This document shows positions 1 to 64,000 of a DNA stretch of 64,000 nucleotides, one piece after another. The DNA is from Rhodocollybia butyracea. Lineage: Eukaryota; Basidiomycota; Agaricomycetes; Agaricales; Omphalotaceae. Under the pieces are notes generated by a model. The model saw nothing but the letters and a program-made list of their open reading frames with translations, ran no database searches and was not told the DNA's origin. The position numbers were made by a program, and so were the translations under genes. Where the stretch lies: positions 124,001 through 188,000 of the forward strand of contig JADNRY010000105.1 of assembly GCA_015501585.1 (NCBI GenBank), in the 5' to 3' direction. Numbering within the stretch: the stretch's first letter is position 1; each line of letters begins with the position of its first letter.

Positions 1-1201
1 CTCCACCACCCTCCACCGCCAACACCGGACCCGGGGCGAAATTTTGTGGTCCTAGTGCAGACAAAAGTGCAGAGTCTGCATCAGAAAGGTTGATTTTTTC
101 CAGGGTGACGAAACGTCTCAGAAAATTGGCGAACACGGTCTCGCTGGACCGAAGACTGCGCAATTCAAGGCATTCCACCTGGTGGAGGGGATAACAACAA
201 GAGTCGGTGGATGGGACCGTTGAGCATCCCAATAGCTCCAGGAGCGCGCTTGCATCTGAAGGACCCATTGGATCCACAATCGAAGCGACGTCCTCGAGCT
301 CTAGCTCACAGAGAGCGGGAAGATGGAATAGAGATAAAACTAAAACGGCATAATCGACATCCACGAATCCAAAACATAATCGCAGGAGTTTCGGCATGGA
401 TATAATGTGTGGTACAGGTTGATGGGTGCTGGAAGCCACGTCTAACTTTGGACCCCATCCTACAATAGAAAGTCGTTCAAGCTCTGGGCAACCAGTAAGA
501 ATATTTATGAACTGTGGGAGGGTTGGCATAACATCGTATGCGTGAAACTTGAACTCTAATTCCACTAAGTTCCGTAGTGAAGAGGTTTGCCAGTTGACAT
601 GGACTCCAACCAACGACAGCTCTCGTAGGGAAGGCAGACAAGCCCCACCAAATAAGGAGATAGGTTCTCTGAACCGTGTAGGCTTGAAGAGCTCCCCTTT
701 CCTAGCAAAATAGGCATTGCATCTGGAAAGAGCTACACTCTTCAGGATAGGGAGATCTGTGATGTTTCGTGTAAGGTCCAAAAATGTATAAATTGGTGCC
801 CAAGTATCGGTGAACAATTCGACGTGCCTCCACCGTTTGGAATGCGGACGTAAAACAGAGATAATTTCTTCGGAAATTTCGGGGGTGAACGCGTGGTCAT
901 CTTCCTCCCAGTTCCAATCTTCGTCACGGAAATCGAGGAGTATATCGAGAGGGTAGGACTTTGATCGGGATAGCCAGGTCTGTAAATATGCGAGCTGACT
1001 AGAAGAATATGGGAGTGACAATTTGATCGACGTCCAAAGAGCGCCGGTGGAGATAGACACCTTTCGCCAACGCGAACAGATATGTGAGATCGTCAAAGGG
1101 GATTCGTCATATTCGTGAACTACATGCAGAAAAATGTAGGAGAGGGTTTCACTGGGTAGACGGTGAATGCCAGACTGGGATGAAGCGGTCATGTGTAACA
1201 T
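1..1201 (-). CDS. F-box/LRR-like protein, C-terminus cut by window edge
   Basis: An open minus-strand frame runs from 1201 to the left edge without a stop. After the start come an F-box-like segment (HRLPSETLSYIFLHVV, about residues 14-29) and the usual basidiomycete F-box signature CSRWRKVSISTGALWTSI. A leucine-rich body follows (for example LPSLRELSLVGVHVNW and CPELERLSIVGWG). F-box proteins of this family are expected to bind Skp1 and present substrates for ubiquitination; that role is inferred from the family. ATG codons lie at 1201 and 1192. The frame stays open further right, and a possible GT-AG intron (1335-1400) could add a short 5' exon, so the exact start is unsettled. No frameshift is seen in the visible part. 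Confidence 0.75.
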   Translation of the reverse strand, partial: MLHMTASSQSGIHRLPSETLSYIFLHVVHEYDESPLTISHICSRWRKVSISTGALWTSIKLSLPYSSSQLAYLQTWLSRSKSYPLDILLDFRDEDWNWEEDDHAFTPEISEEIISVLRPHSKRWRHVELFTDTWAPIYTFLDLTRNITDLPILKSVALSRCNAYFARKGELFKPTRFREPISLFGGACLPSLRELSLVGVHVNWQTSSLRNLVELEFKFHAYDVMPTLPQFINILTGCPELERLSIVGWGPKLDVASSTHQPVPHIISMPKLLRLCFGFVDVDYAVLVLSLFHLPALCELELEDVASIVDPMGPSDASALLELLGCSTVPSTDSCCYPLHQVECLELRSLRSSETVFANFLRRFVTLEKINLSDADSALLSALGPQNFAPGPVLAVEGGG

Positions 1202-1401
1202 TCCAACTTGGGGTCGAAAATCAGACGGCGTTTGCTTGTAAAGAGTCTCTTTTAAAGATGGGTCGGGCCCGTAGTGATGGTTGACTAGGACTGTCAAAGT
1301 GACGCAGCTGGAGCTGTGCAAAGAAGTTCTGATCCTATGAGTATCGCCGAAGCGGGCTATTAGAAAGAAAATTCTCTCAATAGATACAATATGAACTCAC
1401 A

Positions 1402-2110
1402 TTGACAGGAATGTCAGCGGGGGGAGGAGACGATGAGCATGAGCTGGAAATGGCAGGCTCTCCTTATGTACTTGATCAGTGTATCCATCACTAGATACCT
1501 CGAGGTCTTTGGCGCCTGGCCCGATCAAGGGCAAAGCAATATATCCACCAACTTAAAGGACCGCGTCACCGTCAAAGTAGGCGCGCTATTCAAAAAAAGT
1601 ATAAGGCATCCTTAATTAAGAATGTCCTTCTTTCCTTCCCGTCGCTTTCCGACCGAGAACAGTATAAACTGAGCGCGGCCAAGGGAAACCCGAAAGCCTC
1701 ATGGCAAAGCACTCGCGCGGTTGTGTGGCGTTGTGGGTCCAGCTTATAATATATGCGCCCACTTCATCACCGATTGAACAGTGAAAAAGGCAAAAGCAAA
1801 ACCTCGAGGCGATTGCGGGACAAGAACAACTCGTGCAGCTGTAAGAATCTCAACCATCGCTGACCGTGGCATCATCTGGACAGTTTGAGGTTGCTGATAC
1901 ATGACGACTGGAAACAAGAGAATACTATAGTTAAGGCACGTCAGGATGGTACAACCAAGATGAGAATGGGCATTGAGATCTACACTATACAATACCAACT
2001 GTCGGATTAATGATATCATGAAGAGTACAAGAATTCAAGCTTCAAGCGCAAAAACAAAAGCAAAACATTCAAAAATTAAAGCTGAGTGACCATAGTCGAT
2101 CTCATACTGA
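1402..2110. other. Gene-poor stretch
   Basis: No gene is supported here. A 91-codon minus-strand frame (1744-2019) starts with ATG but matches no family I know and has no recognisable domain. I treat it as unproven. Confidence 0.4.
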
Positions 2111-2121
2111 GCGGCCCATGG

Positions 2122-3090
2122 CTACAGACAATTCTGAGCATCATCGAACGTTACTCCACATTTCGGGTAGTGCCTCCCAACCCCTTCGACGGTTAACAAG
2201 GTATCACGTGCTCTGGACTCGACATCGAAACTGTAATATTTCTTGTGGGCCGCGATCAGCAACTGCAGCTCTTGTACCATTCTCTCGTCTCGCCCCGCAA
2301 TGGTGAAAGGGCCAGTATGCAATGAAGAAACTGAGAAACGAGCTCCTTGTTGGACCTCGGACAAAGTTGGGCGTATATCCGACTGGCACATCGTTAAAGC
2401 ATAGTTTGCCCCCAGAGAGACGTCTGACACCTCGTGGCCGCGTATGAGGATGTTTATTCAAATACGCCACCCATGCTTCGGGTGGGTCTGTCAAAACAGG
2501 GTTGGGCATGGCATCAGTGGACTCGCTCCATTTCGATAAGACAAACCGTTGCCCGAACGTCCTACGTTCCCGGGTGATGCTCTCCACAAAGCTTTGACGA
2601 GAGCATATGAGTATGAATCCTGGGCTAGAGCCTTAAAGAGATCTTGGAGCTTTTGCTCGATAGACGACTTTTCGCCGTTGACAAGGTCATCGTAATATCC
2701 TGGGATCTTGGCTTTCACCGTACGGATCTGTTTGATTGTGATTGTCGAAGTATATCTCATAGGTGTTGTCGGAGAGACGGGCGAGGTATATTGGTGCGAT
2801 CGAGACTGAGCGGGCAGACTGAGCTTGTTTCGACTATCAGAGTCTAGATACATTTCAGTCACTTGCTGGCCAACGTTGGATACAGGAACTCACTTTCGAG
2901 GATACTTTTCAGGTGAGCTGATGATGATAATGGTTTCCGGAAAGTAATTCTACTATGCAAATTGTGAAATTGTTAGCCAAACACAACGATAAGACTAACC
3001 TTTAATAACTGCCCCCGCATTTTGTAAAAGGCTTTTTAGTTCTTCGATCGTGACCTGTTGCTCTGCTACCTGGGATGCTAGGTCCGTCAT
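2122..3090 (-). pseudogene. Decayed gene of unknown function
   Basis: Stretches that look like real protein lie in three frames in one order on the minus strand. They begin MTDLASQVAEQQVTIEELKS (ATG at 3090), continue with PETIIIISSPEKYP, IPGYYDDLVNGEKSSIEQ, SITRERRTFGQRFVLSKW and DPPEAWVAYLNKHPH, and end SDVSLGANYALTMCQSDIRP to a stop at 2122. Introns with GT-AG ends are likely near 2955-3002 and 2835-2885. Near 2590 and 2430 the frame changes by one base with no splice sites, which points to single-base deletions. The N-terminus could form a short coiled coil. I do not recognise the family. The call rests on the ordered coding-like fragments; two sequencing errors would be the alternative. 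Confidence 0.5.
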
Positions 3091-3099
3091 TGCAATGGA

Positions 3100-4642
3100 T
3101 ACTGTAGGGGAAAAAGGTGTTGGTACGAGAAGCAACACAGATTGTATATGCACCCAAAAAGTGATGTTTTTGCCCTCCAATCAATGGCGAATCGGACGAC
3201 TTCTCTGTGTTTATACATTCTGAAGTAGAAGTTGTGGCAATCGGGAATATGATGGAGAAAGGGTCAGGATCGAGTGAATCTCCATCCATATCACAAATGC
3301 ACACTCGAAATCCTTATGCAGAAGGTTGAGAGAGAAGACACAGAAGAGTCATTGTACAAATTTTCCAAAAGTTTTTCGATCCATAGATTTTATATCAGGT
3401 ATCAAAGGAGAGCGCAGTCTGTTTTCATTCAGAATAGGATTGGTTGTTGATAGGTTTTACCCACCGTTGAGCCAGTTCCGATATCTAGAACAGTCTGCGT
3501 CTTTCGAGAGGGTGGTAGGAGGAATTTGAATTGCCGCAACCAACACGTAGTCAGGCTTGGGAGTACAGGTTCAAGAAGGATTAAGATAACTCTCATCAAT
3601 TAAGGGCTCGTTTTGTGCGCCTGTGGAGACCTGACACAGCCTCACCCCTTATTTGGAGTTGGGACACCGGAGCGTTGATGCCGGCTGTCAGCGGAAGGTC
3701 AAGAGTTTGAGTCTCGAAGGGACAGCTATTCCAGACTAATATGTATAACTTTATAACTTTGCAGCTTAATAGATAACTTGTATGGAGTGAGCTACTATTA
3801 AAGTAGACTGAACTACTGCTCTGGATACCATTGCTCAGCACTGTATCTGAACCTACCTGTACATGCTGTTCTGCTTTTTTTCTTCCCTGATATGTACATT
3901 GCTTAAGCCTTGAAGCTTGAAGCTTGACTATATTCTTCAGCATATGTAGATTACAGCTTTAGTATGGGATATTGGTCCTTGCTATCTATTGTTGCATATT
4001 TGACACGAGATGAATAACTTGACACAATCTGTCAAAAGAAAAATCTGAATTTTGGGCATTTTTGCCTTCGAGGAGCCACTTATACATACTGCCTTGTAGC
4101 GCTTGTCCAGCGAGACTCAGGCTAGCTCAAGTAAGTTCTGTCTATGATGCCTGACTCAATACTTGATGCAACATGTGCCATTCACACATTTACTATTCAA
4201 AACTTACAGGAATTGGGATATTTTCTAGTCTGAGGCTTTTGCCAAAGTTGTATACACCCCCTGCTACATTTCTAGAATCTATGTACAAAAAATGAGCTTG
4301 CTTCATCGTTTCAATTTGGTTTCGATGCGATTAGCGCCTCCTAGCGCATGTAGAAACGTGTTGTTGTTTTGTCATCTTGAATTTCATTGGCTGTGTGCTG
4401 AGTCAAAAAAGGCAGTTTGTACTCAGGACTTGAAATCTTGAAAACAACTTGAAAACCGAAAATGGACTCAAGCTTTACATGTGTATAGTGGCCAATTTAT
4501 CACTGAGCGGAAAAAAATTACTCGGATACTGGACGTGAATAAGGTAGGTAAAATGCTCCTTTCTTCTTTTTTTCTCTTTCTTTTTCAAACTTGAAAAACT
4601 TGAAAACTTCGCTCTCTCCACAGACTCACGACATAAGCCCAA
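3100..4642. other. Intergenic, repeat-like DNA left of the KDZ element
   Basis: No gene is supported. AT-rich DNA with short C/T tracts near 4560-4600. The segment around 4585-4640 (tracts of CAAACTTGAAAAACTTGAAA followed by TCTCCACAGAC) closely resembles 22885-22925, inside the 8.6-kb element, so part of it is an old repeat. A 115-codon minus frame (3596-3943) has no domain. Confidence 0.5.
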
Positions 4643-4725
4643 TTAAGGACTCCGATATCCAGGAAGGGAGCTGGTAACAGCATGGACTATAAATGCAAAA
4701 GCATCTGACCAGAACATTCCTTGAT
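4643..4725 (-). pseudogene. Target gene of the KDZ insertion, downstream part
   Basis: This minus-strand piece, read in the frame left by 33041-33313, encodes 24 codons (starting MFWSDAFAFIVHAV) and ends with TAA at 4643-4645. It lies directly outside the left end of the transposon and includes the TSD TCCTTGAT (4718-4725). The continuity of the frame across the empty site is the evidence that the two pieces were once one gene. Confidence 0.5.
4718..4725. repeat. Left 8-bp target site duplication of KDZ element
   Basis: TCCTTGAT sits immediately outside the left terminal repeat and is matched exactly at 33041-33048. Confidence 0.85.
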
Positions 4726-4748
4726 CACCTCCTTGTCCCACCTATCCC

Positions 4749-5410
4749 TAGAGATATCCACGAGTCCAGGTCTTTACAGGTAAGATCCGTGGGAAAACCT
4801 GCAAGTATGTGACCCGCGGATCCGTTTCCCACGGGTCCGGCGCAGGTCACAGGTCAGACTTTGGAGAATTCAGCTGACTTGTACAAGTAATGTAAACCCA
4901 TACATTTGTTAATTAGTGCTTGAAATTTACAGTACAAGCAACAATATTTGTCAGTTAACACTCAAAACTTACAGTAATTCATAGTATCATATGTATTATA
5001 GTACTTATCAAGTACTGGCACATATGTTTGAGGTTGTAGACAGCTCACGGCGATTGGGCGCTAATTTAAGCGCCCAATCGCCGTGAGCTGTCTACAACGT
5101 AAAACCTTTGTGTCAGTACATATTTATTTCATAACTAAGTATGAAATAATAGTAGACAGTTACAGTACAATGTTTTATAAATGGTATGTATCATAAAACA
5201 GGTAAGTACTTTATTAATGATTATTAGTACACTCTTTGGCATAAATACACAAATACCTGCAGGTACTTGCAAACTCGCAGGTAAATTACCTGCGAGTCAA
5301 AGATCCATTTCCCACGGATCTTCCGCAGGTCACAAGTCAAGGCTTTTGGGCCACAGGTACTTGCGCGCCGGATCTAAGTATACTTGGATCCGGACTCGTG
5401 GACATCTCTA
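4749..5410. mobile_element. hAT-type MITE, copy 1 (family 1)
   Basis: A 662-bp element has ends TAGAGATATCCACGAGTCC and, inverted, GGACTCGTGGACATCTCTA. It is flanked by the 8-bp duplication CCTATCCC (4741-4748 and 5411-5418). An 8-bp TSD and TAGAG-type ends are the hallmarks of hAT elements. It encodes nothing and contains a strong hairpin at 5033-5098. It sits in the left KDZ terminal repeat, and the right repeat shows the empty site. Confidence 0.85.
5033..5098. repeat. Long hairpin inside MITE copy 1
   Basis: Two perfect 30-bp arms (GTTGTAGACAGCTCACGGCG..) are separated by six bases. Closely related hairpins occur at the same relative place in two other MITE copies (31355-31418 and 32532-32597). 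Confidence 0.9.
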
Positions 5411-5722
5411 CCTATCCCTACCAATAAGAGAGAAAAATAGGTTTATATCCCCTCTTGTTGGTAAGGATAGCGGTTTAGGCCTACCTATGGCATACCACAC
5501 CTCCTACATAACCTTACTTAGCTATAATAATGATTTTCTTTACCAAGTAAGCGCCATTTGGGCGCTAATCCCATACGCTGGCAATATATTAGCTACATAT
5601 TCTCTCTAATAAGGGCTGTTTGAATGCTAGATCTGTACTGAGGGTGGCTGTACTGGCTGTTACAGCAAGATATGATGTATATTAGCCTGTCAAGGCTGTA
5701 AAGCACAATAACAAAAACATAA

Positions 5723-7870
5723 TTATTTGTTGGGAATATACTCATCCTCCTCATCCTCTTCTTCGCCCCTAGTCATCATCGCTACAGCTTTTCCCTTTCC
5801 TTTCCGATCCTTAGAGGCATGTGTTGCCAACCCCTTCTTCTTACTCTTCCTCTGAGAAGCTTTCTTAGACTTCAAACCTCCTTCCCCCTCACTCCTGCTC
5901 TCAACAGTCTTTGCTGTCTTTTGACATTTTCATTTATCTTTGGCACTTGTACCCTTGCTCTTTGAGGTACGAAAACTCTCTGCAGGCTCACCGTTCCCCT
6001 CATCAGCATCATCATCACTGTCAGCCTCCACTCATGCATGCTTTCTTTTCTTTTCCACTACTTCTCTTTTCTTTGAATCTTTTACAGCCTTTCCCATTTG
6101 CACATCATGCTTGGTGACAAAATCGCGATGCTCCTGGTTTGTCATTTTGCACCAGTATGCTGTACTGTCCATCCAGGCCTCGTAAAAGTGCAAGATGTCT
6201 TCAGTCTTTGTGAGCAATGTGGAGATACGTGGGGAATGTTGGTTGGTCAACCCTTCAAGGTGATCTTATAAGGAATGACAATATTTTCAGAGAACTTGCT
6301 GTAGGAAATGTTGAGGTTGTTCACTCCAGTAATTGTACCTACCGCAATCAAATTAGTTTCAAAATTACAGCCAAAAAAACCGAGACTCATGAAGCCCTTG
6401 CTGTATCATAAGGATGGTAGCCTTGGTCATGTTTGCGGCTGAAAGTTTCTTCCTCCCCACTGTAATTCAAGACATAAAAAGAATTGTTGTAAGCTGAAGG
6501 CGTACAGTTACTTACTTTCTTTTCTCTTGCAAACAAAGCTATCAAAGAGCTCAGGAAAGCCTAATATAGTGACGTTAAAGTGCTCCCTCAAAAAGTCATC
6601 AGTGGGTCCAGTACCAAAAAATCCTTTGGCCGTTTGAACATCAAAAGCACTGCGAGTGATCACACCCAAGGTGTTGGAGCCGCTATTCTCAAATGCATAG
6701 TTGCACTACAAACATTAGCATAACCCAACTACTGTCAAGAGAAATACAGACCTGATCTTGCAAAAGAGATAATGACTTTGAGGCAGCTTGAGACATTGCC
6801 TTAGGAGTTAGCCTATGAAGTTTGGAATTTGCCTTGTCCTTCTTCTCATCATGGTATCGCTGCCAGTATTCACCCATTTTCTCTGGATTGTCCCTTATCG
6901 CTTTGAGCACTGGGTTGTTGCGCAATGCCTCCTGGATGTCCAAGAGTTTGGCTCGGCTACCTTTTGTCTTGTCTAGTAGATCATTAGTCATAAAACGTAG
7001 AAAGAGAATACAAAGCAACTTACCCTCGTCATCTTGGCCCTTGAAATACAGCATAATGTTCCAATCTGACACCTCTTTCTTCAGCTTCATAAGCAAATTG
7101 AACAAAGCCAACTGCTTGACCCGCTCAACCTTCACATTGTTTTCCACCGCAATCTTCTCAAACTCCTGCTCAAGACCAAGCGTTGCCTTTTCAATAGCCA
7201 CACAAAGCTTCTTCTGTTTTGCCGCTTGACACTCAGCCTCCCCCATTACTGCTTTCTTCTTCTTCTTCTTGGAAGCAGCCTCGTTGTCCAAGCTTTCATC
7301 ACCTGAATCGTCACCGCTATCCTTCTGAGGCAGTACAGTACCACTGCCTGAGACTTCCTGATTGAATGCCAATAGGCCTTTCCTCCACAGAACCATATCC
7401 TCATCTTCACTGGCATCACCATGGCTAAGCCTTCACTATCCAATGTCTGCATCACAGTGAAGTGTTAGGATGTTCAGTCTCTCTGAGAGCTATTATCTGA
7501 AAACGCTGCACAAAAATGAAGATATAAAAAAACAAATACTCACATGAAATCACCAATCTTATCAATTAATGCCTGAGTTGCGCTGGAGACTGCTGCCTCA
7601 AGGTTAGCGTTAGCTTGAGAGGCATCTACAGGGTCATTTACCCTCATTTCTTTCCAGACCACAGACTTCATGGATAGGCAATGAAGAGACACCCAAAGTA
7701 TGCGCCAGAAATTTCTTGAGTTGCCATGATGCAAGTAAGCCAAACTGTCAAGCAGTGTGGTCAAAAGAAGCTCAGGAAGAAAGCTTAAGGAAATTTCAAC
7801 TTACCACTTACCTTCACCATCCCCCGTTGCTTTGAGCAGAACATCCATTGCATTGACAATCCAAAACATG
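5723..7870 (-). pseudogene. KDZ cargo gene A, unclassified, decayed
   Basis: A minus-strand multi-exon gene. From the N-terminus: MFWIVNAMDVLLKATGDGEG (7868 down), an acidic linker, a Lys run, a helical region (EKATLGLEQEFEKIAVENNV, about 7080-7180) and NPVLKAIRDNPEKMGEYWQR. Next come SGSNTLGVITRSAFDVQTAK, a GTAAGT-type intron near 6455-6515, and SAANMTKATILMIQQGL. A Lys-rich tail ends YIPNK at the stop (5723). A one-base frame slip in a T-run near 6390 and an in-frame TGA near 6255, where Trp would fit, break it. The basic tail suggests a nuclear or DNA-bound protein (inference). I know similar proteins only as transposon-associated hypothetical proteins of mushrooms. Confidence 0.55.
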
Positions 7871-7945
7871 GAAGTTAATGGTAAGACTTTGACATGTCAT
7901 ATGATAGTCATATGATATGTTTTCTGACAATTCAATTCCAGGAAC

Positions 7946-8291
7946 TAAAGATGGACATGAGTCCGGCTCTTTACAGGTGACCCACAGGTTTAACCCATGG
8001 GAATACCCGTCTGACCCGGATCCGGCGGATCCAGGTACCCATTCCCACGGGTGCAGGTCAGGTCACAGGTCAGCCCTTGGGGATTTTGAGACCTTATAAA
8101 GTATATTTTAAGTACCAATAGGTACCAATACCTACAAATACCTGCAGGTTGACCCACATGACCCGGATCCGCCAGATCCAGGTACCTGTTTCCCACGGGT
8201 CCGGGTCAGGTCACAGGTTGTGTTTTTTTGGGTGCAGGTACCTGTGCAGCAGGTCCAGGTTTACCAGGATCCAGACTCGTGTCCATCCTTA
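7946..8291. mobile_element. hAT-type MITE, copy 2 (family 2)
   Basis: A 346-bp non-coding element has ends TAAAGATGGACATGAGTCC and, inverted, CCAGACTCGTGTCCATCCTTA. The flanks CCAGGAAC (7938-7945) and CTAGGAAT (8292-8299) look like an aged 8-bp duplication, matching at six positions with two C/T differences. It lies between divergent cargo genes A and B. Confidence 0.7.
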
Positions 8292-8299
8292 CTAGGAAT

Positions 8300-9334
8300 T
8301 GACGCCAAAGTTCCTAGAACTTTGCCTAGTGTCATCAACAATGCTCATCTTGAAGCCATGGAGCATGCTTTAGCTGGCAAAAATTATGGAGAAAGTGAGC
8401 CTCATTTTTTATTTATTTATTTAGTACTTACATTACTTTGAATCCAGTCAAATCTGACTTCGCTGAAATCACTCATGCGGCTGTGTTGCCTGCCATCCGA
8501 GAGTGCAGAACTCAGCAGATCCGTTGGGAGCTTGACTATGGTGAGTTACATTGGCTATAGAGATGTCTGATAAATTCTATTAGATTTTATCTGTGATGGG
8601 TTGGGCGGTGCTGCTGCTGCATCTTCTGCAACTAGTGCACCTAAATCTTCTGCGGGGCAAGCATTCAGAATGCCTGCCTCTGTTCAACCTCCTGTGGGAT
8701 GTGCCTCTGCTGTCAAGAACTGCTGAACTTGAAACCCAAATGCTGGCAGTGTAACTATGATTGTTCCTCTTGCCCTCCCTCCTGTTGTTCCTGGCGCTAG
8801 GTTCACCATGCCCGATTTTGCTCCACACCCGTCCATCCTGGAATCCAACAACACTCCCGCATATGTTATCTTGTAACAAGTCTTCCAGTGTTTTTCACAC
8901 CTTTACAGAGGTAGAGAGCATTGCACCCCCCACCTTTCTGGATTGCCTCATTAAAACCTTCATGAATTTTGAGGCAGCTACAAGCCACTACAACAAATGC
9001 GTAGCCACTGGAGTGATTGCAATGCTAAGAGCAGATGAGACCCCAACTACTATCTACATTGTTACCAAGGGCTTCGTACCTGGTATCTTTCAAAAACGGT
9101 ACACATGCTATTTCATCTTGTCGACTTTCCTAACCAATTTGCTTTATAGCCAATGAAGTAAGAAGGATTGGTCCAAGCGAGGACTGGTGGGGTCTTCCAG
9201 TCGGGTCCAATGTAGAAGTAGCAGTAAATATCACTTTGAAGGTATTAAACCTAAGAAGTAGGCTGGAGTAGATAGAAATAATAACACAATGAGCTTAACA
9301 CTTAGCTTGGCACTTGTTGCACTTGCTGGCAGTG
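8300..9334 (+). pseudogene. KDZ cargo gene B, 5' part, unclassified
   Basis: A plus-strand coding-like series starts with IDAKVPRTLPSVINNAHLEA and, after a GT-AG intron (about 8394-8450), continues with FAEITHAAVLPAIRECRTQQ. A Ser/Ala-rich linker, TFLDCLIKTFMNFEAATSHY, and after another short intron DWWGLPVGSNVEVAV follow. Several frame changes and stops show decay. The reading frame stops at the insertion of the 2.9-kb element (9335) and resumes at 12264. Such proteins recur near mushroom transposons, but I cannot name the family. Confidence 0.5.
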
Positions 9335-10336
9335 TCGTAATCACACAATATAAGAGTCACAGAGTATAAGGCATCAATTGGGAGAAGGGAGAAGAGAGAG
9401 GGGGAATTAATTGATAAATCTACAAGTATGTAAAGGTACATAAATGTAACTGAGTTGCTAAGCTAATAAAATAGTGAAACTCATGCGGAGAATCAGAGAA
9501 AGGTACAGAACAGTCCGGTCAAAAGGAAAATACCTTCAGCCTTCCGGATTTCCGATGGGAAAGACAGAGCAGTGCAGGATACACACCTGACTAGAAAACA
9601 GAGCTTCCCACCTAGCTCAGTCAGTGGGGACAGAATGGAGCGACCAATTCCAAGCGTCACAGCTCAGGTGTGCTCCAACAACTATTGCCTACACCCTAGG
9701 AGGTACAGAGAAGCTTTGGGATAAGGAGGGGAATAATGGATAAAAGATAAATGGTAAGATCAAATAAATGATGGAATAAAACATGTGAGATAATAAGCAC
9801 TCAATTCTGAATTACTGTATATTTGTACGGCCTAGTGGTTTGGGCTGACGTAAGAGTAGGTGCAATGCGTCCTTGGGATACAATCCTGGAGAGAGGGGAG
9901 TGCGGGATGGCTGGAATGATGTAGGAGAAGTGGGAGGGACAAATACCCGGTATGTCCGGCAGTCCGATCAAATTAGCAATTTGCAATCATTTAATTTTTG
10001 GGATAGTGATGCGGCGTAAGGAGGTCGTGAAGGAGGAGACCGTCAGGAAATCAATGCAGACCATATAACATTGGGATAACATAAGAAACAGTGCTGGATA
10101 TGTGATGAACCTAAAGAAAGGGAAAAGACAGTGTAAGGATCTATGTTATGACTCGATCAATAGTCTCGTCCAAACCTTCACAGTACGTAACTCGGCAGTA
10201 AAAATGATAAGAGAAATTAATGAGATTATAGAGCAAGCCTTTCCGTTCGTTGAAACCGCTAGGCAAAAAATATATACTCAAACAACTAGGCTCAAGTAAA
10301 GTTAGTAACTAGTTTGTAATACGAAACTCACAGAAG

Positions 10337-10700
10337 TTATTATTTGGAGATAGCTCGACAAATAATAATAAGATTACCCTCGGAGATGGCTCGACAAGCA
10401 GTAATATGAATCAGAACTAATACTCGGAGATGGCTCGACAAGTAGTAGTGAGTATGGTGTCTAATACTCGGAGATAGCTCAACAAGTAATAGTGAGTGTG
10501 ATGTCTAATACTTGGAGATAGCTCAACAAGTAATAGGAAGTTGCAACTTGGAGATAGCTCAACAAGTGGCAATTAAAGAAGTATTCACTAGGAGATAGCT
10601 CAACAGGTGAATATTAGTGGATACAACTTGGAGTTAGCTCAACAAGATGTATAAATGTGTATTGTAGCTTGGAGATAGCTCAACAAGATACAATGAGTTG
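10337..10700. repeat. Array of nine covarying stem-loops
   Basis: Nine units about 40 bp apart share a core GGAGATAGCTCAACAAG. Flanking arms differ in sequence between units but stay complementary: TTATTATTTG/CAAATAATAA, TTGCAACTTG/CAAGTGGCAA, TATTCAC/GTGAATA, TTGTAGCTTG/CAAGATACAA. Most units have an outer stem, a one-base mismatch, a CTTG/CAAG stem, a GAG/CTC stem and an ATAG loop. Spacers are unrelated. Confidence 0.85.
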
Positions 10701-10824
10701 GTCTGGTGATTCACACAAGTGATAACAGCAAACAAGTGGGGGTTTGGATTTAAGAAAAATAATACATCTAACGTACATTGGTAAATCTAGACTACTTATA
10801 TACTGTGCAATGTGTACTAGTTAG

Positions 10825-11130
10825 GAAATGCTGCGGAATGACTAGATTTGAGTCATAACTGCGGAAATACTGCGGATGAGTCAGTCTGACTATGTAATGC
10901 TGTGCAATGACTAATATTGAGTCATGTATGCGGAACCGTAGTTGACTCAGATATCTGGCTGTGCAATGACTGATATTGAGTCATTGATGTAAAGAGGCTA
11001 TGCAATGATGTCATAGCTGTGGAGCAGTGATGTGATATCATAACTGCGGAGCAATGGAATGACATCATGATTGTGGAGTAGCAAGATGACATCATAGTTG
11101 TGGAGCTAGAATGATGTCATGACTGTGCAG
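10825..11130. repeat. Second array of short inverted repeats
   Basis: A run of units of the form TGCGGA/GTGCAATGACT..AGTCAT and, further right, ATGATGTCAT or AATGACATCAT flanked by CTGTGGAG or CTGCGGAG. At least eight units are visible, with irregular spacing. Confidence 0.7.
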
Positions 11131-12263
11131 ACTGTGCAGTGACTGTTAAAGATCATTCTGGTGTTCTGGAAGAATGTGTGCAGCATTAACCCAAATGGTG
11201 TTGAATAACTAATGAATGTAAAATGTTAAGTAGAAGTATTAATGATAGTGTTCATAGTTGGTTACAGAAGAAAAAAGATTGGGTGTATAGGATTTAGATC
11301 CGGGTCATAACAATCTAGGCGGATCCTTATTGCGACGGGTTGATGTACTATCTTGAATAGAAGCGGCGGAACGTTTCCGACGGGATGATTCGATGATAGT
11401 GTACTCGATCTGGGAATAGCGACAACGTGAAACGTACGAGCGGAATCCGGAAGTGTAATAGAATGAACCATACGAGTAAGCCTAGGAACGGAATGAGTTT
11501 CCGACTCTAAGGGTAGGACCCGCTGGGCGCAAGCGTTTTCGAAGACGAGTTATTGGCGGCGGAAAGTCGAGCGGAAGCTGACTTGATAGAGCGCAATGAA
11601 TCGGAATCGAAGAGAGTATATTGCGGAGTGAAGAAATAGAGTAAAAGAAACTGATAAGTCGGGAAATGAGTCGGTAACTGGGGGGTTGTTTCAATATAGC
11701 AAATCTAGAGTATCAGAGATATCGACGAGTATTTAAGAGTAAGGAGGATATACAGGGTCGTGAAAAGTACGTAGACAATCAGTTAAGGTGAAAGGGAAAG
11801 TACTACAAGGGACGAGCGGGAACGGAAATAATACAAGGGCATACCTCGGAATGGAACAAGGCAAGTGGAGAGACGGAAAGGTAGTGAGTACAACTTGTGG
11901 AAGAGTTAGTAATAGGTAATTATGGCGGCTGTGATTGCGCCATCGAGAAGAAGTCGGGAGCGGAACTAACGGGATAAGTTGGGAGAGCGGAACCGACGGA
12001 ATGAAATGAGAATAGAGCGGGAGTACGGGGCATGACAGACAGTCACTAGCACAGTAGAACGAATATACATGCACATAATTACAGAATAGGAAGGGAATGG
12101 AGTAAGTGTAGTAACAAACAAGTAGATAATAAGTAATAGTAAACAATGGAAGTGAGACAAAATAGACTGTAAGTAAGGAATGATTTAATAGTAGAGGATG
12201 AAGTGATGCAGTATAAACTGGCATATAAGTGAACATTGAAGTAAAGTAATAGTAAATGTAACA

Positions 12264-12463
12264 AGTGGAGCACTAGCTACCGCTAGGGCAGCTAGCACTA
12301 CCACACCAACATGTGCTCATACAAGGCCTCAACTACCATGGCGGCGAAGTTAGGTCTGAAGGTACGCTTGCCCAAGCCAACACTATATTCCAACGTTGGA
12401 GGGATTGTGGGCATGTCAAAGTCCTCTTATGGGGGCGCCCCTTTGAATCTTGAACTCAGGTAG
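12264..12463 (+). pseudogene. KDZ cargo gene B, 3' part
   Basis: The continuation of cargo gene B after the 2.9-kb insertion reads SGALATARAASTTTPTC, then in a shifted frame MAAKLGLKVRLPKPTLYSNV and a Gly-rich end GGAPLNLELR to a TAG at 12461-12463. The one-base frame change between the two pieces is further decay. Confidence 0.5.
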
Positions 12464-12711
12464 AACTGCGAAGCTGTAGTATATAGTGTCAATCTAGTAG
12501 TATTGATTTTTGATACCTTTGAAATACAAACAAATTTATCTAGGTTTGAGCTGCATACAAACGTTCACAAGCATAGTTAGGGTTTAGCAACTTCACTGTT
12601 CCTGTTATCAATAGCATTACTGATACCAATGCGCTGCTTTCCTTGGCAACACTTATAAATGCCCGGGGGGATACCCATTCCAATGCTTAGTCCACTGGCT
12701 TAAACAATAGG
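12464..12711. other. Short gap inside the KDZ element
   Basis: AT-rich DNA between cargo gene B and the next minus-strand fragment. Nothing recognised. Confidence 0.4.
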
Positions 12712-13600
12712 TCAGCCCAAAAGATCCCAGCTTGATGCAACACAAAACACACTTGATTTAGCTCCAGCAATTGTTCTCGAGATGTTCCTCTCGGTTTCTG
12801 TAAGTGATACGCAAGTTAGAATCAAAGATAAGCCATGAGCCATAGATACGCACTTTAGATAATACTTTGCATCGGAGCCTTTCCTGCTGGCATTAGCCTC
12901 AGCTTTTTCCTGCACAGGCATTGAGATCCTTTTCCTAATGCCAGTTTGATTAAAAAAAAGAGGGCCCCCAGTAAATGGAAAGTGGAATTGAACTCTGAAA
13001 TCTGCCGGTGCTCAGACTCTCTGTATTTGCTGTGTCTTCCGGGTGCAATATAAAGAAGGAGGTGGAAAGTAAGGGTATAAGTAAGGAAGTATGATTAGTA
13101 TAAGTATATATGGCTATCAGCAATTAAGGATGGACACAAGTCTGGATCCCGGCAAACCCAGACCTGCCGCACAGGTACCTGGGCCAAAAAAAAGGCGACC
13201 TGTGACCTGACCCGGACCCGTGGGAAACAGGTACCTGGCAATATCTACCCTTATAATGTACATATACAGTACATTAGAAGGTCCAGAAATCCCCAACCTG
13301 TGACCTGACCCGCACCTGTGGGAATGGGTACCTGGATCCGCCGGATCCGGGTCAGGCGGGTATTCCCACGGGTTAAACCTGCGGGTCACCCGTAAAGAGC
13401 CAGACTCGTGTCCATCCTTATCAGCAATAAAGAAAACTTACCAGATTCTATACTTGCAACTAGACCTTGCACCGCTAGTTTTACAATTTGCAGCCTTTTC
13501 CTCTGGTGTAAGTTTGGATTTGGCAATTGCAGAAGCAGTCTGACATTGAGGCATAGATGGCAGAAGAGATTTGTGAAAAAAATTGGGTGGTTTGACAAAA
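12712..13600 (-). pseudogene. Fragments of a small minus-strand cargo gene
   Basis: Two coding-like pieces are separated by a MITE and AT-rich DNA. The right one (about 13430-13545) reads AIAKSKLTPEEKAANCKTSG and ends at a GTAAGT donor. The left one (12712-12921) reads EKAEANASRKGSDAKYYLK, a probable short intron, then TETERNISRTIAGAKSS. Both are rich in Ala, Lys and Glu. I cannot name the protein or prove the pieces belong together. Confidence 0.3.
13125..13420. mobile_element. hAT-type MITE, copy 3 (family 2)
   Basis: A 296-bp element has ends TAAGGATGGACACAAGTCTGG and, inverted, CCAGACTCGTGTCCATCCTTA. It is flanked by a perfect 8-bp duplication TCAGCAAT (13117-13124 and 13421-13428). Non-coding; it shares its G/C-rich internal blocks (for example CCCACGGGTTAAACC) with copy 2. 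Confidence 0.85.
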
Positions 13601-13960
13601 TGTAAGTGCAAGATGGTGAAAGTTAAGATGAAAGAAGGGTGTGATCTTAAGTCATGGTCAAAGCATATTCGTGTGAGACTTTAATGTTTGAGCAATTATC
13701 TGAAATGATTTTTTATTGCAATAATAGTTATTCTACATGGGCTTTACTAGGAGCAAAAACTGTATATACAGCGACAATGAACAATTCCAGAAAATCCTGT
13801 AGTTTATTATGACCAGACTCGTTTATTATTTAGCGTTCAAAGCGCTGCAAGCTTGTTCTACGAGATTGTGACATTTTGTACCTGGCTTTCCAATATGTTC
13901 AAATGCTTGGCTTACAGATGGATGATCATCCTGTAATGCTATACATAGGCTGTAGGTAGA

Positions 13961-14545
13961 AATTACACACTAATCATCATATTTCAAAAGGTCTAACCCT
14001 GCCTCCCACATATTCTTGCGATGCTCAAGCCAAGTTTGAAGTTGCTAAGGGCTTGCGGATTCCCGGAACTACTTATCAGAAAGAAAGCCGTTATGGTAAT
14101 AGTGAACTAATCCTGCAGGAAGAAAGAACACCATAGAGTGGTGACGCTCATGAGGCACAATAGAGGAATTGGTGTGAGGCACAGCTGCAGAAGAGACATA
14201 GATAGCAGACCCTGGTGGAAACTCAGCAACTATGCTGAGGTCCCAAGCTATGAAGTGGCCTCCAGACTTATGGTCAAACTTTCCACCAGAGAAGATGGCG
14301 CACATTGAAAAGAGCCAGTTCCAGAAGTTGCTATGGTAGAGGGTGCCGCTTTTATGCATATTAAAGTGACTTGAAGCAGGATAGCAGCTATGAGGAAAGC
14401 TACATTTGATTTCTGGATTGCTGGCCTTGACTATCTTTCCATCAAGGCTAGTGTAAATGGCATGGAGTTTCGGAAAGAGTGCAAGTAAGCCCTCTGAGAA
14501 AATAAGTGAGCAAGTAAACTATTGAGTAAGTAAGAACTCCACCAC
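13961..14545 (-). pseudogene. TET/JBP-type 2OG-Fe(II) dioxygenase, catalytic part, decayed
   Basis: The minus-strand C-terminal half reads EGLLALFPKLHAIYTSLDGK, then YHSNFWNWLFSMCAIFSGGK, FDHKSGGHFIAWDLSIVAEF, PPGSAIYVSSAAVPHTNSS and ERHHSMVFFLPAGL. This is the double-stranded beta-helix pattern of the TET/JBP oxygenases tied to fungal KDZ transposons. The first iron-binding motif, normally HxD, reads HSN (codons at 14327-14335). A distal His (VPHTNSS) is present. After GFLSDK a TAG, SASP, another TAG, then QLQTWLEHRKNMWEAGLDLL match the usual C-terminus, so two nonsense codons have formed. Active relatives oxidise methylated bases in DNA; this copy cannot be functional. Confidence 0.75.
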
Positions 14546-14779
14546 ATTCTGTGAAGCCTTTATAAAGGACACTGATAACCCTCAGGGGAGCCTTTACAAA
14601 GGCCAGTGATAAGGCTTCAACCTCTCTATTTGGGTGTTGCCGGCTCTCTGTGGCTCAGGCGGCAGCCCGGCAAGGTTGATAGATTAGATTGCTACCATAT
14701 AGGGAAAAGAAAAAAAATGATATGGGCTAGATAGGCGCCTAAAATCGAGGAAAAATCGTAAAAAATGCCGAAAATATTC
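14546..14779 (+). repeat. Left TIR of the 8.6-kb element
   Basis: Matches 22939-23171 inverted. It contains two CCTTTATAAAGG/CCTTTACAAAGG mini-palindromes near the outer end and the block GCCGGCTCTCTGTGGCTCAG. Confidence 0.85.
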
Positions 14780-14893
14780 TAGGTGGCATGCGGGGGGCGC
14801 ATGAGCAGGGGCGTGGGAAACAACTTGGGAAGATGATTTTGGCTAGGTAGGTGACTAAAATCGCGAAGAAAATCGTAAAAAATGCGGAATATA

Positions 14894-15974
14894 TTCTAGG
14901 TGGCATGCGAGGGGCGGGGCGCATGAGTGGGAACGTGGGAATCCATGTGTAAATGCACCTGTAAATCGAAAAAATACCGCAAAAATACAGGAAAAATCGC
15001 GGAAAAATCACGAAAAAATGCTCAAAAAGTCCGAGGGTATGCATACAGTATGGGGGCACCGAAGCACCAGCAGAAGCGTGGGAAACCATGTGTAAATGCA
15101 CCTGTAAATCGATAAAATACCGCAAAAATACAGCAAAAATGCCGGAAAATTGACGGAAAAATGCTCAAAAAGTCCGAGGGTGTGGATATAGTATAGGGGC
15201 ATCGGCGCACCAGCAGGAGATGGAAAAACGCGTGTAAATGCTCCTGTAAATCGAAAAAATACCACAAAAATACAGGAAAAAATGCCGGAAAAATCAGGAA
15301 AAGTTCCGAAAAAGGAGATACACTATAGGGGCATCTAACGACGTCATATGGTATTTTTAGGGCATCACTGGGTGGCTATATTCAATAAAAATGCGAAAAA
15401 ATGCGAAATATAGCCTGTAAAATGCTCAATCACATATGTATGCTGCTCCCCAACTGGTAGTAATGTATACTAAGCATATGCGATTCCATTCCAGGTCATT
15501 TGGGCTCATTACAGATGCATATATTCATGATCCTCGAAAAAATACTGTATAAATGCACCATTAATCCAGATGTGGGAACTGGCATGCAGGATATGGATAA
15601 AAATTGGTGGAAAGCTGTATCTTAAATCGAAGATCCCACCATTAAAATCCCACAGTGAATATAGCAATGTGTGGTCCATGAATCCCACCACAATTTCGAA
15701 GAATTTGGCCTTAAGAGGGATCTGGAGGCCCCAGTTGTTGCACTTATGGCCTGGGATTTCGGCAGTCATACCTCCTATTGTACTCCTATATATGCCAACA
15801 CTCACTCCTTGAACATTCTAACATTTATTTTTGACCTTACCTACATAATTTCGAAAAAATTGCCCTTGGAAGGGAGTTAGATGATTCAGTGGATGTGCTC
15901 AGGTCATCAAATTTGGTCAGTAGCACTTCCTATGGGACTCTCACATATTCCAATACTTCCCCTTGTGTATTCTT
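14894..15974 (+). repeat. Left arm of giant palindrome
   Basis: An arm of about 1.08 kb, nearly identical to the reverse complement of 16054-17111, with a 79-bp spacer at 15975-16053. The outer third holds three degenerate tandem units of about 115-120 bp (each with CCTGTAAATCGAAAAAATAC). It has one extra segment of about 25 bp (near 15776) absent from the other arm. Frames on either strand here are by-products of the repeat. Confidence 0.9.
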
Positions 15975-16053
15975 CATTGGCTCAAAATTCCATGTTTAAT
16001 CCCCAAAAATGCGAATTTTAAGGGAAAACATGCAAAGATCAATAGGTACATGT

Positions 16054-17111
16054 AAGAATACACAAGGGGAAGTATTGGAATATGTGAGAGTCCCATAGGA
16101 AGTGCTACTGACCAAATTTGATGACCTGAGCACATCCACTGAATCATCTAACTCCCTTCCAAGGGCAATTTTTTCGAAATTATGTAGGTAAGGTCAAAAA
16201 TAAATGTTGGAATGTTCAAGGAGTTAGGAGGTATGACTGCCGAAATCCCAGGCCATAAGTCCAACAACTGGGGCCTCCAGATCCCCCTTAAGGCCAAATT
16301 CTTCGAAATTGTGGTGGGATTCATGGACCACACATTGCTATATTCACTGTGGGATTTTAATGGTGGGATCTTCGATTTAAGATACAGCTTTCCACCAATT
16401 TTTATCCATATCCTGCATGCCAGTTCCCACATCTGGATTAATGGTGCATTTATACAGTATTTTTTCGAGGATCATGAATATATGCATCTGTAATGAGCCC
16501 AAATGACCTGGAATGGAATCGCATATGCTTAGTATACATTACTACCGGTTGGGGAGCAGCATACATATGTGATTGAGCATTTTACAGGCTATATTTCGCA
16601 TTTTTTCGCATTTTTATTGAATATAGCCACCCAGTGATGCCCTAAAAATACCATATGACGTCGTTAGATGCCCCTATAGTGTATCTCCTTTTTCGGAACT
16701 TTTCCTGATTTTTCCGGCATTTTTTCCTGTATTTTTGTGGTATTTTTTCGATTTACAGGAGCATTTACACGCGTTTTTCCATCTCCTGCTGGTGCGCCGA
16801 TGCCCCTATACTATATCCACACCCTCGGACTTTTTGAGCATTTTTCCGTCAATTTTCCGGCATTTTTGCTGTATTTTTGCGGTATTTTATCGATTTACAG
16901 GTGCATTTACACATGGTTTCCCACGCTTCTGCTGGTGCTTCGGTGCCCCCATACTGTATGCATACCCTCGGACTTTTTGAGCATTTTTTCGTGATTTTTC
17001 CGCGATTTTTCCTGTATTTTTGCGGTATTTTTTCGATTTACAGGTGCATTTACACATGGATTCCCACGCCCTGCTCAGCTGCCCCGCCCCCCGCAAGCCA
17101 CCTAGAATATT
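16054..17111 (-). repeat. Right arm of giant palindrome
   Basis: Inverted copy of 14894-15974. Sequence identity is near complete in the inner 900 bp and drops toward the outer end (GCCCCGCCCCCCGCAAGCC against GCCCCGCCCCTCGCATGCC). Confidence 0.9.
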
Positions 17112-17302
17112 TGGTTCATGTGCAGTGCCCGTGGAGGCTTATGTCTGGCTATGCCTGGTTTAGTAAAGTCAAAGCATATGCCGGCCTCATGTGACATCCC
17201 GTTATCAATTGATTAGATTACTATTCACGCTGTTCAATTTCAACGCGTCGCGTCGTTGTTGCTTCTACCTTGCTCTTCTCCTGCTCTAGTAGCTACTACA
17301 AT

Positions 17303-20300
17303 ATGTCTGTCAACTCTTCAATAACAAAAAATCCTAATAATCCGCGCCAGCATGGTGGCAAACATGCAAATTCTGGACGAAAAAGCAAACAGCCTGCTTC
17401 ACACACACCCACACCTCAGCCTACCTCTCAGCCACAAAGAGTCATCACTAACTCTGCACAAAACACAATTAGGAGAGCACCTGAAGCTAGCTTCAGCATC
17501 CAGGTACCAACTTTCTTCACATCACATGTACAGGCAAATTCAAGTTCAAACCGTGAGTTTGGAGATTCATATCTTTCATCAATGATAGGGTTTATGTTAT
17601 CTCTCAGAACCACCTCTCGAAACATCTCAAAGTGAAGAAAATCCTTGATTTACTATAGATATACTCATCTGTATTATCAGACATTCCACACATCCAAAAC
17701 GACTCACAAACACTTGGTAATGATGGATACAAACATCTTTCCGAGGGAATCAATACAGTGATGGAAAACGATGAGAATGCTGGTGTCCGTGTTGAACAAG
17801 GCCATGTGATTGATGAAAGTATATCGGATGAGAACAACAATGACTCAGTGGAGGAGAACGCAGCTGCGGCTATTGCTGAAACTGAAAACTCCGAAGTTGT
17901 AGAACATTCTGTGAACCACCAATGGCTACTTGATTATTGGAACACACTTCAAAGGGAGATACACCAATATAGCATGCCAAACTGTTACAGACAAAATCAA
18001 TCTATTGTGTATCCTCCACACCCTGTTTTTGCACTTCATAATGCTAGTCAAGCTGTATTCTCCCCGGATCCTCTCTGTCTTCGACCAATATTTGTCTGGC
18101 TCCCGATGTTTTTACCTGGGCACCCGGATCACTACAAATGTGAATGCGGCGGAAAACTGAGCATGAATGGTTTGTCTTTGCAATGATACATCTATATTTA
18201 TAGAAGTTTCTAATGCTTGTACAGGATACAATGACAATCCTATTGCAAGGCATGTTCGAACCTCAATAGGAACCAATTATTTCCTCTTCACAAACCGATT
18301 CATCTGTGATTCCTGCTGCATCAATAATAGGGGATGTGGCACCAGTTACCAAGGAAGTGACCCTCATATTCTTGCCCAGCTACCTAGATGGGTTCAAGAA
18401 GCATTTCCAGGTAAGATATTTGTTTCAATGTGAATTTCTGTTGCTTATATAGGATTTTTTTTAGCATACCTTACAACATGAAGCGCAGTAGACAAATCTG
18501 TAGTTGACTTGATGAAGCCATGCTTTGCAGGCCGCTTTGGCCCTGAGCCATTTTCGAAGATGCTTTCCGAGCTGCAAACCCTTCAACATAGCCGCCGGGA
18601 ACTTATGTATCTATCAGCTGCAGCAAACTATGGACTTTCGGGCATTGACCAAGTACCTCCATTTCCATCATTTTCTGATCCTATGAAGTATGCTGGAAGT
18701 GCACCATCAGTCTACTATATCAAATGTATCTGGACTGATTATTACGCAGCTGTCAAGATTTTCTGTGACCGAGTCCAAGCATCTTTGTCTGGATTCAAAC
18801 TTGCAGGTGATCATACTTTTCGGGTAAGATTACCAACTTGCTCTATAACTGGTATATCCTGATAATCTAATAGATAATGAAATCCATGGCTCGTCTGAAG
18901 TCTGAGCTGATATTTGGTGCACTTTTCTCACTGGTAAATGAATGGGAAGAAATTTGTGCGCAAGCTATGACCTTGACGAAGGGTTTCTCCATCCTTCCCG
19001 AGATGTTCAAGCAAGTCAGTACTGGTCTAGTGGAACACAGTCAGCAGTCAACTCATCTTTATTACTGTGATAATCCTCCTGGTATGTACAAAATTGTTTC
19101 TGAGATAATAACATGCTAAATATCAAGCTCAGCTGAGCGGGAATTTCATGAACGTGTCACTGAGTCTTTGAAAGACCAGGTCAAGCACATTCCTAGTCAC
19201 CCATGGAAAGACTTTCCAGTTTTCCAATGCTCTGAGTCAACTCCTGTTGAATTTTTTGATAGCTCAATGCTCATTGATAATGCTTGTGATGATTGAGTGC
19301 GCCAGTGCACTTCCCAGTTCCGAAGCCTTTGTTATAGGCATATCTATCACTCCAGGGTCAGACAAGATTCCATTTTGTACAGTTCGGCTGCGGACATCTA
19401 TGAAGATTCTTATATTCAAGGTAATCTTATATCTACTATGATGTGTTGCTCTTAACCATACTTTACAGGTCTCTCAACCCTCATCTATTACTATTCCAGC
19501 TTGTCTCCCAGCAGTCCTTACTTCATCATGCATCATCAAAGTAGGCCATGACATGGCTAAAATCATGGATGTAATTTCATTGACATTCTCGATACCAAGC
19601 CTAACTTGTGCCGAAAGTCCTCACCTTGATCTCGGACGGCTTGCAAAAGTCAAAGGTGTAGCTTCTGATGCTTTTCTCCCTCTTTCATCACTCGCACCTG
19701 AAGTATTAAAGAAAAAGCTTCCAAACACCATCTATACATTATCTCTCATGACACCAGTGGATATTCTGGCAACTGAAATTGACTGCATTTGGAAAATCTA
19801 TATCTCGCTAGTTCAATGCAATTCTGTTGGCCTACCACTCCAGCCTGGCACTGCACAAGCAGGTCAACTTGTCACACTTGTGGCATCACGTAAAGAAGTT
19901 GCAGAAGGTATCATTCTAGACCACCCAGGTACCATTGATGTTTTTATGGATGAGAACGGCACTCAAAAGCAACTCAAAATCACTCCCGCATACTACCTTA
20001 TTCATATCCAAAAGGTTCTTGTTCCCGGATCCATTGTCCCAAAGAACTCACAAAGTTTGCATTGGATTTTCAATCATGGAGGTAAGGCTGTAGTTCAGAC
20101 ACGTACTCTACAAACTCGAAATGCCACTCTGCCAATTCCTCTGGATCCTTCCTCAACCTTGATGCTTGTAATTCCAGCTCCCCCTCCATCTCTTCACACC
20201 AACTCAGATACAGTTGTCCCATCCACTGAACTCCTTCAGGAGATGTTGGAAAAAAGTGATTCTGATGGATATAACACTGCAGACTTGGATGACAATGTAT

Positions 20301-22175
20301 GTCAAATTAATTTTTTAATACTCACTTGATGCATTTCTTTCTTGAATGTCTAGAGCACAGAAGACAGCCTGGAAGATGGTGACAATGGCAAATGCACTCC
20401 AGAAGAAGATTTGTTCATTCAAAGAAGGCCTGGCTCAACCGTCATGCTCGACGATACACTCCTGAACCTGGAAAACTTGAGCCAGCTCTGAAACAGCTCT
20501 TCAATAGCTTCAAAAACATTATCTGTAGTACCAACCGGAAGAAAGGACAGGGCCAATTTTTCTCAAAGGAATTGCTACAGATCACCACATCTCTACTAGA
20601 CAGTGTCCATTGTGGATTTCTCTCAGATCCTCCAGGTATCCCACTTTATTATATCATTGGTTCAGATCATGACAATCTTCCGCTCTATCAGACAATTCGT
20701 GGGACAAACTCTATTGAAGGAGGTGTTCATATGGTCATTCATCATACTTTTGGATCTTTAAGAGCATCACCCGAGCTTACTGTGTCTTTACTCGGTAATT
20801 GGACTCTCCGGCAAAATCAATGGGTATGTTATTCCACAAATATAGCCGGATAACCATTGACTGTGAGCTAGGTTGGCTACTTTAATCGTACTTGGAAAAA
20901 GTGGACTAGCCATTTTGATATATGGGTAAACGATGATATTACTGAGCTAGCAGTGGGTTTGAATGTGCCTCCATCATTTTGTCTTCCACAAATGCTTGCA
21001 ACAAGGATTGCTACCTCGGAATCTTGTGGAATTATACCCCTTCCTCCTACGCTAGCCATGGAATACAACATCTTGACACTTCCAAAACATTGCATTGAAG
21101 GACTTCCCCATCACCGTGACAATCCAGCTCATCTTATCACTCATATCTCAACAAAGACAAATAGCTCATATCATTACCTCCAGTTGATGATGCAAACCAT
21201 TTATCCAGTGATTCCTGTTCACACACAAGCAGAATACCGGGAGTTTAAACACCTAGTGGGGCTCAAGATGTTTCAAACACAGAAGGCTTGACGTGGGGAA
21301 GTTTCTATCAATCAAGCATGGAAGGGTGTTGATTTCATAGCACTTGCCCGGTTCTGGAATGCTCAGGTCAATGCTCAAAGTGCTGCAGTGACAGACTCCA
21401 ATCAGCGACTTTATTACAAGCTCCCAGAGCTGCTTCTCCGCCATCATAAAAAGTCACTTGCATGGCAGTCATTTCAAGCAACCATGATGACAGAGTCAAA
21501 TGCAACTATGGTCAAGGATCACATGGACTATCTTTGAGATCCTGGACACTTGGCACATGTATTACCTGCTTTACCACTCCCAGATTCTCGTACACAACCT
21601 GATCCTACTGCAAATGGTGAGTTGTCAAACTATATATATATTTCGGAGCACGGCTTATAAGCTAAAGGTATTCTGGGATTCAATCTCACCTCCTTCAACC
21701 CCATGGCTGTTGTACACTGCACCGCTGACAGCCAACTCTATGTCTCTGATGCATCCTTTGTCAGTGCTGAAGGTTTACCAACTACCAACTACTCGAGAAC
21801 CTTCACCACAGCCACAGCCACAGGTGCAAAGTGGCAAAGCTGTAGTAAGGACTCACGAGTCTGCTGAGATACAAGCAGCAGCAGTTCCTTCTGAACAGAG
21901 CCAGGCAACAGTGGATCTGATGTCCCATCACCAGGCAACACTATCATTCAAAAGCTCACTCAACAAAACTGAGCACCAGATAAAAAAGCAGTGAATTGGA
22001 AATCCACCGCAAACAAGACAGGCTACAAAGCAATGTGCTGTCTGTGTACATTTCCACTGTCCATGAGCTTCAGTCTGTGATGGCTCTGGCATGCGGAATC
22101 TCTGCTACCAGGGTCCTTGTAATCATCCAGATATTGGGAAGCAACGTGTTTGTTCAAAAAAGGGAGGTGATACAT
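17303..22175 (+). pseudogene. DUF6729-like plus 3'-5' exonuclease protein, decayed
   Basis: A plus-strand gene with several short introns. N-terminal polar tail from ATG 17303; then a Cys-containing domain (KCECGGKLSMNG, FICDSCCINNRGCG, HILAQLPRWVQEAFPG, RFGPEPFSKMLSELQTLQHS) that I recall as DUF6729. A DEDD-type exonuclease segment follows (IKVGHDMAKIMDVISLTF, HLDLGRLAKVKGVASDA, VLKKKLP). Then a domain with RGTNSIEGGVHMVIHHTFGS, HFDIWVNDDITELAVGLNVP and DSNQRLYYKLPELLLRHHKK, and a Cys-rich tail (QCAVCVHFHC, CYQGPCNHPD). In-frame stops, mostly TGA, occur near 19295, 21290, 21536 and 22057, and frames shift near 20390-20460. It is the only gene of the 8.6-kb element, which suggests a role in its replication or transposition (inference). 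Confidence 0.7.
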
Positions 22176-22938
22176 TGGGAAATGTGGTTTGAGTTATACA
22201 AACTGTACGATACATGATATTGCAGATAAAAGCTTGTAAAATTGGAGTATCATTGGCAATTGTGAATGGAAAGAGGACAAAGTACCTGAAATATAGTTAG
22301 CATGAACAATCTTGAGTTAAACATCTGGATAACGTACCATAGGCAACAGCCTCCATTCTGAAATGTCCTCCCTCTTCCTTCTTTTCATCACTATCTCTTC
22401 TTTCTTGAATTCATCTCTTGATTTATCCCCCAAGGTCTGCAGATGCAGCGAAGCACAAGAAGCAAAAATGAAGCTGGAATAAGTGTTAGTATAGCCTAAA
22501 ATAAGTCTCACCTATGGCACATAGTACTTCTAGAGAGACATGACAATGAACAACAACTTTACAGAGCAATAATCAACGAATCAATGGTACTATGAGTGAT
22601 GTGGCAAACGAGCGCCCAGTGGCGCTCAATCCTAAAAAGTCATATTAGTAAACTCTCCTGTGTCAGCTTGAAAACCATTGGCTGGTGCTTATGCCCAATG
22701 GGGCTGTCGCTTTTCTGGGCATAAACCAGCATCAGAATTGAGAGTGTTCCGTTTGCCATAGCCAGGTCAGCATCAAAATGTTCTAATGCGCTCCAGGGTA
22801 CATTTGGAGCCAAAACTGCTGATATTTAGGTTAGATATTGTATAAAATGAATGTCTTCTTCCTACCCTTCTTTTTTCCCTTCCTTAAACTTGAAAAACTT
22901 GAAAACTACAGAATCTCCACAGACATAAACCATGAGCC
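22176..22938. other. Right subterminal region of the 8.6-kb element
   Basis: No certain gene. A minus-strand piece at 22317-22480 (SRDEFKKEEIVMKRRKRED) may be an exon remnant. Short hairpins occur (GAGCGCCCAGTGGCGCTC near 22610; a TGCCCA/TGGGCA inverted pair near 22690-22720). Confidence 0.4.
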
Positions 22939-23171
22939 GAATATTTTCGGCATTTTTCATGATTTTTCCTCGATTTTGGGCGCCTATCTAGCCCATATCA
23001 AATTTTTTTTTTCCTTATATGATAGCAATCTAATCTATCAGTCTTGCTGGGCTGCCGCCTGAGCCATAGAGAGCCGGCAACACCCAAATAGAGAGGTCAA
23101 AGCCTTATTGCTGGCCTTTGTAAAGGCTCCCCTGAGGGTTATCGGTGTCCTTTACAAAGGCTTCACCGAAT
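22939..23171 (-). repeat. Right TIR of the 8.6-kb element
   Basis: Inverted match of 14546-14779 with scattered substitutions and an A/T-run length change. Confidence 0.85.
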
Positions 23172-23770
23172 CAGCTGAGAACTCACGATCCATGAAGCGA
23201 GCAATACACTGTATGACTGGGTTGCCAAGAATAATTTGGAGCAATCAAGCATTATGTGGGCTATTAATGTATTCTGCAGGCCTGACCCTTCCGCCGCCAA
23301 AGCTGTACCCAACGCCAATAGTTGCATAGTCGTGACATCAATGATGTAGGAGGTTTTTGGGAAGGCAGAGATTTTGGTATAGCCACTCCATGAGCATATT
23401 GCACATTTCCAGAAGGGCCTCCCAGTCAGGATCCTGGGGGTGAGTATAAAGGGCCATTAGGCAATGTCCTTCAGCACTGCAGATGATCTGCGTTTTCCTA
23501 AATAAATAACAAAAGTTGTGAGGAAAAAGAAAGCCTTCAGGATATAATTACGCATGAGCTATAGTCCCTCTTGATATAGAATAAGCCAGATAACCGGAAG
23601 ACATCTGGGCTAGAAAGGATCCAGCAGGTAGGGGTTTGCGTCTGGAATCCTACCTAGGAGTTGGTACGGAAAGGAAGCAGGCCTTCAATGATAACAGAGA
23701 GCACCTCTCAAACATGTTGACGGACATACACATTTACAGTAGAGCCACTGGCTGCTAGCCCGTCCTCTCT
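23172..23770 (-). pseudogene. TET/JBP-type dioxygenase, N-terminal part, decayed
   Basis: The minus-strand 5' half of the oxygenase split by the 8.6-kb element. It reads SSGYLAYSISRGTIAHA, a GT-AG intron (about 23497-23550), KTQIICSAEGHCLMALYTHP, DWEALLEMCNMLMEWLYQ, a TGA, then YATIGVGYSFGGGRVRPAEY, a second TGA, and NPVIQCIARFMDREFSA at the junction. GYSFGGGxxxP is typical of this family. Frame and sense resume at 14512 with EGLLALFPKLHAIY if a predicted intron at the junction is spliced. The gene faces away from the KDZ transposase, so the two were probably divergently transcribed. Confidence 0.7.
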
Positions 23771-23819
23771 ATCTTGGGCACACTTCTCCCTTCAGGCAGC
23801 TTTACTTTTTAGCTTCTTC

Positions 23820-26412
23820 TTGGTGGCAGAGAGGCCTTTGTATTGGTCAAGGCCAAGCCAATGGCTTTCTCAATTTTGCAGAACAACAGGAGTAGCAGCA
23901 AGTAAGTCAGAGAGAGGTAGTATAGAGACTGGTAGAGAAGAGGACCGAGAAGATACACCAGAGGCTGCCAACACCTCTGCGGAATTAAAGAAAAAGGCAC
24001 CTGTCACATCCCCACAGCCAAGGTGGCGTTGGGCAGAGAAATGCTACATCTATGCTGTAAGAAGAAAAGAAAGTTTAGAGACGAACCTTGAGAGAATGTT
24101 GGCAGCGGCTCTTTCTCCTCACCTCTCTTGCATTTCCAAGTCATGGCGGTGGTTTAGTGGCAAAAGAGAGTGAGCGGCTGAAGTATGTTTTGACTGTGGG
24201 ATTACATGACTTTGTAAATCATGCAGTTATTGAGGCAGCGTGTATTTGCTCCAATACCATGGCCACCAACACTGCTCGATTTAACTGCAGCTGTGGCAGG
24301 GCCTCGAATCGTGGTACTCATCCCAGGCCATCTCACTTATACTTATGCGGTAATTGGCTTGGTTTGTACTGGTATGTGAAAGGCGCTAGAAAACAACTTA
24401 ACAAATACAAGACCGCACCTAACCAGACTATCAATTTGTTTAAAGGGAGTGAGGCTGGGTTGTCAAAGATTCCCCAAAGAAAGTTAAGATATCAAATGTA
24501 AGATGATACACCAGCCAGTGTAGTGAAACAACTGAACTAGCGTAGTGCGACAAGGTCTAGTAAGTTCTATGAACTGAACTAGCATAGACTATTGTCTAAG
24601 TTGTGCGCGTATGTCCGACCAAAAACCCAAATAACCAAATAACCGTGTGTGTGTGTGTGTCCAACAATAACCAAAACCAAAACCAATACAATGCAACTAG
24701 GACACTCCTGGGCAAACTCTGGCTCCAGCTAGCATAACACTGTAACATCCCTGACCAAACTCTGGGTCAAGCTACAAAACTGTGAGTGAACTTAATCACT
24801 AGGAACTAGTACCACAATCTTAGTGGCTCACTAATACTCGTTAAGAGCTAGCTAAGGGACCCTCACTCTGGAGCCAAATAATTCCTTACTAGAAGCCATC
24901 CCCTCTAAGGAAGCAACTAGATTTATGCAAAGGAGAGAGTGAACTTAATCACTAGGAACTTGTACCACAATCTTAGTGGCTCACTAATACTCGTTAAGAG
25001 CTAGCTAAGGAACCCTCACTCTGGAGCCGAATAATTCCTTACTAGAAGCTGTCCCCTCTAAGGAAGCAACTAGATTCACACAAAAGATCTAACTCAATCT
25101 TAAGCGGGCACAAAAGCTGTTACGAAGCTTCTATTACACCAATCCAAACTTTATAAGATAGAATATAATATTAACTTTGAAGAGAAAGCTAGACTCCATA
25201 CGCGCCCTAAACAAACACCCAGTTATGGTGTTTGATTGACTCGGTACTTTTAAACCAGGGGGAATTAAGAGGACTAGCAGACTCCGGCGGTGAAGAGACC
25301 TTCAACTTTGTCACAACGGGTGGTTATGAGAGGTAGCAAGATAACTTGATTTATGAGATAAATACATCATGCTTATATACTGGGTCTTTACTAGTTTAAT
25401 ACAAAAAGAGATGAAACAGAGTCGGAGAGAAACGGAGTAAGATGGAAATTTGAGAAAGAGAGGAATTTAGCTAAGAAAGGAAACTCTAGCCCAGACATAT
25501 TGTACATTTATCTAGAAAACCATCCCAATTTAGGTACGGTCCCGATTTGGGTATCAAAGTAAAAGAAATTAAAATGTGTTAACATATTCTGGTCCTCGCG
25601 GAATCTTGTATGACAAATAACTGTTCCTTCCATCAGATGTTTCATGGCTCCACACAGGTACGTGTCCGCATGTTTATCCTCGAGGTTGTCTGGTAGGTTT
25701 GAGCAAGTCTAGCTCAATCCCTTTAAGATAATAACATCTCCCAGCGATAGTTCACTAGGCTTGCTAGCTTTGAGTAGATACCAAGAACCCCAGAGATATG
25801 TGTGCTAGCACAATGCTCAGAGCTGTGGCTTGGCGATAGCCTATCCACCGTAAGATCATCGGGTTTATTGCAGTAGGACTTTCCTAGTCAATAGTCAGCC
25901 GATAATCAAATATCAAATTCGCCTAGCTTAATCATCTAGCAGCTGTGCCGCATTGCAACCCAACTAGTCACCGTAACATGTTGATGTCTCTGGGCACCTC
26001 GAGTATCCTCGCTAGTTTAGTATCAGACTACGCTTGTGGGCATATCATCACGACTAGCTGAGTATTATCGCTGAGATACTAAGTGTTAGCTACAGTTATC
26101 ACGTTTGGGCTCCGTATAACCCTCTTATTGTATGTGTAGCACATATACATTGTCAAAATATATGGCTACAAGCCTAAGCGCAAAATCTGCGTATTGGCGG
26201 ACCTGTTCATGGATGCTAAGGGCCAGCTGAAAGCCAAAGACACTTTGGGGGAAATTCCATTCAAGTTCTTTGGCACACGGATATCTGGGAGCTCAAATGC
26301 AAAGGAGAAGCATCGAGACTTCAATCTGAGGCAGAATCTACGCCGGATGTTATCCTTCAGCAATCATTTGGTGCTGACTCTCACAACTTTGATATGCCGA
26401 TGGGGTGCAATT
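23820..26412 (+). pseudogene. Probable 5' part of the KDZ transposase gene, split by an LTR-like repeat
   Basis: A plus-strand coding-like segment (ESERLKYVLTVGLHDFVNHA, later HLTYTYA) is interrupted at GCGG (24347). It resumes at 26197 in frame after removal of the 24351-26196 repeat: ADLFMDAKGQLKAKDTLGEI, then IPFKFFGTRISGSSNAKEKH and DFNLRQNLRRMLSFSNH. A MITE interrupts it again at 26413. It lies upstream of, and in line with, the recognisable transposase. I cannot match this part to a domain. Frames change in 23820-24250. Confidence 0.45.
24351..26196. mobile_element. LTR-like repeat R, copy 1
   Basis: A 1846-bp non-coding insert runs from TAATTGGCTTGGTTTG to CAAAATCTGCGTATTG and is flanked by GCGG on both sides (24347-24350, 26197-26200). 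A second copy is at 28935-30863. Copy 1 has a tandem duplication of about 160 bp (GTGAACTTAATCACTAGGAA units at about 24784 and 24948) and a short GT microsatellite near 24645. Ends are not canonical TG..CA. It may be a solo LTR or a non-autonomous DNA element; I cannot decide. Confidence 0.75.
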
Positions 26413-27204
26413 TAAAGATGTCCATGAGTCCAAGTGCCACCCAAGTACCCACAGGTAGGAGCCATGGGAATACTCGCAGGTATCACTACCTGCAGATCCG
26501 GGTATCACTTCAAAAAAAATTAAACTACTTGCAGGTACTTGCGGGTACTTGCAAGAAGCCAAAAGCACCTTGTGGGAGGGCAAGAATATTTTTTTCGCAC
26601 CAATAAAGGCTGAAATATTCTTTCCCTCCCACAAGGTGCTTTTGGCTTCTTGCAAGTACCTGCAAGTAGCTTAATTTTTTTTTGAACTGATACCCGTGAC
26701 CTGCCGTAATCTGTGGGAAACGGATATTTGGATCTGCGGGTAGTGATACCTGCGAGTATTAGGATGCCATAGGATTCATAGGTCACCTAGTTTGCTTTAG
26801 ACCACTCTGGGGTCACCTAGGCAAAAATGGCTTTTCCTGATGTGAATATAGTCTCTCTTTAGCTTCTAGACTTGTATCAGTAAAGGACTACTGTTCTCTA
26901 CCTATATCATGCTCTATTCTATGCACTAGGCACCTTCAGAGTATCTCACACTCATACCTTGCATGTAGTAACCATTTTATTATTATTGTAAGTACTAAAT
27001 ACTTGCAGATACTCACAAGTATCTTGTGAGTACCTGTGTTGGCTGGGATCCGCAAGTATTTGCAAGTACTTGTGTTAAACTACCTGCAGATCCGGGTATC
27101 CATTTCCCACGGATACATACGGGTCATGGGTAGCCCCTTGAGGCCCACAAGTACCTGTGCAATGGATCCAGATACTACTTGACCCAGACTCATGGACATC
27201 TTTA
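26413..27204. mobile_element. hAT-type MITE copy 4, composite
   Basis: The outer ends match family 1/2 (TAAAGATGTCCATGAGTCC and inverted GGACATCTTTA). No matching 8-bp duplication is seen (GTGCAATT left, GCACTGCG right). Inside are a large hairpin (26494-26690) and a block of about 90 bp (26765-26850) that is the inverted copy of the KDZ transposase 3' end at 32340-32425. Two MITEs probably fused or rearranged here. Confidence 0.65.
26494..26690. repeat. Large hairpin inside MITE copy 4
   Basis: Arms of about 85-95 bp (GGGTATCA..TTAA..CTACTTGCAGGTACTTGC..CAAAAGCACCTTGTGGGAGGG against its inverted copy) surround about 25-30 bases. The left arm has one extra ten-base repeat. Confidence 0.85.
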
Positions 27205-28934
27205 GCACTGCGATTATGGCAATAGTTGAGGAGCAGAGCTGGCGGATGACAACAGAGATTTGGACTGGGAAGAAGCTGAAGAAGAGAAGCTGAAAAAAGA
27301 TATGAGGAAAAATGCTGGTTTTACTGCTAGAAAATACCAGGATTACCGCACTCATCATGATAGAACTGAATTGGCTTGGAAACATTGGGAGGATCAGGCA
27401 GAGCTCATGGCTGATGCATACATGAAGTATTCACTTCATTCCAAGGGTAGCCCATGCACTTTGGAACAGCCCGGTGAACAGGAGGCTGGGCAGGAGATTG
27501 GCATTGAAGTAATTGATATCTTTTGTGAGTTTTATTCTCTTTTTTTTCCATTTGTACTGGTTCTAACAAATAGACAGCTACCAAATATAAACTCATTCCC
27601 TGTCAATCGAGCAACAAATGGGTATTGCAGTCTCTTTTATGTGCAGGTCTTATCCCTACTGCCCTGCTAGCCCATACATATGCTGTGACTATACATACCA
27701 TGGAATTCTACCATACACTTTTCTGCCGCTGCCTGAAGGTCGGAATCCAGCCTTTTGCAAAAACACTCTGCAATCTTTCTGGCAATGTGTTCAAGCCATA
27801 CCTATCTACTCAGCTCTCAACTGCTTTTGACATCTTCGTTAACCTTCTTGTTAGCATCTGTCAGCATGTTAACAAGGCTCTTGGGTGGGATGGAAAGGAT
27901 TGGCGACTGCTTAACTCCTGTCCCTGCCTGCCAGTATTGTCTCAAGGAGGATCCGCAATTGGAGGTATGAATGATAGTGCAGTGTGACGGAAATGATTCT
28001 TTATGCCAGGCGGAACATCAAGGAGATGCTGCTCTAGAGCCTTTGAAGGAAGGGGAGGAAGAAGGTGCGCCAAGGCTAGGGCCGCTGAAAGAAAGAAAAG
28101 ATAGGCGTATCCAGGGAGGAACCTACTTTCTTTCAAAGGAGGAGGTTGATGTTTGGGATCAAGATAGTTGGGGGAACCTTCCTGTAGAGGAGCCGCCTGA
28201 GGGCAGCCAAAAACCATGCAGGAGCAACTTTGGGAGCAAGGGTGGTGTGAGGAGCGCTGGAGTAACATGAAAGACTGTAACACTGCCTGGGCAGTTGGGA
28301 GGTTTTATGAGTGGGGGTGGTTTGTGCTTCTGTGTCAACATATGTTTCTGCTAGTTGCTTGTGATATGATTTGAAGCGGTGATGAGTGAGTATGAATCTT
28401 TCTTCACTGTGATTAGTATGATAACCAATTGTTCCAGGAGTAAATATCCCCTCTCATGCTTGCACCAATACATGTCTGCTGAAAAAGAGGAACACCTCAA
28501 CAACAACAAAGGCCCTCCAACAGGGAACCTCAGTTGCGCTTATGACTGCAGATGTAAGCTGGGGAAGAAGGTTAATTGTAGCCCTCTGCAGGTGCTGGCC
28601 TTATGGTCAATGTTTCTCCCCATGATTGTGCTAATGCATGGGTATGCTCATGAGTGCCGCTGCCAGATACTCTTTCTCATGCTGTACATTGCTGGCATTG
28701 GGTTGGAAGATGGCAAATGCTGCAAACATTTCTTCAGCATCATCAATGCACTTGCAGGAGTCACTTGACACATGTCTATCTTCCACTGATACAAGCCATT
28801 GCTGAAGTGGCCTATGCTCATGACAATCTTGAAGCTTTCCCAAATCTCAGCTGGTTCATCTTCAATAATTACCATCAAGCTCTTGAAATCATAGCTACCT
28901 GGAACACCCTTTCTTGAAGTATGGTGGAGGGCGG

Positions 28935-30863
28935 TAATTGGCTTGGTTTGTACTGGTATGTGAAAGGCGCTAGAAATCAACCTAACAAATACAAGACCGC
29001 ACCTAACCAGACTATCAATTTGTTTAAAGGGAGCGAGGCTGGGTTGTCAAAGATTCCCCAAAGAAAGTTAAGATATTGAATGTAAGATGATACACCAGCC
29101 AGTGTAGTGAAACAACTGAACTAGCGTAGTGCGACAAGGTCTAGTAAGTTCTATGAACTGAACTAGCATAGACTATTGTCTAAGTTGTGCATGTATGTCT
29201 GACCGAAAACCCAAATAACCAAATGACCATGTGTGTGTGTGTGTGTGTGTGTGTGTCCAACGATAACCAAAACCAAAACCAATACAATGCAACTAGGACA
29301 CTCCTGGGCAAACTCTGGCTCCAGCTAGCATAACACTGTAACATCCCTGACCAAACTCTGGGTCAAGCTACAAAACTGTGAGTGAACTTAATCACTAGGA
29401 ACTAGTACCACAATCTTAGTGGCTCACTAATACTCGTTAAGAGCTAGCTAAGGAACCCTCACTCTGGAGCCGAATAATTCCTTACTAGAAGCCGTCCCCT
29501 CTAAGGAAGCAACTAGATTCACACAAAAGATCTAACTCAATCTCAAGCGGGCGCAAAAGCTGTTACAAAGCTTCTATTACACCAATCCAAACTTTATAAG
29601 ATAGAATATAATATTAACTTAGAAGAGAAAGCTAGACTCTGTACGTGCCCTAAACAAACGCCCAGTTATGGTGTTTGATTGACTCGGTACTTTTAAACCA
29701 GGGGGAATTAAGAGGACTAGCAGACTCCGTCAGTGAAGAGACCTTCGACTTTGTCACAACAGGTGGTTATGAGAGGTGGCAAGATAACTTGATTTATGAG
29801 ATAAATACATCATGCTTATATACTGGGTCTTTACTAGTTTAATACAAAAAGAGATGAAACAGAGTCGGAGAGAAACGGAGTAAGATGGAAATTTGAGAAA
29901 GAGAGGAATTTAGCTAAGAAAGGAAACTCTAGCCCAGACATATTGTACATTTATCTAGAAAACCGTCCCAATTTAGGTACGGTCCCGATTTGGGTATCAA
30001 AGTAAAAGAAATTAAAATGTGTTAACATATTCTGGTCCTTGCGGAATCTTGTATGGCAAATAACTGTTCCTTCCATCAGATGTTTCATGGCTCCACACAG
30101 GTACATGTCCGCATGTTTATCCTCAAGGTTGTCTGGTAGGTTTGAGCAAACGGTCCAGAATCCCTTTACAATAATAACATCTCCCAACAATAGTTCACTA
30201 GGCTTGCTAGCTTTGAGTAGATACCAAGAACCCCAGAGATATGTGTGCTAGCATAATGCTCAGAGCTCGTGGATTGTCAGAGCTGTGGCTTGGCGATAGC
30301 CTATCCACCGTAAGATCATCGGGTTTATTGCAGTAGGACTTTCCTAGTCAATAGTCAGCCGATAATCAAATATCAAATTCGCCTAGCTTAATCATCTAGC
30401 AGCTGTGCCGCATTGCAACCCAACTAGTCATCGTAACATGTTAAGATCTTCCTTCCAGTCCGTAAGGCGATCGTAGATCTTATCCTCCGGCGTCCGTCTT
30501 TCCACTAGCGCAGTATGAGGATTGCATTCCCCTTCTGATGCCTTCCCTGGGTAATGCCACCGCCAGTACTCATCCCACTTTGAGACATCCAAGTATGCGG
30601 ATTCATGTATGCATTGGGGTGGGTAGAACTAGACTGACAATCTAGTGTTGATGTCTCTGGGCACCTCGAGTATCCTTGCTAGTTTAGTATCAGACTACGC
30701 TTGTGGGCATATTGTCACAACTAACTGAGTATTATCGCTGAGATACTAAGTGTTAGCTACAGTTATCACGTTTGGGCTCCGTATAACCCTCTTATTGTAT
30801 GTGTAGCGCATATACATTGTCAAAATATATGGCTACAAGCCTAAGCGCAAAATCTGTGTATTA
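28935..30863. mobile_element. LTR-like repeat R, copy 2
   Basis: A 1929-bp copy of 24351-26196 in the same orientation, again flanked by GCGG (28931-28934, 30864-30867). It lacks the tandem duplication of copy 1 but has a longer GT run (about 29232-29256). It also has an extra segment of about 200 bp at 30441-30643. Confidence 0.8.
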
Positions 30864-31001
30864 GCGGTATCTCATCAAACAACTTCTTTGCCTGGCTAGA
30901 GGAGGAGGCGGAATATCTACAAAGCCTTTCTTGAACTCCACCAACAGAAACGCTGAAGATGGAGTACTATCTTAAGCTGGAGGTGTTGTCTGCTTGCAAA
31001 G

Positions 31002-31713
31002 TAGAGGTGTCCATGAGTCCAGATCCAAGTATACTTGGATCCGGCGCGCAAGTACTTGTGGCACAAAAGGGCTGACTTCTGACCTGCACGGGATCCGTGG
31101 GAAACGGATCCCTGACTCGCAAGTCTTTGCACAAGTAAACTCACAAGTACTTGCACTACGGGTCACCACAGGTACTTGCAGGTATACTCACAAGTACCTG
31201 AACAATATCACCAAGTTAATTACATAGTATTGAAAGACTTACTTGTGTACAGATTTTTTAATACATAGTACTCACAAAATATTGCACTGTACATGTTCAC
31301 TACTATTTCACACTCTGTAATGAAGCAAATATGAGCTGCCACAAAGGCTTTGCATTGTAGACAGCTCACGGCGATTGAGCGCTAAATTTAGCGCCCAATC
31401 TCCGTGAGCTGTCTACAACCTCAAACCTGTGTGCCAGTACTTGATAAGTACTATAATAAATATGATGCTATTAACTAGCCTCTGTAAGTATTGATCACTA
31501 ATTAGCAAATGTATGATTTTATATTGCTTGCACAAGTCACGCAATTACTTGCAAGTACTTGTGGGTCAGCCGAAATTTCCCAAGGTCTGACTTGTGACCT
31601 GCATCAGACCCGTGGGAAACAGATCCTAGGATCCCCAAGTCACATACTTGCAGGTTTTCCCACGGGTCTTACCTGCAAGTACCTGGGAAGACCTGGACTC
31701 ATGGACATCTCTA
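31002..31713. mobile_element. hAT-type MITE, copy 5 (family 1)
   Basis: A 712-bp element has ends TAGAGGTGTCCATGAGTCC and, inverted, GGACTCATGGACATCTCTA, with the duplication TTGCAAAG/TTGTAAAG (30994-31001, 31714-31721; one C/T difference). Deleting it with one TSD joins LEVLSACK to ACLVKATAAW in the transposase frame. Hairpin at 31355-31418. Confidence 0.85.
31355..31418. repeat. Hairpin inside MITE copy 5
   Basis: Same hairpin as 5033-5098 (TTGTAGACAGCTCACGG arms) with two arm mismatches. Confidence 0.85.
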
Positions 31714-32424
31714 TTGTAAAGCCTGTCTTGTAAAAGCAACTGCAGCATGGGTCTCATATAAGCCAAACAAGAGGGACCAGACAAACACCGTTGAGACAAA
31801 GCGTAGGAACAAACAGGAGAACAAATGGAAGCTTATTGTGGATATCCAGGCCTTTGAGTCAAAACTCAACATCAAACAGCGATGGACGGAAAGCTGTGAA
31901 GAATGGGCCTCTGCGAAGATCTTGGTAAAGGAGAGAGTTTATAGGCAGGCTCTAGATAAGTTGGAGGGGCTGTTGATTGTGGGAATGTTTGAGATGTCAA
32001 GACTGAATGTAGCCGGCACTGGTATGTTATTCATGAGTTCCTGTTACTGAAAATCTAACATAGCCTCAAGGGTACAAGATGCGGAAGCACTTGGCAGCTG
32101 CTTTAAAGTCCCACTTGAAATCTATTCAAGCCACAATCGAGGCCTACAACACAGCAGCAGCTGCACTGAATCCTCCACGTCAAGCGGTATCTTGGGAGGA
32201 AATTATTGAGTTCTCATTTGTGTCTGAATTGACATCTTGTGGGATGCAAGGGTGGATGTTCAAGAGAGAGAAAATGGGCAACTCAAAAGAACTGGCTGCT
32301 CATGCAGCAATTCTTCAAGTTGCTTTGTGCAGAGGACTAGCTCCATCAGGAAAAGCTGTTTTTGCCTAGGTGACCCCAGAGTGGCCTAAAGCAAACTAGG
32401 TGACCTATGAATCCTATGGCATCC

Positions 32425-32496
32425 TAGGAATTTGGGCTTGTCCCTTGCCAGTCACTAAGGCCTTAGTGACTGGCAAGGGACAAGCCCAAATTCCTA
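32425..32496. repeat. Perfect 72-bp palindrome without spacer
   Basis: Two 36-bp arms (TAGGAATTTGGGCTTGTCCC..) are exactly complementary and meet at 32460/32461 (AAGG|CCTT). It lies directly left of a truncated MITE. Confidence 0.95.
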
Positions 32497-32875
32497 ATAT
32501 AAGTTATTGAGTGCTGGTACACAGATATTAGGTTGTAGACAGCTCACGGCGTTTGGGCGCTTAAATTGGCGCCTAAACACCGTGAGCTGTCTACAACTCA
32601 AAACTTAGATGTGAGTACATATTTACTTCATAACATAGTATGAAATTGTTGTAAACAAGTTAAGTACATGGTTTTGTTAGCATTATATACTCTACAATCA
32701 ATGTATGCAAGTAAGTAATGGTAAATACTTCTGTAACACTTGTTTATTAAATGAAACACAAGTACTTGCAAGTCAGTGACCCGTTTCCCACGGGTCACAA
32801 GTCAGGCCATTTAGGCTGCAAGTACTTGCGCTCCGGATCCAAGTATACTTGGATCCGGACTCGTGGACATCTCTA
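32497..32875. mobile_element. hAT-type MITE copy 6, left end missing
   Basis: The right end GGATCCGGACTCGTGGACATCTCTA (family 1) and the internal hairpin (32532-32597) are present, but no left terminus is found. The left border coincides with the 72-bp palindrome. CTAAACAG, its probable right target copy, follows at 32876. Confidence 0.75.
32532..32597. repeat. Hairpin inside MITE copy 6
   Basis: Same hairpin as 5033-5098. Sequence changes in the arms (GTTTGGGCGC against GCGCCTAAAC) mostly keep pairing through G-T pairs. Confidence 0.85.
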
Positions 32876-33040
32876 CTAAACAGCGCTTACTTGCAAAGAA
32901 AATCACTAGTATAGATAAGTAAGGTTATGTAAGAGGTGTGGTATGCCATAGGTAGGCCTAAACTGTTATCCTTACCAACAAGAGGGGATATAAAACCATT
33001 TTTCCCTCTTATTGGTAGGGATAGGTGGGACAAGGAGGTG
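32876..33040 (-). repeat. Right terminal inverted repeat of KDZ element
   Basis: Read on the minus strand it starts CACCTCCTTGTCCCACC and follows the left repeat through ATGGCATACCACACCTC and ACATAACCTTACTTA. Its inner end is cut by the right end of another MITE at 32875. Confidence 0.85.
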
Positions 33041-33048
33041 TCCTTGAT
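33041..33048. repeat. Right 8-bp target site duplication of KDZ element
   Basis: TCCTTGAT follows the right terminal repeat directly and matches 4718-4725 exactly. Confidence 0.85.
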
Positions 33049-33313
33049 GGAAATAACGCAAATACCCCCAAAGCTGGTGAATTCCCGCTGTAGAGCATGA
33101 TTGTAGCTGTTCTGAAGTCAGATAGTAATGAACTTCCTTTCTCATTGTGGACAACAACCATGACTCAATGGAAAGCTCCCGGCTTTTCATCCCTTGTTTC
33201 ACCCTGTGCATGCTTTTGAGTGAGATTTGTGAGATCTGTTCAGATATACATATACATATGGTCAAAATAACAACATAAACAACATTGAGACTAGACTCTG
33301 GAGTCCTTCCCAT
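33041..33313 (-). pseudogene. Target gene of the KDZ insertion, upstream part
   Basis: A minus-strand coding-like frame contains MKSRELSIESWLLSTMRKEV and ends ..WGYLRYFHQG exactly at the last base of the 8-bp target duplication (33041-33048). It then runs into the transposon end. Joining it to the left flank with one TSD copy continues the same frame for 24 more codons to a TAA at 4643-4645. A GT-AG intron is plausible near 33235-33275. I do not recognise the protein, and it may itself belong to an older repeat. It is disrupted by the 28-kb insertion. Confidence 0.5.
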
Positions 33314-33425
33314 TTGCTCTGTGAGTTTTTACTTACTACTAGACTGAGATGCCAAATTTTTGGTGGATTACTTAATGCTTGAGCTCTAATTAAGCTCACA
33401 GAACGACTGGCGTAATATGTGTGAG
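33314..33425. other. Short spacer between the KDZ target gene and the copia element
   Basis: Contains a possible intron of the minus-strand target gene (GT..CAG near 33320-33345) and the copia TSD GTGAG (33421-33425). Confidence 0.4.
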
Positions 33426-33713
33426 TGTTGGAGTATCACTTCGTACGCTCTATCGGGACAGTATTCCCCGCTTTGACATATCCTTTTTGATATACGCCGT
33501 GCTTACTGATAACTGTACAGTACCTACTATATCACGTTCGACGGCGTCTTCAAGCCACCTCAGTTGGTTTCCATTCAACTGAGGTGAGCTTGCTTGTATA
33601 CACTTTATACTTAGATCATTCACTAATAACCTCGTAGCGTAGTTGACTTCTACAGGTACATACTATCTAAATTTAGTTGGTTTCCATTCAACTGAGCGTA
33701 GTTGACTTCTACA
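33426..33713 (+). repeat. 5' LTR of copia element
   Basis: 288 bp, TGTTGGAGTATCACTTCG..GACTTCTACA. The unit AGTTGGTTTCCATTCAACTGA, a small hairpin, occurs twice, as does CGTAGTTGACTTCTACA. Identical to 38195-38482. Confidence 0.95.
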
Positions 33714-33780
33714 GATTATGAGACTCGAGCTCTGACTGAAAGGAAGAAAAAGAGAACAGCACCGAAAATATTCTACCAAA

Positions 33781-34242
33781 ATGTTGTTCGGAAACACGCT
33801 GAATATATCTAGACTCCCGGACAAGAGACAGCTCACCGGTGAAGAAAACTGGAGACCGTTCAAACGGGAAATCCTCCTAACTGTACAGTCGAGAGGACTA
33901 GCAGGCTATATTGATGGTACCATACCTAGGCCACAGCCAACTACATACCCAACGGCTATCTATCCACAGGTACATGCTACACCGTTGTACAGCCCAACAC
34001 CGTGCTACGAGGAATGGGAATCCCGTGACAGACTCGTCGCTGGGATGATCATCGCGAATGTCACCGACCCGGTTGGACTGGGGATCGACGAGACTAAGCG
34101 TGCCTCTGAAATTTGGCAACACCTCATCAAGCGCTTTGAAAAACGCGATGTCACCTTGCAGATACCGCTCTCCGTAACAAAAAATTCGACCCATCTGAAA
34201 CAACGATGGAAGACCACGAAAAGAAAATGCGTAACCTCCTGA
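33781..34242 (+). CDS. gag: Copia Gag, N-terminal part, frame-broken
   Basis: ATG at 33781 (AAAATGTTG context) opens a Gag-like frame with WRPFKREILLTVQSRGLAGY and ASEIWQHLIKRFEKRDVTL, the usual copia Gag core. After codon 126 (TTG at 34156-34158) the sense continues one frame back (ADTALRNKKFDP). The remaining 27 codons of this frame are out-of-frame tail. Agaricomycete copia elements usually have one gag-pol frame, so a lost base at 34158/34159 is the simplest reading. No classical slippery heptamer is present, so programmed frameshifting is less likely. Confidence 0.7.
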   Translation: MLFGNTLNISRLPDKRQLTGEENWRPFKREILLTVQSRGLAGYIDGTIPRPQPTTYPTAIYPQVHATPLYSPTPCYEEWESRDRLVAGMIIANVTDPVGLGIDETKRASEIWQHLIKRFEKRDVTLQIPLSVTKNSTHLKQRWKTTKRKCVTS

Positions 34243-37200
34243 AGAAGGTCAACGACCTTGGAGGGACAATCCCCGACGCACAATTCCGTCGCATTGTGAT
34301 CGCGTCAATGCCAACAGAGTGGACATTCTACGTGTTGAACATGCCAGGAACATCGAGCGCAGAAGCGTTCTCATACCTCCATACCATCTGGGTGCAGAAG
34401 GAGGGGGAGAGAAAAGACACGGAAAGGGATGCAAAACGAGTCAAAGCCCTCATGGCTGCGCACACGTCGACGAACACTCTGACAACCTCGACACCCCGAC
34501 CTGCTAGCCAACAACCCTTTACCTGCCACAACTGCGGTAGACCTGGACACATGGCGAGAAAATGCTGGTCCAAGGGCGGTGGCATGGAAGGAAAAGGACC
34601 AAAGCAGGGTCAACCCTATAAGGGAAAGAACGAGCCAAAAGCCAACGCTGCCGAGACCGACGACAAAGACGCCAATGAACCTATGGCAACATATGTGATG
34701 TCCGTAAAAGTTCCCAGCCACTTGAGTACATTCCCATCCGTCGTGAGTACTATGCCAAACGCTGATGCTGAGGGTAGACAAAACAATCCTGTTCTAGGGA
34801 ACTCAGCCCAGCGGGAGGTAGGAGGAAAGGACATAGATGTAGACGTACATAGATATCCCACCGTTGAAACTAAAGACTGCACTGCTTGCCATGGCAATAC
34901 ATCTCTGTATTCACCCTCAGTACCAGTGGTACAAATGTTCCTAGACTCGGGAGCATCAGAGCACTGTTGGGTGCAGAAATCCGACTTCACCAAGTACGCC
35001 GAGGTGGAGGGCAAAGCAGGTAGCAGCGCAATATCAGGCAAGGCGGGAAAATTCCAAATCATGGGCATCGGAACAGTGCAATTTGTGACACGCGTAGACG
35101 GGAATGAGCGGGTAATAAAACTCCAGGCAGTGAGACACACACCATCGTTCGGGCACAACCTGATATCGATACTGACCCTAGACCGCCGAGGTATGCGTGG
35201 CGAGTGGGGAAAAGGAGTCATGACGGTGAGGTCTCCAACTGGCGAGATAGCGATGCAGGGGTACGGCCGAGACAAAATGTATAAGGTGGAGGTCCTAGAA
35301 TCAGGCCCAACATTAGCAAACTACTCGAGATTGCGGGACAGACCAGTAGACATACTGACCTGGCACAGGAGGCTAGGCCATGTATCTATCCGCCGAATAC
35401 TCCGCATGGCTAACCGCAAGTTGGTCGACGGTCTGAACATATCCAACCGCGAAATACGAGGGATGTGCGAAGACTGCATCTACGGCAAAGCTACCAGACA
35501 CCCGTTTGATGAAGTGCTCACACACGAAACGGAGGTATTGGAGAGAGTGCATATTGACCTGTTCGGTCCAGCAAGAACGCAGACAAAAGGTGGAGCGAGC
35601 TACATGCTGCTGTGCACCAATGGGAAGTCATCATTCCGAGTACCATTCTACTTGTCCGATAAAAGGAAAGAGACGGGAGTAAAGAGGCTTCACCAGTACC
35701 ATACGATGGCGGAGAAGCAGACAGGGAAGAAGCTAAAAACCATCCGGATAGATGGCGGTAGAGAGCTCAACAATGGCCTGGGGGATGAATACTGCGCCGA
35801 GAACGGGATAGTTATTGAGAAAGTTCCACACGACTCATCAGCCACTAATGGAACAGCTGAGAGAGCGTTTCGAACAGTAATGGAGGGAACACGTACCATG
35901 ATTGAAGATGCTGGATTGGCATATTCCTTCTGGGGAGAGGCATCGTCAACATTTATCTACATCGATAACTTTGTCCCATCCGCACGCTACCCCGACTTGG
36001 TACCTATTGAGGCGTGGACGCAGAAACGCCAGGACATCGCACACCTGAGGCCGTTTGGCTGCGATTGCTGGGCAACTCTGCCGAGGAGGAGAACAGATGG
36101 CAAGCTGGGCAGACAGGCGGTAAAAGGCAAACTCCTGGGATATATGGGGAGACGGGGGTATAGAATATTGGTACCAGAGACAAAAACAATCGAGGAGTCG
36201 CATGACGTGACCTTTGAGGAGGGAGAACCGCACCATACCAGGCGGCCAAAATTGCCAGAAGATGGTGGTTCAGAGGAACAGCCAATCCAGAGCAACCCTG
36301 AGCCTATCAGACAGGCAGATAACTCCGCACCTAATGTACCGGCACAGATGCCCGACCCTATTCCACATAGAGATGACCCTGAAACGCGCGAAACGGACGC
36401 AGTACCAGACCCACCAGTAATGCCAATACCAGCAGATGAGCCCAGACGCAGCGCCCACGGACACATACCATCGCGCCGCTTCATGGAGAGCAAGGAGTAC
36501 AGCCAGCGGGAGGAGGATGCCCGAGAGGAAGGTGAAGCATGGACGTCGGCCCTAGCACTAGTCTCACAGATACCATATGGGTTCGCCGCCACATCGGGCG
36601 ATCTATGGGTCCCACAATCATACAATCAGGCAATGAAACGGCCAGACTTGTGGACAACCCCGATGGAAAAGGAGTACAACACGCTCCTTGAAAAGGGCTG
36701 CTGGGAACTCGTACCACTCCCACCGCATGCAAACCTGACAGGCGGAAGATGGACCTACGCGATTAAGTTCGATGCGGAAGGGAATCTACTGAAGCGGAAG
36801 GCCCGATACGTTGCGCAGGGGTACACCCAGATCCAGGGACAAGACTACGATAAAAGCTATGGTGGGGTGGCACGTATGGAATCTGTCCGACTGGTGCTGG
36901 CAATTATGGCGGTACTGAAACTATTGATCTTCCAAGTAGACTTCACGGCAGCATTCCTCAACAGTCCTATTGCACACAATGTTTACATGAAACAGCCGGA
37001 AGGCTTTATCAAACCAGGGACAGAGCACCTCGTGTGTAAATTGAAGAAATCGATATACGGGACGATGCAGGGAAGCCATGATTGGCAAAGGACACTTGCT
37101 GCGGGATACAAGGCTGATGGATATATAGCCTCCAGAGCAGACCTGTGTATACGGTATCGCCGGGATGGGGAAGAGTACACCATTACCAGCACATACGGCG

Positions 37201-38189
37201 ACGACGTCTGCGGCGGTTCCTCAACAATGGATGGTAGAGCGAGAGCAGTCGAGGATCTGGGAAAGCGGAGGGAGGCAAATGAGGTCTTGACCGAAGTCCT
37301 ACTCGGGATGACTATAAAACAGAACCCAGTAACAAAGGCGATCACCATATCTCAGAAGGCATACTTCCAACGTATGCTGGAACACTTCAACCTTGACAAT
37401 GTCAGACGGCGCAACACACCGCTACCGCCAAACATCAAACTGACCGAATCACCATCTCCGTTGCCAGAGGAAGAGCGCAAGTTCATGGAAGACAAACTGT
37501 ATAGGCCCTTTGTCGGGTCAGCCATGTGGGGTCAAGTGTGTACAAGGCCTGACATGGCTTTCGCAACTGGATTACTGGCACGTTACCAGCTCAACCCCGG
37601 ACGCCAGCACTGGGAATGCGTAGTGTGGATGGCGGGATACATCCTCACAGCACTCGACTACGACATTGTTTACAAATGCCTGACAGACAACATAGCAGTA
37701 CCGACAATGGCCCTGAAGCCATACGCGTATGTGGACTCTGACCACGGTGGATGCCGGGACACATACCGCTCGACATCCAGGTATGTTTTATTTATGGCGG
37801 GCTTGCCCGTATTGTGGAGTTCAAAGCGCCAAGCGACAGTAGCTTTATCAACAACGGAATCTGAATATATTGGGCTATCGAGGGCGACGCAGCAGGCGGT
37901 ATGGCTGACATCCTTCCTATCGGAGGTGGACCTCGGACAGAAGGGCGCCATCGAACTACTAGGGGACAACTTCGGGTCGATATGCCTCACGGAGGACTCG
38001 AAACAACACGCACTGGTAAAACACATCAAGATGCGACACCACTACATCAAGGAGAAAGTCGCCAGTGGAGAGGTTAAGGTGAAGAGGATCCGTTCAGGAG
38101 AGAACATCGCCGACTTGTTCACGAAGGCGTTGAACGGCACGATGCATGCAAAATTGGTTGCACAACTTCGACTAGATTATACGAAGTAG
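34160..38189 (+). CDS. pol: Copia Gag-Pol polyprotein, main frame
   Basis: An uninterrupted frame (first ATG 34206, 1327 codons from there) ends in TAG at 38187-38189. Numbering from that ATG: zinc knuckle CHNCGRPGHMARKC (107-120), protease LDSGAS (Asp247), and integrase zinc-binding start WHRRLGHVSIRRI near 385. Integrase core residues follow in HIDLFGP, IRIDGGREL and NGTAERA (about 450, 515, 550). Reverse transcriptase runs about 815-1060 with YGDDV (997-1001; copia enzymes more often have YVDD). RNase H lies near 1175-1290 (DSDHGGCRDTYRSTSR; TTESEYIGL). It encodes all steps of reverse transcription and integration. The frame is fused to the C-terminal half of Gag. Confidence 0.93.
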
Positions 38190-38194
38190 GGGGG
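38188..38194 (+). other. Polypurine tract of copia element
   Basis: AGGGGGG directly precedes the 3' LTR and overlaps the pol stop codon, as expected for the plus-strand primer. Confidence 0.8.
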
Positions 38195-38482
38195 TGTTGG
38201 AGTATCACTTCGTACGCTCTATCGGGACAGTATTCCCCGCTTTGACATATCCTTTTTGATATACGCCGTGCTTACTGATAACTGTACAGTACCTACTATA
38301 TCACGTTCGACGGCGTCTTCAAGCCACCTCAGTTGGTTTCCATTCAACTGAGGTGAGCTTGCTTGTATACACTTTATACTTAGATCATTCACTAATAACC
38401 TCGTAGCGTAGTTGACTTCTACAGGTACATACTATCTAAATTTAGTTGGTTTCCATTCAACTGAGCGTAGTTGACTTCTACA
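38195..38482 (+). repeat. 3' LTR of copia element
   Basis: 288 bp, identical by eye to the 5' LTR, followed by TSD GTGAG. Confidence 0.95.
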
Positions 38483-38602
38483 GTGAGAACATTGTTATTT
38501 TTGACAATGTACAACAAAAGCTCTCACTGGGGGCAAGGACTGGTGCACTTGATTTCCCACTGCCATTAACGCAGTTGGTAATGCCGTTCAATTGACAGAT
38601 TG

Positions 38603-39245
38603 TGTTATGATCATGCCACATTGGCATCTCTCGGATCATCGCTGGATCATCTCTACTATCATCCCGGCATCATTCCGATTACATTCCGTCTATTTCCGTC
38701 ATCTTATCTCTTTTCGTTATCTTCCTATCTTATCTCTTATCTTCATCCGATGTCGTACCGCCATTGGACCTTTCAGATTACTTTCTAATTGGTTCTTATT
38801 ATCTGTCAATTATATTCCCTTCCCGAACTATTGAGTATTATTGTCTTATGATTGTATTACTTACTTCGGTCTTCCATATACATTTCCGACTATTGTCTTC
38901 TACCAATCCGGAAGCCCCAGACTCCTAGTATATAAGTAGTACAACCTTGTACAGTAGTCCTCAGTTTAAATATCAACTTGGATAAACCAGACCTTCTGTC
39001 CAACTAAGTTCCACCTTGGTCTATCCTTCTTCCTTCTTACTTGCCGTCGGCCGTTACATCGGCCGAATCTATCTTTGTCTCTTGAACTTCATCTCAGGAC
39101 TATTCGGCGTGATGAGGGTCTAGCTAATAGCTATACCGCATGTCCCACTTCATCTTCAATCTCCGATATCGGTCCGAGACCTACTACATCAATTTATACC
39201 TTTCGGACACCGATCGGATACCTTCGGTCTTGCACAATCTTAACA
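38603..39245 (+). mobile_element. Solo LTR, 643 bp
   Basis: Begins TGTTATGATCATGCC and ends CAATCTTAACA, flanked by GATTG on both sides (38598-38602 and 39246-39250). TATATAAG at 38929-38936, followed by C/T-rich DNA, looks like a core promoter. No internal coding DNA remains. The type is probably Ty3/gypsy (inferred from TGTTATGA ends and length). Confidence 0.8.
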
Positions 39246-39250
39246 GATTG

Positions 39251-41515
39251 ACGTCATGCATGCACATGGTAGATCTGAATGTGCTCTCATCATCGTTCGA
39301 GAGTCAATGAGTCTTGTTATATTTAAACTGGATCAGAGTCTGGAAAAGGGTTAGACTTAGTATGTAGAACAATGATACTGGCAGTGGATAAGGCAAGCAA
39401 TCCAAGCAAGTAGCTAAGTTGCCAAGTTGCCATGTGCAAAGGCATCCAAATTGTTCATGTTCTGAACTTCTAAAGCATGGAAATATTGTCAGAGTAAAGT
39501 AAAGAAGTCGTTGAATAAGGTTAACTTCACTCCGGTCTAATAGCAAGATGCCCTAGCAAACGCACAGGGGAAAAATAACATCCTAAGCGAGTTTAAATAA
39601 ATCCAGCTATGGACAATATGCGGAATAATATACAGGAAAATATAAGATAAAAAAACACAATGAGCTCCACACCGGTGTGCACTCCGGGGGAGAATAAACA
39701 TCCAGTTTGGCAAGCAATACCGATTGCTCAGCTGACTCAATATCTCCAACAAATATAAGCTGAGAATAACTATAACCAGGCACAAAAAATGGCTATCATA
39801 AAATTACGAGTCCTGAATGTAATGAAGGCTTGTCCTTATGGCCAGTTTCGCATGGGAATTTTGTCCCAATTGGATTTGATCGCATCCAAATTAAGCATTT
39901 CGCCTTATTTGGGATGTCAAAGCGCCTGTCATGTGATTTATGAATCATCGGCCTTCAACGCTCAACAAGGACGCTTCTGACTGCACTTTTCAAAGCTCCC
40001 AGTTGCACGACACTTACTTTCTTTATTTGCGTCCTGCCGCTTACTGCAACCACATTTATAAGGAAATATAGTAAATTGTTAAGAAGTTAGTTGTTTGTTA
40101 GCGCCAGTCGCGCTTATTACAATCGTCTTATATATAGTTTAATCTAATCTGCCTATATCTTGTCAAGTGTTTCTTTTGATAGTTCTGGATGTAACGCTTA
40201 CTGTAAGTGGCAGAGTAGATTAATTTCTTTTAAGTCCAGGACTCGTACCTGCCACGTGCTTGGCGCGATGGCCCACACTCGCAAGTATAGATGTAGCCAA
40301 GAATACTTGCAGTCCTAGAGTGGCTATAGCTTGGGCTATGAGCTGAGGTTGAAGCAACTTCTACACAGAGGATATTAACAGAGAACTGTTTGCAAATAGA
40401 GGAGGGAGGGAGGGAGGGAGACCTCAGAGGGGCTGCTGGGACCTGAGGCCTGATTGGTGGGCCCATTGCAAGGCCACCAGTGGTGCACTTGCACCGGTAT
40501 GAAACCAGCGGATACAGAACATCTTGTGTCAGCTGTCTGTTTATTTTTGGATCCCATACAGTGTACCAGAGTCAAGAAAGATAATTCACTTTGTGTGCAT
40601 CTTGATTTCATACATGCACAAAATGGGAAAACACTTGTCAAAGAAACCTTGACAAAGGAACTTTGATGAACCATGAACTGGACCATTTATCATTCTGATT
40701 CATCAGTTTTTTTTGCAGTTCATTGAATTGGACCTTCAAACCCTAATTTTTTAAATTCATAACACCTAACAGCCCCCCTTGAACTGCCTTGAACTACTTG
40801 AACTTCAAAAAATTATAAAAGATAACAGTTTTTTGGGCTGGCTATGCCAGCATGAACTGAACTTGGTGGTCCATAATGCATCATTTTCTGGCTTAAACAT
40901 GTAATATTTGAACTTGGTGCATAACACGTAACATCCCATGAACTTATAGTCGTCAATGGTCATTATACAGTAATAGCCTCAGAAGCATACAGATACAAGC
41001 AATTCATATTGAAGTATATAACTACCTGTGAAACCTTATACAGTAAGTAATAGCTACATGTATATGCATAAGTATTAGTATCACAGGAGAATAAATATAC
41101 TAGGCTCACCCTCAGAAGCGTACAAATACAAGCAACTGAGGGCATAAGTACAATACAAGCAAAGGACACAAAACTGCCAAGTAATATCTAGGCACTCAGA
41201 TAATTGAAAGACAGAAGGATAAATAAAAAGAAAGCAAAAATGAAAGGCGCTCAGGCTGGATATACCTTATCCCATAATAAAACACATTCCATCTACATTA
41301 GATGCTAATGGTGGGGGGGGGACTCCTTGGCCATAATACCCCTTATGATAACCAAAGATTTTCAGAATGAAAACTTTAACATAAATACTATGACCTGACT
41401 ACTATCCTACCTGAATAAACTATGGAGAAGGCAAGAGATGTGAAAAGCATAAACAGAGGCAGACTGATAAGATGGCTGTGTAGTTCCTAAACTTGCAGAT
41501 GGCATGGAACCCATT
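39251..41515. other. Gene-poor stretch left of the NLR gene
   Basis: No gene is supported. A 63-codon frame starts at ATG 39789 without known domain. (GGGA)n at about 40401-40421 could form a G-quadruplex. The stretch 41020-41500 is the probable 3' region of the minus-strand receptor and contains a run of G at about 41313. Confidence 0.4.
40401..40421 (+). repeat. GGGA microsatellite, possible G-quadruplex
   Basis: GAGGGAGGGAGGGAGGGAG contains four G-triplets spaced by single A. Confidence 0.7.
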
Positions 41516-44500
41516 TTAATGAAAGACCTTACTATTGAAGCATTGATTCCATTCTTCACCATGAACAAAATTTTGGAGGTCAATTGAAACTGGATGCCCC
41601 CCAGAGATAAGAACTTCTGAGTGTGGAAACATTAGTCTCCGGCGATAATCTGGTGGGATCCACAGGAGAAGGGAAGAGTCTGAACCACAAAGCCATCCAT
41701 CAGAATTGATAGAGACCCCTTGGAAGGGAGAATGAGAGTGCATTTGATGATGTCCAGCATGCCATGGACAGAAAGATAAATGAAAAACATGTGAAGAAGG
41801 CATTTTCTTGTGAAGTGGTGAGGACAATGGTGCAGAAACAGCAGTTTCAAAATTCCAAATCCTCACTGTCTGATCATCAGAAGCTGATGCAATTTTCATT
41901 CCATCTGGAGAGAAAGCAACAGACCGCAGCAAATCTGAATGTCCCCAGAGGGTTTGACCCTCTGATTTATGAGTTTCTACGTTCCAAATCCTCACAGTCT
42001 GGTCATCAGAGCCTGAAACAATGTGTTTTCCATCTGGAGAAAAAGCAACAGCCTGAACAAAATTTGAATGTCCTTCAAAAGGTTGTCCCACTTGTTCACC
42101 ATTTTCTGCATCCCACATTATCAGAATTGTACTATAACCTGTGACAATTCTCTTTCCATCTGTAGAAAAGGCAACAGATAGAATAGAACCTGATTCTTCT
42201 TGGAATAGCAGCTTCTGCTCTTGTTCACCAGTTTCTGCATTCCAAATTATGACAGTCCAGTCGTAAGAGCCTGACACAATTCTCTTTCCATTGGGAGAAA
42301 TTGCAACAGACAAAACAGAAGTTGAATGTCCTTCAAGTAGGTGTTTCTCTTGATTACCTGCTTCTACATTCCAGATTCTCACTGTTTTATCATGGGAACC
42401 TGACACAACTGTCTTTCCATCAGGAGCAAAGACAACAGAACGAACTGAACTGAGATGTCCTTGAAGTGGCTGCCCCTCTTGTCTACCACTTGATGTATCC
42501 CAGATCCTGACTGTTTGGTCATTGGAGCCTGACACAACCCTGATTCCATCTGGAGAAAATGAAACTGACCGAACAGAGCTTAAATGTCCCCTAAATGGCT
42601 GCCCTATTTGCTCACCAGTTTCTGAATTCCATATTCTCACTGTTTGGTCATGAGAACCTGACACAACTCTCTTCCCATCTGGAGAAAAGGCAACAGAAAC
42701 AACAAGATTTGAATGTCCCTGGAGTGGTTGCACTTCTTTCTCAATAGTTTCTGCATTCCATATTCTCACTGTTTGGTCAAGAGAGGCTGACACAATTGCA
42801 TTTCCATCTGGGGAAAAGGCAACAGAACCAACAGAATTTGAATGTCCTTGAAGTGGTTCCCCCACCTGAATGCCAGTCTCTACATCCCAGACTCTAACTG
42901 TTTGGTCATCAGAACCTGACACAATTTTCTTTCCATGCGGAGAAAAGGCAACTGAGCGTACTGCAGAAAAATGTCCCTGGAGTGGCTGCCCCACTTGTTC
43001 ACCAGATTTTGCATCCCAAATTCTCACTGTTCGGTCATGAGAGCCTGAAACAATCCACTTTCCATCTGGTGAGAAAGAAACTGATTGCACAGGACTTAAA
43101 TGTCCCTCAAGTGGCTGCTTCTCTTGTTTACCAGTTTCTGTATTCCATATTCTCAGAGTTTTGTCATGAGAACCTGACACAATCATCTTACCATCTGGAG
43201 AAAAGGCAGCAGAACGTACAAAACTTGAATGTCCCTGTAAGGCCTGCCCTTTTTGTTTACCAGTTTTGGTACTCCAGATTCTCACAGTTCGGTCATCAGA
43301 ACTTGATACAATTGTCTTTCCATCTGGAGAAAAGGCAACATGCCAAACCCAACCTGAATGTCCTTTCAATGGTTGTCCATCTTGTTCACCAGTTGCTGCA
43401 TCCCAGATTCTCACTGTGTTGTCATGAGAGCCTGACACAATCTTTGTTCCATCTGAAGAAAATGCAACAGACAAAACCCAGTTTGAATGTCCCCGGAGTG
43501 GCTGCCTCTCTTCTTCCCCAGTTTCTGCATTCCAAATTCTCACTGTTTTGTCTTGTGAACCTGATACAATTCTCTTCCCTTCTGGTGAAAAGGCAACAGC
43601 CCAAACTCCTGCCATATGTCCTGTCAAAATTCTGTTTGAATTTCCCCACTGCCAGTGCATGTCATGACCACCACATATTTCAATTAGCTTTTGAAAGTTC
43701 CCCAAATATTTTTCATACATGAGTGAGTCTCTTGGAATAAAAGCCAGTGCAGAAAGATATAAATGTGGTGTACACTGCCTCAAGACCTTTCCAAATATGT
43801 GAACAAATTCTATTATTTCATGACAAAGTTCAGCCAACTTTGGTAAGCCGATAGAAAATGTATGCTGAAAGCAAGCATATTAGCATTTATCATGATTAAA
43901 AGAAACCAACATACCGTTGCAGATGATACCCAGGTTATTACGTTGGACATCAGCTTGGGAATCTCATTACTTTTGCTCAAGATGCTGAGCACCTCCATCC
44001 AGTACAAAAGTAGATCATTGTGACAAAAATTGCTCAGTAGAGAGATGTGTTCCGCATTGGTCAAAATAGACGTGAGGTGAGCACTCCAGTAGCTGCATGC
44101 ATATTGGAGTGCTGGTGAGATAGTTTCTGATATCATTTTGTCAAGGTTTTCCACTTGAGAGTTTAGTAGATATGAGCTTTTCAAGTTACACATATTAAAA
44201 TGGAGCCCTTCTGTCATTAGCTTGATACTACCCACTGCATTGATCTCATGGCCTTTATCCAGATTAACATAATATTCTTGGCTTCTACTTTCATCCAGCA
44301 GGAAATCACGGACTGATGTATGAACTGGCCGAACAGGGACATCTTTCTCACGTACACCTACTAGAAGCGCTCCAAGTGATTGAATCACATAGTCATCCCC
44401 TGCCTCTTCATCCTCTATATCCTTCTGTCGGAGAAATGCTAACTGCAGTGTCTCCAAGGCTGTTTGTGATAGTGGTTCATGTACTGCTAGAACCTGAGAC

Positions 44501-45602
44501 ATCACTGTTTTATATCCCTCCATTGCATCTGCATCATTAGGCCTAAAGATATCTCCAAGAATAGCTTTGTACAACCTGTCAAGAGGCTGCAACTCATTGG
44601 CATTTGGAGCAAGAGCCATAAAATGTTCAAACTCTCTCTTGACTTTTACACCAGGTCTACGCTTTCCACAGAGGACCTCACAAACAGTGTAGGCCCATTG
44701 AAAAAACCCTTCAGCCTTCTTAGCAAGTAGAGTACATTGTTTCTCAGTAAAATCCCTCTTCTGAATAGACTTTTTCATCTTGTCTCGAACATAGACCTCA
44801 ATGTCATGTTCAGTCCCCTCCAAATTTTCCATGGCTTGGGTTCTGACACTGGATGAGAACTCTCCCAGAAGATCAATAATATTATCTTCTGATCTGGATG
44901 TGACTAAAACTCGGTAATTGTGTGGAAGATCACAGACTTGTTTCAATAACATGGACATCAATCTTTCTCGGTGGTCTGGTTTGGGATCAGATTCATCAAG
45001 AGCATCCAGTATGATCACCACAGGTTGCACCCAATCCTTAACCTCCTTGGCTGGCTGTACGATAAGGTGCTCCCAATGCTCTTCTATGGAGCTGCTGAGA
45101 ATATGTGGTTTGCTTTCCAAGATATCCATTAAGCTCTTCCCAACGTCTGGGATATGAATCCCCAGATCAAATGCAATGGTTTTCATAGCTTGATCTGGTG
45201 ACCTTTGAGCAGCAAACCCACGGTCAAAGCCAAAGAATGCTCCCAAACAATTCCCTTTCTCCATGGATTTTCCAATAGTGTGGCTGATGGAAGATTTCCC
45301 TGTTCCGGCAGCACCGTGAAGAAAGAATAGTTGTGGAACATCCTGATCCTTGCTGAATATCCAATCATTTAATTCTTTGATGATTTGGATCCTTGTCTCT
45401 GGCAAACACATTTTGTCCATTGAGACATATGCATTCAAAGTGGGGTTTAGTGCTGCCTTAAGCTCTTGTCTGATATTAACTGCGACAATGTTTCAGGAAA
45501 CGAACAATAAAATAGCCAATTTTATTCACCTGGCGGGGTACTATACATGTCTCCTTCAATGTGGAAAAAAGTTCCATCCTTGATAGTGAAGCGTTGAGCA
45601 CC
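41516..45602 (-). CDS. NACHT-WD40 NOD-like receptor (STAND NTPase)
   Basis: Minus strand, at least three exons. A short exon (45530-45602; GAQRFTIKDGTFFHIEGDMY) has the Agaricomycete NLR N-terminal motif. Intron 45480-45529, then a NACHT exon (45479-43915) with P-loop GAAGTGKSS and Walker B VVIILDALDE. Intron 43865-43914, then the WD exon ending at stop 41516. Fourteen WD repeats of about 43 residues (pattern GHS..V.SVAFSPDGK.IVSGS.D.TVRIWN) make two seven-blade propellers. The C-terminal tail is DSSLLLWIPPDYRRRL. Such proteins act in fungal non-self recognition and programmed cell death: the propeller is thought to sense a ligand and NACHT to drive oligomerisation. The repeats are strongly alike. 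No stop or frameshift is seen. The first exon with the ATG, right of 45602, was not resolved, so the effector type is unknown. Confidence 0.88.
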
Positions 45603-46558
45603 CTGAAAATAAGTCATGGATTGTTCAGCGGATGGTGGTGGTTTAAGCTCAAGAAAGAGTTGTCACATCGTTACAGATTACCAAAGGAACTGACGGAATT
45701 TGAGATGGCAGAATCTAGATTGATCACCGTCCAAGTCGGCGGCTGATGCCATTGACACTTGATCAGGACCCTTTTGTCAAGACTCACTAACATATGGCCT
45801 GGATATGCTGAGCCTCGTACTAAGCCCACCCCGCTGGTATACCACCAAGCTCCACTCCTAGTCCTCACAAAATGTGGTCCCCAATGCCCATTAGCACTGC
45901 AACCAAACCCAATGCGACCCAATGTGCTGGACATTTCATCAGGTACTACTTAGTAAGTATCAATGGGAACCTATCAAGAATGTCAGAATAAGGTTCAACT
46001 AAGGCCAGTTCGAAAGGACCATTGCCTGAACTTTGAAGTGAGTTTGTATTCATGACAAATTATTATGATGAGTCGGAACATCGTTCGCGGCGTTTGCGCA
46101 TGCCTTACCGTGTGATATTTTTGTTGCGCAAACCGTATGTAATTTGCGTTGCGCACTGGCGCAAGTATATTGCACTTTTCTTTCAACGTTCTTGCCACTC
46201 TGTTTCTACTCCTGGAATGGAGAACTTGACCTTTTCATCATAGCCGCTCTTCCCACTGCTGCCAGTGGGGCTAACTCGGGTGAGAAGTGCTGAATACTTT
46301 ATCAGGTAAGTACTTAGTACTTATTGATTGCAATTGTCGTTATAATTGAAAGCAAACGGGAACCTATCAAGAATGTCGAGATAAGGTTCAACCAAGACTA
46401 GTTCGAAAGGACGGTTCCCCGAAGTGACTCTGGAGTGTGAATTCATGACAGATTATTGTTGAAAATAAGTATGCGCTCAGTGCGATCTAACAACGAGTCC
46501 AGATTTGCCCAGGTGACATCCAAAAGTCAGCACATATCGAACCATTAATTGATCCTCA
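45603..46558. other. Upstream region of the NLR gene with a duplicated block
   Basis: A block of about 105 bp (GGGAACCTATCAAGAATGTC ... TTCATGACAAATTATT) at 45965-46060 is repeated with changes at 46351-46460, and again more loosely at 54978-55080. The missing first exon of the NLR gene is expected near 45640-45950, where an 87-codon minus frame exists but does not splice in frame. Confidence 0.5.
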
Positions 46559-47503
46559 TCAATCATTTTCCTCCTCCAACATCCCATTAACATCATCCCA
46601 GAGCTCATCCGTCTCCTTCGCCTGGGCTTCCGTCGCCATTGATGCTACTTCGTATCCGATACAAACAGGACATGGTATCTGCCATCTGAAGACTCGTATT
46701 AGTCAAAATTAGAAAGAAAAAGAAACAGCCAAGGAGAAGTTGAAAAAGAGCAGATTAAAAGAGCCAAGTCAGAATGAGGACTGGACCAATTACGTACCCA
46801 AAACCAGCAGATAGCTTCGGGAATCTATGCAAACTGATTAGCGTTGCTTTTTTCCGTTCATGCTAAAAATTTAAACTTACCTCTTGCTGAACGTTCCGCA
46901 CCCCACCAGTGGCACGCACACACTCCTGCTATCTTTGCACTCTCGACAGACAAAGTTACGCCTTAACATCGCCGCCGAGACTTCGACCAGTTTCCCGCGC
47001 ACTGATTCGTATTCTACAGATTTGAATATCCTGGGGGATTCGAGTTTCAACTTGTCGATATCATGACCTTCCTCCAGTTCTAAATCCCTCATACAGATAT
47101 GTATCACCCATTCCACATTGTTCTTTTGTTCGAGCTCGTTACACATAAACTTTGGGCGATAGACGTCGAACAAAAGTTGCTTTTTAGATTCCCGGGTCAG
47201 ACGAAATTGGGACTGAGCGGAGCCCAGAGCAGCGGTATCATCCGATTCTGAGATCTCGACTTTTCGAACATTGAAGATAAAGAACGGTTGGTATCCAGGT
47301 TCCCCTTCGTTGGCATCTTCGACGAGCAGAATGGTTTTCTTTTTTTGAGCAACGCGGAGTTGCTCGTGAGGTACATCGAGAGCGAGAAGGTTGTTGAACA
47401 TTTGGCAAGTAAGACGGAGGTTGCATTTGTCAGAGAAATGAAGGAAGGAAATAATGGAGAGTTTGAGTTCAAGCGTGATTACGAGTAGGGGAGATCGCAG
47501 CAT
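46559..47503 (-). CDS. F-box-like / Cys-cluster family, copy 1
   Basis: Three exons on the minus strand: ATG 47503 to about 46881, a tiny middle exon (about 46826-46798), and about 46691 to stop 46559. The N-terminus LELKLSIISFLHFSDKCNLR resembles an F-box. The middle carries DVPHEQLRVAQKKKTILLVE. The C-terminus has NFVCRECKDS and IPCPVCIGYE, a CxxC pair pattern suggesting zinc binding, and an acidic end LWDDVNGMLEEEND. Two of the Cys conserved in copies 3 and 4 are lost or displaced here: the second CxxC reads CVPLVGC, and the middle exon has GFG where copy 3 has GCG. Function is unknown. No frame break, but the Cys losses hint at relaxed constraint. Confidence 0.6.
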
Positions 47504-48199
47504 GGTGGATTTGCCAGAAGAACGGTAGAACTATAGAACCTCGGAGTGGTGACTGACTCGTCCCGGACCGTCCGAAATCATATGACCAAATATAGAGCTG
47601 ACAATCATAAATCCTTTTTTAATTTTTCTTGACGTTCAAGTTTGTGTGTTCAAGTACAGCTTCAGCTTCAAGCATCCAGAGCCGTGTTAACGTTGCATCA
47701 ATCCCAAGAATCTGCTTTACCATAGCAGATTATTCTTTTTGCCGTCCACTTTGAATCCTCACCAGCACAGGGCCTCTACTCATAAACCGTGAACCCGTGA
47801 ACGTTCAAACAAGGCATCCATCCCATACTTCTTTTCACGCCAACTTTTCAGAGCTCGACATGTTATTTCGCCACAAGTACAACAGAGTGAAGAAGGATAC
47901 GGAGAGGAACGACCTGGAACGACTCGGTCCTTGATTGGTGAATGACCCATGCGCGCCCTTCACTGCGATCATGTTCGTTCAATGATGCCATCTCTTTTGC
48001 TCTGCTCTAGGACTTAGATTCTGTACTCACCCTCCTGTCCAATCCTTGACACTGCTGGCCTCGAGATCACTGGTGGTACGGACTGCCTATTTGTTTATCC
48101 TTGTTTTTCCACTGGCAAGTCGAAGCAACATTATCTATCTCATTTACATACGAGTCCCTCGCTTCGATATAAAGCGTCCATAAGTACAGATCGACCTCT
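47504..48199. other. Spacer between family copies
   Basis: No gene is supported. It shares stretches with the spacers right of copies 3 and 4 (for example the CAATCCC(A/G)AGAATCTGCTTTAC type block), so the duplicated unit includes upstream DNA. Confidence 0.5.
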
Positions 48200-49140
48200 T
48201 TATCGATCATTTTCCTCCTCCAGCATCTCGTTGATATCATCCCAGAGCTCCTCCATATCCTTTTCACTGTCCTCGAAGTCCTTCGCTGACAATGCCATTT
48301 CATATCCAATGCAAACAGGACATGGCATATTGCATCTGAAGAGTCGAAATTAGAACGAGAAATAATCAAGGAGAAATTGAAAAGGCAGTATCAAAAGCAC
48401 AAGTCAGAATGAGGAGTGGCCCAATTACATACCCACAACCAGAAAATAGCGATGAGAATCTATGCAAACCGATCAATAGGGGTACTTTTCCATCCCTGCT
48501 AATAATCATAAACTGACCGCTTGCTGAACCCTCCACACCCCGGGCACACATTCCTGCTACCTCGACACTCTGGACAGACAAAGCGGCGCCTTAACATCGC
48601 TGCTGAGACTTTGACAAGTCTCCCGCGCACCGACTTGTAATTCACAGATTTGACTAGCCTACAGGATTAACGACTCAAGTCGATATCACCTTCTTCCAAT
48701 TGTAATTCCCTCATAGAGATGCGTATCACCCATTCGTCCTCATCGTCGCTTATTTCGCTCTCGTCACACATGAACATTGGGTGATAGACGTCAAACAAAA
48801 GCTGTTTTTCGTAATCCTGGGTCAGATGGAAGTCGGAAGCGGGGTTCGGGGCGGCATCGGGGGCAGCAGCGGTATCATCTGAGCCTGAGGTCTCAACTTT
48901 TCGAACATTACAGATAAAGAATGATTCGTGTCCAGGTTCCCCTTCATTCGCACCATCAATGAGCAGAATGGTTTGCTTCCTTTCAGCAACTTGGAGTTGC
49001 TCGTGAGGGACATCGAGAGCGAGAAGGTTATTGAACATTTGGCATGTAAGACGGAGGCGTCGTTTGTCGGAGAGGGGAAGGAAGGAAATGATGGAGAGTT
49101 TGAGTTCGAGCGTGATTGTGAGTAAGGGAGATTGCGACAT
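48200..49140 (-). pseudogene. F-box-like / Cys-cluster family, copy 2, nonsense codon
   Basis: Same three-exon plan as copy 1: ATG 49140 (MSQSPLLTITLELKLSIISF) to a stop at 48200-48202. An in-frame TAA at 48667-48669 falls where copies 3 and 4 have a sense codon before (S)RRIVKSVNY, and the frame is open again after it (RLVKSVNYKSVRGRLV, FVCPEC, VCPGCGG, MPCPVCIGYE). A single base change would therefore have inactivated an otherwise intact gene. A truncated protein of 157 residues holding only the F-box-like part could still be made. Confidence 0.6.
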
Positions 49141-50737
49141 GATGGAAGTTCAAGAAGGTGCTGCGACAGGGGCTATCATGAGGCCGGCAAATGACGCTTA
49201 CATAATTTTGCTCTCCTCTCTCAACTCTTTTTCGCCCTAGTACAGCTCCAGGCGTTCAAAATCTCTGTGTTGTGTAATTCCCGAGAGCCTGGGCAACTTG
49301 ACGATATCACACAAATTATCCTTCATGCCGTCACTTCAATCCTTTTCTGTACTAAACGTTCAAACAAGGTGTCCATCGAAATATACTTCTTTCTGCGCCA
49401 ACAACCGGAAGTCTGGAATCTGAACGGATCTTCGATGCATCCCTGTTTCGTCGACGGTCACAGAGGGAACATAGTCGCGAGAGTTGTATATAGATGGAAC
49501 GGCTTGGTATCATAACCGGTGAGTACAGCTCCTCACTGCAAGTCCTTTGTTCTTTCTGTCTCATCCTCAAATCACCGTATTACAGGCGACATGCGCCTAT
49601 TTGCCCTCTCTCTCCTTATTTTTCCACGGACAAGTTGAAGTAGCGCTCTGTATCTCATAGGCATACCCCTCACCTCGATATAAACACCTATCGTTATTGC
49701 CATTATCATGGAACCATGTGTACCAAACATCAAGATGGGCCAAATTGATGAATATCTGTTCAAGTAAACGATTCATCCTACAGCTTTGTCCGCTCAGACC
49801 GACGGAGGATGTAAATGATGTATCGAGCATGGATCATCGGTTCTTGCAATTGCGAGTATGCTGGTTTGCTCTCGTAGTAAAACGCCAACGCATTCTGAAT
49901 ACGTAGAGCGATGTCATCTTTTCGAATGACACCAAGCCGTATGTCCACAACAATGCTACCAGTCTGCCTGAGAGTATGATCATGATACCGTTCCGCTGAA
50001 GGTGGGCCCCGCACGGAGGGACACATAATGCCGCGTGTTTCTCTCTCCATGATAGATTCTATCATTCTGATGCTCTCTCGCGTCCAGGTGTACACAGATT
50101 CCTCCTTTACCGGATCATCGCACTAGTCGTAACGTCTGGCATCGCTCCCCGCCATGTATTGGTCCATACTACTTTCTTCCATTATACCGTGTTTCTTCTT
50201 CCGCTATGTCCTCGGACACCACCTCCTTGAACCCGTTGAACTCGACTTGCCCACCTTCTCAATCCCTGCCACCTGCCTCCTGCTTTACCGGAAACCCGCC
50301 TGGGTGTTTGATAGGTTTGGTATCTGGCACGGTGTAACCTAGCGGCGGAAAATTCTAGCCCTTGGTTTGCAAGGGCAATGTCGTAGAAGCTGCTAGCAGG
50401 TATTCGACATACAAGGTTCAAATAAATTAACAGTCAAAGCATCTCCTCACAGCTCTCAACGGCCCTCCTCAACCTCGTTGTCCTTTTTTCTTGCTAAGCT
50501 ACGGAGCTCATAAGCAAACGGTAGCACAAGCGAAGCATTTCATTTATCTGATCAGAAAAATCGCGATCAAGGATGAAAGAGTGCTACTTGGACCTACACT
50601 CCGACAGTTTTAATCCTGCAGTTTCAGAGCCGAAAACATGTTGACGTTCCCATAGCACACGGACCACCCTTCCATTCTCTCTCGCCTCCTTGCTACCCAT
50701 ACCGCGAGATTCCGCATCGGTGACATCATTTCTGAAC
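49141..50737. other. Spacer, repeat-derived
   Basis: No gene is supported. 49560-49760 resembles 56705-56870 and 48075-48180 (the CCTCACCTCGATATAAA block), marking the same duplicated unit. Frames of 60-105 codons on both strands overlap each other and have no domain. Confidence 0.45.
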
Positions 50738-51266
50738 TATGGTATCCATTACAGGCGCTCCCCTCTTTCCTTCTGGATCATCCTCCGTGGTTGGAGGTAT
50801 TGCATATGACCCCGAATTTGGTCATCATACCGTGTCCGATCTTCCTCTCGAGGCCGAAATGCCCATCCTACTTACCGCTGCGTTTTAAAGCTTTGCCACT
50901 AGGCAGTCAATCAACCTTGCAGAAATTGACCTTGTGGGCATCCATACCCGAACCCTTAGATGGTTACTACGATCATGGAACGATCACGTTCCCCCCTCCA
51001 TCTCCATAGGCATGACGTTACCAGATGCCGCCAGATGCCGCCAGTAGTCTAGCCAGTTTTGTAGATGTCCCCAGCCTTCGGCGCTTGGAGATTCATGATT
51101 TGGACCACGGCCGTCCTGGGTACCAATCGAGACTAGAATTTTCATCCCTAGCCCGTCTCTGCCTCAACATACTCGCATAGTAGCCATTAACTCACCCCAC
51201 TTCTGGTGGATTATCTTTTCCCGCTCCTGTCGGCACTTTCAAAGGGACCGACGACACGTTTACCAA

Positions 51267-51305
<39 letters not shown>

Positions 51306-51690
51306 ATTCCTTTTACCATCTTTTTCGCCTGCACTTCTCTTCGGTATCTTCACCTCATTCATCCTGATGCTTCCACCTTGAAATCCATGGTGTCACCTCT
51401 CTTCCTCAAGGATGCTGGGAAAGCGGCGTTGCTGCCTTGTTGGGCATTGGAATGCCTGCATATAGAACCATCAAATGTTGCGTGATCTCCTCGCCTTTTT
51501 TAGACTTGATTCGCAGTGGCGTGAATCAACCTTAAAACTTGATCCCCTCCTTGCGCCTTGTGTCTTCCCTACAATCCTGCTTGATGTTCCTCCGGAGCGG
51601 GGCAACAATATTCTGTTGTATGCTTCGCGAAAGACAGCTGTAAATATTGTAAATGAAGCAAGTTTCTTGTTGGGGGAAACGGTCATTTGA
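50738..51690 (+). pseudogene. Decayed F-box/LRR gene with poly-C run
   Basis: Plus-strand pieces look like the leucine-rich body of a basidiomycete F-box protein: FLLDHPPWLEVLHMTPNLVI, QKLTLWASIPEPLDGY, SFVDVPSLRRLEIHDLDHGR, and after the C-run FFACTSLRYLHLIHPDAST and LLPCWALECLHIE. They lie in different frames, separated by stops near 51005 and 51178 and by 36 consecutive C (51270-51305). No F-box was found upstream. It is an old, non-functional relative of the 1-1201 gene family. Confidence 0.55.
51270..51305 (+). repeat. Homopolymer of 36 C
   Basis: An unbroken run of C inside the LRR relic. It may reflect polymerase slippage in the genome or an assembly artefact. Confidence 0.9.
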
Positions 51691-52526
51691 TTGTTTAAAC
51701 TCTCTCTCTTTACATTTCCTGATTTTTTCCTGGCTCATTCTTCATACTCTCTTCTTATCCCCTTTCTCTCTCCTCTAGATACTCGGCATCTCTGTGTTTG
51801 TATCCGGTGTATTATATTCACAAGTTCATATCTAGTCACACCTGAAAGAGAAAAATATCATACTGAAATTTTCTGATAAGATAAGATAATCCTTTATAGT
51901 TTATCATAAAAAATCTGCTCAGCAGATTTTTTTCTCTTTTCGGTGTGAGTCGCTCTTTCCTGCTTTGCATTCTAAGTATAATTTGATTAACTGACACGAT
52001 CATTTTTTTCCGTGGTTCCTCCCTCATGTATCCGTTTCTCGCTCTATTCCGAGTCGGGCTAGATTCCCCTCATTGCTGTTCCTATTCTGTTATGTATTTT
52101 AGCTGTGGAACACAAGTTTTCCACAGTTTACCGTCCCCCCGCGGTGCCCGCACTGCCGATGCGCCCTTTCTCGGATGCGCAAACAAATGATACATAGCAT
52201 CAATTCAATCTGTCAGTAGTGTCAGCGTTGGAAAAAAATCAAAACTTAAAGGCGCCACTGGCATGCGAATCGCTGTTTACGCCACAGATGTGATGGCCAC
52301 TGTACCTACTGGTGCCAAGAGGTTAAAGACATACCTTCAGTTAAATTCGTGTGGGGAAGTAGTGTTCCTGTGACTTCATCGTATCTCATTGAATCTTTGT
52401 AACTTAAAATAGGCTCCCTGAAATGCAGAATATAACCTGGGTGGGCCTGCCAGTGCCTAGATCATTCCCGGTTCCGAATCTCCCTACCAAGAACTTTTGG
52501 CCAACTCCAGCGCTTCTTCTCAAGTC
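51691..52526. other. Intergenic region before the membrane-protein gene
   Basis: C/T-rich then AT-rich DNA; a small inverted repeat AAAAAATCTGCTCAGCAGATTTTTT near 51908-51932. This would be the promoter side of the gene that follows; no clear TATA box. Confidence 0.4.
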
Positions 52527-53981
52527 ATGACTCCAGACGAAGTGGCAGAGACGTTAATTGTTGAAGATATACTTTTACAAGATCTGGCCGAAATTATAAT
52601 CACGTCCACTTTATTTGGTGCATCCATTAAATCCTTGATTCCAAGATTAAACAACTCTCAATTTACACTGTATATCCTAGGGGTATACTGTTTGGTATCT
52701 TGTATCAGCTTGTACATCTACTTCACTGAGTGAGTTCTCCTATTGTTCCATATATGCTGATTCAATAAATGTATTGATTTTATAGAAGAAAGAGTACTAC
52801 TGGGCCCGGGGGTCCGAAGAAAGCAATGACTTGTGTGCTTCTTGGCACATTTGTCCTGATGCTGGTCCTCTTTGTGTTGAATATGGCATCCGTACCTCTG
52901 CTTGTCGAATACAACCTCGTGGAAGCTCTACCTGGAGGAATCATGGGACAAATAGTAGCAGCCGAGTCGCAGTCACACCACTCAATCTGTATTAAGATCA
53001 CTAACGGGTTAATGAATGTCATAGTGAGTTTGGTAGACCTGATACTCAACCACTGATTGACCTCATCCTGGAAAGCTTTTAATTGCTGATACTGTGATTG
53101 TGTGGAGAGCTTGGGCGGTGTGGATGAACAACAAGAAAGTAAAATGGACTTTGCTCATGGTTATGTTTGCAGATATAAGTAGGTAGGGTTGACCTGTGAC
53201 ATTGGTTCACATGAGCTCATGTAGACATGAAATTAGGTGTCAGCTTGGCTGATTTTATTGCAGACTCTCGGGTTCCTTCCCGAGTGAACAGTGCTATAAC
53301 CCTTGATTGGGTGTATATTGTGCTTTCATTATTTATAAATATGATAGCGACATGTCTGATAGCTTTTCGCACCTGGTGAGCACTACTTCCTGTTCCCCTT
53401 ATATCTGCTTGTGATAACTTTGTTGTTTCAGGAGGCATCATAACTCTGTGAAATCATTTTCCATTGGGAGAAGGCGAACTAGAGCAGAAGGAGTTCTTCT
53501 TCTTCTCCTTGAGTCAGGGGCAATCTATGCGCTTTTGCAGGTCTGCATTCTACAAACAAACTCTGGTTCTGTTGAATAAAATCTTTTAGTTCATTGCCAT
53601 TATAATTTACGGGTTGGACTCGGTTAAAGCAACACTTACATCGCCTATTCCCTTCGTTACATTCCTTATATGCCAACTATACATATATGCTGCTGTGAGG
53701 TCCCTCCTGTTATCTACATCTATAGGCTTGCTGACCTTGCTGCACCTCAATCCCAGGCTTTGAACCCTGTTGTCATCTTCATCTTGGTTCAAATACAAAA
53801 TACATACGAGCAAAGTGTTCATCTCAGTGAAGAAATTTCTACATTGAGTCGACTCACTCAGTCGCAGCACGTTCCAGCCACCTCAAATAGAATGGATTCA
53901 ATGGAAGGCACTTCTGCCAATTTTCAACTGGCTGCCAGTGAGCAGAAGACCAATGGTTACCGAGAAGAAATGGAGGAATAG
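52527..53981 (+). CDS. Seven-helix membrane protein of an Agaricomycete family
   Basis: About seven exons with introns of 30-55 nt (GT donors at about 52731, 53022, 53193, 53376, 53541, 53695). From ATG 52527 (MTPDEVAETLIVEDILLQDL): helices around ITSTLFGASIKSL and FTLYILGVYCLVSCISLYIY. Then CVLLGTFVLMLVLFVLNMA, a loop, LLIADTVIVWRAWAVW, VKWTLLMVMFADI and WVYIVLSLFINMIATCLIAF. Last come EGVLLLLLESGAIYALLQF and FVTFLICQLYIYAAGL. The hydrophilic tail ends at TAG 53979. ADTxxVWRAWxxW and LLLLESGAIY are typical of a large mushroom family of unknown role, GPCR-like in topology only. All splice junctions keep the frame, so it looks intact. Another start upstream in frame lacks an ATG. Confidence 0.75.
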
Positions 53982-55113
53982 ACACCAGATTATTACACTG
54001 TGACTCCAAGAGTAGAACATGATCATTGATATCGTGTTCCATTTGCAAGGCCTGGGCCGCTAGTAGTAGGTGCTGTTAAATATTATTTAGGTCATAGTAA
54101 CCGAGGTATCGAGTCGATGCCTTGATCCAAATATACCTGAACAGGACTCACTTAGAACTCACTTCACCCTCTGAAGGAAAATAGTAGCAGCAAATTGCAA
54201 GATAAGACCGATAAATACATTTAGCGCCATGCACAGCTGGGCTATTTCCAACTTTGTTGTACAAATCATATGCGTCGGTATAGTTCCAACTTAGAAGAAA
54301 GGAGCATCCATTCCGCCTTCCTCAAAGAGCCTAAATTGAGCCCAAAGCAAATAAGTAGAACGATTCAAAAAATGACAAGAACGCAAAGATCGAAATAGAA
54401 CATTTGTAGACATGTGCATGGAAAGCCGAGCGCGGTTAATGGGGGTTGACGCAGCCATTTATTTAACTCGGCGGTTAGGGTATGAATGATGAACGTTTGA
54501 ACAACAATAGCTATCAAGCAGTGTTAGTGCATGCTGTCAATATAAGTACATATGGCAATCTCAAGGCAATCTTTTCACGAGAGTTGAAGGATAATTCAGG
54601 TATGCTGAATCCTGCTGAATACAATGGCGTTGGTAGCGAAAGAAGAGATGTTGGGGTATGGTCGCTTGCGAAGCGTATCGTAACATCTAAGTCCCGCGCT
54701 AGGTAGGGAAGATTGCGACAGAGCAGGATGTGGAAGAAGGACAAGCAGGCCCTTGGTCACATCGGACCGTCAATCATGGCGCTTTTGTGTTCATTGGGAT
54801 TGGCGTTCACGACAATGTTGCCAGGAGTCTGCTTCAGAGCATGATGCTTTTCTTTCAACTTTCTTGCGACTTTGCATCTACTCCTAACAGAGAATCTGAT
54901 CATCACAGCCCCTCTTCCCACCGGTGTCAAGGAGTGCTGAATAAGTATCCTACAAGGTTGGTAAGTATTGATTGTGACGAACGGGAGCCTAACAAGAATG
55001 TCCGAATGTCAGAATAAGGTTCAACTAAGGCAAGGCCAGTGCGAAGGGGTTCTCGGAAGTGACAGATTACAATGACTTCATTGAGTCCATATACGTACGG
55101 GTCAACCTCGTTA
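53982..55113. other. Intergenic region
   Basis: No gene is supported. A 75-codon plus frame (54482-54706) has an ATG but no domain. The block 54975-55080 is related to the duplicated block near 46351-46460. Confidence 0.4.
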
Positions 55114-56051
55114 TTAATATCGATCCTCTTCCCCCTCCTCCTCCAGCATCTCATGAACATCATCCCAGATCCCTTTAAGATACTTCGGATTGCTCTCGAA
55201 ACTCTTCGCCATTTCTGCCTGTTCATATCCAATGCAAACAGGACATGGCATGTAGCCTCTGAAGACTCGTATTAGAAAAGAAATAACTAGCCAGAGAAAA
55301 ATTGGAAAAAGCAGGATCAAAAGACATACCCACAACCAGAAGATAGCGTTGGAAATCTATGCAAACCAATTAGAGTGCCTTTTTTCCATTCATGCTGAAA
55401 TTAAACTTACCTGCGACTGAATTGTCCACACCCTGGGCACACATCCCTGCTATCTTTGCACTCTGGACAGACAAACCGACGCCTTAACGTCGCTGCTGAG
55501 ACTTCGACGAGTCTCCCGCGCACCGGCTCGTAATTTACAGATTTGACTATCCTACGGGATTTGAAGTTCGAGTTGATATCATGACCTTTGTCCAATTCTA
55601 ATTCCCTCATAGCGATATGTATCACCCATTCGGCCGCATTTTTGCCTGTTTCACGCTCGTTGCACATGAACATTGGGTGATAGACATCAAACAGAAGCCG
55701 TTTTTCGGATTCCTGGGTTGGGTGGAATTCGGAAGTGGGGTTCAGGGCAGCAGTAGTGGTATCGGAGACGGCAGCAGCGGAACCTGAACCTGAAATATGG
55801 ACTTTTCGAACATTGAAGGCGAAGAATGGCTCGTTTCCAGGTTCCCCTTCATTCGCGCCATCGACTAGCAGAATGGTTTGCTTCTTTTGAGCAACTCGGA
55901 GTTGCTCGTGAGGGACATCGAGAGCGAGAAGGTTGTTGAACAATTGACAAGTAAGGCGGAGGCGTCGTTTGTCGGGGAGGCGAAGGAACGAAATTATGCA
56001 GAGTTTAAGTTCGAGCGTGACTGCGAGTAGAGGAGATTGCAACTCGGACAT
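55114..56051 (-). CDS. F-box-like / Cys-cluster family, copy 3
   Basis: Three exons: ATG 56051 to about 55411 (donor GTAAGT), middle exon about 55356-55329, last exon about 55263 to TAA 55114. N-terminus LELKLCIISFLRLPDKRRLR is F-box-like. The C-terminal half carries RRRFVCPECKDSRDVCPGCG, then SSGCG joined across the second intron to GYMPCPVCIGYEQAEMAK. This is three CxxC pairs plus a further Cys, fitting a zinc-binding fold. The acidic end is MLEEEGEEDRY. All junctions are in frame, so this is the best-preserved copy with copy 4. Possible role: substrate adaptor of an SCF ubiquitin ligase (weak inference). Confidence 0.7.
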
Positions 56052-56962
56052 GATTGTTGCGACAGGGGCTATTTACGCGTGATACGCGTGAGTGAGTGAC
56101 TCGTTCCGGACCGTCTGAAATCATATGATCAAATTATTGCGTCACTTGAATTTTTTCCTTTTCTTCTGCTTTCTCTGCTGCAATCCAGTATCTAAAGTCT
56201 AGTAACACGCCCGACGCTTGAGCGACCGGGACCTTCAAGCTCAGCTATAGGCGCCTCAAGCCGTGTTGTGTCAATCCCGAGAATCTACTTTACAACGGCG
56301 AATTTATTCTTTTTGCCCGTCACTTCAATACTTTTCTCCTGCTATGCATCCTCACCGGCATCCTCAAGGCCTCAACGCTTGTGCCACTGGCCATTTTGCT
56401 GCCTCTATACTCATAAATGCATAAACATTCAAACAAGGTGTTCAACCAATACTTTTTTTTCACGCCAACTTTTGGAACGGTTCGGAGGGCTAGCTAAACA
56501 TGCCTGTTTCAAATCACATAGGCAACATACTCGGAAGAAGGATAGATACAGAGAGGAACGACTCGGTCCTTTATCGGTGAGTAACACGTTCTTCACTGCG
56601 AGTCCTGTTCGTGTTCGTTGATGCCATCTCTTTCGCTCTGCTATTAGACTCTGTATCCACCCTCCCTATCCCAGTCTTGACACTACTGGCCTCGAAATCG
56701 CCGATGCTACAGACCGCCTATTCCTTTCTCCTCGTTTCTCTGCTGGTAAGTTGAAGTAACACTCACTCCCTCACCTCGATATAAACCACCCGTCGCTTAT
56801 CATAGGACCATGCCTACCGAACGTCGAGACGTGCCAGAAAAGATGAATATTTGTTCAAGTATACGAAGAACTTGAGGTTAGAGTCCTCGATGTCCTACAG
56901 TTATCACCTTTGTACCTGGCTGATGGGGGATGTGAAATGGTGTATCGAGCATGGATCGTCTG
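56052..56962. other. Upstream region of copy 3, duplicated unit
   Basis: It shares a long block with 63600-63930 (AATCCCGAGAATCTACTTTA.., TTCAAACAAGGTGTTC) and with 47680-47860. No intact gene is seen; a minus-strand frame corresponding to 63588-63893 is broken here. Confidence 0.5.
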
Positions 56963-57987
56963 TTATTGCGAGTATATATGATTCACCGCGATCAAACAAC
57001 AAATATCCTCCAAACTCCTATAAGGTCGTTCATTGCAAAGGTACCATCTTACAAGAGTTAACTTACTCTTGAGCCTATTCCTGAGAGCTTTGAAGGCAAG
57101 ATCTGTCATCGGGAGCACGATGCCAACAACTGAGCATGTCACCACCGAAACAACCCAGACTGCCCGGGGCTGAGTAGCGATAGCTAGACATAGGACGGAC
57201 GCAATGAAGCAGAGAACACCGTAAAACATAGTGCTACCCATTGCATCGGCGAGGAATGCTGTACTCCGGATATTTGTACAGGATTCCTCTACCAAAGTCA
57301 AGTCAAGTTGCTGCTGTTCTCCGACACGCTTTATCAAAGCACGAAGTCGTAGCGAAGTATCATCTAGTATGGGTGTACTATCCTTGGGATGAGAAGAAAG
57401 GGCAAGCGCCTGAGTATGGGCTCTCACTAAGAGAGATGAGAACAAATCTGGAAATATATCCGGGTGGGCTTGCAAGAGATGTTCAACTTCGTCAAGCTTT
57501 TGCACTTCTGAATGTAATTCCGTTTCAGAAAGGTTTTCAAGAACTTTTAGCTGATTTTCAACTTTAGACATATAGTGCTGGAGAATCGTAGATGCCACTA
57601 GTGCTAGAGACGCTGTAATCACATCCAGGAGGATGCCTGCAAAGCCTGTGATATTGGTTGCAAGGTGAGCAGCTGTTGAGTTATCCTGGTATGAGAGCGC
57701 AATGATTTGAGATTGAACTCCAGCAAGGAAAGTGGCCTGGTGGAAAAAATCTCAAAAATATCATGTACTTGTGCTTCAGAACAACTCACAATACTTGCTA
57801 CAGAGCGCAACCGAACATTCTGATCCTGGATGCTTTCCCAGGTCATTGCGACCTTCTCGGAGGTAGTAGTAGCATCCCAAATGATTGGAAACAGTGAAAG
57901 CACAGGCGCAGCAGCTGGCACATCTTCCAAATATCGGGTCACGACTTCAAAAGACCGAGAAAAGCGTTGAGTGAGTGGAGTGGGCAT
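56963..57987 (-). CDS. Predicted membrane protein of unknown function
   Basis: ATG 57987 opens MPTPLTQRFSRSFEVVTRYL; intron about 57738-57790 (GTGAGT..CAG) joins in frame to ATFLAGVQSQIIALSYQDNS. A hydrophobic stretch (FAGILLDVITASLALVA), a coiled-coil-like part (KVENQLKVLENLSETELHSE) and two C-terminal helices (FYGVLCFIASVLCLAIA and VWVVSVVTCSVVGIVLPM) follow. The last frame ends at 56963, or at 56992 if a GTAAGT intron near 57020-57070 is used. Similar proteins of unknown role occur in mushroom genomes. No break is seen. Confidence 0.65.
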
Positions 57988-60705
57988 GGCAATCAGATGG
58001 GCACGAAAGAGCTAAGAAGGAGCATTTAAGAGATGGAAGGGTAATATGTGGGTAGGCGTGGCCCGTGGGGACAGGTATTCATAATCCGAGTGGCAGCCCA
58101 AATTCTGTTTGTCTATATCCGGAAAGATCTATAACATCGATGACTGTACATCATTAACAGAAATAAACTACCGTATAATGTTCTGGAGGTTCTGTGTAAT
58201 TGGAGAGTATTAAGTACTGAGATATAAGAAGGAATCATGGGGGAGTATGGCCCATTGAGTTATGACACAGAGAAAACAACTCAGCATAAGTAATCAAAGT
58301 GATCAAGATTGAATCAAGATGTTCCTGCGACGGAGCCGGTATACCCTCAGGCTAGAGATGGAGGCGAAGGATACAGATGACATTTCCAATACAATCGCTG
58401 TTCGATCATCCATTCCTGGATTTGACATTGAAGTATTGGGTGACCTTGGTAAGCTTCTGCAACCATATCAAGCGCATGTGTGTAGCGTTCCCCGGCTGTC
58501 CCATGGGCCACGGCTATAGTAGGGATACCACGATTCCACTGTCAGACTATAATCAGAATAATGGAACCTACATTAAGTATGTTGATTCCTTCCCAAGCTG
58601 GAAATATCCGCGGTGAAGATATGGATCAAGAAAATCCAAAGAAAATCTCTTGTTCTTATATAATGTAAAAAAAAAGTAAATGTAACATGCACCAGCAGCA
58701 CTACAGAACTACATTGTCAATTCATCAGATGATGAAGGCGTCACAGAAGCACATTTTGGCCAGCAAGGAGAGCAGGTCATTGTCGCGAGACGAGGAAACA
58801 CTCACCTGGTTTTGATTCACTGTCAAAATTAACAGTACACATGTAGTAACCCTCATGTTTAATAGAACATATAGGGCTTGAAGGCACCTGCTGATGCTAA
58901 GTCTGTTTACAATTCTTCTCCCGCTGACAATCGTTATTCCAGACTCAATAGATCTACAATGAACTTGTGCAATGCTGATTTTCCCTTTAGGGCTTGCGAG
59001 TCGCGACCCCAGAATACTTATTGCTCGTTGACAGTAGGTAGAATTTGGAGTCAGCCCTTCAGTTGTTTGAGATAAGAGGGCGATCGTGAGAGTGCCATGG
59101 TCATTCTCACATATACGTGGCCTAACTCCCAACTCCGTTGATTTGCCACGAGGGTAGCGCGATTTTGATAGAGTACTAGGATAGGCGCGGGGGCACATAG
59201 CAGTCGTCGACAAGCCATGTGTCAAGAACGAAACGCAGCCAGCGGAGCGAGGAGATTATACTTTGACTTCACCCACAAAAGCATCAGGAATGTGTTCGGA
59301 GGCCAATATTTTGTTAAGGAGACAAACTGCATAAAGTGCAGACAGGATCGTCGGATAAGGTGATGAATTTGTGATTCTGTAAATACCAAGTTTGCCCCAC
59401 TCTGACTCGTAATCGGATATCGTCGCTACCGCCTAAAGAACTTCTACGTGAAATACTTTTTAGACAGAAACTGCTGCCCGGCATGGCCAAGTTCATCTAC
59501 GACGTGTTTAACGTTTACGCGGGGACAGAGATATTGGTGCCAAGGACAGAGCTTGCTGCAGTACAGGATACAGATGCTGACTGACTCGCACACTGGAATT
59601 GGGTTGATATATTGTCATTACTCTATGTAGACTTGAATGGAACATTGATAACCTCTATTATATAGCGCCTACTTGAGATCATGAAATCGTCTCTATATAC
59701 AAAGTCTGTGCAATCGTAGGTGCTGCCCTGTGTATGCATCTACGCAATGTACTGCTTAAGTCGTGTCGAACATTGGCGTTGTGAGTTCTTGGGCTTCGGC
59801 CTCTGAACACAGCAACGTTGGCGTCGGGCGCCCACGGCACATATCTCGGGCGCGATATGTATAGTGTGGAACCCGGCTGTTTCTGAACGGGACCGCGCCG
59901 GTTAAACCTACCTACCTACCTACCTTTGAAGCCAAAACATGTATGAACTCCATTTGGAGGCTGTAATACTTGCCAGGAGCGTTGTCATTCAAGAAAGTCG
60001 ATATTTCAGTGTATAGTCAACAGTTTTTGGAACGGAGAGAGAACCAAGATTCATAAAAGTCCATCCTGCCACACCAGCAGCCGACTAAATCATCATCAAG
60101 ATTCTAACCCTTGTGAATTTGGGGCACGTAGAATTGTGCGTGTAGTCGGTGCGTGAGTGCGTGTCATCTATGACATGCATAAGCAGGTGCGTGTCCGTGT
60201 TTCTACGTGCATGCTGCCAAAGTGCGTGCGTGCGTGTCAGCGTATATAGTGCGTGAGCGTGACATGCGTGTTTGTGACTTTGTATTTACTTATAATCTTC
60301 TGCCTGTTTGCTTATGAGTATTTCTGCTTTATAGCATCTATATCTAAGCTAAGGGAGTGTGTGCTGTGATAACTATCCCAATTTCCTCAGTCCCTGCCAA
60401 ATAAAGGAGGCGAAAATGTGTACAGCCATCAGTCCTATCAATAATCGGAACCAAAAAAAACCAGTTCTGACTGCAAAGAACAGCGCGACCAACTCCCGAC
60501 GTCCCGATGTACCCGAACACGTCTGACTGCAACGCGCATATGGGTCCCGACTCCCGACCTGAAGATAACAAATTAGTGTGCAGTGCCCCATGAAAATGCA
60601 GCCTTTAAACCTTGAAGTAGCGAGTAAACTGTGATTATACAGGCAGCCCTAGATACACTGGTAGTAAATACATCCAAGATTCATATAATTAACAGTAAGG
60701 TATGT
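57988..60705. other. Long gene-poor stretch
   Basis: No gene is supported by domain or clean splicing. Frames of 60-166 codons (58725-59225 minus is the longest) look random and overlap. A (CCTA)n run lies near 59910-59927. GTGCGTG-type repeats begin at about 60140. Confidence 0.4.
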
Positions 60706-62044
60706 CTGGGCTAGGTGATTTTGCCGTGCAGCCGGTGCGTGGTGCGTGCAGGTGCGTGTCGCACGGTGCGTGCGCGTGTATATCACAGACTCACTTTTAA
60801 CTCAAAACTCAGCAAGAAATATATATTCCTCGGTAATAATTACTTCATATTGATGAGCTTGTGGCAGTTGCTGAGGTCCTAAAGGTAATTCTACACAATT
60901 TTTATTAGTATTGAGCCTTGGATAAAAAGAATTAGGACAGTCATTACACGCCTCACGCAACACTTGCACGCACCCGGCATCACTTGCACGCACTTCGCAT
61001 CACTTGCACGCATTGGCACGCACCAGCACGCACAGGCACGCACCCCTCGAAATGATGCGAGGGTGCGTGCAACTGGTGATGGCGGGTGCGTGCAAGTGAT
61101 GGCAGGTGCGTGCAAATTGTTGCAGATACTTACTTGTCAGGTACGCCTTTATACTTATGCTTTCCTTACAAGTAGTGCCCTATGTGCCCAGTGCAGGCCA
61201 ATTTATGTTTATACTATAATAATAGGTACTTAGAAGCAATATATAGTATTGTAAGTGTATAATCCAAGGTGCAGCTTCTTGGAGTTGAACATTGAACAAA
61301 TGATAATATTTACACTACTACTCCAGACAATGAAGTGGAATTGGTAATCTGATACATTTTGCCGTGCAGCCGGTGCGTGGTGCGTGCTTTGTGCGTGCAA
61401 GTGCGTGCGTGTCAACTGGGCCAAGTTCACTTCATTGTGTAAAGTTATTTCTACTATAGAATTTACTAGCCTTTCTTGAGCCTTTCTTTTATTTCTGTCC
61501 CCAAAGCTGCAACTTGGATTGTACACTCAAAGATAAGTAGTGTAAGTATCATCAACGTAAGTAAATTGACCTGCAATAGGCACATAGGAGGCTGCCTGAT
61601 AAGGCGAGATCAGTGTAGAGGTGTAGAGGTGTATGTACAGGTTCCAATGTCTAAAAAAAACACAAATATTGCTGAAAAGACCCACAACATTTGCACGCAC
61701 GCACCATCACTTGCACGCACCTGCCATCATCATTTTGCGGGTGCGTGCAAGTGATGCGGGGTGCGTGCATAGTGCGTGCGAGGGCGCGTGCAAGTGGTGC
61801 CGGGTGCGTGCCGGTGTGTGCAAGTGATGCGTGATGCGTATAATGATTGTGTATCCAAGCCTCGATATTACTACTAATTAGGTCGAATTTGTGTAGAATT
61901 ACCTCTTTGGGCCAATTGGCCAAAAGTTCATTAATATGAAGTTGATAATGTTAGTATATATTACAGAAAATACATATTTCGGGCTGAAAAAATTATATAT
62001 GTGCACGCACCACGCACCGGCTGCACGGCAAAATCACCTAGCCC
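60706..62044. mobile_element. GTGCGTGC-rich inverted-repeat element
   Basis: The ends match as inverted repeats: GGGCTAGGTGATTTTGCCGTGCAGCCGGTGCGTGG at about 60708 (given here in two parts, GGGCTAGGTGATTTTG and CCGTGCAGCCGGTGCGTGG), inverted at about 62005-62042. A partial extra copy of the end lies at 61352. Inside are two clusters of GCACGCAC/GTGCGTGC units that fold back on themselves (60958-61112 and 61693-61830). No target duplication is clear and no coding DNA is seen. Confidence 0.6.
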
Positions 62045-62547
62045 CTTATGCTACATGCACCAACACGCATGCACGCACCATCACGCACCACCAACACGCA
62101 CAAATCTCCTCCCCGTGAATTTGGGCAAGTAATGTTGTACTAGCAGATATTAGCGGATATTTGATTTGGGAGTACGGCGATCCTCTAGCAAAACAACAAT
62201 TGTGCCCAACGCCGGTTCTACATTCTGAACACATACAGCGTTGTCATCTTTTCAAATGACACAGTTGTGTTCAAGTTCAGTGGGATTGACGACAACGTTG
62301 CTAGTCTGCTTTGGAGCATGATCATGGGATCATGATGCCTTTCTTTCAACTTTCTTGCAGGAGTAGATACAAAGTGACTTTGCATCTACTCCTAGGACCT
62401 ATAACAAAGAATCCGTTCTTGACAGCTCCTCTTCCCGCTGGGGTCGGGAAATGTTGGATAAGTATTCTACCAGGTACTTGATACGTATTAACTGTAGAAG
62501 GTCACGGTTCCTTTGAATTCACGACGGATAAGTACAGATCGACCTCG
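62045..62547. other. Spacer left of copy 4
   Basis: Non-coding. A small hairpin AGGAGTAGATACAAAGTGACTTTGCATCTACTCCT occurs at 62359-62393 (arms AGGAGTAGAT..; ATCTACTCCT). Confidence 0.5.
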
Positions 62548-63512
62548 TTATCGATCCTTTTCCTCCTCCAGCATCTCATAAAGAGGATCCCAGAGCTTCT
62601 CCAAATCCTCCGGCCTGTTCTGGAGGCGCTTCGCTGATAATGCCATTTCATATCCAATGCAAACAGGACACGGCGTCTGGTATCTAAGGAGTTGAGATTA
62701 GAAAGAGAAATAGTCAAGGAGAAATTGAAAAAACGAGATCAAAAGAACAAGTCAGAATGAGGACTAGCCCGATTACATAGTACATACGTACCCACAACCA
62801 GAAAATAGCGAATAGAATCTATGTAAACCGATCAGGGTTATGTACTTTCAAGCTAATATTTATGAACTTACCTGGGGCCGAACCCTCCACACCCTGGGCA
62901 CACATCCCTGCTATCTTTGCACTCTAGACAGACAAAGCGACGTCTTAACGTCGCTGCTGAGACTTTGACGAGTCTCCTGCGCACGGACTTGTAATTTACA
63001 GACTTGACTATCCTACGGGATTCGAAGTTCGAGTTGATATCATGACCTTTGTCCAATTCTAATTCCCTCATAGCGATATGTATCACCCATTCGGCCACAT
63101 TTTTGCCTGTTTCGCGCTCGTTACACATGAACATTGGGTGATAGACGTCAAAAAGGAGCTGTTTTTCGGATTCCTGGGTCGGGTGAAATTCGGAAGGGGG
63201 GCTCAGGGCAGCAGTAGAGGTATCGGAGACGGCAGCAGCGGAACTTGAACTTGAATTATGAACTTTTTGAACATTGAAGATAAAAAATGGTTCGTTTCCA
63301 GGTTCCCCTTCATTCGCGCCATCGACGAGCAGAATGGTTTTCTTCTTTTGAGCAACTCGGAGTTGCTCGTGAGGGACATCGAGAGCGAGAAGGTTGTTGA
63401 ACAATTGGCAAGTAAGACGGAGGCGGCGTTTGTCGGAGAGGCGAAGGAAGGAAATGATGCAGAGCTTAAGTTCGAGCGTGGCTGCGAGTAGGGGAGATTG
63501 CGATTCGGACAT
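62548..63512 (-). CDS. F-box-like / Cys-cluster family, copy 4
   Basis: Three exons: ATG 63512 (MSESQSPLLAATLELKLCII) to about 62872, a middle exon about 62820-62790, and about 62683 to TAA 62548. It shares with copy 3 the F-box-like start, FVCLECKDSRDVCPGCGGFG and TPCPVCIGYEMALSAK. One Cys of the first pair region is kept (CLEC). The acidic end is LYEMLEEEKDR. An upstream in-frame ATG (63563) adds 17 residues, but copy comparison favours 63512. It looks intact. Confidence 0.65.
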
Positions 63513-63587
63513 GGTGGAAGAAGGATTGGTGCGACAGGAGCCATTTACGCGTGAGTGACTCATTCCGGACCGTCCGAAATCAGATGA

Positions 63588-63893
63588 TCAGATTATTGCA
63601 TCATTGAACTTCAATACCTTTCCTTTTTTCCTGCTTCTTCTCAGTCTGCTATCTTCAAACCAGAATCTATCACACCCGACGTCGACATTTGTACATGTGC
63701 CACTGGTTCCTTCAAGTCCAGCTTCATGCGTCTCCAATTGTGTTGCGTCAATCCCGAGCATCTGCTTTACACGGCGAATTATTCCTTTTATCGTCACTTC
63801 AATATCTTTCTCCTGCAGTGCATCCTTACCGCCACCCTCAGCGCTTGTGCCACTGGACCTTTCACCGCCTCTACGCTCATAAACCATACACAT
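63588..63893 (-). CDS. Small hypothetical protein upstream of copy 4
   Basis: A 101-codon frame from ATG 63893 to TGA, ending 75 bp before the copy 4 start. It includes GKDALQEKDIEVTIKGIIRR and RVKQMLGIDATQLETHEAG, plausibly helical. The homologous DNA at 56170-56420 has lost the frame. It could be a short gene of the duplicated unit or an untranslated leader; no family recognised. Confidence 0.3.
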   Translation of the reverse strand: MCMVYERRGGERSSGTSAEGGGKDALQEKDIEVTIKGIIRRVKQMLGIDATQLETHEAGLEGTSGTCTNVDVGCDRFWFEDSRLRRSRKKGKVLKFNDAII

Positions 63894-64000
63894 AAACGTT
63901 CAAACAAGGTGTCCATCCAATACTTTTTTTCACGCCACCTAGCCAAACATACCCTTCTCGTCACAAGAAACGGAGTCAGGATATATATAAGGATAGATAC

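Follow-up and report, generated by a model that had tools for sequence, protein, structure and literature searches.

Structure of the element and its nested insertions

The window (the whole 64,000-nucleotide stretch of Rhodocollybia butyracea DNA that was analysed) contains a KDZ transposase pseudogene, a gene of the TET/JBP fold and a further open frame, gene A, enclosed by terminal inverted repeats (TIRs) and a target-site duplication (TSD) (Table 1). The PF18758 domain, TIRs and 8-bp TSD of this copy are features of the KDZ superfamily, and what remains at the locus is very probably a KDZ DNA transposon with several genes, the TET/JBP-fold gene among them, that is now dead.

The two copies of the TSD were identical at all eight positions. 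A blastn comparison of bases 4600-5600 with the reverse complement of 32300-33150 matched the TIRs at 134 of 145 positions (92%, E 8e-57), with an additional 25/25 identity at the tip. The left TIR is not contiguous, and when the MITE M1 was skipped the two ends could be aligned over approximately 159 bp. At least nine nested insertions were found, ten if M6 is counted, and those listed add up to 18,353 bp (18,885 bp including M6), leaving an ancestral length of 9,962 bp (9,430 bp if M6 is subtracted). The original prediction of a KDZ transposon with bounded ends, TIRs of about 160 bp, an 8-bp TSD and an ancestral element near 9.8 kb was thus upheld, the recomputed length being 9.4-10 kb. M1 had at least 41 matches in the genome including itself, with 40 of the 324 candidates scored, and the TIR of I4 had 41, its own copies included. 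No TSD was recognised at the ends of I4, and the gene pieces within it gave no Pfam family over the cut-off.

Table 1. Features of the KDZ element and of the insertions nested in it
Feature	Position	Strand	Remarks
TSD, left copy	4718-4725		TCCTTGAT
Left TIR, outer part	4726-4748	+	CACCTCCTTGTCCCACCTATCCC; interrupted by M1
M1, MITE	4749-5410		TSD CCTATCCC, 8/8; inside left TIR
Left TIR, remainder	5411-5554	+	Initial 8 bp are the second TSD copy of M1
Gene A, main open frame	6692-7432	-	247 aa
M2, MITE	7946-8291		Flanking 8-mers 6/8
"Gene B" region	8305-13122		Blocks flanking I3
I3	9154-12305		~3.15 kb; absent in C1300 and C434
M3, MITE	13125-13420		TSD TCAGCAAT, 8/8
TET/JBP exon 2, catalytic half	13982-14494	-	2 stops; H-x-N replaces H-x-D
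I4, 8.6-kb element	14546-23171		234-bp TIRs, 92%; splits TET gene
TET/JBP exon 1	23185-23493	-	2 stops; parted from exon 2 by I4
I5, high-copy repeat	24347-26196		95% like I6
KDZ transposase pseudogene, in pieces	26178-32334	+	Equivalent to P0018 residues 26-798
M4, MITE	26413-27204		Matching TIRs
I6, second copy of I5 repeat	28931-30847		Within transposase gene
M5, M1-type MITE	31002-31713		TSD 7/8: TTGCAAAG/TTGTAAAG
M6, MITE-derived stretch	32344-32875		Replaces transposase C-terminus, adjoins right TIR; left end not defined
Right TIR	32883-33040	-	~158 bp
TSD, right copy	33041-33048		TCCTTGAT

Gene content

The transposase was traced through piecewise matches to P0018, a 929 aa protein of Gymnopus androsaceus; no counterpart of residues 799-929 was found in the window. 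The PF18758 profile matched bases 28370-28765 with 62.2 bits (cut-off 26.6), bearing out the transposase originally proposed here, and a second match at 27971-28267 scored 16.3 bits, which is under the cut-off. Several pieces contain stops and, with the nested insertions and the missing C-terminus, this copy is inactive. P0018 was the only protein scored for the CxC cluster, and its CxC1 score was 17.5 bits against a cut-off of 26.9.

The TET/JBP gene and the transposase gene are divergent, as had been stated, with TET on the minus strand. Tet_JBP from Pfam scored below the cut-off in this lineage and sequence searches of the PDB produced no TET match, one of them returning only an unrelated chain (E 1.6), so membership of the TET family is drawn from the profile and the fold. 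An initial structure model based on 14 sequences reached a pLDDT of just 45.9, too low for use, and was discarded. The model of the TET protein from a related copy on contig C434 has a TET-like double-stranded beta-helix fold, with CcTET of Coprinopsis cinerea (PDB 7vpn, 7w5p, 8jkk) as its best match at 12-16% identity across the aligned residues; four of the five TET models were poorer, with pLDDT 50-61.

Gene A matched no Pfam family above the cut-off. Its stretch 7022-7327 matches gene A of C434, and the core of gene A, TET and KDZ is fixed across nine loci. Gene A, predicted as cargo, is confirmed as a recurrent third component. The blocks of the "gene B" region are collinear with C1300 (67-73%) and C434 (61-63%), and Pfam gave no above-cut-off family there. 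The DNA of this second predicted cargo gene is conserved between copies, and any product of it is putative.

Related copies in the genome

The right TIR had 11 matches over seven contigs of the genome, and four of the seven (the window, C434, C1300 and C750, the last with a transposase C-terminus) hold element genes. TIRs that are dispersed free of any transposase, the finding named beforehand as contrary to a transposon, can be ruled out because element genes are present on these four. C462 contains a 3.2-kb pair of unlike ends, and single ends were found on C521 and at C1094:50390. Of these three, the gene search covered C462 and C521 and found no TET or KDZ match on either contig. On C1094 the same gene set is enclosed by inverted repeats (88% over 203 columns) that lie 10.6 kb apart within the stretch read. 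A 54-bp inverted repeat near the TET gene of C478 was rejected as a TIR of the window's family because its sequence differs.

A TSD was sought at C434 and C462, both of which have paired ends, and none was found. The predicted 8-bp TSD is present at the window's copy, the only one of three paired-end copies to have one, a point that had gone unremarked. Homologues of the C434 copy carry PF18758. C434 lacks the N-terminal part of the transposase, so there is no intact copy of exactly the window's family among those read.

Loss of the catalytic Asp

The prediction had identified the TET/JBP gene but overlooked the loss of its catalytic Asp. The TET proteins of the window, C434 and C1300 all have H-S-N, that is HxN in place of HxD or HxE, while the distal His is retained; they differ from CcTET in lacking the Asp of HxD. 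Of 14 public proteins 13 were aligned, and 11 of the 13 had HxD, the exceptions being P0001 (the C434 protein) and P0006 (H-N-N). Asn was also found in L058 (H-V-N). In all four genomic cases of HxN the codon is preceded by C and, because the change was found only where a C precedes the codon, repeated decay of a CpG is its best explanation.

The old blocks of the window have a CpG observed/expected ratio of 0.23-0.34, a decay that was missed when the element was delimited correctly. The ratio in the neighbouring genes at 41516-45492 is 0.19, and the depletion is thus not specific to the element. Against CpG decay as the cause, this Asn is also present in C1300 and C434, whose ratios are 0.71-0.73. 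For Agaricomycotina, Kojima 2025 (PMC12730594) reports no detection of hypermutation.

A different reading is that the HxN protein is not dead, and that a TET-like protein free of the carboxylate iron ligand, either DNA-binding or otherwise altered, was retained in this subfamily of KDZ elements. H-S-N is common to all three copies, the TET frames of C434 and C1300 are free of stops (the C1300 match ends at residue 234 of 282, beyond which the frame is left), and between the window and C1300, both with Asn, dS was 1.22 and dN 0.15 (ratio 0.12, 127 codons). If the Asn is older than the split of these two copies, selection went on afterwards. The pairwise ratio, however, averages in the time preceding the change from Asp to Asn. 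In the tree the H-S-D relative P0002 groups with the window and C1300 (supports 90/83), and C434 groups with C478, which is H-C-D (supports 84/74); because these HxD proteins nest beside HxN copies, Asn arose at least twice, if the tree holds. The occurrence of HxN in L058 and P0006 and the C before every genomic HxN codon, as CpG decay predicts, also argue against a retained protein, which we consider unlikely. That the Rhodocollybia subfamily kept it under purifying selection after losing the iron-holding Asp, in a role independent of 5mC oxidation, is a little less likely still. Recurrent decay remains the preferred reading. On this view a CpG overlapping the active-site codon seems to have decayed and so cost the transposon's enzyme, whose presumed task is anti-silencing, its catalytic residue.

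Target site and probable single insertion

The frame in the flanks reads ..LRYFHQG, then 24 codons and a stop, exactly as described beforehand. The associated claim, that the element broke a host gene and that removing it with one TSD restores the frame, draws on the 120 codons that stay open across the junction; frames of at least 120 codons were present in 3.4% of 2000 Markov-simulated sequences. No protein shared enough words with the joined 120-aa frame to count as a candidate homologue, and a search of the genome with the joined flanks found no hit across the junction and no empty site. A broken host gene is therefore improbable, and the restored frame was rejected as evidence for one. 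That the two ends stem from different insertions, with the intervening 28 kb a chance cluster of transposon debris, might be suggested by the density of the nest and by the two related paired-end loci without TSDs, but is very hard to reconcile with ends that are 92% alike, a perfect TSD and non-nested blocks collinear with C434 from TIR to TIR.

Relationship to known KDZ elements

The element belongs to an already known kind, and is clearly bounded and well preserved, yet decayed. Fungal KDZ transposons carrying TET have been described (Kojima 2025, PMC12730594), and the window element has in common with those described there the combination of KDZ and TET/JBP in one element, defined termini and CA..TG ends. 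The assumption in the prediction that KDZ elements are hard to delimit is outdated by such published descriptions. The TET proteins in that account have HxD or HxE, unlike the HxN of the window, and Rhodocollybia is not named in its main text.

As reported there, Kyakuja-1_LB and -2_LB have 7-bp TSDs and no TIRs, and the window element, with an 8-bp TSD and TIRs of ~159 bp, does not fit the Kyakuja definition. An 8-bp TSD and TIRs are features given for Zisupton in the same source, though insufficient alone for assignment. In Cryptococcus neoformans, KDZ1, KDZ2 and KDZ3 are ~11, 9.2 and 10 kb long with TIRs of 241, 139 and 169 bp and TSDs of 8 bp (KDZ1) or 4-8 bp (KDZ2 and KDZ3), and their mobility was shown in a transposon trap (PMC12810828). 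The inferred ancestor of the window element is of the same size class and has the same end structure. KDZ and CxC1 domains are mentioned for KDZ1-3 in the passages describing them, and no TET gene is mentioned there (PMC12810828).

The plus-strand transposase would have worked on the long TIRs and placed the element in an 8-bp staggered site, creating the TSD. The TET protein, encoded head to head with it, may have oxidised 5-methylcytosine and so relieved silencing. The inserted copy was presumably methylated and silenced; after insertion most of its CpGs disappeared through C-to-T change, its reading frames were lost and the nested insertions were taken up. The locus provides, for the Omphalotaceae, a KDZ element with TET whose limits are exact; long TIRs and a TSD of 8 bp set it apart from the Kyakuja families of Laccaria, which have 7-bp TSDs and no TIRs.

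Boundaries and ancestral length of the element

The KDZ element in the window (contig C58, 124001-188000, in a 95.6 Mb assembly of 1381 contigs) is cleanly bounded. The TIRs and 8-bp TSD claimed for it in the original prediction were both recovered. The same octamer flanks the two sides. The outermost 25 bp of one end are an exact inverted copy of the other, and 145 more columns agree at 92% (E 8e-57); once the MITE M1 is skipped, the ends align over about 159 bp. By hand arithmetic, eight bases would agree exactly by chance at a given site about once in 65,000 cases. Positions of the features are collected in the table.

Restoration of a target frame by joining the flanks had also been proposed. 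The minus-strand frame is open for 120 codons across the joined flanks. First-order Markov simulation produced a frame this long in 3.4% of 2000 sequences, no candidate sharing three five-residue words was found among 5.8 billion proteins, and no genome location matched across the junction. The frame carries little weight as evidence.

Nested insertions were recognised using the related copies on contigs C434 and C1300 as guides. Subtracting them by hand from 28,315 bp, with the borders of I3, I5 and I6 accurate to tens of bases, leaves 9,962 bp, or 9,430 bp with M6 removed, in line with the predicted ancestral length near 9.8 kb. TSDs of the nested MITEs matched at 8/8 positions for M1 and M3, 7/8 for M5 and 6/8 for M2; no clear TSD was found for M4 or I4. 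The plus-strand frames of I4, an 8.6-kb element that also holds a palindrome, are probably a single multi-exon gene, and no Pfam family exceeded the cut-off in the pieces scanned.

Features of the window and related copies
Feature	Position	Size or spacing	Remarks
TSD TCCTTGAT	4718-4725 and 33041-33048		both flanks of the KDZ element
M1 (MITE)	inserted at 4749	662 bp	inside left TIR; own 8-bp duplication CCTATCCC
M1, M2, I3, M3, I4, I5, M4, I6, M5		18,353 bp in total	nested insertions
M6		532 bp	counted separately from the nine others
Palindrome in I4	14891-17110	2.2 kb	near-perfect (95%)
Frames in I4	17213-22214		series of open frames, plus strand
Transposase	26178-32334		piecewise match, stops included
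KDZ domain	28370-28765		above Pfam cut-off
TET gene		two pieces 8.7 kb apart	minus strand; 4 stops in total
C434 copy	103603-111170	7.57 kb between ends	both ends, 96% over 81 bp
C1300 copy			left end; collinear with window blocks 5410-27407, up to near contig end
C462 copy		3.2 kb between ends	two unlike ends
C750			single end, transposase C-terminus beside it
C521; C1094	C1094:50390		single ends
LTR element	33425-38483	290-bp LTRs	LTRs identical; 1349-codon stop-free frame
Adjoining protein genes	41516-45492		minus-strand frames; one protein repetitive
Gene family	46877-47530, 48427-49135, 55407-56072, 62868-63587		77-83% DNA identity

Related copies and gene content

The right TIR had 11 matches across seven contigs. 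No TSD was found for the C434 or C462 copies, leaving the window element as the one of three paired-end copies with a TSD, and no intact copy of exactly this family was present among the copies read. Gene A, TET, the C-terminal half of the transposase and the right TIR follow the window's order in the C434 copy; it lacks the N-terminal part of the transposase, keeping the equivalent of residues 486-924 of the protein P0018 with 4 stops. In the window, the transposase was matched with a 929-aa Gymnopus androsaceus protein (P0018), of which residues 799-929 had no counterpart found in the element.

The predicted divergent arrangement of KDZ and TET holds. Gene A of C434 gave 12 matches on 11 contigs. 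On nine of these contigs a TET match in the same orientation lies at a distance of 2.8-6.7 kb, and beyond it on the opposite strand comes a KDZ match, recognised by Pfam on seven contigs and through the N-terminus of P0018 on C1300 and C456. No TET match was found on contig C9, and the sole one on C637 lies about 43 kb away. Three TET proteins and three transposases of G. androsaceus are on contigs of identical sizes (22669, 29457 and 328232), which suggests that the two are linked there. As for the predicted gene B, the region is kept between copies and no protein family was found in it.

A related element on C1094, with KDZ, TET and gene A, has different long TIRs (L069:1-195 and L070:1080-1281, 88%), with a spacing of 10.6 kb in the sequence read. 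The whole genome holds at least 133 TET-like and at least 144 KDZ exon matches, a large TET/KDZ expansion in R. butyracea.

Comparison with known KDZ systems

Complete TET-carrying transposons were characterised in Kojima 2025 (PMC12730594). There the Laccaria families Kyakuja-1_LB and Kyakuja-2_LB have 7-bp TSDs and CA..TG ends without TIRs, unlike the end structure of the window element; Zisupton has 8-bp TSDs. Of the 46 TET genes of C. cinerea, the same paper cites 32 as likely to be active, which means that inactive TET copies are already known. PMC12810828 describes mobile Cryptococcus KDZ1-3 elements that are 9.2-11 kb long; their TIRs measure 139-241 bp, and their TSDs span 8 bp in KDZ1 and 4-8 bp in KDZ2 and KDZ3. 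PMC7641404 reports intact Pleurotus KDZ transposons with CxC2 clusters ahead of them. No title on R. butyracea KDZ elements was among the literature matches listed.

TET identity and the iron-site motif

Of the 14 relatives in the alignment, one matched Pfam Tet_JBP with E no greater than 1 (best 0.01). Across the genome the Pfam model gave four matches, none over the cut-off and none within the window; L045, a TET from this genome that looks canonical, reached E 1.7e-5, still below the curated cut-off. In a profile comparison of the two groups (probability 100, E 2.5e-41, 167 columns), HxN and HxD align in the same columns. The model of the C434 TET, 99% like the public protein P0001, had a pLDDT of 79.3 from 30 sequences (the other four models 50-61), and its best solved structures were CcTET, NgTET and TET2.

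The motif was read at 30 cut-out loci out of at least 133 TET matches: 26 have HxD and four (C434, the window, C1300 and L058) HxN. The base 5' of the Asp/Asn codon is C in nine loci, including all four with Asn, and another base in 21 (one-sided Fisher 0.005, hand-computed, on dependent loci of which several are near-identical). The window and C1300 (91/90) may share one Asn event; they are joined by P0002, with HSD (90/83), and C434 pairs with C478, with HCD (84/74). Because HxN copies branch with these HxD relatives, at least two Asp to Asn changes would have occurred in this part of the tree, provided that these moderate supports hold. A further Asn change is seen in P0006 (HNN), beside P0007 (HND). 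Between the window and C1300 TET genes dS is 1.22 and dN 0.15 (ratio 0.12); for most other pairs synonymous change has reached saturation.

CpG decay and neighbouring features

Of the C1300 CpGs, 170 align to the window, where 29 are still CpG and 96 read TpG or CpA; in reverse, C1300 has TpG or CpA at 32 of the 74 CpGs of the window (GpC control changes 64/308 and 45/270, respectively). For C434 CpGs against the window, 29/193 are kept and 87/193 are TpG or CpA (control 60/331), and C434 has TpG or CpA at 20/75 CpGs of the window (control 37/301). With C1300 set against C434, 48 of 176 C434 CpGs are kept and 64 are TpG or CpA. Observed/expected CpG is 0.34 and 0.23 in the old TET and KDZ blocks of the window, 0.73 in the C434 element, 0.71 in the C1300 element, 0.85 in the neighbouring Copia and 0.64 in the whole window. 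The depletion is not limited to the KDZ element, since the adjacent genes at 41516-45492 reach 0.19. It would fit putative methylation.

About 0.38 kb from the right end of the KDZ element lies the LTR element, which we take from its own sequence to be a Copia retrotransposon; its identical LTRs suggest a recent insertion. The adjoining minus-strand genes presumably encode, from their motifs, a repetitive WD40-like protein beside a NACHT-like P-loop protein, and the four related genes have what we take to be an F-box-like start.
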